From: Micractinium sp. NFX-FRZ
Taxonomy: Eukaryota; Chlorophyta; Trebouxiophyceae; Chlorellales; Chlorellaceae
Length of the DNA stretch: 64,000 nucleotides
Assembly: GCA_029339195.1 (NCBI GenBank)
Contig: JAPTJF010000023.1
Location: forward strand, 124,001-188,000
Direction: 5' to 3'
Shown here: one piece after another, positions 1 to 64,000 of the stretch
Layout: each line of letters opens with the position of its first letter
Numbering within the stretch: the stretch's first letter is position 1
Made by a program: the position numbers and the translations under genes
The notes under the pieces: generated by a model
The model's input: the letters and a program-made list of their open reading frames with translations, nothing else
The model's database searches: none
What the model was told of the DNA's origin: nothing

Positions 1-725
1 CTGAGCGCGGTGCCCGCCACCGCCGTGCCAGGCCCCCGTCTGCCCCCCTTGCTCGGTGACGCGTTGTTCGCATTTTGCTGTGTAGAAGCATCCTTGCAAG
101 GGATCCCCCCTGCTTACCCCCAGCCTGGCAGTCCAACGTCAGCGAATCCACTGGCGTATCAGGCTGTCGGGTGGGACGACGAGGTGTCGGTCCGGGCCCA
201 GCCCCCGATTGATCGCGACTTCAGGTCTTCCAGAGCCCAGGAAGAGAGCCCAGCCCCAGCTCCCTCGGCAAGCAAACTCACCATGCAGGCTCTCTCCTCC
301 ACCAAGGCTCTGTTTGCGGCTCGCCCCACGCCCACGCGCCCCCCAAGGTGCAGCAATGCGATACAGAGCAGCGGTGGGTATACCCACGTAGATGGGTCCG
401 GTTTGGTGCGCATCTCAGTCCCGGCATGCACTGGCGGTGCCACCACCCCGCTGCAGGCGCTCTGGACCTGTCAAGCCCCGCGCCATCGCCGCCCGTGACG
501 AGGGCCGCGATGATATCGATGCCTCTGGGGTGCTGAGTGGAGAGTGGAGCGCGACCTGGTGGGTGGCACGGGGTGCCGACCTGGTGGGCGCACGGGCGGG
601 CGGCGCAGGCAGGCGCAAGGCCGTCCTGCTGGTGCACACTATTCTTCTCTGCTCACTGGAAATTTTCTCACGAAACGTTTCCACTGTCTGCCCCACTATT
701 CTCCCACCCCTCGCTGCCTCCGCAG

Positions 726-927
726 GTCCCTGGGCCTCTCGCCCTCCCGCCCCGCCAACAAGCAGCGCAACACGGTGACGCGCGGCACCGCCAGCGAAGA
801 GGGTGCCGCCGACCCCACCACCATCCTGTCTGGCGAGTGGCCCGCCAACTGGATCCTGGAGACGTACGAGGCCGTCCGCCACCACTACAGCGTGTGGCGC
901 GCCAAGCGCCAGAACTGGCGCAACTGA
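726..927 (+). CDS. Last exon of an unrecognised protein (5' part not resolved)
   Basis: This is the terminal coding exon of a gene whose earlier exons lie in 1-725 or before the window. A pyrimidine-rich acceptor ending in CGCAG sits at 721-725. The exon enters at phase 2 and stays open for 67 codons to the TGA at 925-927. The encoded tail contains TVTRGTASEEGAADPTTIL followed by SGEWPANW and a tyrosine/basic segment ending RQNWRN. I do not recognise the family. Sequence upstream at about 513-560 reads VLSGEWSATW in another frame. It looks like a diverged copy of the ILSGEWPANW segment inside the preceding intron. The exon call rests on the acceptor, phase and length. The function is unknown. 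Confidence 0.5.
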
Positions 928-1974
928 GTGAAGAGGCGCCGGGGCGTGGCGGCTGCTGGCCCCCCTGGGCCTGCTTCACTGCAAATACACCCTCCCCCGT
1001 TGCGCCCATCCATGAGGGGCCTCCTCTCAGTGCCGCTACCCCACTTAAATCCCAGTTGTGCCCTCCCTCCGACTGATGCCGATCTGACCCCCCCCAGCAC
1101 TCTTGCTGTGCTCCAGCACCAATTTTGACCGACTTGTGCCCCGCAGGCGAAGAACCTCCCAGATGATGCAGCAGCCACGCAACGCAGTTGCCCAGTTTTG
1201 GCTGAATTTCCGACGATTCCGCCTCCTCTTAACCCCCTCCGAAAGCATGTCCCTCTGCGCATTCCGCAATTTTCTGATGTGGCCCCTCTCCGCCCAAGGC
1301 CCCGGGTTCTGTGCCCCTATCCATTCATTCATCCCCCATGCGTGCTGCGCGTCCCATGCCTACAGAAACACACACCTCTCTGACTGCCAGCCCCATTCAT
1401 CCCGAGCCATACCTCAGGTCACAAACTCAAGATGAGCCCTAGCGCCTTCGCCTCATATGTATTCCCACTCATTGTGCCATGTTGTTGCATGATTGTTGCC
1501 TTGATCTGCTGTGAAGATAAATGGACGGGCACACACAAATGAGCAGTGCAATTCGGAGGAGGGGGCAGCAGGAGGGTGCTTGCTTCACTGCTATCTCAGC
1601 ACAATGACAGGGGGCACAGAGGGCAACTTGCACGCTCATAAGCACGAACAGGAAACACACATGCAAACAAGCAAGCAAGAGTGGGGTGCTTTGACAAGGG
1701 GGCAGGCAAACAGGGATAGCAGGCAGCAGGGGTGATGCAGGGCACTGCGCTCATTGGTTTCTGGCAGCTGCAAAGCTGCTGCGTGGTTGGGTTTTGGAGG
1801 GAAGGAAGGGGCACAACCAAGTGGTGCCCCATTGTGTCTGGAAGCAGCAGGCAGGCGGGGGGGCCAATCCAGCACCCATCAGCATTTTGCTTCCGTGTGC
1901 CGCCCGGCGCTGCAACTGCACACGACAGCGCCGGGCCACCACTGATGATGGGGATGGGCCAGGACTTGATCACG
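928..1974. other. Intergenic region between convergent genes
   Basis: This stretch lies between the stop of the plus-strand gene on the left and the stop of the minus-strand MGCCGS gene. It should hold both 3' UTRs. Open frames here are short and without recognisable similarity. I see no RNA gene or mobile element. Confidence 0.5.
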
Positions 1975-3336
1975 TCACTTGCGGCCCTTGCCCTTCTTCT
2001 TGCCGCCGCGGCCGCCGCCACGCCCGCCCTGCTTGGCAGACTGCTGCTTGGCCGGCTGCTGCGCAGCGGCAGCAGCGGCAGCGGCGGGCTTAGCCTCTGG
2101 CTCAGCGGCGGGGGCAGCAGCCTCTGCCACGTTCTCCTTTGCGCCCTCCTCAGGCTGAGCAGGCTCAGCAGGCATAGCAGCAGCAGGCAGGGCGGCTGCC
2201 TCGGGCTGGGCAGCTGCGGCGGGCTCCGCCGGCGCCACGGGCTCCTCGGCAGCCGGGGGCTCTGTGGACTGTGCAAGCTCCACCAGCTGCGCCAGCTCAG
2301 CAGGCGCCTCGGGCTCGGGCACGGCGGGGGCCGCCTGCGGCAGGGCAAGCCAGGGCGGGGGCCAGGGGGTAACGGCCGTGGCAGGCACCCAGGGCGGGCA
2401 GAGCAGGGCCCAGTGTGGCAGGCAGCAATGCTTGCCGGTCGCGTACTTAAATGCTTGCCATCCTGGCCCAGCCTACTGCTGTGCACACACCACACTCACA
2501 GCAGCAGCCGGCGCAGCACCCACGCACAACTGCTCGGCCAACTGGGCGCGCTTTCCACCTCTGTTGCTGACACCCAAGCTGTCGCCTGCCTTCACAAGCA
2601 CCAACCCAACAACCTCTGTCGAAAGACGTGGCACCCTGCCCAGCACCCACGCAGCAAGCACCCACCCACCTGCTCTACCTCCTGGGCCGCGCTCGCCACC
2701 TCGGGCGATGCCGCCGCCGCCGCCGCAGGGGAGCCAGAAGTGTCCTGGGACTGGGTGGGCGAGCTGCGCTTGCTGGCCGCCTTGGTCACCGCCTCTGCCA
2801 GCTGGGCGGATGCGTCCTCTGCGGCGGCAGCAGCCGCAGAGGCAGCCCCTGCAGGCGCCTCGGTGAGCTGGGCGGAGGGCGGCGTGAGCTGCGGCGCGGC
2901 GCCCTCGGCGGCAGCGGTGCCGTGCTCCGCGGCCAGCAGGGGCGAGGGGTCGGGGGCGCCGGCCCGGTCTGCAGGATGTGAAGGGCGAGAGAAAGGCAGG
3001 TGGGAGACTAGTTGCAGGGGATGTGCATCCATGCACGGAGGGCGTCGCCCGCAGGCAGCGGCGTGCAGGCAGCGGCGCGCAGGGCGGGGGCTGCCAACAG
3101 CTCGTGTGCCGGCAATATCAGATTGGCGGCGCAATGCCAGGCCGTGCAACGGCCGCCTCCCACGCTGCAATTGAGCACTGGCAGCGCTGCCTGCCGCTAG
3201 TCCTATCCAGCCGTTGTGATGGCAGTTCCGAGCACCCCGCGGCAGTGGCGGCGTCTCCATCGATCGGGACAAGCTGCGATGCCTCTATTCCAGATTCATG
3301 CTCACCAGCAGCAGACTTCGACCCGCAGCAGCCCAT
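1975..3336 (-). CDS. Putative N-myristoylated/palmitoylated Ala/Pro/Glu-rich protein with basic tail
   Basis: Three exons (3306-3336, 2670-2968, 1975-2334) join in phase to give 229 aa. The N-terminus is MGCCGSKSAA. Gly2 with Ser6 and Lys7 fits the N-myristoylation consensus, and Cys3/Cys4 are typical palmitoylation sites, so a membrane-surface location is inferred. The start was chosen for this motif and because the first intron has a strong GTGAGC donor in the right phase. The body is Ala/Pro/Glu/Gln-rich, acidic and probably disordered. The last residues are KQGGRGGGRGGKKKGKGRK, a basic Gly/Lys tail that could bind acidic lipid or nucleic acid. The overall plan recalls animal BASP1/MARCKS proteins, but this is an analogy of composition, not demonstrated homology. 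The upstream neighbour is the RabGAP gene on the same strand. Confidence 0.6.
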
Positions 3337-3654
3337 AGTGCTTCTCTCCTGTGTGTCTTTCACAGCTTGCCAATGGCGATGGAAGATGACGAACGAGCTC
3401 AAATTGACGGCTGCAATGGTCGCTGCATGCGATCCGCAGTTTCAAGAGGGACAGCTAGGCGTACCGCGCCGCTGTACAGCACCCGCCCCTTCAAAATCAA
3501 GCCTGACAGAGGCTGCATGCTACAGAGAAGTGTGCTAACAATGAAAACGAGGCTGCGATTGTGACATGCATGAAATTGATACACAAACATTGATACAAGG
3601 TGCCCGTGCTTGGGACTACTGTGCACCCAGATACAAAGTGGCAAAGCCGTCGGG
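3337..3654. other. Intergenic: upstream of MGCCGS gene, downstream of RabGAP gene
   Basis: About 320 bp between two minus-strand genes. It should contain the 3' UTR of the RabGAP gene and the promoter of the MGCCGS gene. No clear TATA box or TGTAA signal was found. Confidence 0.4.
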
Positions 3655-6600
3655 TCAGCCGCCGCCGCCGCCGTCGTCCAGGCCCGCCAGGATCTCCCGC
3701 CCTGCGCCACCCGCCGCCGCCACCAGCCGCTCAGCGTCCCGCAGCAGCTGCTCCAGCCGCAGCTTGCCGCTGATGCTGACACTCCACTGCAGCATCTCGT
3801 CAAAACTCCAATCAGAGCTGCGGGCGATGGTGGCAAGGGGGCGGGCAGAAAGCAGAGCCGGTGGCAGGGGCGGTGTGAGGCGAACGTGCATGCCGCGCAT
3901 GTAGCGCATTGGGTGCTGGCAGAGGCGGGGACGGCGTGCTGTGGCAACACAGCAGCGAAGCCGGCAGAAGCGCATGCGCAGCACCCGTCATGTCCCACCC
4001 CTCCCCCGCCTGTACACGCGCTTGCCTCAGTATGACGCGCCGGTGCTGCATCAGCACTGCGGCACAGAGGTAGAGGTGCAGCCCTGGCGCGCCCGCCCAC
4101 AGCGCCTCCCACAGCCGCATCACCTGCAGCGGACGGGACAAGCACTAGGCTGGGGCGGGGTGAGTGGTGACAACGGTTACAGAGGCAAGGGCAGGATCGC
4201 CAGCCGCCCTGCCTGCATCAATCGCTTGATGAGCTCTCCCCAGGGCACCGCAGGGCATTGGAAGAGACCGGAGGGAGGCTGGGGTGGGGGCAGCATGTCG
4301 ACAGCTGCAGCCATCTGCAGCAGCACAAGCGGAACAGAGCAGCGCTGGGTGCCGGAAGACAGGAGGCACGCCAGGCGTGTGCCAGCTGTCGCGCCCGCAT
4401 GCCCATGGCCCCCAAGCGCCGGCCAGCCCAAACGGCGGCCGGACCCGCCCAGCGGGCGCACCTCGTCAAAAGCAAACTGCAGGGGGCTGGCAAAGGGATT
4501 GGAGTGGCGGCAGTTCATCAGCATATGCGCGTGGATGGCTGTGCTGTTCACAACAGAAACATGGGGCACATCAATGACCCGGCTGGCCCTGCACGTCTCG
4601 GATGCCACGTCAGGCTGGCAGCCTGCGGCAGCATACAGCAGTCCACTGACTGTGCAAGCTGCATTGCAGCAGCGACGCTTTCAAGCCTGAGCGTCTGCAG
4701 CAGCGGCAGGCCAGCAGCGGTGCCAGCACCCACCTCCCGCTTGAAGTGTATGAGTATCCAGCGGTAGCAGAAGAAGAAGTTGAGGCAGTCACGCGCCTCC
4801 AGGTGGGCATACAGCTGAGGGTCCAGCAGCTGCACCAGCCCGCGCAGCGCCAGCAGCTGCGCCTGCATGCCCCTGCACATGCGGGGGGTGGTGGAGTGGC
4901 ACATGGCGGTTGGTGTGCCAGCAGCTGCACAAGCTGCGCATGAACGCCTCTGCAGTGACATTCGAATGATTGGGCGGACAGACAGGGCAGTTGGCTCTTG
5001 GTTGGGTGCATATGAGCCCAGGGGGGCAGTGGAGGTGTGCACCCAGGGCCCAGGACAGGCGTGCACCCACCCACCGTGAGTCGCTGGAGAAGTTGGGCTC
5101 CATGCGCCGCATGAGGCGCTCAAAGGTCCAGAACGCCTCCGCCTCCACCCCCAGCGCCTGCTCGCTGCTCAGCGCCTCGGTGGGGCCGCCCGGCGCGCCG
5201 CAGCGCATCACGTAGCTGCGGCAGTGGGAGGGGATGAGGCACAGGAGAGCAGGGGCGCAAGTGGGACGAGGGGGTGATGATGGAGGGGGGAGGAAGTGGT
5301 CGCAGATTGGCCAAGCAGGCAAGCGCATCCCTGGCGGTAAAGGGAGGGGAGGAGAGGGGAGCAAGGGGGGACGAAGCAGGTGAGGTAATGGCGTGTGGCA
5401 AAGCAGCGACCAGGGCAGGCAGCAGGGAAGGAGGGGGGAGAGCGTTGCGATGCCGGGGGCACACGGGAGGCATTACCACCCTGCCACCCACCCGCAGCAC
5501 CTGCCACCCCCTGGCTCCCACCGTCACCCAGCCCACTTCTCTCTCAACACACATGTGTCCCCACAGCTGCCAGCCCGCTTCCATGTCAACACACAAGCTT
5601 CCCCACCGCCGCCTGCCCACTGCTCTCTCAACACACATGCATCCCCACAGCCGCCTGCCCGCAACTCACAGGATGGGTGCCAGCAGGTCGCTCATGCCCT
5701 GCACATACCCCAGGTCCTGCACAAGCAGCAGGCAGGGCAGCGTGTGAGCGCGGCGGGCAGGGTGCGGGTCTCGCACAAGGGGCGCCCTGGCTGCTGCAAA
5801 AGGCGAGCAGAAAAGGGCGTCCACGTGTGCCTCACACCCCTCAAAACGTGTTGACGGCGTGCATACCTGGTTGTACCGTTCATAAGTGAGCAGTATGTTT
5901 GACAGCATGTCGTGGGCCTGGCTGCGCTCGCGAGCGTAGAAGCGGTGCGCGCGGTCCGTCTGTGGGGGCGAGTGGGGGGGGCGCGGGGGCCGCAGGTCAG
6001 AGGTTGGAGGAAGGGCGCGTGCAGGTGTGGGCTGGAAGGCCAGGGACTGAAAGAGCCTCCTGCCAGGGCACCTCGAGCCACAGCGGCCGGCGGACGCGGT
6101 GTACTCTCCATAAACTGCCCACCATGCTAGCTGCGGCAGCGTCTCGTGAACTCAGCCCCTCACCCGCCGCACGTCCTTCTCGACACGCGTGCGCCGCTCC
6201 CGCCACTTGCTGCACCGCGCCGCCTGCTCGCGGTCCACGCTGCTCCACTGCAGCTTGTACCGCCGGTACCGCACACGCCGCTGCTCCGCTTCTGCCGCCC
6301 GCTTCTTGGCCGTCCAGCCTGGCAGGTTCACGCCCAGCAGCAGCTTCCAGGCTTCTGGCCGCGCCTCTGGCTCCGCCCCGCCGTCGTGTACCCGCTGCTG
6401 GAAGGCGGCAGGGTTGGCCAGGCGGCCTGCGGGGATGGGAGGGTTGCCGGCAAATGCAGGTGAATAGTTGACAGACGCACGTGGGGGCGGGCTGGGTGGG
6501 GAGGGCATGTAGCCAGGGCAGAGCGAGGCAGGCAATCTGCAGGCAAAGTGCGGCGGCCCATGCCCCCACCCGCCGCCTTGTGTCCATCCAATGTCGACGC

Positions 6601-9600
6601 ACAATTGTTTCACTGGCCACTTACACGCCTCTGCACACCCCAACCCCCGTGGTTTGCTGCTCACCTTCGGAGTCGTAAAACGTGCGCAGCTCGGCCAGCG
6701 TGAGAGGCGGCGGCCGCGGGCGCTCGCGCCACCCTCCCCTGCCGTTGCCGCCGCCGCCGCCCTCCCAGCCGGCGCTGCCCTCCACCAACTCAAAAGTGCC
6801 CAGCCCAGTGGGCGCTTCTTCCAAGCTGTTCCTCCTCTGCCCTGCCAGTGCCGGCGCTCCTGCTGGCCCCATGCCAGCGCCCCCTCCACCTCCTGCTGCC
6901 GCCGCTGCTGCTGCTGCATGGCGCGCCGTGCCTGCTGCAAACACAGATGCTGCGCCGCCATGGCCCGGCGGCGGCGGCGGCACGGCGGCCACGCCCAGCA
7001 GCATGCTGCCGGCAAGCAGCGAGGAGGCGGTGTCCCGCGCGCTCTGCAGGGGAGGGGAGGGGAGGGGGCACGCCAGCATGGCACAGCAGGCAGAGCAGCA
7101 ACTCAGCGGTGGGCTGTTGGGGCTGCATACAACCTCGTCAAGGGCCGCAAAGGCAGGGCAGCCTGCGCAAGAGCCACAAGAACATCTGTGCAAGCATCGG
7201 CGACGGTGCCGGGGAGCCATCCCAATATCCTAGCCTGCACTGAGCGCTCGGTGCACCCAGGGCGGCCCAGCCACCGCCCAAGATCCCACCTGCCTGGCGT
7301 GAGCTGTTATAAATCAGTCCATCAGCTCGCCCAGCTGCCCCCCACACGACTTTCCCTTCCCTTCCAACTCCTAAGCACAATGCTGCCTTCCCGAGTCAGA
7401 AGTTACTACATGCCGCAACAGCACAGTGCACCCACTCACCCGTGTAAGCTGCTGGAAGCGTCGACACAGAATGCCACAGTGCAGTGCACCCGCTAGAGTC
7501 AGAAGAGTCGGCACAGATTGTGAAACAACTGCACCCACCTGCGTGAGCTGCTGGAAGCGGTCCACCAGCTCGCCCAGCTGCGCCCGCAGCCCCATGTCGC
7601 CCTGCTCACCCGCCTGCCACTGCCCGCCCGCCAGCGGCCCTGCACGGCAAGCCGGGCGCCACGGGGGCAATTTTGAGACAGCGGGACTTCAGGGGTTGGC
7701 GGATTGGGATGAGGACAAGCAGCACCAGACGAGAGAGCACACAGCTTGGGCCAGTTGTGCATATGTGAAGAGGGTCAGACTATATGCGAGTGTAGCCGGG
7801 GCGTGTGTATGGCCTGCCGTGGCTCAGCTGGGCGCATCTGGCCGCCCGTCACTCGCTCACCCGCCAGGGACGACAGCGCCAGAGAGGCTCCAGCCGGCGG
7901 CCGGCCCGCCCCCACATCTCGCAGCTCCAGCGAACTGCAAGCGGGCGGGCAGGCAGGCAGGCAAAGCAGGTAATGGGCAGGCGGGCAGGCGGGAGACAGC
8001 CAGGCAGGCAGTGAGGAGGCAGGCGGGCGGGCAGAAGGCAGCGGTGGGGAGGGCGGGCAGAATAAAATCGGGCAGCAAACAGGCGGGCAGGGATCGTCGC
8101 ATTGGGTGCGCCTGGCGCGCAACACTGCGCAAACAACGTCGTACCCGCCGGCGCTCAACCCCTGCCCACCCACTCTGCACAAGCTTCGGTGCAGCGCGTG
8201 CACCGTGTACCGCACAGGACGAGCTGTACTTGCCATAACCCACCCCCCCAGGTCAGGCCATCAGCTCTGCCCACCCACTTGCTTACCAGAGGCTGCGCTG
8301 CAGCGGGTCCGCCGTGTCGTTGACGAGGTATGTGTTTGGGTCGTCGGCGGAGCGCACCAGGCAGGCGTGCTGGCGCAGGCAGGAGAGGAAGGATTTGACG
8401 CCGCCCTGCGAGGGTCGGGGGCAGAGGGCAAGAGGGATGAGCAAGAGGGATAGTTAGCGGGTGCCAGGGGTGGGGCCCCAATCACGCCAGCAGTCTGACC
8501 GCACACAGCAGCACCGTGCCCCAAGAAAGGAGGGCTTGCACGATATGAGGAGACAGAGAGGAGATGGATATGCCCCGGGACTCCACCCGGCCCCTTCCTG
8601 CCTCCCCAATCAGCTTCAGCCCACAAGCAGAAGATAGTGTGCATCTTTCAATCCTGACACCCAAATGGCCTGCCTCACATTCTGGAAGAAGAATGAAGGG
8701 AGGGAGACGCCAGAGGCAAGGGTGATGGTGACGTGGTGGTGACCCAGAGCGGGTGTGTGCTTGCGGATGGCCTTGATGTCGGACAGCGGGATGGGGTGCA
8801 CCTGCGGCAGGGGTTGTTGTGAGAAACCTTGAGCTTGCGCAGCACTGTCGGGGTGGCGTGGGGAGCGGGCGGAGGGTGGAGGGTGTGCCTGCGAGTGGCC
8901 TCGATGGCAGAGAGCGGGCAAACAATCAGGGGGAGGGTGGGTATGCATGTGGGTGGCCCTGATGCCTGGCAGCGGGGTGGGGTTGCACCAGCAGGTTTGG
9001 GCAGGCAGGCCAAAAATGGGGGAGGGCAGGCGTGGCACAAGGCAGGAGGGGGACGGACAATAGTTGCATTGCGCGAGGATGGCTTTGGGTGAACTGCAGG
9101 CCAGACCCCTTATGAGGCTATAAGACCCAGGCTAGGCCTGGGCCGCTGCACAGCAGGGCTGTGCGGTGCCCTGCCGCGGTGGCAGGCAGGCAGGCAGGCA
9201 GGCAGGCAGGCCGGCAGGCAGGCGGGACATGCAGTGTAGTGCAGGCATGGCGGGGAGGCGGGCGGGCACCCACCGCATACATGCTGCGGTCCTTGGCACA
9301 GTCTGCCCCTGCCGCTGCTGCTGCTGCTGCTGCCGCACCATTGCCATTGACAGCTGCGCCATTGGCAGCAGCCCCGCTGCCACCTCCGTTGCCGCCGCCC
9401 GTGCTGCCATTGCTGGCCGCGGCATCGCCTGATGGGCTGCTGCCGTTGCTGCTGCCGCCACCGTCCTTGGGCTGCTCTTGCGCTGTGCCGGCAGCAGCGT
9501 AGGGAAGCCAGCAGAGGAAGAGGCATTTGTACTGGCTGATCAGGCTCAGTCTGCCGGAGATGCGCTGCCGCCGGCTGGCCGTGGGGCACACCGTCACGCC

Positions 9601-10680
9601 CTCCTGCAGCGGGCAAGGGCGGGGCAAGCCAGCCCCGCCATTCAATCATTGCAGGGCACGCACGCAAGCGACGTCTTGCTCATGCACTTGTACCCACAGC
9701 CCACACCCTAAAGCCTCTGCTGAAAACAAAGGGGCACGTGGGACAAACTCAAGTGGTGCAAATCCCTGTCTACACTCACCCTGCCATCTCCCACTCCTGT
9801 GTGTCGTGTCCCTACCCGCCTCCATCAAACCCCTGGAATTACATAATATGTGTGTGTGTATTAGCAGAACTTCATCCCATGCCCAGGCCTCACCTTGACA
9901 TACACCACCTCTGTGTCCGTCTCCCTCCCCGCCTCCTCCACGTCACTGAATTCATCGCTGGAGCCCTGGCCGTGGTAGACGCCTGCAGGCGCGGGGCAAA
10001 GTGCTTATGGGGGCAGCATGGAGGGAGGGGGAGCAATCGGGAGGGACTCCTTCCCCCTTTACAGCTGTCTTCCATGGCACGCACGGGGCAAAGGGCGTTG
10101 GCGCAGGCCCAACAGGACGTCAGGCAGGAACCGCCTGCCTCTCCTGGCATGAACCGAACCTGCCAGCAAGCTGCTGGCCAAACAAACCGCCGCCTTGGCC
10201 CTCACCCCGCTGCCATGCAGCACCCACACTTTCCGGCCCGGTGCACCCACCTTCATACTCTTCCTCGGCCAGAGCCTCCTCCTCCCCTCCAGCGTCGTGC
10301 AGCGGGTGTGAGGCGGGGCCGGAGGTCCCGCCGCCCACCCAGTCCTCCCGAAGCGTCGCCGGCAGAGCGGCGCTGCCGCTGTGCGGCGTGCGGCGCTCGC
10401 ACACGCTGCCCTCCCGGCTCAGCCCGCCAGTCAGGCTGTCCTGCTCAGTGTACAGCACATCACCCCGCAGCACCGGGCCCTGCGGTTGCGACCGGGGAGG
10501 CGGGAGATGAAGCGGGTGGGTGGGTGGCGCGGGGGCGCCGCCAGGGAGCCGGCGCCCACAACCATGGGTTGACAGCTGCGGCCGCGCGGCGACATGAGAC
10601 CTCCCGCCATTTGAAATTTTCGCAGGAGGTCCGAGAAGGCGACCAGCGGGGCTCACCTCGCTGCAGCTGCACACTGCCAT
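3655..10680 (-). CDS. TBC-domain RabGAP, TBC1D15/GYP7 type
   Basis: Predicted GTPase-activating protein for Rab GTPases in membrane traffic. Sixteen exons: 10657-10680, 10251-10479, 9894-9982, 9274-9603, 8679-8801, 8287-8405, 7861-7934, 7539-7639, 6665-7043, 6164-6426, 5867-5959, 5670-5716, 5075-5215, 4734-4872, 4026-4123, 3655-3817. They total 803 aa in one frame. Residues about 110-330 match the N-terminal Rab-binding region of plant GYP7-like proteins (EVVYVKEGVTVCP, KAIRKHTP, NTYLVNDTADPLQRSL). The TBC domain covers about 490-750. The arginine finger is in EKDVRRTDR (R577) and the glutamine finger in GYVQG (Q614). WTFERLM, FFFCYRWILIHFKRE and LWEALWAG are further TBC landmarks. The intron after 4026 begins with GC; the family alignment across this junction (VIL-SSDWSFDEM) supports it. 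A Ser/Asn/Ala-rich insert lies at about 155-220. Introns carry diverged copies of neighbouring exon edges. Confidence 0.93.
7313..7460 (-). repeat. Diverged copies of RabGAP exon-8 edge inside the downstream intron
   Basis: The exon end at 7539-7575 (GCGTGAGCTGCTGGAAGCGG on the plus strand) recurs at about 7434-7455 as CCGTGTAAGCTGCTGGAAGC. A second trace of the exon (CATCAGCTCGCCCAGCTG) lies at about 7320-7337. Both sit in the intron next to the donor they copy. Confidence 0.6.
8868..8996 (-). repeat. Two diverged copies of the RabGAP exon-5 acceptor edge in the upstream intron
   Basis: The exon edge at 8755-8810 (TGTGCTTGCGGATGGCCTTG on plus, then the acceptor) recurs imperfectly at about 8882-8928 and 8940-8992. 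Both copies lie in the intron upstream of the real exon. Confidence 0.5.
9178..9220. repeat. GGCA tetranucleotide microsatellite
   Basis: About eight to nine consecutive GGCA units, slightly interrupted, inside an intron of the RabGAP gene. Confidence 0.8.
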
Positions 10681-11117
10681 AGCGCCAACTAGGGTTGCCG
10701 AAAGCCCGCTCGCGCTCAGCCTAGGTCGTCGTCACTGCTGCTGCACACAAAGCATTGCTGGGCTGTGGGGGTGGGCGAGGTAGGGTGATCACCCACAACA
10801 AGCTTTGGTGTAGAGCGTTGAGAGGTCTTGCGCGGGCTGGCGGGTAGACACAATGCACACAATGATGGCAGCGCGACACGGGACTTGCGAGCAAACGCGG
10901 CCTGGAGGGGAACATGCACCTCCGGGCATGCCCAGCAGGCGCCGCCACCGGGCGGCGGCGCCCAGACTTTGCCGCCCAAAATTTGTCGCCTCCGCTCCTG
11001 CAAAAGACAGCCCAGACAGGTCCGCATGGTCTATGTGGTGTTTATAAGAACCTCTTTTACAGAAATCTTTATTTCAGCTCTCCCGTGCCAATATCAGGAT
11101 CGGTTCAGGCACGCCCC
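10681..11117. other. Intergenic: RabGAP promoter and ANKRD39-like 3' UTR
   Basis: This region separates two genes on the minus strand. The minus-strand TGTAA at 11057-11061 lies about 60 bp past the ankyrin stop codon and probably ends that transcript. The remainder should carry the RabGAP promoter. No coding signal was accepted here. Confidence 0.45.
11057..11061 (-). terminator. TGTAA poly(A) signal
   Basis: TTACA on the plus strand (TGTAA on minus), about 57 bp after the ANKRD39-like stop. TGTAA is the usual green-algal poly(A) signal. Confidence 0.5.
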
Positions 11118-12331
11118 TCAGCCGGGTTCGGCAGCAGCGGCGGCGGCGGGCGCAAGTTCTGCTGCCAGCCGCCCACGCTTGTCCCTCACCCCCGCCAGCT
11201 CCTGCCCCGCCCACGCTAGCAGCGCTGCCGCCACCTCGCGGTGCCCGCGCTGCTCAGACTTGTGCAGCGCCGTCTGCCCGTCTGCATCCTGCAGCCCCGG
11301 GGCGGCCCCGGCAGCCAGCAGCAGCTGCACCACTCGCAGGTGGCCCATGAAGGCGGCACGGTGCAGCGCTGCAGGCAGGGCGGGGGTCCGGGGGCAGGGG
11401 CCGGAGGCAGGGGGAAGCAGCCTCAGGACAGCGAAGCCGCTGGGAGTCATCATGAGGGCCGCCTTGCAGGGGCGCTGGCAATACATGGCGGGGAGGTGAA
11501 GCACATAGGGCTCAGCATGCAGCGCACAGCACAAACAGTCGGCACAGCACACAGTACACAGCGCGCAGCGTGTGGCACAGGCGCGGCATGCAGCGCTTGG
11601 TGGGGGCGGGCCGCACCCGTGGCGCCGCCTGCAGTGGTGGCTGCGTCGGGGGCTGCCCCGCTGCCCAGCAGCAGCTGCACAACGTCGCAGTGCCCCTCCC
11701 TGGCTGCGTAGATCAGGGGCGTGTAGCCGCTGCTGCCTGCGCGGCAGGGAGGGGAGGAGGCACAGCGCCCGGGAGGGGAGGAATGTGAGGCCAAGCAGCG
11801 TACTGCACGCGCGCCACAGTGCCCGCACCCTAATCCCTCAGGCTGGCTGGCGAGCTACTGAAACATCCCGCTTGCATGACTGCTGCCCCCGCCATACGGA
11901 TACGACTGCCCACCCGCCCTTTGGGCGGTGCACCCCACTGGCAGCCGTACCTCCATAACCGTCGTCGTGCACCGCCGCTGGATTGCGTGCCACCAGGGAC
12001 TTGACGCGGAAGTAGTCGCCCGCCTGTTGAGCGGGTGGCACAGGGGGAGGGGGAGCGGGGTGGTTGGTTTGGTTGCAGGGAGGCAAGCAGTGAGGGAGGG
12101 AGGGAGCGACCACGTGGGGGGGCAGGAGAAGCAGGCGTTGCACGGTCAGCACCTTTTTCACACTCTAAGCAAAGGGCATGTGCAGAGCCTGCTGCCCGGC
12201 GCTATGCTGCCCACCTGTGCTGCAGCAGCTAGGCTCTTGCTGAACGCGACCTCGTCAAGGCTCTGTGCAGCGGCGGTGGGGGCGCAGCAGTCGCAGCTGA
12301 CGCCGTGCTGCGCCCCCCGCACTGCGGGCAT
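11118..12331 (-). CDS. Ankyrin-repeat protein, ANKRD39-like
   Basis: Four exons (12215-12331, 11951-12023, 11617-11736, 11118-11368) join in phase to give 186 aa. This is close to animal ANKRD39 at about 183 aa. The order of features also matches ANKRD39: an N-terminal Cys pair (SCDCC), the lead-in QSLDEVAFSKSL, then ankyrin repeats GYTPLIYAAREGHCDVVQLL, GGATALHRAAFMGHLRVVQLL and DGQTALHKSEQRGHREVAAALL. It ends in a charged segment (VRDKRGRLAAEL) equivalent to the ANKRD39 tail. The start was chosen as the first ATG of an exon with a matching GTGGGC donor. Ankyrin repeats mediate protein binding; ANKRD39's cellular role is poorly known and nothing in the window adds to it. The protein ends in an alanine run. 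Confidence 0.88.
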
Positions 12332-13143
12332 TAAATGCGCGTGCCGGGGACTGCGGAAGCAGGGTTGGCAGTGGGCAGGTCCGCTATAACGTCAGCGGAA
12401 CTTGGGGCAAGCACCGCTGGCGGGTGGCGGGAGGGCGAGCGGCGCCCGTTCCAGCCGCTGCCGGCCGGCGGCCACTCAAATCGAGCAGTCTCAGCCCCTG
12501 AAGATGCTCAAAAGACGCACTGCGCGGCGAGCGGCGGCCTGGGTGAAGCGGACGAGCGCCAAACTGCGCAGGATGCTGTCGGAAACGTGTGCCGTGCTCG
12601 AGAATGGATTGTATGGCGGTGCAGAGAACTGAGATTGAAAGTACCGCGACCTGTCGCCAGTTAACTGGCAGAGAAGGAACCCGCCGCCAGGTGGGCACGG
12701 CGGCATGCTCGCACACTGTCTTTTACTTACTTTACTTAAGGGGCGGTCAGCCAGGCTTCCTTGCTACTAGTGGCCTTCTGCCTCTAGCAATTTCAAACCT
12801 TGACATCCTTGCATACAGTGTGAAGAGCCCTCCATCCCTGCTCACTTGGTACCACATCCAGGAAAGCCCTGGCGGAGCAGTGATCACTCACTCCCCATCC
12901 TCCCTCCCGTCTCGAACTTCTTTGCTTTGTTGTGCTGGCAGTTTACAAGGCACCAGATGTAGATCAGCAGGAGCATTCCAGGCACAGCGAGCAAGAAACG
13001 AACACATCAATGTTGGCGGAAACGCCCGGCAGCCGCGGCAGAGGCACATGCGCAGGGCGGGAGACGCGAGCAGGCACGCCCAGCATCCCAGTGCACAGGG
13101 TGTCACGAAAAGCCTGCCCCAGGCAACGGCCAGCCAAAACGCT
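12332..13143. other. Intergenic: ANKRD39-like promoter and RFC1 3' UTR
   Basis: About 810 bp between two minus-strand genes. A minus-strand TGTAA at 12943-12947 probably ends RFC1. Short Arg-rich open frames on the plus strand (about 12500-12632) have no supporting similarity. Confidence 0.45.
12943..12947 (-). terminator. TGTAA poly(A) signal
   Basis: TTACA on plus, about 200 bp downstream of the RFC1 stop. This is a candidate 3' end for the RFC1 transcript. Confidence 0.45.
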
Positions 13144-16100
13144 TCACTTCTTGCCGCGCCCCCTGCCCGCGCCGCTCCCCCGCCCCGCCCCAGATTTGGC
13201 AGCGCTGCTGCCGCGCCCGCCGCCCGACTTGGCGCCGCCGCCTCCCCGCCCCTTTCCCTTGGGCTTGGCGGTGGTGCCGTCCTTCAGGGTCACCATCATC
13301 CCCTTGCTCTTCATGGCGTTCATCTGAGGAGAGGGATTTGCAGGAGGGGAGGGGCAGCGGTGGGGGCAGGGGCAGGGGCGCGAGCGGGGGTGGGGGACAG
13401 GGTAGGGCAGGCAAGCTGTTTGTCTTTGCCTGGGGAGTGCATGCTTCATTCTAGGTTGTGGGTACAGTGCCCCCCAAGTGTGTGCAGCACCGCAGAGAGT
13501 GTGCAACCCCAAAGTCAAGGGCCAGGCAGGCGGGAGGCGGGCAACACAGCTTCACCACCCGCAGCCCGCCCGCACTCGTGCTGCCTGCACTCCTCTGCCC
13601 ATCTGACCACCTGCCTTCCCGTCAGGCAGGCCCACCCACCTTCTTTGCCAGCATCACCGGATCCATCTCCTCCTCCTCCTCCTCCTCCTCCTGGATCTTG
13701 CTGGCCGAGCCGCCCTCCTCTTGCACGAGCGCTTCGCCTGGACGCCCGGGGAGTGGGGGGGGGCAGGGGGGAGGATCATGAGAGCTGGGCGGGCCGGCGA
13801 ATCAGCGGGGGCAAGGCCATTGCGTACCCTCCTCGTCCCTCGGTGCATCCCTCCCCCACCTCCCCTCCCCTCCCCCACCGGCACCTGGCAGCGCCCGTCC
13901 CATTCAGCTTAAAACCACACATCAACAACCGCTTTACACCATGTCTAAACGTGGCACTCACCGCCAAAGGCGTCCTCGTCGTCCTCCTCGCCCCCGCCGC
14001 CGCCGCCGCGCGCCCCCTTCCGCTTCTTGGCAAACCCCTTGCCCTCCATGCCAAAACCGGTCTTGGGCTTGACGTGCTGCTTGTTGAACTCCCGGGTGAA
14101 GGTGGACTTGACCTGTGTAGGCGATAATGATTGGAGGGTGTGCAACAAGTCTACAACAAGCTCTGCAGCGGGAGCGTGGGCCTCCATCTTTGACAAGAAT
14201 GGGTGGGAGTGAAGCTAGAGTGCTGGGCGAGGCATACGGGGCGCAACGTGGGGAGCGCAAACGGCATTGGGCAACCGTCCCTCATCCCACGCCTGCGACG
14301 TATTCACCAGCTTTTCTCCCATCCCATCCCATCCCTCCCCTGCCCTCCATCCCCACCTGCATCCCCACAAACCTTTCTTGGAGGGTTTGCGCCCTGCTTC
14401 CCGCATCTCTCCCCCATCCCTCACGCGCCCTGCCCTCCCCCTGCCCTCCCACAAACACCCCACCCCACCCCACACCACATCACCTCACCTGCGTCTCCAC
14501 CGCCTTCATGGGGTCCTCCCCCCAGCTCTGGGCAGTCTTGAACTTGGTGACGTCTGCATGTGTTGCACAGGGACGAAGGGGGGACCACAATAAGGGGTGT
14601 AGGGGGCGAGGGGTGGGGAGTGGGCATGATGGAAGGGCCGCCCCCGCCCTCCCTGGTCCCCTGCCCTGCCCCCCACGGCCCCGCACCCTCGCCAGCGCCG
14701 CAAACGACAACAACACGCGTCTCACATGTGCGGCCGGTCCACTCATGCCTTGTGATGAAGTGCACCACCGTGACGTGCAGAACCTCCACAGCACACAGCG
14801 ACACGTCATCCTGGCGATGCACCCTGCCCACTTCCGGTACACCCCCGCTCACCCGTGATGAAGTCCACGTCCTCCCGCGAGATGCAGTAGTCACGCATCT
14901 GGGCCAGCACCGCAGGCACGCCCTCCTTGCCCTGCGGCGGGGCGGTGGGCAGCAGCCGAATACAGTAAATGGGGGGAAGGTGTGCTGAGGGGTGGGGCGC
15001 CAGCACAGCAGGCACAACTTCCTGGCTGGCCCTGTCCGCGGTGGGGGCAGCAATGTGGTGCAACCTGGTGCACTCCAGCGGGTTGGCGCTTTGTGCTAAC
15101 TTGCGCAAATGTGCAAAGCGGCACATTCTGCTCTGAAGAATGTGTGCACACGTGCAGCGGCCAGGGGGCAGGGCGGCTCCCAATGCACCCGGGTGCCCTC
15201 AGCGGCGCTGCCACCCACCCTGTGCCTCCCTGGCGGGCACCGAGCCCCTGCCTGGTCCCGCCCTGCCCCGCTGTGCCGGCCCCGCTGTGCCTGCCATGCC
15301 GCCAGGCTGGCGCCAGCTCACCTCTGTGACCAGCGGGCGGGTGAGGTTGTTGCGCAGCACGGGCAGGTAGGAGAGGCGCAGGCCCGTCCTGCGGGGTGGG
15401 TGGGTGGGTGGGTGGGTGGAGGGTTGCTGGGGAGGAGGAGGTATGGGGCAGGCTGAGTGGCAGCTGCAGGTGACCGTACGCTGGCCCATCCTGCTGCCCT
15501 GCTCGCCCCTTCACAGCCCGCCGGCACAGCCCTGGCAAGGGCATCACAGCGCAGCACAGCATTGCACAGCAGGCACACCAACCCACAGCCCGCCTCCTGT
15601 CGCCAATCCTGCCCAACTGCCGGCCCTCTTGCAGTGCCGTAATCCCATCTGGACCCCCTTCCTCTCCTCATCCCTCCCCACTGCCGCCCTGCCCCGGTCA
15701 CAACCCTATCTGCTACCCGGCCCCCTTCCTCACCCTGTCTGCTGCCCGCCCACCTCCCTCACCCCCTCCACACACACACACACCTGTCGCACTCCAGCGC
15801 CCCGCTGCTCAGCATGCGCGTGTGCAGCTCCCCCAGCAGCCGCTTCTGCTTGCCCTGGCTGGAGTTGTTGCCCAGCCAGGCGGTGAACCGGGGGAAGTTG
15901 GGTTCGTTGGGCCACAGGCCCATGGCCTCGCGGTTGCCACGCATGTAGGTGGCAGGGTACACCGAGCCCATGATGGCTGCACGGGGAGAAGGCACAAAGT
16001 GTGAGGATAGGGCAGGCAGCTGAAGGGTGCTGGTGCATCCCTACCAGACGCTCTCAATCACCGTGCTGCCGGAAGCTCAAATTCTGGCACGCGCTCGCAC

Positions 16101-19100
16101 ATACAGTCACTGGCCTCCCCATGGCTAGACCTCACCCGCAAACCCTCCTGGTACTGCCCCACCTCCCCGGTGATGCCCTAACACCTGGTTCCCCCTAGCT
16201 TCCCTGCAGCCTCCCATGCCGCCTTGTGAAATGAACGACACCCCCGTAACGCACCGGCAAAGGGCATGAGGCTCCAGTTCTGGTACTGCCGCACCGCCCG
16301 CGTGGCTACGTCCCCCGCTGAGATGCCGTCTGCGGCCTTGGCGATGATGCGCAGCCGCGTGGCGTCGTCGCCCGCGATCTTGGGCCGGTGGTTCAGGTAG
16401 TTCTCCTGTTGGAGTGGGGGTGGGAGAGAGGGGAGAGAAGAGGAGTATGAGACTGCACCTAGAGCCCTGTTGGGTGGTGCTCAATGCACATGCTAGATGA
16501 GACTAGACCTCCTGCGCAACACATGCTCCCAAGTGCTCCCTGGGCAGAGCAGGCTTACGCCGCCACCGCCCCAATCCTGCGTACCCCTCAGCCCACCCCC
16601 CGGACAGTACCTGCACCAGCAGCGGCACCAGGTCCATGTCCTGGAACACCAGGTCCTGGCGGTCACTGCAACAGAGGGGAGCACAGCAGGCACAGCAGGC
16701 GAACCATGAGGAGGAGCACAGCAGGCAGAGCGTGCGGGCACCAGGTCTCCATGTCCTGTGACACCCCGGCAGCACAGCAGGCACAGCATTGCAGGCACAT
16801 TATACAGCAGGCACATCCCTTGCACAGCCCGTAATGCTGGAACAATTGGTACCAAGCACTCTTGATCAAAGCTGGCCGCTCCCTCACTTGAGGCTGAGCC
16901 CCTCCGACTCCAGGCTCAGCAGGCGGCGGGCAGCCTCAAAGGGGCTCATCTCCAAGTCCTTGGAGCTCGCCGTACCGCCTGCCTTGACCTGCAATCAAGC
17001 AGGGGGTGAGGTGGGGAATTAGAGGCGGGAGGGCAGGAGCAGGGCGGGTTGAGGATTAAGGTAGAGGGATCAGCGTCAAAGCGGAGCTGGTCAAAGTCCC
17101 CAGCCTTGACCTGTGAAGAGGGCAGGTGCAAGCAGCACAGCACACATCCCCATCCCCCACCTGTCCAGGCTGAGCATATCCCAGATCTCAGACTCGCAGT
17201 CCATCACGTGCATGCAGCAGAGCACACGTGGCGGCGGCAGGCAGGCCAGCACCACCCGGCCGGCTGGCCCGCCCGCCCAAGACGGACCTGGTCGTAGGTG
17301 AGCGACTTGGAGCGCAGGCGGATCATCTGCAGCTGGCCCAGGATCTGGCGGATGTCGCCGCCGTTGGCAGTCTGCATTTTGCAGCAAGGAGAGGCACAAT
17401 CCATTAGCTTGCAAAGTAGGATGGCGGCTTGCCCTACAGTTTGCCGGATGTCGCCGCCGTTGGGAGGTCTGCATCAAAACAGGGGGGCAGGAACAGAGGG
17501 GCTTGCGCAGAAGGAGGCCGCCTAGGCTGGCCCAGGACGCTCGCTTCCGGCCATACCCAGGGCAGCTGCATGCCCGCTGCCCACATGGCTCCCCTCCGCC
17601 ACCCCTCACACACATCTTCCCTCTGCCACCCACCTGCACCAGGGCATCCATGGTGGCCTGGTTCATGGCCAGCCCCTCCTGGGAGCAGATGTCCAGCATG
17701 CGCTTGCTGATCTGGTTGACCAGCGGCCTGCAGGCACGACAAGAAGTAAGGGAGGGACGGTCAAGCACACACACGCACGCACGCACACAGACACACACAC
17801 GTGATGATGTGATTTCAGTGCGCTTGCCGACCCACCCACATACTCGCAGACTGATGAGTACGTACTGAAGAGGGACGCAGTCACTTGCGGAAGTTCCGGC
17901 AACTGCGCGGTGGCGCACGCTCTGCGCACACATAGGTCCAGGGACTGCACCCAGCATCCACTGCTCCCGCTGCTGTTGAAACATGGCGCTGGTAGACTGT
18001 TCCTGCTGCCGCCATAACAAGCTGCTGCACTCACTTGCGGAAGTCCAGCTCCAGTGTGTGGTTGCGCAGCGACTTGAGCTTGGGCGAATACTTTTCGTTG
18101 CAGATGGCGATGATGGGGACGCGCGTGCTCTTGATGGTCTGCCGGCATATGGGTGTGTGGGCAGTAAGCGGAGGACGGGGGGAGGTGGGACAGGGAGCAG
18201 GGATGGGCAAGCGGAGCAATGGGAGGCAGGCAGGCACTCGAGGCCACGCACAAGTGTAACGACTCAGCACGCCTCCCGCTGTTGCATGCACCCCCCTCCC
18301 TGCCGCCCCTCTCCCACCCACTTGAGGCCTGTTGGCGATACATTGCCCGCCACCACCACCGGCCGGCCCTGCCATCCCACTGCACACAACACCGTACCCT
18401 TCTTTACCACGTGCCCCCGAGCACACGAAATACGGGTGGAGATGGGGAGAGGGTGTCACCTGGATGAGGCCTGTCACTCCTAACCACCGCCCCCTCAACA
18501 CACAAACACACGCATGCCAAAAGGAGTCACCTGGATGAGGTCTGACACGCCGCCCCGGTCCCCCGCCGACATCCCGTCCACCTCGTCCATCACCAGCACC
18601 AGCTGCAGGGTGGTACGGAAGAGTTGGCAAAGTGAACAGGAGAGGAGGGCGTGTTTGGTGGAATTGCATCCTCCTTGCCCATCCACAGCACCAGCTGCAG
18701 GGTGGCCACACAAACGAAAGAGGAGGGTGCATCGAGTGGGGTTCCCATGCTCCTCCACCCACCACCAGGCCCAGGCGCAGGAGCAAGAGAGGGTCGAAGT
18801 CCCACCTTCTTGCGCTTGCCCTGCGCGTCGTAAGAGATAGCCGTGTTTGTGGACAGCTCCTTGACAGCGTTGGCCAGCTTGCCGCCCACCCCCTTGAGGG
18901 CGGAGGCGTCGCTCTTGCCGCGGGTGTCAGACGCATTGACCTGGCAGGGGGGTGGAGGATGGACGGAGGGAGGGAGGGAGGGCAGGGAGGGAGGGGCGGC
19001 AAGGGGCGGGCAGCGGTCGGAGCTTGCTCTGATTATGACGTGACGTGGTGTGGTTGGGTGGTGTGGGCGAGAGGGGAAAGGCAATGTCAGCTGGCTGAAC

Positions 19101-22100
19101 CGCCCCTCAACCAGGCCCCACTTCGGTGGGCTCTTACCCCCATATTTAAAACACGTGAGCTCTGCTGGGCTCTGCTGGAACCCCCAAGCAGCAGCTCACC
19201 TCTATGGGCTCGTGACCCCGGCACACCATGGGCGCGGCCACGGGCACTTACTCCTCACGCCCTTTGAGCCGTCTAGCTCTCACACCAACAACCCCTGCTG
19301 ACCCCCCAAGCAGGGCCTCACCTCTATGGGCTCGTACCCCAGCTCCCGGCACACGATGAGCGCCGCCGAGGTCTTGCCGATGCCGGGGGGGCCGCTGAGC
19401 AGGACCGCCTTCTTCCTCAGCCCCTGCTCAATGTCGCGCTTGCCCCTGCGGGCGTGGGCACAACACACGCACAGGGTGAGGCAGTGGGATGGGGAGAGGC
19501 AAAGCAGCCGAGCAGTGCACGCTCAGCTGAGGGGCAGTCTTGACCCTCTCCTCAGCTTGCACGCAGCCCTCAACCCCTCCCTCCCTCCACCCGCCCCTTG
19601 CCCCACCCCCGCCCACCCCACCCAGCCACACAGCGCCCACACCATCCCTCTGCACTGCTCTCTTATCTCATGCTGCTGAGCACCTGCACCCCGCCTCCGT
19701 GCAGGTCCTGCCTCGACCCTCCCTCCCGTCCCCTCCTTAGCCCGCTCACCCCCTGCCGCCTCGGCACCTGTGCCGCGCCTCCATACCAGTCCTGCCCCCT
19801 GTCCTCGGACCCCTCCCTCCCTCCCCCTCCTTAGCTGGCTCACCTCATGCTGCTGGGCACCTGCACTGCGCCACCGTGCAGGTGCACGCGCTCCCAGTCG
19901 CGCAGCCAGTGCTTGAGGGTGCCCACCACGCCCTGCAGGACAAGGGACAGGCTTGGGAGCTGTGTCAGAAACTGGTACGGCCTCCAGTCACGTGGGCCAG
20001 TGTTTGAGGGCACCCACTACGTCCCAAAGGGCAAGCACACTGCCAACCAGGACAACAGGTGGGGTCCAACCAGATAGCATGAGAGAAAACAGCAGCAGAA
20101 GCGGAAAGGAAGGCTTGGCTTGCCTGGTTGCCCACGAGCTCCGCCGAGGTCTTGGGCCTCCACTTCTCCACCCACAGCTGCTGGTCCTGGGCGGGCTTGA
20201 AGGGGCGCGCCTGCTGCGCCTGCTGCGCCTGCTGCACCTGCCGCGCCTGCTGCGCCTGCTGGGCAGCCCCGTAGAAGCTGCCCGCACGCACGCCGCTGCC
20301 GCCGGCGCCCCCAGCTGCGCCGCCGGCAGGCCCAGCCGCCGGCTCCGCCTTCACCCCAGGCTCAGCCTTCGCCGCCTGCTCAACCTTCACCACCTGCTGC
20401 TGCGCCTGCTGCTGCGCCTGCTGCTGTGCCTGCTGCGCTACAGGTGGCTCCTCCTCCTCAACCTCCATGCCCTCGGGTGCCGGCGCCGCGCGCACCATTG
20501 CAAACAGCCCGTCCTCGTCAATCAGCTTGACCCCCTTGTCCTTGGCATGGTAGTACTTGGAGCGCCCCATGTGGCGCCCCGTCAGCAGGAACGACGTCTT
20601 GCCGCTCACGTTGCCCGTCACCTGGGATGAGAGGGGGGCGGCATCAACGGGCGGTGAGCTGGTGGGGAGGGACGTCGGGAAGAGGGTGTGTGATGTAGGG
20701 GGGGTGCAGCGGGGGGGAAGGGCCAAGGGACCAGGGGCAGGAAGGAGGCAGGGCAGGGGAGGGGATGCCTCTGCCTCCTGGGCCAGCATGGGGCACCCCA
20801 CCTTGCTGCCTGCATCAAGCGCTGCCTCACCCTGCCACCCCAGCCTGCCACCTCAGCAGCGCAACCCTCCTCCTGTTGGTCCCACCTTCCCCCCGTGTCG
20901 CTTGATCAAGTCCTCCGCCTCGTTCCTCATCAGGCTGTCCAGGATGCCGGTCACCACAAACGTCTTGCCCGTCAGGCAGTCGGGGTGGCCGCGCGGGGCG
21001 CGCTGCGCACGGAAGCGAGGGAGGGAGGGAGGGGGGAAGGGACGAAATGGTGGCGGCTGGGGAGGTGCCATACGAAGGGGGCGCACGTCCTTGGTTGGAA
21101 GCTGACGTGGGTGGGTGGCTTGTTGGGGGCACGCCAGCCTGCCCCCACCCCACCCCAACCTTTGGACCCCTTCCCGACGCCACCCGCCGGCACCAGCCTG
21201 CACTGGCACCACCCCCCAAATTTGAACCCCCTTCCCAGCTTCCCAGCAGCCTGGGGCCCACCTTGGAGCCGCGGTTGGGTGGCTCGTCGGGGGCGCGCCC
21301 GCCCGGGTACTGCTCCGGCAGGAAGCTGAGGTCTTGCAGCTCCTTGGCGGGCAGGGCGGATGCGGCGGCGTCCACGGCAGCCACGGCTGCCATGGCGTCG
21401 GGGTCGTCTGCAGAGGGAGGAAGGGGAGCATGAATTGATGCCTCCTTTGGACGCCTTTGATGGAATGAAAGAGGGCAGAGTGGCTAAGGCAGCGTTCGCG
21501 GGCAGGGGAGGAGGGCGGGAAGGGCGGGAGGGAGGGCGGGAAGGGCGGTGCGGATGGGTAGGGGGAGGGAGGGGACGGCCAGAAAGCAGGCAGAGGGCTG
21601 GCCGGGAGCAGGCAGGGGACTGGAGCAAGCACCCTGCTCGCTGGCTTGCCGGCGTGCAGCCAGCCAGAGAGTGTGGGCTGCTCAGGCACCATGAGCAGGA
21701 CGCATTACCTGCGATGCGCTGCAGCGCGGCCGGCAGCTTGAGCTTGCCGCTAGCGGGGGCGGCCCTGGCACGCTGCAGGCAGGGGGCGCGGCAGGCAGTA
21801 GAGGGCGGCATACGGCCAGTCAAGGCGCAGTTGTGCAGGGGGACGTTCACAGGTTGAGTGTCAGCAGGGGGTGCCTGCCCTGGGCACCCTTGCGACGCCG
21901 GTAGTGGCAGGCAGCTGACACCGCCATGCTTGCCCCGTTGGTGGCACGCCAGCGCATCATCTCCTCCCCATTGAACAACGCCTATGCAACACCCAGCCAC
22001 TTCACAAGCCGTCTATCGATGGCAACACCCCTGCAGCCGCCCCAATCCCATCCCCCACCCACCTTTGGCGCCGGCTCCTCGCTGGCGCCGCCGCTCGCCT

Positions 22101-22594
22101 TCTTCTTGCCGCTGGGGGTGGCTGACGCCTTCTTCTTGGCCGCCGCTGCGCCCGCTTTGCCCTTGCCAGCTGTCGCCGCCACGTCATCCTCCTCCTCCTC
22201 GCTCAGCAGGTTCACCTCAATGTCGGAGTCGCTCTGCGGGGGGAGAAGGTGATTTGCACGTGTGTGTGGTGTTGGGGGTGGGTGTGGGGGGTGCGGGGAG
22301 CAGGGGGGGATCATCATCGCACGACACCCACCTTCAGCACCAGGCCTACCCACCTATGACCAGAGGCGCGCTAGCTACTCCACACCTGACCCTAGCACAA
22401 CTCCTCCGCCTCATCTCCGGGAGCCCCCATCACCCAAGGGGAGCTTGTTGCAGATGCAATGGCAGCAGCAGCTGGAGCAGCAGCAGCAGCAGCAGCAGGA
22501 GGAGGACCAGCACCATCAAAATGTCTGCATGCATACCTGAACCTCCTCCGCCTGATCCCAGCTGCCCTCACAATGCAGCGGCAGCAGCAGCAGC

Positions 22595-22644
<50 letters not shown>

Positions 22645-23541
22645 CAGCAGGGACAGGAGGAAGATTGACAACATTGGCGCCCCTTGTACACACACCTGGA
22701 CCTCCTCCGCCTCATCCCAGCTGTCGTCGTCATCAGATTCCACCACCTGCTTGCGCTTCCCGCCCTGAGGCGGCTTGCCTGCCTTGCTGGGCTTGCCTGC
22801 TGCTGCTGCCGCTGTTGCCGCTGCTGCTGTTGGCGGCACCGAGGGGCTCTTGCTGGCGGCAGGCTTGGCTTCTGCCTTCTGTCCACTGCCAGCGGCAGCG
22901 GCGGCAGCGGGGCTCTTGCTAGAGCCTTTGCCGCGTGACGGGGTGCGCTTGCTGCTGCCGGCGGCGGCGGCGGCGGGGGCAGCAGCCGGCGAGGCTGCAG
23001 CAGGGCCAGCGGGGGAGGGAGCTGCTGCCAACTCTTCTTGCTTCACCTCCTCCTCATTCTTCGCCGCTGCCTCTCCATCAGTCTTGGCTGCAACAACAGG
23101 TAGGTCAGGGGCCCCAGTGGCAAGGCGGACAGCTCAGCGCATGGCGCGGCAGCAGCAGGCGGCACCGGCTGTCAAGACCACACCTGCGCAGGTCGCACCA
23201 CACCTTCGCAGGACGCATCAGGCAAATCAAAGTGAAGACCTGACGGCATTGATGGCTCCGAGAGCGGCAGCGCAGCCAGCCCGCAGACTCCAGGTGCCCC
23301 CAGGCTGCTGGCTCACCAGGCGTCGGCTTGGCTGGCCTGCCGCCAAAGAAGCTGCGGATGTCCTTCATCCCCTTGGGGGAGGCCTTGGGCTGCAGTCAGT
23401 TAAACACACAGAAAAACGGTGCATGACAACAATGAAGGAGCTGTGGAGGTCCAAGGCAGGCTGGGAGAATGCACTTCCTCGCCTGCCCGTGCACCCCTCT
23501 TGCCCACCCGCCGCCAAGACCGCCTGCCCGCTCACCGCCAT
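13144..23541 (-). CDS. RFC1: Replication factor C large subunit (RFC1), PCNA clamp loader
   Basis: Largest subunit of the RFC complex, which loads PCNA at primer-template junctions in the nucleus. Twenty-five exons: 23536-23541, 23317-23389, 22696-23087, 22063-22233, 21709-21772, 21262-21407, 20886-21002, 20124-20621, 19844-19932, 19322-19445, 18806-18940, 18531-18602, 18035-18138, 17634-17727, 17288-17371, 16888-16988, 16611-16665, 16255-16405, 15784-15976, 15322-15388, 14853-14931, 14489-14553, 13962-14112, 13640-13737, 13144-13323. They give 1102 aa in a single frame (human about 1148). N-terminal [11 protein letters not shown] (residues 11-21) matches the RFC1 start. BRCT covers about 288-365 ([14 protein letters not shown]). 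Walker A is GPPGIGKT at 537-544, the RFC box NASDTRGK follows, and Walker B is [11 protein letters not shown] at about 606-616. The C-terminal RFC1 domain contains NWSLMPFA and [13 protein letters not shown]. The tail is acidic, then Gly/Arg/Lys-rich. The exon-8 donor is GC. Confidence 0.96.
16735..16770 (-). repeat. Diverged copy of RFC1 exon-17 segment in the upstream intron
   Basis: GCACCAGGTCTCCATGTCCT at about 16738-16757 echoes the exon text GCACCAGGTCCATGTCCTGG at 16625-16644, about 113 bp away. Confidence 0.6.
17437..17480 (-). repeat. Diverged copy of RFC1 exon-15 acceptor edge
   Basis: CCGGATGTCGCCGCCGTTGG at about 17443-17462 repeats the exon start GCGGATGTCGCCGCCGTTGG (about 17348-17367) and the TCTGCAT splice-site text beside it. 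It lies about 97 bp into the upstream intron. Confidence 0.75.
17879..17901 (-). repeat. Diverged copy of RFC1 exon-13 donor edge
   Basis: AGTCACTTGCGGAAGTTCCG repeats the exon/donor text ACTCACTTGCGGAAGTCCAG at about 18029-18048. It lies about 150 bp away in the downstream intron and still has a GTGA donor. Confidence 0.7.
18452..18476 (-). repeat. Diverged copy of RFC1 exon-12 donor edge
   Basis: GTGTCACCTGGATGAGGCCT repeats GAGTCACCTGGATGAGGTCT at the true donor (about 18524-18543), 71 bp away in the downstream intron. The copy keeps the CAG/GTGAC donor sequence. Confidence 0.8.
18678..18706 (-). repeat. Copy of RFC1 exon-12 acceptor edge
   Basis: AGCACCAGCTGCAGGGTGGC repeats the real acceptor edge AGCACCAGCTGCAGGGTGGT (about 18595-18614) with a single change over 20 bases. 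It lies about 92 bp into the upstream intron. Confidence 0.8.
19181..19235 (-). repeat. Copy of RFC1 exon-10 donor edge
   Basis: CTCACCTCTATGGGCTCGTG at about 19195-19214 repeats the real donor edge CTCACCTCTATGGGCTCGTA at about 19317-19336. The flanking intron text (CCCCCAAGCAG) is also shared. The copy lies in the downstream intron. Confidence 0.8.
22525..22575 (-). repeat. Copy of RFC1 exon-3 donor edge
   Basis: CTGAACCTCCTCCGCCTGAT at about 22538-22557 repeats CTGGACCTCCTCCGCCTCAT at the true donor (about 22696-22715), followed by CCCAGCTG in both. It lies about 155 bp into the downstream intron. Confidence 0.75.
22575..22645. repeat. CAG trinucleotide microsatellite in an RFC1 intron
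   Basis: A near-continuous run of GCA/CAG units next to the duplicated exon-3 edge. A shorter CAG run lies at about 22465-22500. In the gene's orientation this is a CTG run within the intron. Confidence 0.9.
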
Positions 23542-24009
23542 GGCGCCGCGACCCCCTAAGCGCCTCTTAGCCGCCTGCTAGCGACCTCTCAGGCCCTACG
23601 GGTGCCCTGTTACAGTGTGCCTGGCCTCCTGTCGTGCTCGAGTTGAATGATCACTTGGCTGCTAGCCACTGGCCCACCCCTGTCCTGTGTTTCAGCAACG
23701 CTGTAATGACGCGATGATCGGGTAGCATTGCGCCAGGGCGGCCTCGCCAAGCCGTGCTGCCCAGCAGCAGCGCAGCAGGGCCGCCATGAGGTGCCAGACA
23801 AGCGTCTGCAGCGCCAGTTTCATGCTCAGTGGTCTGAGTGCCTCGTCCTGACATTGCCGCAGGCGAGCGTTTGGTCCCGTGTGCACTCCTCACGGCACCT
23901 CTGTGGGCGCTGGTGCAGGCGCCGCCCCCTACCCCCTGCTCAACATCCGACGGCGCTAGCCGTCGCGTCCAGGTCCCGAGCCTTAGCTGCGAGCGCCCCG
24001 CCGCACGCC
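23542..24009. other. Divergent promoter region, RFC1 (-) / Mpv17-like (+)
   Basis: About 470 bp between two divergent start codons. No TATA box is evident. The frame of the plus-strand gene stays open back to about 23728, but without an ATG, so an upstream exon or 5' UTR is possible. Confidence 0.4.
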
Positions 24010-24846
24010 ATGCTGCACGGCCACTCCAGCGCCCTCTCGCTGGGCGGCAGCCACAGCCCGGTGCACCGCCTGTGGAGCTCCGCCGCGCGCACCATCCAAC
24101 AGCACCCCTTGCTGCTGAAAACCGTTTCCAGCGGCGTCGGCTTTGCCTTTGGCGATGTCCTCTTTCAGCTGGGCACCGGCGCACGCCTGCCCTGGGCCAC
24201 GGCAGCACCGGCAGCGGGCAAGGCCGGCAGCACGGGGCGGCCGCTCGACTGGCGCCGCGCGGCGGCAATGGGCGGGGCGGGCATAGCGGTGGCTGGCCCT
24301 GTGGGCTACTGGTTCATCATGTGGATGGAGGCAAACATCTGGACGTCGGCGCCCCACTGGTGCGTTGCCTGCTTGCCGCAGCGTGGGCTGCTAGAGTGGG
24401 GTGTGCAGGCGGGCTGTGTTTGTGGTACAGTCAGCGCCTTGTAATCCCCTCTCCCTGCAACCCCCTCTCCTGGTGCCACAGTACAGAGGGCGGGTGCAGT
24501 ACAGCGCCCGTGCCATCCATGCTCCCAGCTGTGCCCCGCTGCTAGCCGAGCTGCACTGCACCCGCCCTCCCTGCCATGCTGCCCCGCATGCCGTGCTGCC
24601 CACTTACGGCCCCTCCCGGTCCCCCCGCCGCTGCCTGCCCCCCACTGCAGCAAGGCCGCCCTCGCCACAAAGGTGACCCTTGACCAAGTGCTCGGCTTTG
24701 CACTCTGGCATGCGGCCCTGGCTGGCATATATGTGCCCCACCGGGCGACCTGCATGGAGGCGGCGCGGTGGCCGCAGCGGCAGCTCGCGCAGGCGCGGGC
24801 GCGGGCGCAGCAGCAGGCACGCCCCGCCGCCGCCAAGGCGCACTGA
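24010..24846 (+). CDS. Mpv17/PMP22-like membrane protein, short C-terminus
   Basis: Two exons (24010-24359, 24651-24846) give 181 aa. The N-terminal half resembles Mpv17/PXMP2 proteins of mitochondrial or peroxisomal membranes: a QQHPLLLKTVSSGVGFAFGD start (P-x-x-T-x-x-x-x-G-x-x-x-x-x-G-D pattern), then a hydrophobic AGIAVAGPVGYWFIMWM segment with the GPVGYWF signature. Exon 2 gives KVTLDQVLGFALWHAAL, matching the family's K-x-x-x-D-Q segment. After that, families normally carry a further conserved NFxxVPxxxR block. Here the chain runs into Glu/Arg/Gln/Ala-rich sequence and stops. The gene is therefore truncated, diverged, or missing a later exon. ATG 24010 is the first ATG in the frame; an upstream exon with a targeting peptide cannot be excluded. 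Confidence 0.65.
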
Positions 24847-25920
24847 ATGGCCCTCGCCGGCCAGCCTGGGCGCCTAGCCATCACAACAGGCAGCCATGCT
24901 CAGTCCAGCCGGCCGGCCAGTCCCCTGGACGCCTTTAACTGAATTGTTTTTTGAAGATAATAGCCCCTTAGATTCCTTTTGCTCCATTCTTGTTTTCCCC
25001 GCCCGCCAGCCGTACGCTGCCCCCGCCTGGCTGCCCCTCTGCCAATTCACAAGACGAGCGTGCCTGTTTACAGCCGGAGCCCGTCGCCCTCTAGTTACGT
25101 AGTCCTGTTTGCTTTGATTTGCTTCCCCCCCACCCCCGGCTTGGGTCTACTCCAAGGCCCCCCTGCATGCTGATGATAGAGTAGCCGACAAGCTTCCAAT
25201 CTCCCTTCCCCCGCTTGTGCCCGTGCGTCCGCCCACTGCTGCCGCCCCCCATTGCCGCATTCCCCTGTGCGCGTGTGTTCGGTGTGCACGTGCATGCTGT
25301 TCCCCTCACCCCCTGCCCGCTCTCCTCCTGTGCATGTGCATGCCGAGCCCCCGGCTTGCAAGGCGCACCCATCCAGTGAACAGCCGCCTGCAGGCATGCC
25401 CATACACCCCTCCTGCCCTGCTTCTGTCAGTCCCTTTCCCCGAAACAACTCCCCTTTCGTTCTTTCTTCCGCCCAGCACAGCACAGCACAGCAGTCTCTT
25501 ACACAAAGTCACGTGCCGCACTGCCATGCCCCCCCCTGCCCCCCAATGCTGCCGATATTGATTGAGCTAGCTCGCATTCTGTATGTAATGCATGCGAAGC
25601 AGAGCGAGGCAGTGATGCAGGCTGCAGCGTGTGCTGTCGGTTCGGCGGGTCTTAATCGTAAAAGGTCCGCGTGCAAGTACAAGTGAAGCAGGGCGGCTGC
25701 TTGACACATGCTGCACAAACGGTGCGCCGAGCCCTGGCACACTCTATACAATATATATGCTGGCACCCAGGGCGGACGAGCCGTCTGGTGCTCAATTCGT
25801 TTGGCATGAAAAACACGTGGGCATCGTGAGGAGCCCTCCTCGGTCTGACATGGGCAGGCATTGCCAGTGCCCGTGCCAGCAGACTCCCAGCTCAAAAGGC
25901 AAGCCAACGGCCCTCCCGCA
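24847..25920. other. Intergenic between convergent Mpv17-like and small hydrophobic protein genes
   Basis: About 1.07 kb, expected to hold two 3' UTRs. A plus-strand TGTAA occurs at 25584-25588. AT-rich patches at about 24935-24990 and 25740-25760 stand out from the GC-rich background. No gene was recognised. Confidence 0.45.
25584..25588 (+). terminator. TGTAA poly(A) signal
   Basis: TGTAA about 740 bp past the Mpv17-like stop. It is a candidate transcript end, but a long way from the stop. Confidence 0.3.
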
Positions 25921-27632
25921 TCACTCCGCCTTGCGGGCCGTCGCCACGTGAGCCAGCACGCCGGCAGCCGCGCCCACAGCCGCGCCGCCCACCACCACAG
26001 CCGCGGTGGCGGGGAGGAAGGCCAGGGCGGCGGCGGCGCCCCCTGCAAGGCCCACCTGCAGCACACGCACAAGAGCGGGTTGTATGGCACGTGTGCTGCG
26101 TTGAGTCAGAATCTGATGCATGCAGGGGCAGACAGAGTAGGAGAGCAGCCTCAGCTGCGGTAATGAGCTGTGCTCAGACTGAGAGTGAGTTCACACGCAA
26201 ACCTTGTACTTGTTTTGATTTGTTTAAACCAGCGGCCCCGTGCACGTGATTATCGCCCCGCCTCACAACCTGGCAGGCCCCACAGGGCCACCACCCACCC
26301 AGCGCCCCTCCCGCCGGCCGCGACACTGAAGCCTGACAGCGGCAGGCAGCTTGCGACAGGTACAGCGCCATGCACCACTGAGGCAAGGAAAGAAAGCACT
26401 GCGCCCTGGAAGTCCAGGCCACAGCGCACCTGTGCTTGACACAGGCACGCATGCACCACCAGAGGCAAGAAGGAAAGCACTGCGCCCTGCTGAACACCCA
26501 GGTCCAAGCACACCTGTGCAAACGTGTCGACCCTGTTCTGCCCCTTGTTGTAATGCAAGCGGTATGCCCTGTCCTCCACCCCGCCCTTCAGATCCTCCAC
26601 GCTGGCCAGCCGCGCGACGCCCAGCGCCACTGCAGCAGGGGGGCCAGCAATAAGGGAGGAAAGCAGGTGCAGAGGTGGTCGACTGACATGTTGTGGCAGG
26701 GCTGAGCCTGTGTCAACCCGCCAGCGCTGGTGCTGCAACATCAATGTTGTGCCGATCGGGACAACCACAGGCCCTGCATGCTCAAATGCCAGCGCTGTAC
26801 AGACACGCTGTCACCACAACCCCCTGCATGCCTCCCCTCCCGCCCCTCCCAGCCCACTGCCCACAGCCACCCCGCCTGCCTGACAGCGCCAAAGCGGTGA
26901 CTGCAGTGCGCCCCACTGCATCCGCCAGGGTGGGAAGCGCCTCCTGCATGCTGCGCCCCTGCACGCAGTGGCAACCAAAGCGTGAGGGGGCTGCAGGGGG
27001 CAGGCAGAGGCAGGCGTTGCGACCCGAAAAGGCCTAGGGGGCAGGCCGGGCGGGCAGGGGCAGGCAGGGGAAGGCCGCCGGACACCAGGCAGGGTGGGGG
27101 CGAGGGCGGCACAGCCGTGCTGAGCGGTCAATCCATGCGTCCGTCTCTGGGAGGCAGTGCCCAAGAAAGAGCAACGCACACAGCAAATCGAAGCAGAACA
27201 GGGGGTGGGTGGCACACAGGAGAGGCGCATGCCTTTCGGTGCTGGAGATACGCCACGATTGGCGCGACCACTCCCACGCCCACCACGCCGCCCATCTGGA
27301 AGCCCTTCTGCAGCAGGGAGAGGCAGGCAGGGCAGGGCGCAATGTATTGGACCGGGGGGAGGGACGGGCAGCGAGGTCGGTACTGGGTGAAACCAAGGGC
27401 GGGGCAGAGTGAGGCTGCTGCAGGGTGTAGAGGCGCACCAACTGAGGCCGCGGAACAGTGAGGCTGCTGCAGGCCAAGGTTGCGGGGCCAGAGACCCCAC
27501 GGGTGCCCCTGGACCAACCAGCGGGTGGCAGCGCTGCCCCAAACCTGCCTGCACGACATGGTTCATGACGCGCGCATAGTTGGCAGCCACGCTGGACTGG
27601 GTGGGATCAAACTCATTTTCCTCTTCAGACAT
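25921..27632 (-). CDS. Small hydrophobic protein of unknown function, paralogue A
   Basis: Five exons (27549-27632, 27233-27307, 26880-26958, 26514-26629, 25921-26055) give 162 aa. I do not recognise the family. The N-terminus is short and acidic (MSEEENEFDPTQSS). It is followed by a hydrophobic Gly/Val segment (MGGVVGVGVVAPIVAYL, about 32-48), a second moderately hydrophobic stretch (about 60-85), and a conserved polar block ASVEDLKGGVEDRAYRLHY (about 87-105). The C-terminal Ala/Gly/Val-rich hydrophobic segment (about 119-155) ends ARKAE. It is therefore probably a small membrane protein. Exon number and exon 2 and exon 4 lengths (75 and 116 nt) are identical to the tandem neighbour at 28441-29830, which supports the model. 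Three donors here are GC (after exons 1, 2 and 3). The paralogue uses GT at the first two. Confidence 0.75.
26371..26517 (-). repeat. About 80-bp tandem duplication at the exon-4 donor of paralogue A
   Basis: AAAGCACTGCGCCCTG occurs at about 26390-26405 and again at about 26473-26488. Each copy is preceded by GCACCAC..AGGCAAG text and followed by a CACCTGTGC donor-edge sequence. The true donor lies at the second copy (26513/26514). Confidence 0.75.
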
Positions 27633-28440
27633 TGCGCTGGCTGATGAGACCGTAGAGGGTTGAATGACAAGCGTGCCTGCAGCAGGCAGAGGTCCCCAGC
27701 CGTGGGGTGGGGCAGTGTGCGGCGAGCGGCGGCGGTCGGGGGCGAGCAGTGGCGGCGGGTTGCACCCGGCCGCATTACGCCGCGCACCCAAACTCGATGC
27801 TGAGCAGTGCGAGTTCCGGTGTACATTTGACGTCGTTCAAAGCTGGGTGGGCTCCCGGGGGAGCGGGGCGCCAGGGCTCACCTTGTCGGGCACTCGATAC
27901 CTCTGCACAAGGCGGACTGAAAGCGCTCCGAGACGGCTGCAGACAGGGCTGTGGGTTTCAATCAACGCAAGCGCATGCCTGGTTCAGCGGGGCGGCCGGG
28001 GATGACGCCATTGGTGGCGGCGGCATGGGCGGGCAGCAGGCTAGCCGTGCAGGTGGTGTGGCACCCAAATGCAAGCAGAACTACCGCCCCCTGTACCGCC
28101 TGCTGTCAATGTGCCTTGAGGCATTGGAGCGGGAGCTCAGCTTTGGTTGCCTCGCTGCATGATCAAAACGACTGAGACAGCTATCGCAGCACCGCTTGGG
28201 CAGCAGGGGCGGCGGTGGGAGCCGTCGCCCGCGACATGTACCAGCATCTGAGTCGGCATATGTTACAATAGTATTCATATCAAACCCACCAGGTGTGGTT
28301 TACGGAGTCGAGCACGTCAAATCCCATGACACTTATGTGCGCCAAGGGAGGAAGATAGAGGTGTGGTACAGCAGTTTACAGTTCAGTACAGCAGCGGGCA
28401 AATCCTGCCCAGCCCATCACCTGTCCAGGCCTGCCCCTCT
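27633..28440. other. Intergenic between tandem paralogues A and B
   Basis: About 810 bp carrying the paralogue A promoter and the paralogue B 3' UTR. Two minus-strand TGTAA signals occur at 28376-28380 and about 28262-28266. No other gene was recognised. Confidence 0.45.
28376..28380 (-). terminator. TGTAA poly(A) signal
   Basis: TTACA on plus, about 60 bp past the stop of paralogue B. Confidence 0.5.
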
Positions 28441-29830
28441 CTACTCGGCAGGCTTGCTGTTGCTGCCCACGTGCGTCACCAGAGCAACCGCCGCTCCCGC
28501 TGCGCCCCCGCCCACCAGCGCCGCCGCCGAGACGGGCAGGAGCGTGGCGGCCGCCACCGCCCCCGCAGCAGCACCAACCTGCAGGCACACATGCATGCCA
28601 TGGGGGTATCAGCCAGCAGGCCCGACCTGCACCAGGCCGGTAAAACACTGACAGCAACAGCAGCCGGCCCGCATGCCCTGCATGCCCTGCTGTTGTGACC
28701 GGCTTGTTGAGCCGCTTGTACACGTGGCTTGTTACACATGATGAAAGCAAAAGGGTGGCCCGGCAGCTCACCCTGGCAAATTTGTCGGCCCGGACTTGCC
28801 CCGCATTGAAGTGCAGGCGGTACGCCCTGTCCTCCACCCCGCCCTTCAAGTCCTCCAGGCTCGCCAGCTTGGCAGCGCCCATACCGCCTGCGGCATCACG
28901 AGGGCACGGGTGGGGGCGGTACAGGACCGGGGAGGGAGCGCTGTGACGGGGCAGCAACGATGCACTCGAGTGGCGCATCTACTGTGTAACACTGTGCATG
29001 TGCTGTGGCGTGCTGTGCAACGCCTGCGCCCCGGCCTCCAAGCACAGGGCATGCTGTGCCGCGTGCCGCCGCCTGCATCTGGCAGTGCGCTGCTTGCCTG
29101 AGAGCGCTGTGCACACCCACACGGACTTCATCACGGCGGCCGCCATCAGCGGCAGCGCTGCCTCCCTGCCTCCCTGCTGGGAGCGAGCGGACAGGTCAAA
29201 GGAGCTTGAGCTTGATCAGGAAGCAACAGCGTACAGCACCGTAGGACTGGCAGGGCCCCCACCAAGCACGGGCACACATGCTTTCCATCTCCAGGCCTTG
29301 GGGAGAGGCGCACCCTGCAGACAAACATGTAAGCATGGCCGCAGCTGGGCGCGCGCGGTTTGTGGTGCCAGGCGGCAGCGCCGCAGCCAGCGCACCTTCC
29401 GGCGGTGGAGGAACAGGGTGAGGGGGGCGACGACGGCGGTGCCCAGGACTCCGCCCAACTGGAAGCCCTTCTGCATGCGGGATGGAGCAGGCATGGACAG
29501 ATCTGTGATCTAGAGCGGGGAAGTTGGGGGTGGGGCATAGGGCGGGGAGAGTAGGCAGGGCGGCGGGCGGGCGGCCAAACTCAGGGGCAGACAAGGATGG
29601 CACAGAGCCTGCAGGGTATCGGATGGCACAGAGCTGCAGGGAGGACGTTGGCGCTGCTGGCCGGCCAGCTCAGCAGCAGCTGGGGCCAGCTCTGCTGAGA
29701 CGTACACGGTGTAACAGGAAGGAAGGAAGGAAGGAAGGCAGGGACTCACCTCGAGCACATGGCCCATCACGCGCCCAGTGTTGAGCGCCACACTGTCCAG
29801 GCTGGGGTCAAACTCTGCTTCTTCTGCCAT
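28441..29830 (-). CDS. Small hydrophobic protein of unknown function, paralogue B
   Basis: Five exons (29750-29830, 29396-29470, 29098-29173, 28772-28887, 28441-28578) give 161 aa. It aligns end to end with paralogue A: acidic start MAEEAEFDPSLDS, hydrophobic LGGVLGTAVVAPLTLFL, an Ala-rich middle (MAAAVMKSVWVCTALS), the nearly identical block ASLEDLKGGVEDRAYRLHF, and an Ala/Val-rich hydrophobic C-terminus ending SKPAE. Conservation is strongest in the polar block, which suggests that it is the functional core between membrane segments. Exon boundaries are at homologous positions. Donors after exons 1 and 2 are GT here but GC in A. The donor after exon 3 is GC in both. The function is unknown; no enzyme motif is visible. 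Confidence 0.75.
29715..29740. repeat. GGAA tetranucleotide microsatellite
   Basis: About six consecutive GGAA units in the first intron of paralogue B. Confidence 0.85.
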
Positions 29831-30677
29831 GAGGGTAGGCAGCGGCTGCAGCATGATGCAAGGGGGCATGCCGTGGGTAAACTGCAGCGACACGGCGGCA
29901 GTGCTGGCGACGGCGGCAGGCCCCCCAAGCGGACCAAGGCGAGGAGCAGCGACATCTGCGCGGCGATCCTGCAGCGTGACAGGCCTCCGCGTGCTCGCAG
30001 AAGAAGCAAGGGTGCGGTGCAAGCCACAGGCAGCTTCGCACCAGGGTTCTTGCGACAGCGCGTGGGTATGTTGCCGCACCTCCTTCCCACTCCTTCCCAC
30101 CGCAAGAGTGTTCTGAAACCGCAGATCGAGGTGGCTCGAGGCGAATAAGAGATCTGCATCATGCACAGCTGGCACGCCACGGAACGGCAGTGCCCACACA
30201 CAGAACGGCAGTGCCGCGGCACCTTCCCTGCCTGTGCACTGCGGGCACCCCATCTGTCCCCAGGCTAGCGACTTCCCATGTTCACAGGTCAATTGGTACT
30301 AAAAGTAGACAAACGGAGTCATATGAATGAGAGGTCAACGTGAAATGGGACAGGTCAACAGAAGTGTGCCGCATCGCCAGGCATCGCACGCTGCTGCCTC
30401 ACCACCGGAGGGAGGGCAGTGTCCGCTGGGCAGACGGCAGCGCCTCAGGGCGGCACGAGGAACCAGTCCTCGATAGCACGGAACAACAGGTGCCCCACAC
30501 CAGGCATGAGGGCCTTAATGAGGCCTCAGGGCTGCACCGGGAAGACCCAGGGCAGGCAGAGCAGGCGGCCCTTCCTTGGGGCACCAAAAAAGGGAGCGGG
30601 GTGCACAGGAGGAGCCCCAGTGGGATGAGCAGGCCCCTCATGGCGGGCGGGAGCAGGGGCCATTAGGGGCGCACTCC
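29831..30677. other. Intergenic: paralogue B promoter and CTD phosphatase 3' UTR
   Basis: About 850 bp between two minus-strand genes. Open frames on both strands lack recognisable content. The segment at about 30560-30680 contains text similar to the CTD phosphatase last exon (GGGCGGCACGAGGAACCAGT at about 30448 versus GGGCGGCACCAGGAAGCGGT at about 30681), so the 3' end of that exon is also locally duplicated. Confidence 0.45.
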
Positions 30678-33600
30678 TCAGGGCGGCACCAGGAAGCGGT
30701 CCTCGCTGGCTCGCTTCCACAGTATGCAGCTGCACTCGAGCCAGGCGGGGGTGACGACCCACTTGCCCGCGTCCCGCGCCTGCAGCACCTTCTCCGTCCC
30801 GCTGGCCCCCGCCACCACGTGGGTGGTGGTGGCGTCCAGCACGCCGCTGCAGCGGGCGCCAAACAACTCGGCCTGCTTCCACAGGGGGTGGGCGGAGGGC
30901 TCCATCTCCAAAGGGATGACGCGCGTGAACACGATGTGCACGCCGCGCAGCACCTGGCGGGGGGAGGGGAGGGGAGGGGAGGGGAGGGAGGAGGAGGGTG
31001 GGTGACTGAGTGGGAGGGAAGCGGGCTCGATATGGAGGAGGGTGGGTGACTGTGTGGGAGGGAAGCGGGCTCGATATGGAGGAGGGTGGGTGACTGTGTG
31101 GGAGGGAAGCGGGCTCGATATGGAGGAGGGTGGGTGACTGTGTGGGAGGGAAGCGGGCTCGATATGGAGGAGGGTGGGTGACTGTGTGGGAGGGAANNNN
31201 NNNNNNNNNNNNNNTCGATATGGAGGAGGGTGGGTGACTGTGTGGGAGGGAAGCGGGCTCGATATGGAGGAGGGTGGGTGACTGTGTGGGAGGGAAGCGG
31301 GCTCCTCTGAGTGAGAGGGGGTGCGTCCTCATGGGTGCACGCTGTGCAGCACCTGGTACGATTGGCAGAGAGGTGGCGCGCAGGCGGGCAGGCGGGTGCA
31401 CACCGGGAGCGTGCCCAATGCGTGTGCCACCAAATGCCCCACGCTTTCCGCCCACCTGCTGCCGCGTAATGGCCAACCCGTGCCGCACATCCCTTGCCAA
31501 CCGCATTCCCACCCACAGACAAACTAACACACAACAGAGGGCTCAGCCCACCTGCTGCCGCTCCTTGGCCAGCGCGTGCCGCACGTCCCATTTCTGGTAA
31601 ACCACCTCCCCGCCAGGCAGCGGCTGCGGCGGCGCACGCAGCGCCTCCAGCACCGCGCTGTGCACCCGGCTCAGCACGTCAAACGTCACCATCAGCATCC
31701 CCCGCTCCGCATCCTCGTCCCTGCAGGCATGGCATGAGCAGCAGCAGCAGCGGCAGCAGCACGTTAGTTGATGTCAAGGATGGAGAGCAGCAGCGTGTCA
31801 GCAGCATCCCCCTCCCTGCATCCTCCTCATTCCTGCGCGCTTGGCATGAGCAGTACCAACAGGCCAGCGAGTGTACGGCGGCAGCTGCACGTCGAGGGCA
31901 TGGTCTGTCGTCAACCCTGCCCCTGCCCCTGCCTCCCTGCTTCCCTGCCATCCTGCCATCCCCTGCACCTGCCCCTGCCTCCCTGCCTGCCCCGCCGCTG
32001 CCCGCCCCACCTGCCGGTGTCCATGAGTGAGGGTCCCTTGAGGCCCAGGGAGGCGCGGGAGGAGGGGAAGTAGATGTAGCGCTCCACAGCCACCTGGCAG
32101 CGGGGGGGGATGGGCGGGCGGGCAGGAAGTTTTTAGGAAGACGAGCGGGCAGGGGGCGGGGCAGGGCGGGAGAGGTGAGAGTAGCGGGCAGGCTGAGGTC
32201 GGGTGTACTGCCCGTAGATGCAGCATCCCGTCGCTGCCTGGCGGAGCACCAAGGAGGGCCTGGGCAATACAACAGTGGGGCAGGGCAGTGTGAGGCAGGG
32301 TGGGAGGAGAGCTGGCCCAACGGGGCGGGCAGTTTCAGAGCAACAAACGGAGTAGATCAGCCGTGGATGGAGAGGAACCAGTTGGGGCAGGCTGTGTGTG
32401 TGTGTCATGGGCAACAGGTGTGTCACGTCTGCCTGTGCGGGATCCACACGCTGCTGCTGCTGCTGCGTCCCCCTGTGCCCCAGCCACCTGCCCTCCCCCC
32501 TGCTGCAGCGGAACTCCCGCTGCCCCACTCCACCCAGGCTGTGCCTCCTGAGATGCCTCCACGCGCTGCACTTACCCTCTGCCAGTGCCACTCGAACTCT
32601 GCAACCTGCCTGGCACGAGCTCACACACACGCACTCCGTGGAGCGCCCCCTTGAACACCCCGCCGCCATCTCACCAGGTTGTCCCTGTGCTGGCTCCACA
32701 CGCTGTGGGAGTCGTCCACAATGACGGCGATGGACTCACGCTCAGCCAGGCCCTGGCAGGGCGGGAGAGGGCAGGGAGGGGGGGCATGGCACGGCAGCAC
32801 CGGTGCGAGCAGGAGCAGTGAGCAGGGGCTGCGGAGGGAGGTGCAGATGGCAGGAGGATGCAGGATGCAGGCCCCCTGGGAGAAGGGCAGGGGGATGCAG
32901 GCACGGCGGGGACGCAGGCGCTGTGCGGAGAGCATGGACCACAACAGGCTGGGGAGCAGGCAGGCAACGAGGGGCAGGGGCGGGCGCAATGCGTGCAGCC
33001 TGGTGACCGCTCCCCGGCATGCGGCGACGCCCTCCCTATGCCGTCCCACGCCGTCCAACTCCCCGCCCAGCACCGCCTACCCCCGAAACAGCACTCCCAC
33101 ACCCTGCCTCCCAGCACAGCCTCCCCCCACAACAGCACCCCCCACCCCTGCCCGACTCACAGCCTCCCCCCACACCCTTGCCCCCTTCCCTCACCTGCAT
33201 CAGCCGCTTCTCCTGGTCGGCCACCATCTGGTCCACGCGCTCCGCACCCTGCAGGGCAACAACACGAGAGAGCTCAAGGTGGTGCCATGTTTGAACGCCA
33301 GCTGGGTGCTGGTCAGCAACCATACTGGTTAACGCGCTCGGCGCCCTGCAGCAAGAGTGAAGGGAGCCCGGACGTGTGCGTGTGTGTTTTGAAACAAGCG
33401 GGCTGCTGGCTGCCGACCAGGTCAGCAACTGGTCAACACGCCCAGCGCCTGCAGGCAGTCGGTAGCGGAGGCACTGGCACAGGTCGCGCAGTTGGACGAG
33501 CAGTGTGGGTGTGCCGGCAGGCCCGGCAGGCGGCAGGCAGAAGCATGCGTGGACTGGGGAGGGATCGTCGAGCAGGCGAGCGTCCAGCCAAACTGCCACA

Positions 33601-36600
33601 GCATGTGCAGGCAGGCAACGTAGGCGTCACGCATGTGCCGGCGGGGCGCTGGTGCCAGCAGGGGGGAATCCCTCTCGAGCCGTGGCAGCACCTCCCACCT
33701 CACAGGCCCACCTGGCCCACCAGGCCCATTCAATCTGACCCAACACACGCCTCACCTGTGCGATGATGCGGTCTCCAAAGAGGGCCCCCGAGGGGTCCAG
33801 CAGGCGCACCACCGACCTGGCATACACCCGATTGCCTGCGGGGCAGGGAGGGAAGGGATGGGAGGGAAGGGGGAGGCAGGGGAGGACGGGCGAGGTGGGA
33901 AAGCACAGGTACAGCAGGCGCCGGCAGCGAGCGTAAACCCCCTGATGCGCCGCCCCTTGTCTGCAGCACGTGCAGCTGCCTGGTCCCGCCTCGCGCTCTG
34001 CTGAGGCGCACACACGGTGGGAAACGAGGCAAGGGGGGGAGGAAGGGAAGCGCCTCACCGTTGGTGTGTATCCACAGCTGGAAGAGGTGCGAGGCGCGCT
34101 CCAGGAATTCGCGCACCGCCGGCCGCAGCTTGGTCCACATCTGGTAAGAGGGAGGGAGGGAGGTGGGAGCGGGAGGGAGGTGGACTCGGCGTGGGCGGGC
34201 CGCGGCTCAGGGGAAGGCACGGGGGCGCGTTGTGTGCGTAAGGGGGGAATCTGGGGGGAGTCTGTGTGGGCCGGCAGGCACCGACGTGGCATCAGGTCAC
34301 CAGCAGCCAGGCGGCAGAGTAGGCACCAGCTGGGCAGGCACTGTCCAATGCAATCATTCAACATCCGAGCTCAATGAGACGCAACGTACACCGACCTGGG
34401 TGTCGTCTGCTAAGGGTAGGGGCAGACACGGGCTCATCAACAGTCTCACGCAACCTCTCCCAATGAAACAGAACCGATTAGTTCGACCTCCATGACACAC
34501 AGCAGCAGAAGAGACACTCATCCAGGCACTGATCCATTCGAACATACGAGAACCGATCCGAACGAAACCGACCTTGATGTCGTCCAGGCGGAAGAGCAGG
34601 CGCTGGCTGTCGGGCAGCGTGGCCGCCTCGTGCGCCGCCTGCGCCTCCAGGGCCGCTTGCACGTGGGGGCCAACCTCCGCAAAGGTTGCGCTGTTCAGCA
34701 GGGTGTGATCCAGGTCTAGCACCAGGCACAGCTTCCCCCGCCTGCTCATGGCCAGGCAGGCAAATGGAAGGGAGCAGGGGAGACGGGTGGGCACACCCGG
34801 CGCGCTGACGTGGCGCCCTTTGCCCCTCGAACTTCAGAACGACCTGTTCTGGCAGCGACCGAACACGGCATGTTCTGGCACCCGCTGTGCAGCCCGGATG
34901 ACTGCCACACCCTTGGACACGTGGCATGCCACGCCAGGCGTCGGTCGCACAACGGGTACCGCCGCCGCTCCAGCCTCCCTTCCCCCATTACATGGCCTGT
35001 GGCCTCTCACTCCTCCTTTGCGTGCCTTTGTGACTGTAGTGCAGCATGGCAGGTATGGCGGACATCGCTGGTGCACGTGCTGGCCTGGCCTGGCATGTGG
35101 CATGCTGCCAGCACACCAATATCGCCAAATGCGACCACACACAGCATGCAAAGCACATGCCCGATTGGCAGCTCTGGTGGAGGCTAGCTGTCAGACCAGT
35201 GACCCTGCTGTGCCTGATACTCGCCAATGCTTTGTGCATGCATGGCCCCAACCCAGCCCCCGCGTTGCCGAGGCACCGCATCGATGCCTTCGGGTGCGCC
35301 ACGCGTGTCGGCCTTCAATCCGACCCCGCCCCAGCAGCCAGGATGCAGCGCACAACTGCCACGCATCCCAGCAGCAATGCGCCAGCAGCAACAGGAAAGC
35401 AGGCAGCAGAGGCGCAGCAACTTCGACCTGCCCTGGCACCTGGGCACCCGGGCACCTGTGGGTCAGACTCACCCTAGCAGTTCGCGCACAGCGGGCGACC
35501 CGCGCGCTGCATGCTCTAGCGCTGCCGCATTCAGCCCCAGCAGCCCCTCCCCCTCTAAGCCATTCACTGGCGAGCCAGCGGAGGACATGGGGCTGAGGGG
35601 AGGCTCTGCAGGCATTGGCGCAGGCACAGACTGCCAGCCACCCGGCCCATCCTCTGGTGGAAGCGGCGGCAGCCCCTCGTCGCCTCCCGCTGCCTGCTGC
35701 TGCTGCTCTGCTGCTGCTGCTGGCCCTGCCGTCGCCGCCGCTGCTGCGTGCTGCTGCTGCTGCCACTCCCAGTGGCCATTCAGCGCTGCTGCCCGTGCTG
35801 CTGTCGCTGACAGCGGGGCTGCTGCTACCGGCTGCGGGGCTGCTGCTGCGCCTGCTGCGCCTGCTGCGGGCGGCGGCGCTGCGTCGGTGGCTGCAGGCGC
35901 CGCTGGCTCCGAGGAGGGCATGGAATTGCCAAACTTGAAGGTCATCTTGTACCGCTTGCTGGCTGCCTCCGCCTCCTCCGCTGCCTTCCGCCTGGCTTCC
36001 AACATTGCCTGCAGCTTTGCCGCCTGCGCCGCCGCCGCCGCCTGCGCCGCCGCCGCCTCGGCCGCCGCTGCCTCGGCCCGCTGCGCCGCCTGCAGCTTCT
36101 TGAGCTGACGCTTGGACAGCGCGGGCGGCTGCCCTGCCGCCGCCGCATCCTCCCCTTCAGACGGAGCCTCCACTCTCTTCTGCTTCCGCTCCTTTGGCTG
36201 CGGCTGCAGGCGGGGGGCGGGCACGTAGTCCCGCCGCACCGGCTGCGGGCTGGGCGAGCGCTCCGCAAGCAGCGCAGCAAAGTTCTTGCTGCTGCTCACG
36301 AAACCCTCGAGCTGCTTCCGCTGCGCTTCCGTAAACAGCTCTTCCCGTGCCTTCCACGCCGCCTGTACCGGCTCGCGGGCCGCAGGCATGCGCCGCCCTG
36401 CCCCCGTATTGCTGAACACGTGCAGCGCGCGCAGGCCGCTCAGCAGGCCCCCCGCCAGGCTGGCAAGTGCCTCGCTGTCAGAGGCGCCCTTCACGCTCTC
36501 GTCACGCTGCAGCGGGCGAGCAACGCAGCGCAGGGGAGGGCAGGAACAGGGCAGGCAGGCACGTGCACGCGCGCCAGGCAGGAGGCGGCGGCAGCGGTGC

Positions 36601-37891
36601 GGAGCAAGGCGCAAGGTCAGCAACGGTACCGGCCCCGCTTTACCCACTGGCATGGTCCCCTGCCGGAGCGATACAGGATGAAGCAGGCATGGGGCAGGCG
36701 CACTGGGCAGCACAGCGTGCAGAGCGGGCGCAGCAGGCTGGCCACTCCCCCACTCGTGTCCGACCGTATTCCAATTTGCTCGCCCATGCTTTCGCTGCCA
36801 GCTGCCATGCCAGCGTTTGCTGCCACTGCTGCCCCAACCACGCGCTGCCAACCAACCTTCTGCAGCAGCTTCAGGAACGCCGAGGCCTTGCGCAGCGCGA
36901 GACGCAGGTCGGAGCACACCCGTTCCAAGTCCCTGCGGCATGCCACACAGCGAGTCAACACATGCGGCTTGGGCAGGCGGGCGGGGCAGGCAGGCAGCCA
37001 GCAACACACCCACATGCACGCTGCTGCGCCAGCACACTGCTAGGACCACCCAGCTTGCCTTTCAACAACGGACCACCACAGGCACATGACCGTCAATGCA
37101 ACAAACAACTCTTCACTGGCCCCGCAAGCCTGCCTCCCAGGGACCCACTTCAGGCACGCTTGCAGCGTGAGCGTGCGGCAGAGCGACTTGACGTCGGCGG
37201 CGATGTGATCCATCTCGCGAGCATCGCTGGCAGCCTCTTCTTCGGCCGTGAGCACGCGCGGCGGTGGAGAGGCGGCTCGGGGTGGCGGCGGCGACCCGGG
37301 GCGTGGCAGCAGCGCCGGCGAACCCGATCGGGGCCGAGCTGTCGGCATGGGCAGCGGCGGCGGCGAGCGGGGCGGGCCGGAGGGAGGCCGGCTGCCACCA
37401 CGCTCGTGCTCGCGGCCCCGCTCGTAAGGCGGCGGACCCAAGGGAGGGCCCCTGCCATAGGGGTGCCCTCTATCGCCGCGCCCAGGCGGGTAGCCGCCCC
37501 GCCCCGGCAGCGGCGCCGGGCTGCGCCGCCTGTCTGGGCCTGGGCCCCGCCCCCAGGCGCTACTGCCGCTGCGGCGGGGTGGCCCCCGGTGGCTGTCGCG
37601 ATGATCGCGGAAGCTGTCGCTGCGCTCTCGGTCCCACCCGCCGCCGTCCCGCCGCGGCGGCCCGGCCCACCCGTCGTCACGGTGCTGAGGCCGCGGCTCC
37701 TCTCTGGGGACCTGCAGGCAGCGTGGAAAGGTGATCAGCTTCTTAGTACTTGTCCCAACCCACATCGCAGCTGTTTCTGCAGCCAGGAAGGGCGGTGAAG
37801 GACTCACCGGCGGCGGGCCCGATGACACCTCCTGCGGTAGCTCTCCGTCCTCCAGCAGAAGCTCTCCCGATTCCAGGCTGTCCTGGCTCAT
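30678..37891 (-). CDS. RNA polymerase II CTD phosphatase, FCP1/CPL type (FCPH + BRCT)
   Basis: Predicted nuclear protein-serine phosphatase for the C-terminal repeat domain of RNA polymerase II. Twelve exons: 37808-37891, 37149-37711, 36857-36932, 35473-36506, 34573-34741, 34059-34140, 33756-33835, 33195-33248, 32675-32752, 32011-32093, 31552-31720, 30678-30953. They give 915 aa in one frame. The N-terminal 580 residues are a low-complexity extension: Arg/Gly/Pro-rich (about 29-190), then Ala/Gln/Lys-rich helical sequence. The catalytic FCPH domain starts at about 587 with LCLVLDLDHTLLNS (DxDxT nucleophile, D595/D597/T599). The second acid motif is AVIVDDSHSVW (about D727/D728). The C-terminal BRCT domain covers about 825-915 (VHIVFTRVIP..WVVTPAWLECS). 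This order matches plant CPL3/CPL4 rather than SCP-type phosphatases. A 731-bp intron separates the N-terminal exon from the catalytic part. The gene diverges from the sirtuin. Confidence 0.93.
30991..31305. repeat. 44-bp minisatellite in the last intron of the CTD phosphatase gene
   Basis: The motif GGTGGGTGAC recurs at 30997, 31041, 31085, 31129, 31173, 31229 and 31273. The period is exactly 44 bp except across the N gap. Each unit contains GGGAGGGAAGCGGGCTCGAT. It is preceded by a GGGGA run at 30958-30990. Confidence 0.95.
31197..31214. other. Assembly gap (18 N)
   Basis: Eighteen Ns within the 44-bp minisatellite. The flanking units are 56 bp apart instead of 44, so the gap size is arbitrary and the array is probably longer in the real genome. 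Confidence 0.99.
31449..31492 (-). repeat. Copy of CTD phosphatase exon-11 donor edge
   Basis: GCCCACCTGCTGCCGCGTAA at about 31450 repeats GCCCACCTGCTGCCGCTCCT at the real donor (about 31546). Similarity continues through TGGCCA..CGTGCCGCAC. It lies about 96 bp into the downstream intron and keeps the donor. Confidence 0.8.
33327..33457 (-). repeat. Two diverged copies of CTD phosphatase exon-8 acceptor edge
   Basis: The exon edge TGGTCCACGCGCTCCGCACC (about 33229) recurs as TGGTTAACGCGCTCGGCGCC (about 33327) and TGGTCAACACGCCCAGCGCC (about 33430). Each is followed by CTGCAG-type acceptor text. Spacing is about 100 bp, and both copies lie in the upstream intron. Confidence 0.8.
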
Positions 37892-38444
37892 CGTGGCTGG
37901 CCCGCGAGAACGCTGGCTGCCACCTAAACTCGGTTGCTTGCTGCGGCTATGCCGGGCGTTGCCAAGACATTGGAATGCGCACACGATGATAGATGCACAA
38001 CAAAACAAGCATGCAAAGGCCGGCGGTCATCATCGAGGCGCAGCACGGGTGCCTGCTCAAAAGATGCAGAGCCGAGACCTCCAGACGGCCTGTTCTTGGT
38101 TTCCGCTCGTGGCAGATCAACACATATATAATGTGGGTAGCGATGCGGGTGCACGGCCAGGCGCGAGTAACCTGCGCTCACCAGGCGAGTCCCCTTGCCA
38201 CTGCTTCGCCACCTGCCGCACACACTTGGTCCAAATGAGGTGCCAGGATGATCACGGAATCAACGGGCGAACCGCTGGCGAGCACTGGTGCTGCCGCCGC
38301 CGCCGCTGCCGCCGCTGCCGCCACTGCGTGCTGGAAGGTGTACACCTCTCGGTGCCGGCCGTTGCCACTTGTGGGTCCCCCGCCTGCTGCCCACCCTTTT
38401 GGCCTTGGCGCTACCACACCTGATGCCTTTTAAGCTCTCCCACC
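37892..38444. promoter_or_regulatory. Divergent promoter region, CTD phosphatase (-) / sirtuin (+)
   Basis: About 550 bp between the two start codons. It contains a TATATAAT-like AT stretch at about 38125-38132, unusual in this GC-rich DNA and usable in either direction. An ATG at 38249 opens a 29-codon Ala-rich frame with an in-phase donor (AAG/GTGTAC, about 38338). It could be an alternative first exon of the sirtuin gene, spliced to the acceptor at about 38490. Confidence 0.35.
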
Positions 38445-41146
38445 ATGCCCACCCCCACGCTCTTGCACCACCCCGCTCGCCCGCACACGCAGGTGCACAG
38501 CACCGCGCTGCGCGCGCTGCCGCCGCAGCGTGACCGCATCTCCAGCGACGGCTCCTGGTGGACCACTCCAGCACCCAGCAGCAGCACCCAACAACAGGCA
38601 CAGCAGGCACAGCAGGCGCAGCAGCAGCCCTACGTGATTGGCTCGCCGGTGGCGGCGGCGGACACCGCGCCACAACTGCCGCTCGTGCCTGACGCAACAA
38701 TTGATCGGCTGGCCGACCTGCTGCAAGGGGCACGCGGGACGCTGGTGCTCACTGGTGCGGGCTGCTCCACAGAGAGTGGGGTGCCAGACTACAGAGGTAG
38801 GCCCGCTTGCCAGTGCCCACTCTACTTCTGCCTGCTCCGTGCCCGGCAATGATGCTGGGCTCGCCTCCAGTGCCTGCTGCGTGTTTTCAAGGGAGCCTGT
38901 TGCCGCCCCTGCTTCTGCTGCTGTGAAGCCTTTGCTGACGATACAGCCGCTTGAGTTTTTGTTGCACCTGGCGGGCATTCGAACCGAGCTGCCTATGCAT
39001 ACGCGCCTCCCACTCGCTCACGCCACAGGACCCGCAGGGGCGTACACCCAAGGCACCGGCTTCCGGCCCATGACCCACCAGCAGGTGAGGATGGGAGGGG
39101 CTCGAGAGCGGGCCACCTGCATGTAAAAGCTCTACACGTGCTGGTGGCTGCTGGTTGGTGTTGCCCACCTGCTGCTGCAGTACATGCACCAGTGAAGTCC
39201 TGGCTTGGGGCCTCACCTGTCCACTCCCCCCTGCTGCCCTCGCCTGCCCTGCCTGCCTTGCCCTGCCTGCCCTGCCCTGCCCTGCCCTGTCTCCCAGTTC
39301 ATGGCCAGCGAGGAGAACCGGGCGCGCTACTGGGCACGCAGCTTTGCCGGCTGGCCCCGCTTCGGCAGCGTGCGCCCCAACTCGTCGCACGAAGGCATCG
39401 CCCGGCTGCAGCACAACGGTGGGTGCGCGCCCCTCCCCCGCCCGCCCCCCTGCCAATCCGCCTACTGCCGCTCTGCATGGCCCTTCCCAGCTCGCACTTT
39501 GCACTTTGAGGAGGGCATTCCAAGTGTCCCTCATCCAAGCGCCCTTGTGACCCAGGCACACACGCTGCCCTCTTACTAGCAGGCTGGGCACAGGGGCTCA
39601 TCACCCAGAACGTGGACCGCCTGCACCTCAAGGCAGGCTCCCCCTCCCTGCTTGAGCTGCACGGCACCACGCACGAAGTCGTGTGCATGGGCTGCGGCCG
39701 GCTGAGCTGCCGGCACGAATTCCAGGAGCAGCTGGCAGCGCTGAACCCAGAGGCGGCGGCGGCGGCCGCGCTGGCGGCGCAGCGGGACGCGGCAGATGAC
39801 ATGCACCGCCTGCTGCGGGCGGGCACGGCTGCTGCGGTGCACCCCAGCTTGCGGGTGAGGCCTGGGGGAGAGGTGGCGATCCGACCGGGAGGCCAGGCTA
39901 GGTCCCCAAGGCCGGGAGGGGCCTGCGTCCCATGTGGCTGTTGCCCGCCTGCCTTGCCCACTTGTGTGCCTGCCTGCCTGGGTTGGCTCATCAACCGTGC
40001 CTCGTGCCGCGCCCCTCCCTCCCTCTCTCGTGCAGGAGACCCCCACCAGCAGCAGCAGCAGCAGTGGTAGCAGCCAGGCTGCCCTTTTGCAGCGGCCCGA
40101 CGGTGATGCAGAAGTGGTGCAGCAGCAGCAGCAGGCGGCGCCACAGCAGCGCCCAGACGGCGATGTAGAGCTGGCGGGCGGGGGGCGCGGCTTCCGCGTG
40201 CCCCCCTGCCCCGCCTGTGGTGGCATCCTCAAGCCGCACGTCGTCTTCTTTGGAGACGGTGAGCGGCTGGTGGCCTGTGCTGCACTCACACAGCAGGGGC
40301 TGGGGCAGGGGGCCAGCCAGGCACACAGGCGCTGCGGGCGGGAGCATGTGGCTGCCTGCCGCTTGCTCCCGAGCGCATGCGAGCGTGCCTTTCTCACCCT
40401 CTCTTTCCCGCGCTCTCAACCAACTCCTTGCCCACTGCACAGTACATACGCTCCCTGAGCTGCCCTGCTGCCTGTGCTCCCTCTCACCCGCTGGCAGGCA
40501 TCCCACCCCAGCGGGCGCAGGCGGCGATGGATCTGGCGCTGAGCAGCCGCAGCGTGCTGGTGGTGGGCAGCTCGCTGGCCGTCTGGTCCGCCTTGCGGTG
40601 AGCATGGGGGTGGTATTTCAATGGCAGAGGCATAAAGTAGGGAAAGGAATATAGCGGTGAGCACTGGGTGGATTCAGTGCAGGTGACATGAAGTACGGAA
40701 AGGCAATGTGGAGCACAGGAAGGCATTGTTCTGGCGGGCGCAGGCCGCCACGCCTTGCCCTGCCTTGCCCGCTGCCTCTGCATTTCTCCCTCCCCTGCAT
40801 AGAAAGGAGGGCCCCGCAGAGGGTCTCCCCTGCATGCTCTGCTTTGTGTGCATCACAGAGCTTGCACGGCACGTGCCCGCGGCCCCACCCGTCCATGCCC
40901 TGCCCTGCGCTGCGCTACTGGTCAGCGTGCTGAGATCAAGCGCGCACATGCCGCCGTGGCCCATGCCACGGCCGCTGCTGCAGGCTGGCCAAGGCGGCGG
41001 TGGAGAATGGGGCGCAGCTGGCAATCGTGACAGCCGGCCCCACGCGGGCAGATGACATGGCTGCTCTCAAGGTGGAGGGGCGGGCAGGCGAGGTGATGGC
41101 TCGCCTGGCAGCGCACCCCTCCCTGCAGGTCCCGCCCATCTACTGA
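38445..41146 (+). CDS. Sirtuin, class II (SIRT4/SRT2-like) NAD-dependent protein deacylase
   Basis: Seven exons (38445-38796, 39029-39084, 39298-39418, 39583-39854, 40036-40258, 40498-40597, 40984-41146) give 428 aa. NAD-binding motif: TGAGCSTESGVPDYRGP (about 103-119). Class II landmarks: RYWARSFAGWP, TQNVDRLH (184-191) and the catalytic histidine in LELHG (H203). Zinc cysteines are VCMGC (C211, C214) and CPACGG (C325, C328). KPHVVFFGD and LVVGSSLAV complete the Rossmann fold, and AGPTRADDMAALK matches SIRT4. About 110 residues separate the two cysteine pairs because of an Ala-rich and Ser/Gln-rich insert. The N-terminus is Gln-rich and could hide an organellar targeting peptide; SIRT4/SRT2 proteins are commonly mitochondrial. 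The start is the ATG of the first coding exon. An alternative spliced start at 38249 is possible. Confidence 0.92.
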
Positions 41147-41613
41147 GCGCAGCTAGCAGTGAAAGAGAGGATGTTGCGTGTGTTTGAGTGCGTTTGTGCC
41201 TGACATGGGCGACGCCTGGCAGCCCACCGCCGCCTCCTCATCGCCCCCACAGCGCGCCCTGCACTGCCCCGCCTGTCTGGCACTGCGCCTGTGTGCCTGT
41301 ACCAAATGGTCATGTATCAAGGTGCCTGTAGAATGCCGAAACCCTCCCTTTCCTTACACTTGGGGGAAAGGCAACGCGCCTCACTTGCTGCCGCCGGCGC
41401 TGCCGTCATAGAGGAGTAAGGTTCAAGGCCCGTTCACGCCGTGATTGTCTACTTGGGATCGCTGCCCTCTATCGTCCCACATCAATCTGGAAGCCCTGGC
41501 GGCCCTTAGACTGCGGCAGAAGCAGTAACCAGCACACTCCGGCCTACATTCCGGCAGCTGTGTCCATCGCTGAGGGGTTGCTCAGGGCGGTGACGAAGGA
41601 AGCGCGATCAGGG
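41147..41613. other. Intergenic between sirtuin and F-box/FIST genes
   Basis: About 470 bp between two plus-strand genes. No exact TGTAA was found. The F-box frame stays open from 41560 but has no ATG before 41614. Confidence 0.4.
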
Positions 41614-44600
41614 ATGGGATCGAGCGACGGTGCTATGACGCCCCTGGTCGGCCTCGGCCAGTCGCCCCTAAACCCCTCCTTCGCCGACCTCCCTACGGAG
41701 CTGCAGCTCAAATGCTTGGCCAGCTGCAACTGGCAGACGCTGTCCCGCGCAGCCTGCGCCAGCCGCTCCACCCGCGCACTGGTGAGGCCGGGCAGGAGGC
41801 CCGCCGCCGCAGGAATGCCGCCGCAGGAATGCCGCCCGGCAGTGGCCGCAGGCGGGAAAAGCTTCCAAGCCCCAGCACTTTCACTGCACCCTCATGGCTG
41901 CCGCACTCAAGCCGCAGTCAGCCATAGGTCACTGCAAATGTGCGGCAAACCCACTGCTGCCAGCACGCCTGCCTCCACGCCTGCCTGCCGTTGTGCCCCT
42001 CCCTCCCTCCCCTCAGGTGGCGTACCTGGTTCGATCCCCCTATTGGAGGACGCTAGCAGAGGAGCAGCCAGCTGTGCTGACCACCGAGTTTGCAACTGCC
42101 GAGGAGCTGGAGGAGGCGTGCAGGAACTGGGCGGTGAGAGTGTGCTGGCAGGTGGCCCGTGTTGCTGCTGCTGCGCTGTGTGCTGTCGCAGCAGGAGTAA
42201 TGATGACCGGCGGACGGGTGGTCAGATAGATGCATGTGCCAGGGTTCACTTCCACCGCTTGCAGCTGGTACCCTGCATTGTGGTATGGGGATGGAAGTCC
42301 ACGGCTGCAGCACGCAGCCCTGACACCGTCCCCCTCAATGCTCACAAGTCTGCTGCCGCTGCTCATCATCATCATCATCTGCTGCTGCTGCTGTGGTGCT
42401 GCTGCTGCTGCTGCCGCAGCTTGCTGCCGACGTGTGCTCCACGCCTGTGCCGGCACCGCTCCCCGCCCCCTGCTGCCTGCAGAGGGAGCTGACCAAGCAG
42501 CTGTGCGGCCGCGGCAAGCCGGATCTCTGTTTTGTCTTCGTCTCTGCCAGGAGGTGGGCTTGCACACACACACATACACACAACACACAACACACACACA
42601 CGCCACCCCCTACACTCACCGCTGTGCATGCCGCTGTGCATGCTGTGCTCTGGCAGCGGTTGCGTCGTTCCCCCCACCTGGAGGTGGCCCGCCCGGCCTG
42701 CCGCGCACGCTGCTGCGCATGCTGCACCCCGCACCTCGTGTGCACCCCTACCAGGTCATGTGTTGGCCTTTGAGCATGCCGGCATGCCAGGCTGGCAGCG
42801 GTGGGCGGAGGGGGCAGCATGGCAGGCCTTTCACCTGGCGCACAAGGCTCACCCATTCCTGACCGCCCCGCCTTCCTCCCCCTGCCTGCGCGCCGCCCGC
42901 AGCCATGCCAACCTGCCCGCCATGCTGCGCGCGCTGCGCGGCCACCTGGCGGACTGCACCCTGCTGGCCGGCGCCATTGCCCCCGGTGTGCTTGGACGGG
43001 ACACCGGTGAGTCCTCCAGGTGGCGGGCGGCAGCTGGCTGGCTGTGCTGCGCTGCACACGTGGGCAGCCGTGTTGCTGAGCGCGGCTCACAAGGCTGGGG
43101 CAGCGCTGGACGGCACAGCTGCAGGCTGGGGCACTGCTGGACGGCACTGCTGTAGCATTTGCTTCTGGGCTCAACGCCCAGCTCCTCTACTGGCCCTGCC
43201 CTGGCCATGTGCACCGCCCTCGGCCCCCCTTAACAACGCCAGCCTTTGCCGCACGCCTGCCATGACGCCTGCCACCTCCCCCCAAACCTCCCAGCCTCCG
43301 GCGCTGTGCCAGCGGCAGATGCGGGAGAGCGCGGGTCCGGCCCTGTCCCGACTTGCACCCTGCCTCCTGCCCGCCTCGCCTCACCCCACCCTGCCCTGCC
43401 CTGCCCTGCAGCCTCCGGCGTGGTGCGGGAGGTGGACAGTGCGGAGAGCGTGGGGCTGACGGTGTCGGTGGTGCACCTGCCCCCTGGATCCACCGTTGAT
43501 GCCGCCTATGTGAAGGAGGGGATGGTGCCGGACCCGCGCGCAAACGCAGGTCAGTGGACAGACACGTATCAGACGCTGCTGCTGTGTGCTGTTTGTGTCG
43601 GCATGCACCCGCCCCCTATCAATGCTGGGTTTGTGAAGGGACTCAGGGAATCGTGCCGTGGCGCCCGGGTTGGCCCAGTGGGCGGGCGCACGCCCGCAGG
43701 CGAGCAGGGCGGCGGCAGTGGGGAGTGGCAGCGGGCGAGCTGGGCCTGCGTGGCGTGATGCGCTGTGCTGTGCTGGGCACGATGTGGTTGCCATTCATGC
43801 TCGCTCCTTCAGCTGTTGAGAGGAGCCCAGGCTCCAGCGCTGCTCACCTGCCCTTGCTTGCCCTCCCTTGCACCGGCCCCTGACCCAAAACCCCAAACCC
43901 TAAACCCTAAACCCTAAACCCTGCAGGCGAGTGGCAGGCTCCCGAGGGGCACCTGCCCCAGGGCCCCGCCCTGCACCCCCGCACCTGGCTGCTGCTCAGC
44001 GACAAACACTCTCATGTGGATGGGGTGCTGCACGAGGTGAGGCGGGAGGGGGCAGGCAGGCAGGCGGAAAGGACGGGTGAAGAGGCTGGCAGGAAGATTA
44101 ATGAAGAGGCAGGAAGGCAGGCAGGCAGGCGGAAAGGACGGGTGAAGAGGCGGGCAGGAGGATGCACGAAGAGGCAGGAAGGCAGGTGGGCAGGCAGTAG
44201 TGTGGTTTTCAGGGCCGGCAGCGGCAGGCACGTGGCTTTGGCTGACCCCTCATTCCTGCGTGTGCTGCCCTTGTGGGCGCCCTCTGCAGCTCGGGCAGCG
44301 CTACCCTGGGGAGACTGTGTGTGGGTGAGCCTCTGCCCCATCACTCTGCTGCACACTATGTGCTTGTGCGGCTGCCGTGCAAGGCAGCGTGCCCCTTGCC
44401 TGCCCTGGCCCTGCGCCCCTGCTTGCTTGCCCGTTTGCATGCGTGCTAAAGCAGCAGGCCAGCCCTCACACAGCTTTCTAGTGTGAGGCGAGTTTTGCAC
44501 TTCAGTGCAAGCCTTGCCGCCCTCCACTTCTGTACTGCTGGCCTCCCACCCCAACAACCCCACCCTCCAACAACACACCACCCCCCGCAGCGGCATGGGC

Positions 44601-47600
44601 GGCGGCACCGACGGCAGCCCCTCCCTGCTCGTCGGCCTGCCGGGGCGGTCCGCCAATCAGCCGTTGCACGCCGAGGTGACAAGCGGCACGCTGGCCATCT
44701 CGATCAGCGGCCCAGGGGTGGAGTCGGTGGCCCTCTCTGCGCGCGGCATGCGCTGCATCTCGCAGGCAAGGCCGGGGGCAGGAGGGGCCTGCGGGGCAGC
44801 CGGGGGCGTGGGGCGCAGGGTGGGCGGCAGCGGGAGGCATCCAATCGCTGGCTTGCTGTCCTGCAGTGGGGTAGGCATACGGTGGTTGGCCTCCTTGCGC
44901 ACCTGTCACGCCCCCGGCCTGCGGTACTTGGCAGTGTCCCAGAGCCCCCTCTCTTGCCAGCGCGGGCCTCTTCCCCCCGGGCAGCTCATGCAGCACAGCG
45001 TGCATGCCTTGTGCCTCCTGCCCTCCCCTCCTGCAGCGCTCCAAGGTGCCTCAACATCTCCTCCGACCAGTCCAGCTGTCCTCCTCCGTGGGCAAGTGGG
45101 CAGCCCATGTAACCCATGACCGCGATGTCTCGCACCTGCCCCCCTCCCCTGCCTGCAGCGCTTCATGGTCTCCCAGGTGTCCCACAACGTCGACCTCGCC
45201 CCCGTGGGACGGGTCACGCTGGTGCAGAATTTGCAGCACAGCATCGTCCTGGCCACTCGCAGCGGTCGGTGCCTGGGCGGGCGGGGGGCTGGGCCGGCAG
45301 AGGGGCAGGGCGGGGCGTGACGGGGGTGTGTGCTCCGGGCGATGGGTGGACCACCGCGCACGGGCTGCTCGCTGCCATGGCCTTGCTTGGCGGCTGCCAT
45401 TGGTTGGCGCGCCCCGCTGCCCCTCACTGGCCCCACTCATCCCTCCCTGAGTGTGCTGCCGCCACGGTGCCCCCACCCCCTTTGTACCCACGCAGACAGG
45501 AGCACCTGGGTGCCTGTGGGCGCCAGCTTCACCCCCACCTCGGCCCTGGTGTCGGCGCTGCATGCGCAGGGCCCCAACGTGGCCCCCCGCGCCCCCCTCT
45601 TCTTTGGAGTGCGCACTCCGCGGCTGCCGTACGATGTGCACGACGGGGGGTATGACGGGCACGAATCGCGGCGCATGCTCATGCTGCAGGTAAGGGGGGG
45701 GGCAGGCGGGAGGCGGGGTCTTTGGTGGCGGCGGCGGCTGGGACGGGTGATTTGTGGCTGGCAGGGTGTGGGCGGGCACCCCCGGGAGGCGGGGCGGCGC
45801 AGGAGGAGGAGGAGGGCCGACAGCGCAGGGGCCATGCTGCAGGCAAGGGATGGCGGGCTTCCCCTGATGGCCCGCCCTCGCCCTCACCCTCACCACATCT
45901 TGCATGCCCTCCTCACAGACGTTTTAAAAAATGAAAAGAAGAGAAAATAAACATTTGTCAGTGCGACTTGAAGAATCTATATCTCTTGCACGCCCCCCCA
46001 GTCACCTCGTGCGCGCCAGCGGCCACACGAGCGCATGATGCGCACCCCCTTTGCCCTGGGCTCCCGCTCCTCACCGCCGCCCCACTCCTTTTGCACGCCC
46101 CTCTTACTCCACCCACAGATGCACGACCCCAACAACCTCATGCGCACCAGCGGGTACGTGAGCGTGCAGCACCCGGTGGAGCAGGGCATGATCTCCGCCT
46201 TCTACACCCCCCAGCCCTCCCTCAGCCGGTCCCAGCTCTCAAGCGAGCTCGCCGGCGCGGCAGACGTCATCATGCAGGGAGGTGCGTGGCATCAACAGGC
46301 TGTAGCACATACCTTGTTGCCTCGCTCGCTGCTTGTGCCTGCGTGCCGCCTGCTCCGGCGCCTGCACAGCGCGGCAGAGGCTGTCGTGCAGGGCGGTGCG
46401 CGGCTCTGCCGCCCACGTGTGCCTGCTCTACTTGTGGCGTTTGTGGGTTTACCCTAAATCCTGAAACGCTAAAACCGCCTCCAACGCCTTGGCACCCATC
46501 CACACCCCCCGGGGGACCCGCCTCTGCCTCCTCCCTCCTCCGCCTGAAACGCCGTGGTTCGCCCTCACGCCGCATGCCAGTCGCCACCCCCTCCCCTCCT
46601 CCACCCTGCCCCCACCTCCCTGCAGTAAGCCACAAACCCCAGGAGTCGTCCCTGCCTCCTCCCTTATCCACCTCCCTTATCCACCTCCCTTATCCACCTG
46701 ATTGCAGTGCTTCCTCCTCACGCGGTTTCCCTGTCGCTGATGCCCTGATTCCCTGCCCACCCTCCCTGCCCACCCCCCCTCCCTTGCAGTGAGCCATGAC
46801 CCCGAGGAGGCCGCCTACCACAGCAGCAGCCCCTACCGCTCCCCAGAGATCATCCACACCGTGAGCCGCCCCTGCCGCCTGCCTGCCCGCCTCCTGCTCG
46901 CCTGCCTGCCTGCCTCTAGGCCTGCCCCCTGCCTGCCCGCCCCTCTCGTGCCCGTCTGCCCGCATGCCTACCCGCCTTCCCCGCCCGCCTCTCCCTGCCT
47001 GCCTGCCTGCCTGCCCGCCTGGCATGCTTGCCGCTCTTTCCGCTCTTTCACCCGGCATGACAGGGGCAAGTGCCTGCGATTGACCACCGCCAGCGCTGGC
47101 AATAGTGCCTCGCGCAGGCTCCTGCCCCTCCCCTGCTCTGCTGCTGCTTTGAACCCGCTCCCCGCTGGGTGGCTGCCGCCGGCGTGCTCCTCCCCTCCGC
47201 TGCCACCCTACCGCCTGCCTTGGACTCCCAACTTCATGCCTGTCGCCGGCCTTGTCCTCACTCATCCCCTCTGCGTCCCGCCCCGCTCCCCCCTGCCCTG
47301 CCCCACCCCCATCCCGCCAGGTCTTCAATGTGGCCCCCACCCCCATCCACGGCTGCCTGCTCTTCCCCTGCATGGCCAAGGGCCGCCGCTACTACGACGC
47401 ACCCAACGTGGAGACGGACATGGTGGCGGTGAGCCCGGGAAAGCGTCGCTACGCAGTGGTGCTGCACAGTACTGCTAAGCAGTGTTGCTAAGCAGTGTTG
47501 CTAAGCAGTGTTGCTAAACAGTACTGCTACACAGTATTGTGCCACCTGCTGGCGTGGTGGCGGCGAGCGTTGGATGCCTGCCTGCCTTGTAGCGGGCAGC

Positions 47601-48454
47601 TTACCGCCTGGCTTCCTCTGCCTCTCCCTCTGCCATGTGCACATCTGTCCCTACCCCTCGGCTTACCCGTCATGGCCCTTACTGCCCTCACGCCCAAACC
47701 TCATCCTGCCCTCCCCCCGCGGGAGGCCCTCCCGGGCACCCTCCCTGGGCCGGATTCTCGACCCTTTCAACTCTTTGGAACTTTTCCACCTCTGCAACTG
47801 CCCCCGTCCCGCAGGAGGCGTTGCCCGGAACCTCCCTGGCCGGCTTCTTTACACCTTCATCTCTAATACCTGTTCAAACCCCCGCCCCGCAGGAGGCGCT
47901 GCCCGGAACCTCCCTGGCCGGCTTCTTCTGCAGCGGGGAGATTGGGCCCGCCCCGCCCGACGAGCTGGCGCCGCACGACGGGCAGTCGGCACGCATGATG
48001 GGCTACAGCACCGGTGAGGGGGAGGGCGCGAGGCTGGGAGGAAAGAAGGTGGGGCTGCCTGGCATGACAGAGGAGGCACATGATTGGCAGACTGCATGCA
48101 AAGTGGGCGACAGCACCGGTGGATTGTCGCTGCCCAGGCGGACGGGCGCATGAATGCTGCGGAGGCAGAGGCGTGGCGCTGCTGGCAAGCAAGAGGCGGG
48201 CGGGCAGGACGTGCCTTGTGGCACTGCTGGCAAGCAGGAGGCGGGCGGTCAGGAGGTGTTTCTTGTGCTGGCTGGGATGGGAGGGACACCTGCCAACTTG
48301 ACTGCACACACCCTTTCCGAACTGCCATGCCCTCACCCCGCGCAACCCCGCGCCCCCGCCCGCAGTGGCCTGCCTGCTCAAGCTGACCCCCGCGCCGCCG
48401 CCGCCGGACGCCTGGGCCAACTGCCCCCTCCCTGCAATCATGCGGACGCCGTGA
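41614..48454 (+). CDS. F-box protein with FIST_N and FIST_C domains (FBXO22-like)
   Basis: Fifteen exons: 41614-41781, 42017-42133, 42483-42553, 42903-43006, 43412-43549, 43927-44036, 44290-44324, 44591-44765, 45159-45264, 45496-45689, 46119-46281, 46790-46860, 47321-47428, 47893-48013, 48366-48454. They give 589 aa in phase. The F-box (about 22-56, FADLPTELQLKCLASCNW) would recruit a Skp1-cullin ubiquitin ligase. It is followed by FIST_N features: PDLCFVFVSAR, LADCTLLAGAIAPGVLG, and HELGQRYPGETVCGGMGGG. The FIST_C part ends in LPGTSLAGFFCSGEIGP, the family's typical G-x-F-x-x-G-E-I-G-P block. FIST domains are thought to bind small ligands, and the F-box plus FIST arrangement is that of FBXO22. 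The exon-8 donor is GC. Exons 5, 9, 12 and 14 have diverged copies of their acceptor edges upstream. The acceptor of exon 6 is built from telomere-type repeat. Confidence 0.88.
42553..42603. repeat. CA-rich microsatellite
   Basis: ACACAC runs with minor interruptions in the third intron of the F-box/FIST gene. Confidence 0.8.
43886..43926. repeat. Interstitial telomere-type repeat (CCCTAAA)n forming an intron 3' end
   Basis: Three exact CCCTAAA units preceded by degenerate CCCCAAA/CCAAAA units. The array ends in CCCTGCAG, which is the acceptor of the exon starting at 43927. CCCTAAA/TTTAGGG is the plant and chlorophyte telomere repeat. Confidence 0.9.
45028..45062 (+). repeat. Diverged copy of F-box/FIST exon-9 acceptor edge
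   Basis: CTCCTGCAGCGCTCCAAGGT at about 45030 echoes CTGCCTGCAGCGCTTCATGG at the real acceptor (about 45149). It lies about 118 bp upstream in the intron and has an intact CAG. Confidence 0.6.
46605..46700 (+). repeat. Copy of exon-12 acceptor edge plus a 14-bp tandem repeat
   Basis: CCCTGCAGTAAGCCACAAAC (about 46618) resembles CCTTGCAGTGAGCCATGACC at the real exon-12 acceptor (about 46782). Next to it, CTCCCTTATCCAC repeats about three times at 46660-46700. Confidence 0.65.
47467..47540. repeat. Short tandem repeat, GCTAAGCAGTGTT unit
   Basis: About five imperfect units of roughly 15 bp (TTGCTAAGCAGTG) directly inside the intron after exon 13 of the F-box/FIST gene. Confidence 0.85.
47713..47856 (+). 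repeat. Two upstream copies of F-box/FIST exon-14 acceptor edge
   Basis: The edge GCAGGAGGCGCTGCCCGGAA of the real exon (47889) recurs almost exactly at about 47811 (one change in 20, identity continuing through GGCCGGCTTCTT). A more diverged copy occurs at about 47718. The nearer copy keeps a CAG acceptor and is 78 bp (26 codons) upstream with no stop between, so it could be used in frame. Confidence 0.9.
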
Positions 48455-49587
48455 GCACGCCCTGTGTGGTGCCGCATCCCTGGAGGCTGTGCGGGGCGGG
48501 GCGCCGCCAACAGGCCTGTTGAAAGCATTGGAACCATGCGCTTTGTGTTGCGCCGCACCTTGAGGCCAAGGCCTGTGAAGTCGAACCCTCTGAGCAGATG
48601 CCGTCGATTCGAAGCCGGCAAGTCGAAGCCCTGTAGACAAGAGCGTGACCCAACGCGGCGCTCATGCCTGCTAGCTGTCCGGCACTGGAGTGACATGCGG
48701 GGCCGCCTCGCCCCGCCCCGTCCCCAGGCTCGTGCACGTGCCTGTTTTCTGAGCTGTGTGCAGCTGCATGCACGAGTTACATTGATGATTCACCATTTTG
48801 GTTTGGTTTGCAACGCACCTGGATTTCGAAGTACCTGTCGTTCTGCCGTTTTGGTTCGTCCCTCACTTCCCAACCCCACTTCCCCTCAGCCGATCCACTT
48901 CCTTTCGTTGTTTCTTCTGACGTCAGCATCCCGGCACGCATTCATGTACGCGTACGCAACCTTTTGCTGCTGAAGCGTTGTGAGACAGCGTCCCCCACCG
49001 GCACACTGTTGCCAGCCTGGCCCCCCCCCGTCTACAGCCGAGCTGCCCCCAATCAATATCCATGGCTTCCCATGGCAGAAAAATTGCCTCCAGAGCCCCA
49101 AGTCCTCAATCCCACCTCCCGCTGCTCTCTCTAGCCCCTGTGTCCTCACGTTGGCTCCAGCCCACCCTCTCGTTTCCCCCTTTACAGCATACAATGCCGC
49201 CGGCCCGCCTGGTTTCTTGAACCACGCTCCGCTCGTGCTGCCCCCACATTTCCAATGCATGTCCGTTTCCCGCCTGCCATGTGTGTCCACCTCTGCTGAC
49301 CTGGGGACATGACGGGAGCAGACCTTCTGCACCTGAATATGCCTGGCAGTGTCCCCTAGATGGCCTCGTCAATTTCTTTTCTTTTGTCAATGAGAGCCAC
49401 TGCTCTGCATCTCCCGCTGTGGCCCGTCGCCCACTTTGTCGAGTGCCTGAACCTATGGGCCCACATCTGCACCTGTTCACACTGCTGATTGCGCCTGGCA
49501 ATATTGTTGCGTACCGCCTGGTGCAAGTGAAGGCGTCGGCGTGCCAAGCGGAGCGTGAATGGCGTGTGCCGGGCATGAGGACACCCC
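48455..49587. other. Intergenic between convergent genes
   Basis: About 1.1 kb holding the 3' UTRs of the F-box/FIST gene and the SIS-domain gene. It has AT-richer patches (about 48785-48830, 48895-48970, 49365-49400). A minus-strand TGTAA at 49182-49186 may end the SIS-domain transcript. No other gene was recognised. Confidence 0.45.
49182..49186 (-). terminator. TGTAA poly(A) signal
   Basis: TTACA on plus, about 400 bp past the SIS-domain protein stop. Confidence 0.35.
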
Positions 49588-50434
49588 TCATGTGGGGCGG
49601 GAGGAGGCCAGCAGCTCACAGTGCGGCTTAAAGACGGGTAGGCAAGCATCGAACAGGCCATCCCATCTTTCCAGATTGGTGTGCCGCTCTGTCATGCCAG
49701 CTGTGGACAGCCCCAGCCATTCCTTCAGCAGCACACGCACCAGGCCAAAGCACAGCTGCAGCGCCAGCTCGTAACTGCTGCCCATCAGCAGCGCTGAGTT
49801 GGCAGGCGCCACGGCCGCCCCGCCCCCGCTGCCTGCCCCGGTGCCGCTGCCTGCCGCACCGACCGTCCCTGGCCCTGCTGCGGGTAGGCACACGGCCGGC
49901 ACCCGCAGCAGCTCGGTGCCTGGCGGCTGCGAGGTGAGCACCAGCATTCGAGCGCCATCTCGCCGGGCTTTGCCTGCCAGCGCCTCCACAGTGGAAAAGT
50001 ACCCGGGCCCAGCAGAGGCCAGCAGCAGGTCCCAAGCGCCCACTCGGCTCGCCGTCATCTCTCCTACCACCGACGCCTGCAGCTTAGGCCGGCGGGCGGG
50101 CAGTCGGGCAGGGAGCAATGAGCATGGCGGGCCACAGCGGGTGGGCGGCCAGGCAGGCAGGTGAGCTGCGCGCAGGGAGATGGGCGGCTTCATGTTGACA
50201 AAGCTGCAATGCAGACATCCCGCCCTAGAACTTGGTACATTTTCGCTATTCAACCATTACCTGCAGGCCCATGTGGAAGAGCCGCATGGCAAAGCCCCTC
50301 ATTGCCAGGCCCTCCCGACCCACTCCGCGGGCCACGACCCGCCGTGCCGCCACCAGCTCCTCAATCAGCCGCCCCGCTTCGCCCTCTGCGGCAACCACGT
50401 TGGCATGAAGCTCCTGCACTGCGTCCTGGAGCAT
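49588..50434 (-). CDS. SIS-domain protein resembling 6-phospho-3-hexuloisomerase (PHI/HxlB)
   Basis: Two exons (50261-50434, 49588-50076) give 220 aa. PHI interconverts hexulose-6-phosphate and fructose-6-phosphate in the ribulose monophosphate pathway of bacteria and archaea. Shared landmarks are the helix-rich start, the block GVGREGLAMRGFAMRLFHMGL (PHI: AGxGRSGLxxRxxAMRLMHxGL), VGEMTASRVGAWDLLLAS, a GSSYELALQLCF segment (PHI: GSLFEQ), and the family-typical ending ERHTNLE. Key residues have diverged: the GRSG serine is Glu (GREG), and the usual SGSGxT loop reads SAGPGYFST. A Gly/Ala-rich insert lies before the GSSYE block and there is a C-terminal extension of about 25 residues. It may therefore be a repurposed or inactive isomerase. 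The start is the first ATG of exon 1. It diverges from the P-loop kinase at 50768. Confidence 0.7.
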
Positions 50435-50767
50435 TAGCTGGAACTGGGAGGCGGCAGGGCATGCTAATGTTGGAGCCGTGTTGGAACTTCCGACTCGGAA
50501 GGACGAGAAGGGCGAAGGATGGTATGAAATCACGCGAGGAACCGGAAGGGATAGCTACCAAGCACCCAGGGCCCGGCAATTGCTCACGCCGCTCAAGTTG
50601 TCTGGACACGCTGGCAGTGGCGCGCTCGAGTTGGCATGCAATCGGTTGTGGGCGTCACGTCATTCGGGGCGAATTGGCATCGGTGGATGACTCATTGATG
50701 AGCCCTGATCGCCTGTCGCACCTCTCCACCCTGCGACTTGCTCGCTCCCGCCTTGCTTGCCTCCCGA
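50435..50767. promoter_or_regulatory. Shared divergent promoter, SIS-domain protein (-) / P-loop kinase (+)
   Basis: 333 bp between divergent start codons, with no coding content recognised. The close head-to-head arrangement makes a bidirectional promoter likely. No TATA box was seen. Confidence 0.4.
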
Positions 50768-51934
50768 ATGGGGTCCCCGCCACCAGGTAGCTGTTCATTC
50801 CACTTTGAAGATGCGGTCAGCGTGTACCAGCCAACCCTGCTGCTCCTCAAAGGCCCGCCCGGCAGCGGCAAGTCGACGCTGGCGGCGGCACTGGCAGCCA
50901 CGTTGCGCTGGCCGCTGATTGACAAGGACGATGCTCGCAGGCAAGCGAGGCCTGCCTGTGCTTGATCAAACACGATTGATCTGTCTGTACAGCAAGGCAC
51001 GGACAGTCCACACATGCTCACCAATCCAGACACCAAGCGGCCTGCATCCCCGTTCCCCCTGAACGCCCCCACCCTGCCCCGCTCCGCTTGCAGCCCCTTC
51101 CAGCCCTTGGTAGCTGCACACCCAGGCATCGACTGGAACGAGCTCAGCTATGCAGTGATGTGGCGGGTGGCAGAGGGGCAGCTGCGCTGCGGGCTGAGCG
51201 CTGTGGTGGACTGCCCACTGGCGCGGCGCTCCCTGTTTGACCGCGCCGCGGCCCTGGCGCAGCAGGTGTGCAGGGGGGGAGGCGGGAACAGGTTGCAAGC
51301 ACTTGCGGGTTTGCGTGGCGCATAGATGTCAAAACGCGAGTGCATGCTCTGCCCGCTCAGCTCCTGGTTTGCTTGCTGCCCTGCCATGCTATGCTTCCGT
51401 CGCTTGTGCGCCCCGTCTGCCCCTGCCTGTCCCCTGCTGCCCCCCGTGCTCTGCCCCTCACATGCACACCCAGCTGTGTTCCCAACTTGCCTGGCCTGCC
51501 TGCAGCACGGTGCCAAGCTGGCACTAGTGGAGCTCGAGCCTCGGGACCCGTCTGTCTGGCGGGAGCGAGTCGAGGCACGGGGGCGGACAGACCGAGGCAC
51601 TGACCAAGAGCACAAGCCGGGAAGCTGGGCAGATATCCAGGCTGGTGCGGCACGCAATGGGGGCAGTGAGGGGTGGAGTGCTGGAGTGGAGGTGCAGCTG
51701 CATTGCCGGCTGGACAGCACGGCCAGCAGCCTCGCAGAGCAGCTGGCGGCGGTTCTGAGCATGCTGGATCAGGGTGGCGCGGCGATGGGGACAGCTGGTG
51801 GCGGCGGCAGCAACAGCGATGGCTGTGGGCCGGCGGCATTAGCAATAGCAGGGCGCACGCCAGGCCACAGCAGTGGAGGGCAGGAACAGCAGCAGGCCGC
51901 ACAAGCGGGGCAGCAGCAGGCAGGTCTGCTGTAA
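50768..51934 (+). CDS. P-loop NTP-dependent kinase (AAA_33 type), substrate unknown
   Basis: Three exons (50768-50940, 51094-51265, 51506-51934) give 257 aa. The Walker A motif is LLLLKGPPGSGKSTLAAALA (P-loop G29-S36). WPLIDKDDAR follows, the usual second signature of small P-loop kinases of the AAA_33/zeta-kinase-like group found in plants. Next come WNELSYAVMWRVAEGQLRCGLSAVVDCPLARRSLFDR, where the VVDCPL segment fits the Walker B strand, and KLALVELEPRDPSVWRERVEARGRTD, with the arginine-rich lid. The C-terminus is Gly/Gln/Ala-rich and probably disordered. The exon-1 donor is GC (CGCAG/GCAAGC), and the phase across it is consistent. The plus-strand TGTAA at 51931-51935 overlaps the stop codon. 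The substrate cannot be inferred from sequence. Confidence 0.85.
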
Positions 51935-52065
51935 CAAGAGCAGTTTCGTCACAGCACAACGACGGGTGCCAGCTAGGCGGCGGGAGCTCAAAACTCCCAC
52001 TCTCTTGACCGTCTTGGGCGTCAAATTCGCGTGTTCTCCGGCTCTGTTGGGGCCCTCCCATTGCA

Positions 52066-55000
52066 ATGACAGCCCGGGAGGACGCCCTGTGCGCGCTGCT
52101 GGCTCCCGAGCACCAGGAGGTGGTGCTGGGGCTCCTGCTCAGCACCCGCGATGTCCGCATTGCCGTGCCGTGCTCCGTGCTCAGCAAGGGCGCCAGCGGC
52201 GCCGGCACCAAGGTGGTGGTGAACGTTCTTCGGCGGTCGCAGCAGGGCGGCACAAGCCTCGCTCTCGATTGCGGCCGCTGGTGGCGCGGTGCTCCCACCG
52301 GTTCAGTGTGGATGGATTACCGCCAGGTAAAAACGCGCGGGCGTGGGGAAGGCCGCCGCCGCCGTCGCCGATGGCGGGAAAGCACCATTGCAGCACGCGG
52401 GGTGCCTGGCCGTCAACCGTGTGCCCTGCCCCTCCTACACTTTCCTCCCTGTAGTTGCTGCAACACGCCAATGATGACGCGCTGCGCGTGCTGCACAGAA
52501 AACTGGCGGTGAGTTGCCGGGGTGTGGAATGCCTGGCCTGGCGGCGCCTGCTCCCCCGTGCACCCCCTGGCTGCAAGGTTTGTACAAGCCACCCATGTGC
52601 CTGCCTGTGCCTGCAGGCCATCGCCAAGTCGCGCAACCGGGGGCTGTCCAGGACGCAGTCAGTGCCTGGGCGCATCTCGTTTGAGGAGCTGACTGGCAGC
52701 ATCGGCAGCGGTGGGAGCAGCGGCCCCCTTGGCGGCCCAGGCGGCGGCGGCTTCGGTGCCGCCTCCCGGCTGCAGCGCACCAGCAGCTCGGGGCTGCCGC
52801 CCAGCGGCCTGCAGCGCACTGGCAGCATAGGGCTGCCTCCCAGCGGCCCCTCCAGCCTGCGCCGCACCAGCAGCGTCGACCTGCCGGCGGGCGCCCGGCG
52901 CGGCAGCGGGGGCGCTGGGCAGGCGCGCGGCGCCGCCGCCGCCGCCGGCCTGCACCGCCTGTCTGCCCCGGCCCTGCGCCGCTCCCGCAGCTCCTTTGGC
53001 AGCAGCAGCTCTATGGACGGCTCTCCCGCCACATCTCCAGCAGACTCTGAGGACGAGTTTGTGACTCCTGAGAAGCTGCAGCAGGCGGCTGCCGAAGCGT
53101 CAGCCATGTCGGCCACCTGCACGCCCACGCCGCCCGCGGTGCGCGGCCTGCCGCCCGCCTGCCTGTCTTTCGAGGACTCTGCCGGCCCACGGCTCGCCCC
53201 CAGCGCCTTCATGTCCCCAGGCAGCGGCGTCAGCAGCTGCAGCACGGCGCACCCAGTGGCGGACCTATCGGGCCAGTGGTACGGCGCCAGCGCCAGCACC
53301 AGCGTCAGCGCCAGCGCCGGCAGCAGCCCGTACACCGCCACCTGCACACCCGTGAGCGGTGCCAGCCCGCACACCGCCACCTGCACACCCCTGACTGGCG
53401 CCAGCCCGGCGGGCGCCTCCACCTGCGGCCCCTCCCCCGCCGTGCCCTCCCGAGCCCTCAGCGACAGCAGCACCGCCACCAGCGGGGGACTCACACTCTC
53501 CCGGCAGCCCACCTTCAGCCAGCCCTACTTTGCCGAGTTTGAAGATGAGCTCGAAGCAGAGGCCAGCAGGGCTTCTGCTGGTTTGAACGCGACGGCGGGC
53601 TCGGCAGGGGGCGCGGTGCGGCCGGCGTCAGCAGCAGCGGCAGCGCAGGGCGGGCAGTCGGGCTCGACCACGCCACGCGCAGCGCCAGCGGAGCTCTCAG
53701 CGGAGAACTCTGGGTCGGTGCGTGCGGCGCAGCTGCTGGCAGCGGAGGAGCACATGACGGCAGAGGAGCTGCACGAGGTGAGGACCTTTGCTATGTTTGT
53801 TTCCTCAGTTAGAGGTGGGGTTGGGCGAGGTGGCGCAGCTGGTGCTGGGATGGGCGGCGCCGCTGCGGGCAGCACACGACGGCGGAGGAGCTGCACAAGG
53901 TGAGAACATGGTTTGTTCTTCTGTATAGGGGTAGGGTTTTCTCAGTCAAAGGTGGGGTTGGGTTTAACGGATCGATGTGAGCTAGTGTGCCTACCAGGGG
54001 GAGAGCTGCCCACAGCAGAGCTTCCCGCCTCCCAGCCTCCTCATCTCCCGGGCCTGTACCCACCTCTCCCCAACAGCAACCTGCCCCCCGTCCTCTCACC
54101 CCTTCCCCTCCCCGCAGGTGGCCGCCTCCTTCAACCACGTCTTTGTGCCGCCCTGGGCGGTGCCCTCCGCCCCGCAGCAGGCGGTGGTGCGCACGTACCG
54201 CGAGGCGGGGGTGCAGACCAGCACGGGGGCGGCAGAGAGCGCGACGCCGGTGCGGCAGACGCACACGGAGGAGGACGCATCGGACCACTTCCAGGTGGGT
54301 GCCAAGGACAGGAAACGAACGGGGCGCTTGGCTCTGCCAGGGGGTGGTTTCTGGTTGGCAGCTGAGCGGGCTTCCCGCAGGGCGTGGTTTTGGGTCGGCG
54401 GCTGAGCGGGTGCGGTGACCTCCGCCAGGTGGGGGCATTGAGGCGTGTGTGAGTTCATCACATGTCGTTTCTTGGAGTGGTGGCAGGTCGACCTCTTCTG
54501 CTTGGCCCGCCCCAGCCTGCTCCTCAACCTGACCCTTCTCCTCCACCCATTGTCTCCGCCTGCCGCCCCTGCAGGCCTTCATGCAGCACTTTGCCGCCTC
54601 GCTGCCCCACCTGGCCATGGCGCTGGCAGACATGCACCTGGGGAGGGGAGGGCAGGACCCCACATTCGTGAAGAGCCAGGTGTGTGGGAGGGCGGAGTGA
54701 TAGGCGGGAGTGATAAGTGGGGGAGGATGGAGTGGCAGCAGGGGTGGGTGCTGGGCAAGGAGAGGGGCGACCGAGGACCCACTCTTGCAAGGAGCCAGGT
54801 TCGGCGGAGGGAAAACGGAGGGGTGGGGCCGTGGGAAGAGTTGGCTTCCCCGCCTCGCTCCCTGCATTTCTCCCCTGCTGCCCATGCTCTGCCTCTTTTG
54901 TGGTGCACCCTGCTGTGTTACCCTGCTGCTGCTGTCCTGTGGCCTGCCTTTCTGCGCCGCTCCCTCTCGCTCCCTCCTTCCACCATCCGTCCACACTCGT

Positions 55001-55141
55001 TCCTTCCCCTCCTGACCCCTCTTCCTCCCACTGGAACCTCCTCCTCTGCAGTACTACTTCAACTCCCTGCTGCAGCTCAAAGACGAGATGCACCAGCTGG
55101 GGGAGCGGCTGGAGCCGGGGGGCGCTGTGCCGCGCAGCTAG
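52066..55141 (+). CDS. Ser/Pro/Ala-rich protein of unknown function with repeated RTxS motifs
   Basis: Six exons (52066-52326, 52455-52508, 52617-53777, 54118-54294, 54575-54679, 55052-55141) give 615 aa. I do not recognise a family. The N-terminal 105 residues look folded (LLAPEHQEVVLGLLLSTRD, GGTSLALDCGRWWRG). The large third exon is low-complexity. It contains an internal series of basophilic phosphosite-like motifs (LSRTQS, LQRTSS, LQRTGS, LRRTSS, LRRSRSS; about 112-215). It also has tandem TATCTPxxGASP repeats (about 345-375). The C-terminal 120 residues are again structured and helical (VAASFNHVFVPPWAVP, FMQHFAASLPHLAMALADMHL, YYFNSLLQLKDEMHQLGERL). A regulatory phosphoprotein or scaffold is a reasonable guess only. 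The start is the first ATG of exon 1, 130 bp after the kinase stop. Confidence 0.72.
53864..53911 (+). repeat. Copy of exon-3 donor edge in the downstream intron
   Basis: ACGGCGGAGGAGCTGCACAA (about 53878) repeats ACGGCAGAGGAGCTGCACGA at the true donor (about 53757). Both are followed by GGTGAG. The following intron text GGTGGGGTTGGG is also duplicated (about 53813 and 53950), so the unit is about 120-135 bp. Confidence 0.85.
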
Positions 55142-55340
55142 CAGCCATGGGTCATATGCTTGGCCAGCGCACAGCGCGCATATCGTACCTATCTGACGAC
55201 TGCCCGCCCATGACCCAACCAGCCGTGGGGCGGGTGCAGTGAGCAGGCTGCGGCTGCCAGGCCCGGCCCACCTCCAAGTTTTGCACATCCTTGTCTTCCT
55301 GCTAATGTGTACTTTCCTGACTGTTTCTGATATGGAAACC

Positions 55341-55345
55341 TGTAA
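55341..55345 (+). terminator. TGTAA poly(A) signal
   Basis: TGTAA about 200 bp past the stop of the 615-aa protein gene. Confidence 0.5.
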
Positions 55346-55519
55346 ATCAAGGCTTTTAAGCGCCAAGTGATGAGGAAGCTGGTTTGAAGTTGAGCAACAA
55401 ACAGGGCGGGGAACCGTGACGCAGTGATTTAGCACAGTAGTGGTTTGCTCTCATTACGGCTTGTTTCTGAGTTCGTTCTCACTCAAGCTGGGGGCGAGTG
55501 CTTGCCCCTCCACTACGTC

Positions 55520-56706
55520 CTACTCCTCCTCAGCATCTGTCCCACCATCCTCCTCCTCCTCCTCCTCTTCTTCTGCCTGCTCCTCCGCAAGCACGTCCTC
55601 CGCTTCCAGGCCGGCCCAGCCCCAGCCGGGTGCCAGCTCATCCTCTGCCTCTGCCAGCTCACCCCCCGCCTCTGCCAGCTCATTCTCCCAGCCCCAGCCG
55701 GCCAGGCCTTCTGCCTCACGGAACAGCTGCTGCATCGCCTCCCTTCTCAGCCTGCCCCCCTCCTCTCCAGCAAAGAGCTGCGCCAGCGTGCCAGCTGGCA
55801 AGCGCTCCGGCTGCAGGCCGTCTGGCAGCGCAGGCCTGAGCAGCAGCGGCACCGTGGGGGCTGCTGCCTGCACCACCGCCAGCAGCAGGTCCTGCAGCAC
55901 AGATACGCGAGGGAGGGCTCAGGGGAGTGGGCAGACAGCAATCAAAATTGAGGGTTCACAGCGAGGGAGGGCTCGCTGTGTTCTCGGGCACGCAGCCGTC
56001 TGCGCATGGCTGCAACGCAGTGGCCGGTACACACAGCCTGAGCAGCAGGGACAAGACAGACCTGCTACAGCAACGCATGCCCTGCACTTGCCTGCGGCAG
56101 ATCTCCAAGGTTGCAGCCCACCCGCCGGCTGCCGCTGCGCAGCCGCCCGCGCCAGGCGCCCTGCCGCCGCGCCGCTCCCGCCGCCGCCGCAGCCGCCGCG
56201 GCCGACAGGCGCTGCCAGCAGCACAGCAGCGCGCGCGCCTGTGCCCGGAAGGCGGGCGGCGCCAGGTGGTGCAGGGAGGGGCTCCAGGGAAGGGGCTGCG
56301 CCTCTCGGATCGTCAGGTGGTAGTAAGCAGTACGGGGCGCCCCCGGCGGGGGGCGGGGCACATAGAACACAGGCTGGTCCTCCACCACCAGAGGGGCAGA
56401 GGGGTCCAGGACGTCCCGGCACACCCAGGGGTGGGTGCTCCATGTGTGGTAGAACATGAATGAGCTAGGGGGCAGCAGGGAGTAGAACTCCTCCCTGCCC
56501 TGGAAGTTCAGCCACAGCACGCGCACCAGGCGCTGCGTGTCGTTCTTGAGCCGCATGCGGGTCGCCAAAGCATTGTCCCAGCTGCGGTGCTGCGCTGGCG
56601 CTGGCGCTGGCGCCGCTGGCAGGGCGGGCGGCTGCTGCAGCTGAGGCGGCTCCATGCCAGGCTGTGCTGGCGGGTGGGGCTGGTGCTGCTGCTGAGCGGC
56701 GCTCAT
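55520..56706 (-). CDS. VHL beta-domain-like protein with acidic C-terminus
   Basis: Two exons (56092-56706, 55520-55891) give 328 aa. Residues about 55-150 resemble the beta domain of the von Hippel-Lindau protein: NDTQRLVRVLWLNFQGREEFYSLLPPSSFMFYHTWSTHPW matches VHL's V-x-V-x-W-x-N-F-x-G-x-x-x-x-Y-x-x-L-x-P pattern and its T-x-x-x-H-x-W strand. In animals this domain recognises prolyl-hydroxylated substrates for a cullin-2 ligase. Here only the fold can be inferred. The N-terminus is Gln/Pro-rich. The C-terminal exon is helical (LLLAVVQAAAPTV, REAMQQLFREAEGL) and ends in a long Glu-rich tail. The intron donor is GC (CCGCAG/GCAAGT) with consistent phase. The gene is convergent with the 615-aa protein gene; their stops are about 380 bp apart. 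Confidence 0.78.
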
Positions 56707-57377
56707 GATGCAGCAGCAGAGGCGGGTGAAGAGGAGGCGCTGGAGCGGCGGCCGGCCTGCAGGGGGCGCAGACGGGCGGCGGGAGGCTCAGGGTGGGCAT
56801 GGGCGGGAGCTGGCAGTGCTCAATGCCATGACGCCTTGGTCGGTCAACTGCCTTTGCCTTTAATATCAAGGAGGGTCATGTGTGGTTGGCAGGCGACGCA
56901 GGGATGCAGGGGCGAGCTGAAGGACGGCGCAGCTGAAGGCTCGCCTGATCAGCCGTCCTCTAGAAATCTCTACGAGAGGTGCCCTTGATAAGCCGCACAA
57001 AGGCTCAGGAACAAGTGGAGCTGAAGAAGCGGCAAGTCGAGGTCGGATTGGACTCCGCAGCTCTGCTCCTGAGTCGCAAGCCTGTGTGCTGGACTCAGCA
57101 GAGCTACACATGACTGAAGCTGATGGAAGGGCTGAAGGCCACCTGCCCAGGACAGCAGGGCATGCCAGCGGGGCGTGCACTGCAGCGGGCGCAGGCGGGA
57201 GCTGTGCCGCCTACCACTCATGATGCGCCTCGTGCCTTCTTGGTTATTCTAACAATACTAACATCCCTGGCCAGAGTACCATAGATACAAATTCAGGAGG
57301 GCGCCTATCCCGCTCCGTCTGTTGATGCCCGCTCACCTTCGCCCAGCCACGCCAGGCGGTGCCGCTTCCCAGGCCAC
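56707..57377. other. Intergenic: VHL-like promoter and upstream of MYND-like fragment
   Basis: About 670 bp between divergent elements. It includes an AT-rich patch at about 57235-57295. No gene was recognised. Confidence 0.4.
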
Positions 57378-57650
57378 TTGCGTCAGGACCCCTCTGCGAT
57401 CAACCACGCCAATCGTGCCCTTTGGTCTGCAGGGCGCGGCTGCTGCGCCCGCTGCTGTGCGCGCGAGGGTGCGCGGAGCGGACGGCTGCAGCAGCACCCA
57501 GCACCTGCGCCGCTGTGGCGGGTGACTGGGCGGGTGGCTACCCAGAAAGATTTGGAGTGCATGCATGCTCAGTGGAGCTCGCACAAGCAGGAGTGCCGCC
57601 GCCTGAGTGCCGCTGGCGCAGCCGTGTCTGCCTCCCAGCCCTCTGCATAG
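57378..57650 (+). pseudogene. Degenerate MYND zinc-finger fragment
   Basis: The open frame reads CCAREGARSGRLQQ, and further on ECMHAQWSSHKQECRRL before a TAG at 57648-57650. The end strongly resembles the last part of a MYND finger (C-x-x-x-x-W-x-x-H-K-x-x-C). The start resembles a C-x-x-C-G-A-R-S-G lead-in, but the middle cysteine pairs are missing in this frame. In a neighbouring frame the sequence reads SSTQHLRRCGG, so a frameshift or a lost exon is possible. No ATG opens the frame (it begins TTG). A TGTAA at 57931-57935 could end a transcript. It is most simply a decayed copy of a MYND-domain gene. Confidence 0.4.
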
Positions 57651-58634
57651 TGTCTCAGAGCACACATGCTGCAGCGACGGCGGAGTGCGAGGCGGCGCCA
57701 GCTGACCAGCAGCGGTGGTCCTGGCTTCAGACGCCTTGTGGTGGCAATGCACGCAGTATGCCCTTGCCAGAGCAGCCTCGCAGTGCCAGAGGTGTGCTTG
57801 GCAGGCGGCGCAAAGCAATGGCCAGCGGCAGGGCAATCGCGCCGGCTGGCCGGCGGGAGAGCAGAGGGCACGTCGCCTGCTAGCTAGGTGCTGCCTGTGG
57901 AGCCTTACAACTACCTTTGCTTGACTGCCTTGTAAAAGTTCCTGGGGAGGACACAGATGCTGGTTCGGTGCCAGCTGTGATGCTGGTGCAGCTTCACAGC
58001 CGCTCACGAGCGGTGCTCCGACACTGCCAGCAGTCAGTGGCAGCACTGGGGCGAGCGTGCCCGGTTTGGGGCCGGCGCAAAACAGCTGTTGCCATGCACT
58101 GCATCTCTTATTGTCGCATGGCTAGTAGCCGTAAGGCAAGCTTGCCATCAGACTCATGACTGTCACCCAGGGTAACCAGTGCGACCACCAGCATGCTCGC
58201 TCCAGAGGTAAAGGGCGCTGTGCCCGCTCGTCTCCCTTCTGCTTCCCTTCATCTCACAGAAGCTTGCTTACAAACCTAAGGGACTCAGCATGATTGTGTT
58301 TGTATCGACTCGCAAAGAGAGAGGGCTGTGGAGAACAGTAAGGAGTGCTTGCCATGGATCGAAGGAGCAAAACACGAGATTGTAAGTTTTCTGCCTATCA
58401 CTAGCAAAGCCGTCGCTACACGACCTGCCGAAGTCTGGCTAAGCTGCCCTGCACGTATGAGGAAGGCACTGCTACAAGAATCCCTCCTCGGCCTGTACAC
58501 TATTCAAAACCTATCTAGAGGCGGACCTCAGCGCCTCACCTCTCCTTGCTCTTGCTCCTGCTGCTGGCGCTGCCCCCAGGTGACCCCGGCTCAGCGCTTC
58601 AGGAGGGTGGGAGCAAGCTGAAGTTGACAGCTGT
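57651..58634. other. Intergenic region
   Basis: About 980 bp. A plus-strand TGTAA (57931-57935) and a minus-strand TGTAA (58268-58272) suggest the converging ends of two transcripts. No coding signal was accepted. Confidence 0.4.
58268..58272 (-). terminator. TGTAA poly(A) signal
   Basis: TTACA on plus, about 365 bp past the stop of the 726-aa protein gene. Confidence 0.4.
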
Positions 58635-61600
58635 TCACCACAGAGACGTGAACTCGGGCGGGAACACGACGCCCCCCGCCGGCGCCGCCTGGCCGTGCCC
58701 CATGCCCTGGCCGCCGGTGCCCAGGCCACCCTGCTGCTCATGCTGGTGCAGCGGCACAGCCGCCGCAGCTGCCGGCGTGCCGTAGTGAGCTCCGAAGTCC
58801 AGCCCGCCCAGGCCCAGGCCACCCGGCTGCTCAGCTGCCGCATGCTGCATGCCGAACTGGCCGGCCCCCAGGCCCAGCGGAACTGCCGGCGTGGCGGCCG
58901 GCGTGCCGCACAGCCCAGACCCTCTCAGGCCCGCTGAGGGCACAATGCTCATACCACCAGCTGCCGGCGACGCCTTCAGGTAGCCGGCGGTGGCTGCCGG
59001 GGTGCCGTTGGCCAGCGGTACCAGAGGCGTGCGCGCGGCCGCTGCCGCTGCCGCGCCCAGAGAAATGTCGTCCTGCAGGGTAGGAGAGAGAGCAGCAGTT
59101 GTAGTCAGCCAAGCAGTGCACGGCAACAGTCAATGGCACTTTTCAAAGCTCGGCTGGGCAGGAAAGCTCTCATGTGGGAGCTGGCAGCCGCGGGCTGCAC
59201 CGGCAGCATCAGCACTGTCTGAAAGTCCCCATCCCACCCCTCCCTTCCTCCCCCACCAGCCCAGCATGCTCACCTGGCGCGCCTTCTTGCCCCACCCCTC
59301 ATCGTCTGCGTCATCCTCGCTATCCATCCCCGCCTTGCGCTTGAGGCGGCAAAGGTCCTGCAAAAAGGGCAGGCAGGGGGGCAGGCGCGGAGAGCGGCAG
59401 CAGGGGGGTAAGGTCATGAGACGAAGAGGGAAAGGCAGGTGCCCATGAGCAGGCAAATTTGTCTAACTACATGCTCAGCTATGCAGGCAGCCACTGGCCG
59501 CCAGGCAGACAGGCAGGGATCCAGCAGACAGGCAGACAGGCAGCATGTGCAGGAATGACCAGCGGTGCAAACGGCGGGCCAGCTGTTCATGCACCCACCT
59601 TGTTCTGGCGGTCCTGCTCGGCACGCAGCATCCGTGCCTCGGTCGTCTGCTCGCGGCGCAGGCGCCGCTCGGTGGCCGTCAGCTCGCTGCGCAGCTGCTG
59701 CGTCCCCGCCGCAGCATCTGCCTCCACCCGCTGCATCGAGGTATACATGGCCTCGCGGTGGTGGCGCTGGCTCTCAAACGCGTCTGCCAGTGCATGCCCC
59801 TGGCGCTCAATATCATCCATGATGCGAGGCATGTCAATCGCGGCCTGCTGCCGCCCCAGAACCTCCTGCCCTTGCTCCGCCTGCTGCTGCAGACCCCCAA
59901 CTGCCTGCTGCAGATCTCCTGCCTGCTTCTCGACGTCATCCAGCCGCGTACCGTGCTGCTGCTGCCCATGCTCCACGCGGGCCACTGCTGACTGCGCGGC
60001 AGACGCCACGTTGAAGATCAGGAACATGCGCTGGTCGTGCGCCTGCTCGGCTGCCTGCAGTGCTGCCTGCACCTGTGCCTGCACCTCGGCCTTGATGCGC
60101 GCACTCCGCTCCTCCACCTCGCCCAGGATGCGCGCCTCCGCCTCTGCCGCCTCCCGCCGCACCACCGCCGCATCTGCCTTCTGCTCCAGCGCCGCCCGCA
60201 GCTCAGCTGCTTGCGCCTCGCCGATGGCGAAGCGCAGGCTGGTGGCGGTGTCGGAGGCATTGGCGGTGCGCCCAGGCAGCACGATGGCAGCCACCTCGAG
60301 CATGGTGGCCTCCAGCAGCAGGTCGGCGGGGCGCGGCTGCCGCTGTGCGGCCTGCAGGGGCGGAGGAAGACAGAGGATTGTGTCACTGGTGACAGAGATA
60401 CGTAGCAAGGAGATTCACGACATAAGGAATGGAGGCAGGATCCGCCTGCAGGTGCCAAGCAACTTCGGTGCACGTGGGGCTGTCGCTGCAGGCATCCAGG
60501 GAGAAAAACATTTGTGATGTGGCAACATGATTGAAGGGGATGGCACTGCCAGGACAACAGGCACAAAGGGAGACAGACAGTGTGATGAGGCATCAAGCGC
60601 ACATCAGGGGCCCACGGCCCCACAGCACTTATTGCTCTCCGCCCCCCAAGCTGAGATGTGGTCTTCCGACCCGCCACCCCACCAGCTCCCCAGGCACAGC
60701 CCACCTTCACGCAGCCCAGCGTGGCCTGCAGGGTGGACTTGGCGTCCATGAAAGCCTCCAGGACCTCCCGGTGCTCTGGGGCCAGCTTGGATGAGTCGCT
60801 GGGCAGCTTGAAGAAGTCAGGCATCGCGTGGACTAGCAGGTGGGACGCCTTGAGCGAGCCCAGCATGCAGGCCGCGCCCGCGCTGACCGAAGCATCGTCC
60901 TCCAGCGACAGCAGGGTGCTGATGCTGCAGGCAGGGTATGACGAGCGGCCAGAAAATGAAAACAAGGGGTTGCATGAAGGCCAGGGTGGCAGGAAGGCGG
61001 CAGAGAGTTGGGCAGCAGCTCTCACTGCCAGCGTAAGCACCAATCCCGCTACACGGCGGCACTGTTGGCAGCACTCATGCCCAGCAAAACGTGTGATCAG
61101 CCCACACCCAGCCCACCTGCTGTCATAGTCGGCGGCCTGCACGAAGGCCGCCACGTCAGAGCTGGTGTTGGGGTCCACGCCGTGCAGCGCCGCCACTGTG
61201 AGGAAGGGCTGCGGGTTGGAAGCGGCGTCGTTGAGCACCGCGCGCAGGCACAGGCCCCCATCCTCCTCCACCGTGGCCTCCAGCACTGACTTGATGGCAG
61301 CGGCATGCTGCTCCGCGCTGGACACGATGGTCTGCAGAAGGAGGCACAGGGGCAAGGGGCAGGGGCCAGCGGCAGGCCGCGGCGGTCAGGGTGGATGCTC
61401 CCATCTTCCATGGGCGTGGCAGAGGTTTGGTGCCCCGTTGTTTGATTGCCGAGAACGCCGCCCGTATTAAAGCAGCCGCAGTGAGGTACTGCCCTCGGCT
61501 TCCACACACGGACTGCCTCCCCCCCCCCCGCCTGGCTAACCTGGTGGTCGCCCAGGTCCTGCTGCAGCCACGCAGCATTGCGCCCTGCCGCCGCAGTGCT

Positions 61601-62492
61601 CACCACAGTGCCCGCCTGGACACCTTCTGCAGGAAGGAGGCATGGGAGCAGAGCAAGTTGATGATCTGGACCACGGGGCAAGGCATGGGCGAGGCATGCG
61701 TTTGTCAGCAGAGCATGCCCAGCAAGGCAGCAGGCAGACAGGCAACACACATGGCGCTGGAGGGCAGCAGGCATGCCGCGCAGGCGGCACAGGCATGCCG
61801 CGCAGGCAAGCAGCGCAGCCAGAGCAGGCCAGCAACACGTAGGAGGCTCACGCTGGAAGGTGGCGAATGCCTGCTCCAGGGGCGCCACCTCGTCGAGCAG
61901 GAAAACGGTGAAGGGGAGGCCGTTGCGCACCGCCCGCGGCAGCTGCTCGTGCTTGCTCTTGGAGCGGCCAACAAAGGTCTCGGAGGCCGCTGGGTTGACC
62001 GCCATCACCTCGGTCGCAAAGAACTTCTTCGCGCTTGCCTCGTCTCCCATGAGCAGCTTTGTCACTCTGTTGGCTGTCGTGTCCAGGAAAGCCTGGTTCA
62101 TGGGGAGGATGGGGCTGGGGGTTAGGCTGGCCTGGGTGAGACGTGGGTGCAGAGGCGCACAGGACGCAACAGCTGCAACACAGTTACATCTGCTGGGTAT
62201 ACATTGAATAAGGAAATAGCGTGGCGGTCATGCCTGTGCAAGCCCAGCAATGCAAGCGTCCGCCCCACCATACTCACCTGGTAGCCGGCACCGGCGGCCT
62301 CGGCGGCGGTTGGGCCGCCGGTGGCGTCGGGGCGTCTGCAAGGGCGCACAGAGCGGCGCAGCGACACAAATGTTCAGGAGCGTCAGCAGCGCTCAATAGC
62401 CAGAGACCAGCGGCCAGGAGCGCGCCTCACAAAACGCAAACTCACCCCAGCAGAGCAACTTCCAGGCCTGGCATCCCTCCAAAGTGAAGCAT
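58635..62492 (-). CDS. Coiled-coil protein of unknown function with nuclear-type basic segment
   Basis: Nine exons (62446-62492, 62278-62335, 61852-62131, 61541-61626, 61117-61331, 60705-60924, 59599-60351, 59274-59357, 58635-59072) give 726 aa in one frame. I do not recognise a family. Residues about 45-300 look globular and helical (MNQAFLDTTANRVTKLLMGD, SLEDDASVSAGAACMLGSLK). Residues about 330-550 form a long coiled coil rich in Glu/Gln/Ala/Arg (AAELRAALEQKADAAVVRRE, ATERRLRREQTTEARMLRAE). Exon 8 encodes RLKRKAGMDSEDDADDEGWGKKARQ, which has the form of a bipartite nuclear signal around an acidic patch. The C-terminus is Gly/Ala/Pro-rich with four imperfect GTPAAT/GTPAAA repeats. A nuclear scaffold role is only an inference. 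Exon 3 starts at the CACCCAG acceptor because it alone preserves phase. Confidence 0.72.
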
Positions 62493-62688
62493 GCTTCCTA
62501 CAGTGACACAATTATGATGCCGAGGGCTGCCGGGATGGGAAGAGGAGCGCTGCGCTGGCGGCATGGCGCCCCCCCCCCCATGCATGGGGCTCTTGTTCCG
62601 CCCCTCGTCGTGAACCCATCTTCACATTGACGTAGTGACACAGGCGCGGCCAGCAATTGGAAGCCACGCCGCTGCACCGCCAGCTCCA
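62493..62688. promoter_or_regulatory. Divergent promoter, 726-aa protein (-) / coiled-coil gene (+)
   Basis: About 196 bp between two divergent ATGs, the tightest head-to-head spacing in the window. A shared promoter is likely. It contains a C9 run at about 62569-62578. Confidence 0.35.
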
Positions 62689-64000
62689 ATGGAGGCGGCC
62701 AAGCGGATTCGAACTCTCGAGCGGGTGCGGCTGGGCCGCATGCACGGGGTTGACAAGGGAATAGCTCAGCGCTTCAGCGGGGCGCCGTAAACCAGCCCAC
62801 CTGCCGTTGCCTGTCACCGCCCTGCCGCCGCTCCCAGCGCCGGAGCTTCGCTGACCCTGTTGCATTTTCTGCGCCTGCCGCATTCCTTCTTTCTTATCAG
62901 GTGGCTGCCAACTTGAGGAAAAACGAGAAAGCACTGAAAGATGCGGTGAAGTCGCAGGCGGCTGAGCTGGAGCGGCTGCGCTCGGAGCGGGCAGCACCCA
63001 CCCCCGGCAGCCCGGTGAGGAGCGTGCCCCGCCGGCTTGCCTCCGCAGCGAGGCCTCGTACATGAGCGCCTCTCCAAGTATCACCTGATCAATGCACCAC
63101 TTGCCTTCCTGAACACTGCTATTCCTCCTGCCCCCCTGTGCCCCGCTGCATGAGCAGGAGGAGGCACTCGTGAAGCTCACGGCGCTGGAGGCCGAGCTGG
63201 CGTGCACCCGCAAGGTGAGAGGCGCTGCCTGATGAACAGCAGTCACACACCGATGCCTGTCTCCCCGCTGCCGTCACTAGCTTTGCACACCATCCTGAGG
63301 TGGCCAGCCCGCTGCTGCCCGGACAGCCTGTCCCACCCTGTCCCCACGGTGAATTGTGAACTGCAGGAGCTGATGACGGCGCACCTGGAAATCGCTGAAA
63401 TGAAGGTCGAGCGGGACAGCGACAGCACGGTAAGGGGTGCCGGCTGTTGAACGGGTAGGGACATTACATGCAGGCCTGCTGCCTTGCTGCCACTACCAGC
63501 TGCTGCCTGCTGAGACACTGCTGAGTCCATCGACCAAAGCCCAAGGCCCAACCCACCAAGTGCCCGCCCAGGCCTCAACCTGTTCCCCTGTCCCCTTTTG
63601 TCCTGCAGCAGAGCGCCCTGCGCGAGAAGGTCGGATTTTACCCCTCGGCTTCCCAGGCCGTCTTCCCTTGAAGGTCGCAGCACAGGCGGCGGAGCTGGGG
63701 CGGCTGCACAAGGAGCTGGCGTGCGCAGCACCCATGTCCAGTGGCGGCACGGTGAGGCTGCTGCCTGGCTGGCCTGTGGGCCAAAACTGTGTGAACCCTT
63801 GCACTTGGGTGCTGGCACCCGCTGCCATGCCCCTGCCCATGTGGCCTGCTCAAGAGGGCCTCCTTTCTGGGTGTTCGCACAGCCTGAACCCACCGTCATG
63901 CTCCCGCTGCACCCTGCAGGATCTGGCGGCCCAGAAGAAGATTGCATCCCTGGAGGCGGAGGCGGAGCGGCTGCGGGCGGAGATGGAGCGGCTGCGGGCG
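62689..64000 (+). CDS. Coiled-coil protein, 5' part (runs off the window)
   Basis: Seven exons are visible (62689-62724, 62901-63014, 63158-63214, 63367-63429, 63609-63629, 63686-63751, 63920-64000 and beyond), all in phase 0. The product starts MEAAKRIRTLER and continues as heptad-repeat sequence: VAANLRKNEKALKDAVKSQ, AAELERLRSERA, KLTALEAELACTRK, AAELGRLHKELACA, SLEAEAERLRAEMERLRA. These form an interrupted coiled coil, so a filament, tether or motor-tail type protein is plausible, but no defining domain is visible. Exons of 21-114 nt, all multiples of three with phase-0 borders, suggest growth by exon duplication. The acceptor of the sixth exon is uncertain: the modelled intron is only 56 nt, and GAAG at 63673 would make it 44 nt. 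Confidence 0.65.

Follow-up and report, generated by a model that had tools for sequence, protein, structure and literature searches.

Four described systems come close to what we report here from the green alga Micractinium sp. NFX-FRZ. In the RdRp gene of potato, a tandem duplication across an intron-exon boundary copied the splicing signals and made a new intron (PMC4974935). The alga shares with potato the duplication that crosses a junction together with its splicing signals, but the potato gene offers one recent case and a new intron, whereas the alga has many decayed intronic copies whose inner sites are apparently unused. In a model of intron gain, an exonic AGGT is duplicated in tandem and the new intron equals one repeat unit (PMC3443670). 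Here too, short tandem duplications in genes give duplicate splice sites; however, the intron of the model spans the repeat unit, whereas 48 of 56 adjacent pairs in the alga have their inner copy within the intron. Direct duplications of less than 100 bp are also a common class of insertion at repaired breaks, and in plants have been inferred from nearby breaks on opposing strands (PMC8355091). The algal duplications are likewise short and direct, but their offsets are somewhat larger and the full-length unit is often unrecognisable; the passages covered of that paper do not place such duplications at splice junctions. Introners (PMC9860276) have in common with the algal copies a process acting on introns genome-wide, but no common element was found between the algal copies and new introns are not evident. 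Among the literature matches listed, no title or abstract opening described a general process of this kind; most subscription papers lay outside that scope.

The sequence examined comprised the window (the whole 64-kb stretch analysed), C1:1-100000, C23:1-100000 and a 60-kb block of C5 added later, 324 kb in all. Exon models were obtained with a gene finder trained on the same genome, and exon edges were compared with introns using a banded self-aligner. A first, unsupervised training made introns very short, and that model was replaced. Note that the gene models are our own predictions, not annotation or transcripts, and include spurious micro-exons and fused neighbouring genes. Short-period repeats were masked ahead of counting. 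In the exon-edge scans, direct copies were sought at offsets of 60 to 260 only and exons shorter than 30 nt were left out. Classing of repeat pairs by midpoint labels had counted some arrays that span a junction as intron pairs, and edges were scanned directly instead. For comparisons of edges with their own intron, 446 of 600 introns were kept, namely those of 80 to 700 nt with at least 40 nt in each flanking exon. “Clean” sets omit copies partly called exon (leaving 61 of 71 in the three first blocks and 70 of 83 in all four), and the whole-unit tests, which concern the intron half, omit cases with offsets above 200.

About one exon edge in 16 has a decayed direct copy, usually including the splice site, some 100 bases away in the adjoining intron. 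Across the four blocks, copies were found at 83 of 1321 edges (47 donor and 36 acceptor). The three first blocks gave 63 of 1090 edges by a narrower criterion and 71 of 1090 by a wider one, and the C5 block, with 12 of 231, replicated the result. Against their own introns in the window, C1 and C23, copies were found for 28 donor and 28 acceptor edges, out of 446 of each; 53 of these 446 introns carried at least one, as did 37 of the 191 more confident introns. Matches were nearly confined to this arrangement, with 56/892 for direct edges versus 1/892 for reverse-complemented edges, 1/2668 for edges against other introns and 1/414 for exon interiors 60 to 120 nt from the junction. These counts bear out the claim of an earlier note on this DNA that the copies are direct, donor copies lying downstream and acceptor copies upstream of the originals. 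The excess over shuffled sequence that it proposed as a check was also found: direct repeats scoring at least 30 at offsets of 31 to 230 numbered 55 in the window, 67 in C1:1-100000 and 34 in C23:1-100000, versus 0 to 4 per scan in one dinucleotide shuffle per block and 0 to 4 per 100-offset scan at far offsets (1000 or more).

Exon-edge copies in introns are confirmed as real and occur in every block examined, very unevenly. Introns with copies numbered 20/96 in the window, 30/168 in C1 and 3/182 in C23. Copies cluster strongly by gene, to a degree that none of 2000 permutations reached, and both edges of one exon were copied in 13 exons versus 5.1 expected by shuffling. A uniform process leaves the near absence of copies from C23:1-100000 unexplained; part of this cold region is occupied by a single expanded LRR-kinase family, whose introns are not independent of one another.

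Our scan of the window found 24 copied edges, at offsets of 71 to 243 (Table 1). All 20 pairs of copy and original named in the earlier note were aligned, and 18 scored higher than 28, the 99th percentile for 6000 window pairs taken at the same offset; this background is not free of real repeats. The exceptions were 33430/33229 (score 25) and 43287/43405 (score 26). Of the 20 supposed originals, 15 lie at a modelled edge. By our own model the other five do not: the similar stretch of 16738/16625 is inside an exon and ends 15 nt before its edge, 22538/22696 falls within a stretch modelled as one exon, 26390/26473 overlaps exon 26514-26629 by just 6 nt, and 8882/8755 and 8940/8755 lie within a modelled intron, possibly a missed exon. 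In RFC1, for which the best named relative is Parachlorella kessleri (63%), 11 of 16 junctions are backed by protein alignment (at least 28 of 31 relatives without an indel), among them SDLIQ/TIKST (31/31) and QGKRKK/LVLVMD (28/31). Five are weak, including MDALVQ/TANGGD (19/31) and both ends of exon 19844-19932 (0 and 2 of 31).

Table 1. Intronic copies of exon edges in the window (positions in the window; offsets in bases; relatives are those in the RFC1 protein alignment).
Copied edge	Copy	Strand	Original	Score	Offset	Remarks
Donor edge, exon 2670-2968	2515..2561	-	2657-2702	39	141	
Donor edge, exon 7539-7639	7287..7342	-	7532-7585	49	243	
Donor edge, exon 7539-7639, second copy	7433-7460	-		36		
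Donor edge, exon 8287-8405	8162..8208	-	8267-8317	36	109	
Donor edge, exon 9894-9982	9775..9823	-	9889-9936	39	113	
Acceptor edge, RFC1 exon 14853-14931	14999..15026	-	14903-14930	31	96	
Donor-side exon stretch, RFC1 exon 16255-16405	16148..16167	-	16280-16299	30	132	core ends 25 nt before junction
Acceptor-side exon stretch, RFC1 exon 16611-16665	16737..16765	-	16624-16650	35	113	core ends 15 nt before junction
Acceptor edge, RFC1 exon 17288-17371	17442..17474	-	17346-17377	47	96	junction in 19/31 relatives
Donor edge, RFC1 exon 18531-18602	18452..18480	-	18523-18551	38	71	junction in 31/31 relatives
Acceptor edge, RFC1 exon 18531-18602	18669..18705	-	18577-18613	49	92	junction in 28/31 relatives
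Donor edge, RFC1 exon 19322-19445	19172..19239	-	19295-19367	65	128	junction in 31/31 relatives
Donor edge and intron part, RFC1 exon 19844-19932	19680..19782	-	19764-19875	67	93	intron half alike too, score 40; junction in only 2/31 relatives
Acceptor edge, RFC1 exon 19844-19932	19996..20035	-	19905-19944	35	91	junction in 0/31 relatives
Donor-side exon stretch, RFC1 exon 21262-21407	21106..21139	-	21270-21303	38	164	core ends 8 nt before junction
Donor edge, CTD-phosphatase exon 30690-30953	30443..30480	-	30676-30713	46	233	
Donor edge, CTD-phosphatase exon 31552-31720	31447..31493	-	31543-31589	54	96	
Acceptor edge, CTD-phosphatase exon 31552-31720	31799..31848	-	31690-31736	43	109	
Acceptor edge, CTD-phosphatase exon 33195-33248	33309..33351	-	33213-33254	47	96	
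Acceptor-side exon stretch, FIST-gene exon 46119-46281	45996..46033	+	46127-46164	31	131	core ends 8 nt before junction
Donor edge, FIST-gene exon 46119-46281	46369..46404	+	46255-46290	37	114	model calls half of copy exon
Acceptor edge, FIST-gene exon 46790-46860	46589..46645	+	46751-46809	38	164	
Acceptor edge, FIST-gene exon 47893-48013, two successive copies	47706..47849	+	in 47798-47927	102	78-92	
Donor edge, FIST-gene exon 47893-48013	48086..48121	+	47981-48016	37	105	
Donor edge, exon 52617-53777	53854..53907	+	53724-53785	57	130	model calls half of copy exon

Offsets of 70 to 170 account for 79 of the 83 copied edges (scan range 60 to 260); among exon-intron pairs scoring at least 36 at offsets of 35 to 400, 25 of 49 lie at 95 to 125 and four below 80. 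The earlier note had read the copies as tandem duplications spanning the junction, followed by decay of one copy. Their direct orientation, their decay, the kept exon and the intron-side similarity agree with this reading. Beyond the core, which is the best-conserved part of a unit, weak similarity persists into the intron (z 6.7) but not further into the exon (z 0.13), as predicted by a duplication spanning the junction, and the exon-side breakpoint is sharp, with no clear similarity beyond the core's exon end (z 0.13 and 1.55). Against it stand an exon part that is too short and an intron half that seems too unlike. Had the junction fallen at a random place in the unit, the exon part would have exceeded 50 nt in 54% of cases; it did so in 12%, a result reached in 0 of 5000 simulations. 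A first figure of 4% had left out cores whose end lay far from the junction; with these included it is 12%.

The intron half was similar (score at least 22) in 31% of units versus 54% to 77% in simulated whole-unit duplications, and in 54% to 56% of simulations matched for exon identity and score at four indel settings. By count, 22 of 78 units reached this score, versus 2.0 for unrelated pairs. Where exon identity was at least 0.93, the intron half was similar in 5 of 15 units versus 71% to 78% in simulation, with no rise with identity. A first version of the test (intron half at least 30 in 10/78 versus 54.5 expected) was discarded because it took no account of the core being better conserved than the rest of the unit; in simulations of the full pipeline the deficit is smaller than in that version, yet clear. 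Allowing for uncertainty in age, whole-unit duplication was individually rejected (p<0.05) for 12 of 78 units, a number that fell to 10 or 5 when indels were made heavier. In one case a 28-nt exon edge and 6 nt of the donor were copied without mismatch between unrelated flanks. Similarity also runs past the supposed end of the unit (z 4.8), which calls for further copies, and some multi-copy arrays repeat whole units. Given the dissimilar intron half and the short exon part, plain tandem duplication is not supported as the whole story.

The copies decay about neutrally. Divergence of the exon part is mostly 4% to 25%, and the splice dinucleotide of the copy is intact in 34 of 50 versus a neutral expectation of 73%. 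Mismatches in the exon part fall at the three codon positions as 106/94/134 and are synonymous in 115 of 326 versus 24% for random change (p 2e-6), from which we reckon that about 85% of changes occurred in the copy, not the exon. The synonymous excess could also reflect weak constraint on some copies; tests of splice dinucleotides, frame and synonymous changes gave constraint no clear support. Offsets modulo 3 leave remainders 0/1/2 in 22/19/20 of the 61 clean cases. Of 38 repeats within the same exon, 30 have an offset divisible by three, as would follow from the removal of those that break the frame.

We favour, at about even odds, the reading that the edge copies stem from short local duplications filtered by splicing. 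Gene bodies would acquire short direct duplications, offset mostly by 70 to 170 bp. Where one crosses a junction, whether donor or acceptor, splicing would go on using the outer sites and the protein would be unaltered; the intron would gain about one offset, and the inner exon edge and splice site would decay. Because selection freezes the exon copy, junction events would be visible far longer than events wholly within introns. The intron half alone reaches a score of 30 in only 3 of 47 units; duplications of the same age confined to an intron would therefore hardly be seen, and 8 pairs of this type were found in introns lacking an edge copy. We infer that splicing acts as the filter, duplications whose exon context exceeds about 50 nt seemingly being lost, probably since the copied site would be used.

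The rival that survives best, though we think it improbable, is that tracts of about 20 to 60 nt anchored on the junction are copied, without the remaining intron sequence, to a point some 100 bp inside the intron by a mechanism bound physically to the junction, for example during repair at sites of co-transcriptional splicing or R-loops. It would account for the short exon parts, the unlike intron half of most units and the excess of exons copied at both edges, as well as for cores whose end lies 3 to 8 nt beyond the junction in 30% of units (7% to 17% in simulated whole-unit duplications) and before it in a minority (17/78). It sits poorly with the roughly one third of units in which the intron half is similar and with the whole-unit arrays. 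Repeat density, counted per million search cells at a score of at least 32, also speaks against it: intron interiors have 3.74, exon interiors 2.86 and exons paired with the adjacent intron 2.83. By the comparison the earlier note had itself proposed, near repeats are thus no denser at junctions than inside introns and targeting of junctions is unsupported, although edges far exceed exon interiors when aligned with their own intron. We are not aware of any mechanism by which the footprint of a splice site is copied into DNA. It is rather unlikely, in our view, that splice junctions are a preferred source of short DNA copies in this lineage, with a transcription- or splicing-coupled process placing the terminal 20 to 50 nt of the exon, splice motif included, in the intron at a distance of about 100 bp, above chance at both exon ends, so that introns grow by dead exon edges.

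Selection for decoys or alternative splice sites (the earlier note had suggested decoy sites) is very unlikely. The synonymous excess would agree with it, as would copy sites scoring above the 25th percentile of modelled sites in 17 of 50 (9/26 donors, 8/24 acceptors), but the sites decay at a near-neutral rate, offsets have no frame preference, and use of the copy would disrupt the reading frame in 42 of 50 (31 by a frameshift, 11 by an added stop) and leave it open in 8. Creation of new introns, in which a duplicated AGGT-bearing exon segment would form the opposite end of the intron (PMC3443670), is less probable still: in 6 of 56 adjacent pairs the copied junction is 16 nt or less from the far end of the intron, at least one of these owing to a 3-nt exon artefact of the gene finder, and the position of the copy lends no support in the other 50, being 41 to 428 nt inside the intron in 48 and well beyond it in 2. 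Insertion of a mobile element beside splice sites, with long target-site duplications, would suit some copies that are sharp at both sides with unrelated sequence between, but is hardly credible, since the 68 between-copy stretches form no evident family (62 cross-hits versus 74 for random intron pieces), 7 of 68 have more than one hit in 324 kb versus 13 of 68 controls, and two searched genome-wide matched only themselves, a search that does not prove rarity. An artefact of low complexity, gene finder or assembly is equally far-fetched, despite the micro-exons and fused genes of our models, given the repeat masking, the near-empty controls, a divergence unlike that of assembly duplicates and the RFC1 junctions backed by relatives.

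The edge copies offer a concrete route of intron growth. Introns with copies are longer, as the earlier note had thought possible (median 355 versus 229 without), although longer introns also give copies more room. In the window, C1 and C23 together, roughly one intron in eight (53/446) carries a natural splice-site duplication and, if the 324 kb are typical, the genome would by extrapolation hold thousands of copies. If the splicing filter is true, these would be natural minigene experiments on the exon context, about 50 nt, that a correct splice site needs for use.

The sequence analyzed amounted to 324 kb and comprised the window (C23:124001-188000), which is part of a 66-Mb, 838-contig assembly (GC 66%), and the blocks C1:1-100000, C23:1-100000 and C5:100001-160000 from contigs of the same assembly, the last added later. 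All exon edges were taken from our own gene finder, trained on this genome itself, which reached the splice consensus AG/GTGRG for donors and TGCAG/G for acceptors. Note that it fused neighbouring genes, produced micro-exons and probably missed a few exons. Joins of window exons typed by hand gave Pfam matches to RFC1, FIST and a NIF-type phosphatase that also has BRCT. Many relatives of this RFC1 are green-algal, the best named one being from Parachlorella kessleri (63%). When 16 RFC1 junctions were compared with 31 relatives, nine were indel-free in every relative, a further one in 30 and another in 28; the five weak junctions were supported by 19, 19, 14, 2 and 0 relatives.

The earlier note listed 20 copy/original pairs in the window. 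All 20 are present, and 18 lie above the 99th percentile of pairs at the same offset (the distance from copy to original). In the gene model, 15 of them lie at exon edges and one more lies 15 nt short of an edge. An excess over shuffled sequence was confirmed: in the window and in the C1 and C23 blocks alike, direct repeats at 31-230 bp greatly outnumbered both those at far offsets and those in a single dinucleotide shuffle of the block.

Edge copies (diverged direct copies of an exon edge, usually with its splice site, inside the neighbouring intron) were sought by aligning 60 nt of exon plus 12 nt of intron to the edge's own intron. Across 446 introns, 28 donor edges and 28 acceptor edges found a match, and 53 introns carried at least one. 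Controls gave one match each: in 2668 for the same queries against other introns, in 892 for reversed edges against their own intron, and in 414 for exon segments lying 60-120 nt inside the junction. A direct scan found 71 of 1090 edges copied. The C5 block, run with gene model and thresholds frozen beforehand, had copies at 12/231 edges, in 9/98 introns, with matches in 0/196 reversed and 0/974 other-intron controls; its direct repeats numbered 32, versus 3 and 0 at far offsets. Offsets fell between 70 and 170 for 79 of 83 copied edges, and the exon part was at most 50 nt in 72.

Copies were uneven among genes, the observed clustering being reached in 0/2000 permutations. The fused stretch containing RFC1 carried them in 14/42 introns and one C1 gene in 7/13, while C23:1-100000 had a copy in 3/182 introns; none was found in the 70 introns of an LRR-kinase array, nor by the edge scan at 253 edges in C23:40000-100000. 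Both edges were copied in 13 internal exons of the window, C1, C23 and C5, versus 5.1 expected from shuffling within 10-kb bins (0/2000). Copies at conserved exons would be expected to remain recognizable for longer, and this may account for part of the pattern.

Repeats, gene duplicates and other features located during the analysis (bare positions are window coordinates; slash, splice junction)
Position	Feature	Remarks
19844-19932	RFC1 exon	Its two flanks are the junctions supported by 2 and 0 relatives
25921-29845 (-)	Two adjoining groups of predicted exons that resemble each other, such as LASVEDLKGGVEDRAYRLHY and LASLEDLKGGVEDRAYRLHF	Probably a gene duplicated in tandem, which the gene finder joined to the phosphatase gene
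30990-31304	Minisatellite, about seven 44-bp units	Within a CTD-phosphatase gene intron
43883-43922	Interstitial repeat of telomere type (ACCCTAA, about 5.7 copies)	At intron end, abutting the acceptor CCCTGCAG/GCGAGTGG predicted for a FIST-gene exon
C1:48828-61691	Two genes head to head (L010-L012)	Edge copies in 10/26 introns; resemble flavodiiron proteins (Pfam run on one of the two)
C1:85353-85726	Intron with whole-unit array	
C5:5591-5674	Whole-unit array in adjacent intron	
C23:35899-83029	Green-algal array of predicted LRR receptor-like kinase genes (L019-L024)	Pfam on one excerpt; edge copies in 0/97 introns from two gene stretches
C23:84196-88312	Long predicted exon (L024), repetitive at DNA level (about 99-102 and 197-201 bp)	May code for repeats of ankyrin type

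The main rival to general duplication is copying anchored at the junction. An excess at junctions over intron and exon interiors was not borne out by raw density: at self-alignment scores of at least 32, pairs per million search cells were 2.83 for an exon with its adjacent intron (53 pairs), 3.74 within the same intron (48 pairs, a class that takes in short-period arrays and additional edge copies), 2.86 within the same exon (18 pairs) and 0.70 in intergenic DNA (2 pairs), the remaining four classes totalling 10 pairs. Pairs of one junction-spanning and one intronic copy numbered 37, versus 23.6 expected from rotation of the gene labels; by the same measure junction-with-exon (2 versus 9.2) and intergenic pairs (2 versus 7.1) were in deficit, with most remaining classes close to expectation. 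The intron half of junction units reached a score of 30 on its own in only 3/47, so equally old intron-only duplications would be nearly invisible; eight intron-only pairs lay in introns lacking an edge copy. Among young pairs, of which there were few (n = 18), 11 linked an exon with an intron, three lay wholly within introns, three wholly within exons and one in intergenic DNA.

Direct orientation, an abrupt exon-side end, similarity fading on the intron side and the whole-unit arrays favour tandem duplication. Similarity also extends beyond the supposed unit end (z 4.8), in agreement with third copies. Several results go against simple tandem duplication. Random sliding of the observed units over the junction predicted exon parts above 50 nt in 54%, versus 12% observed (0/5000 simulations), and simulated detection rises with exon-part length. 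Whole-unit simulations used the same pipeline and allowed 0.1 to 0.8 indels per substitution; alignable intron halves had 0.36 gaps per mismatch. A similar intron half (at least 22) was observed in 31%, versus 54-56% simulated with matched identity and score and 68-77% with identity alone matched, the deficit being greatest where the exon part was best preserved (5/15 versus 71-78%). Whole-unit duplication was rejected individually (p<0.05) by 12 of 78 units, or by 10 or 5 with heavier indels. By our estimate, perhaps half of the units behave as whole units; the others would be short tracts, or have intron flanks with faster turnover than modelled.

Of the 50 copies that could be mapped, 34 kept the splice dinucleotide, whereas exon-part identity predicts 73%. 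Mismatches fell 106/94/134 by codon position, and 115/326 were synonymous, versus 24% under random change, a pattern that we attribute to a copy free of constraint, in which most changes fell, together with synonymous change in the exon; some copies may be under weak constraint. Remainder classes of the offsets were even across the three frames (22/19/20). Copy-bearing introns were longer than others (median 355 versus 229, p 9e-10; mean gap 100 bp, about one offset), although longer introns also offer more space for copies. Which of two duplicated splice sites is chosen generally depends on their exon context and on spacing. If the 50 copy sites were used, 31 would cause a frameshift, 11 would introduce a stop and 8 would remain open; since 17 exceed the 25th percentile of site scores in the gene models, some are still credible decoys.

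Break repair is known to produce small tandem duplications (PMC8355091), and PMC4974935 describes a junction-crossing duplication in potato. Our best reading is that short direct duplications arise generally. Those in exons would survive when in frame (30 of 38 same-exon repeat offsets are divisible by three), those in introns would leave faint traces, and those at junctions would be the clear cases, with splicing, we infer, eliminating duplications that copy too much exon.
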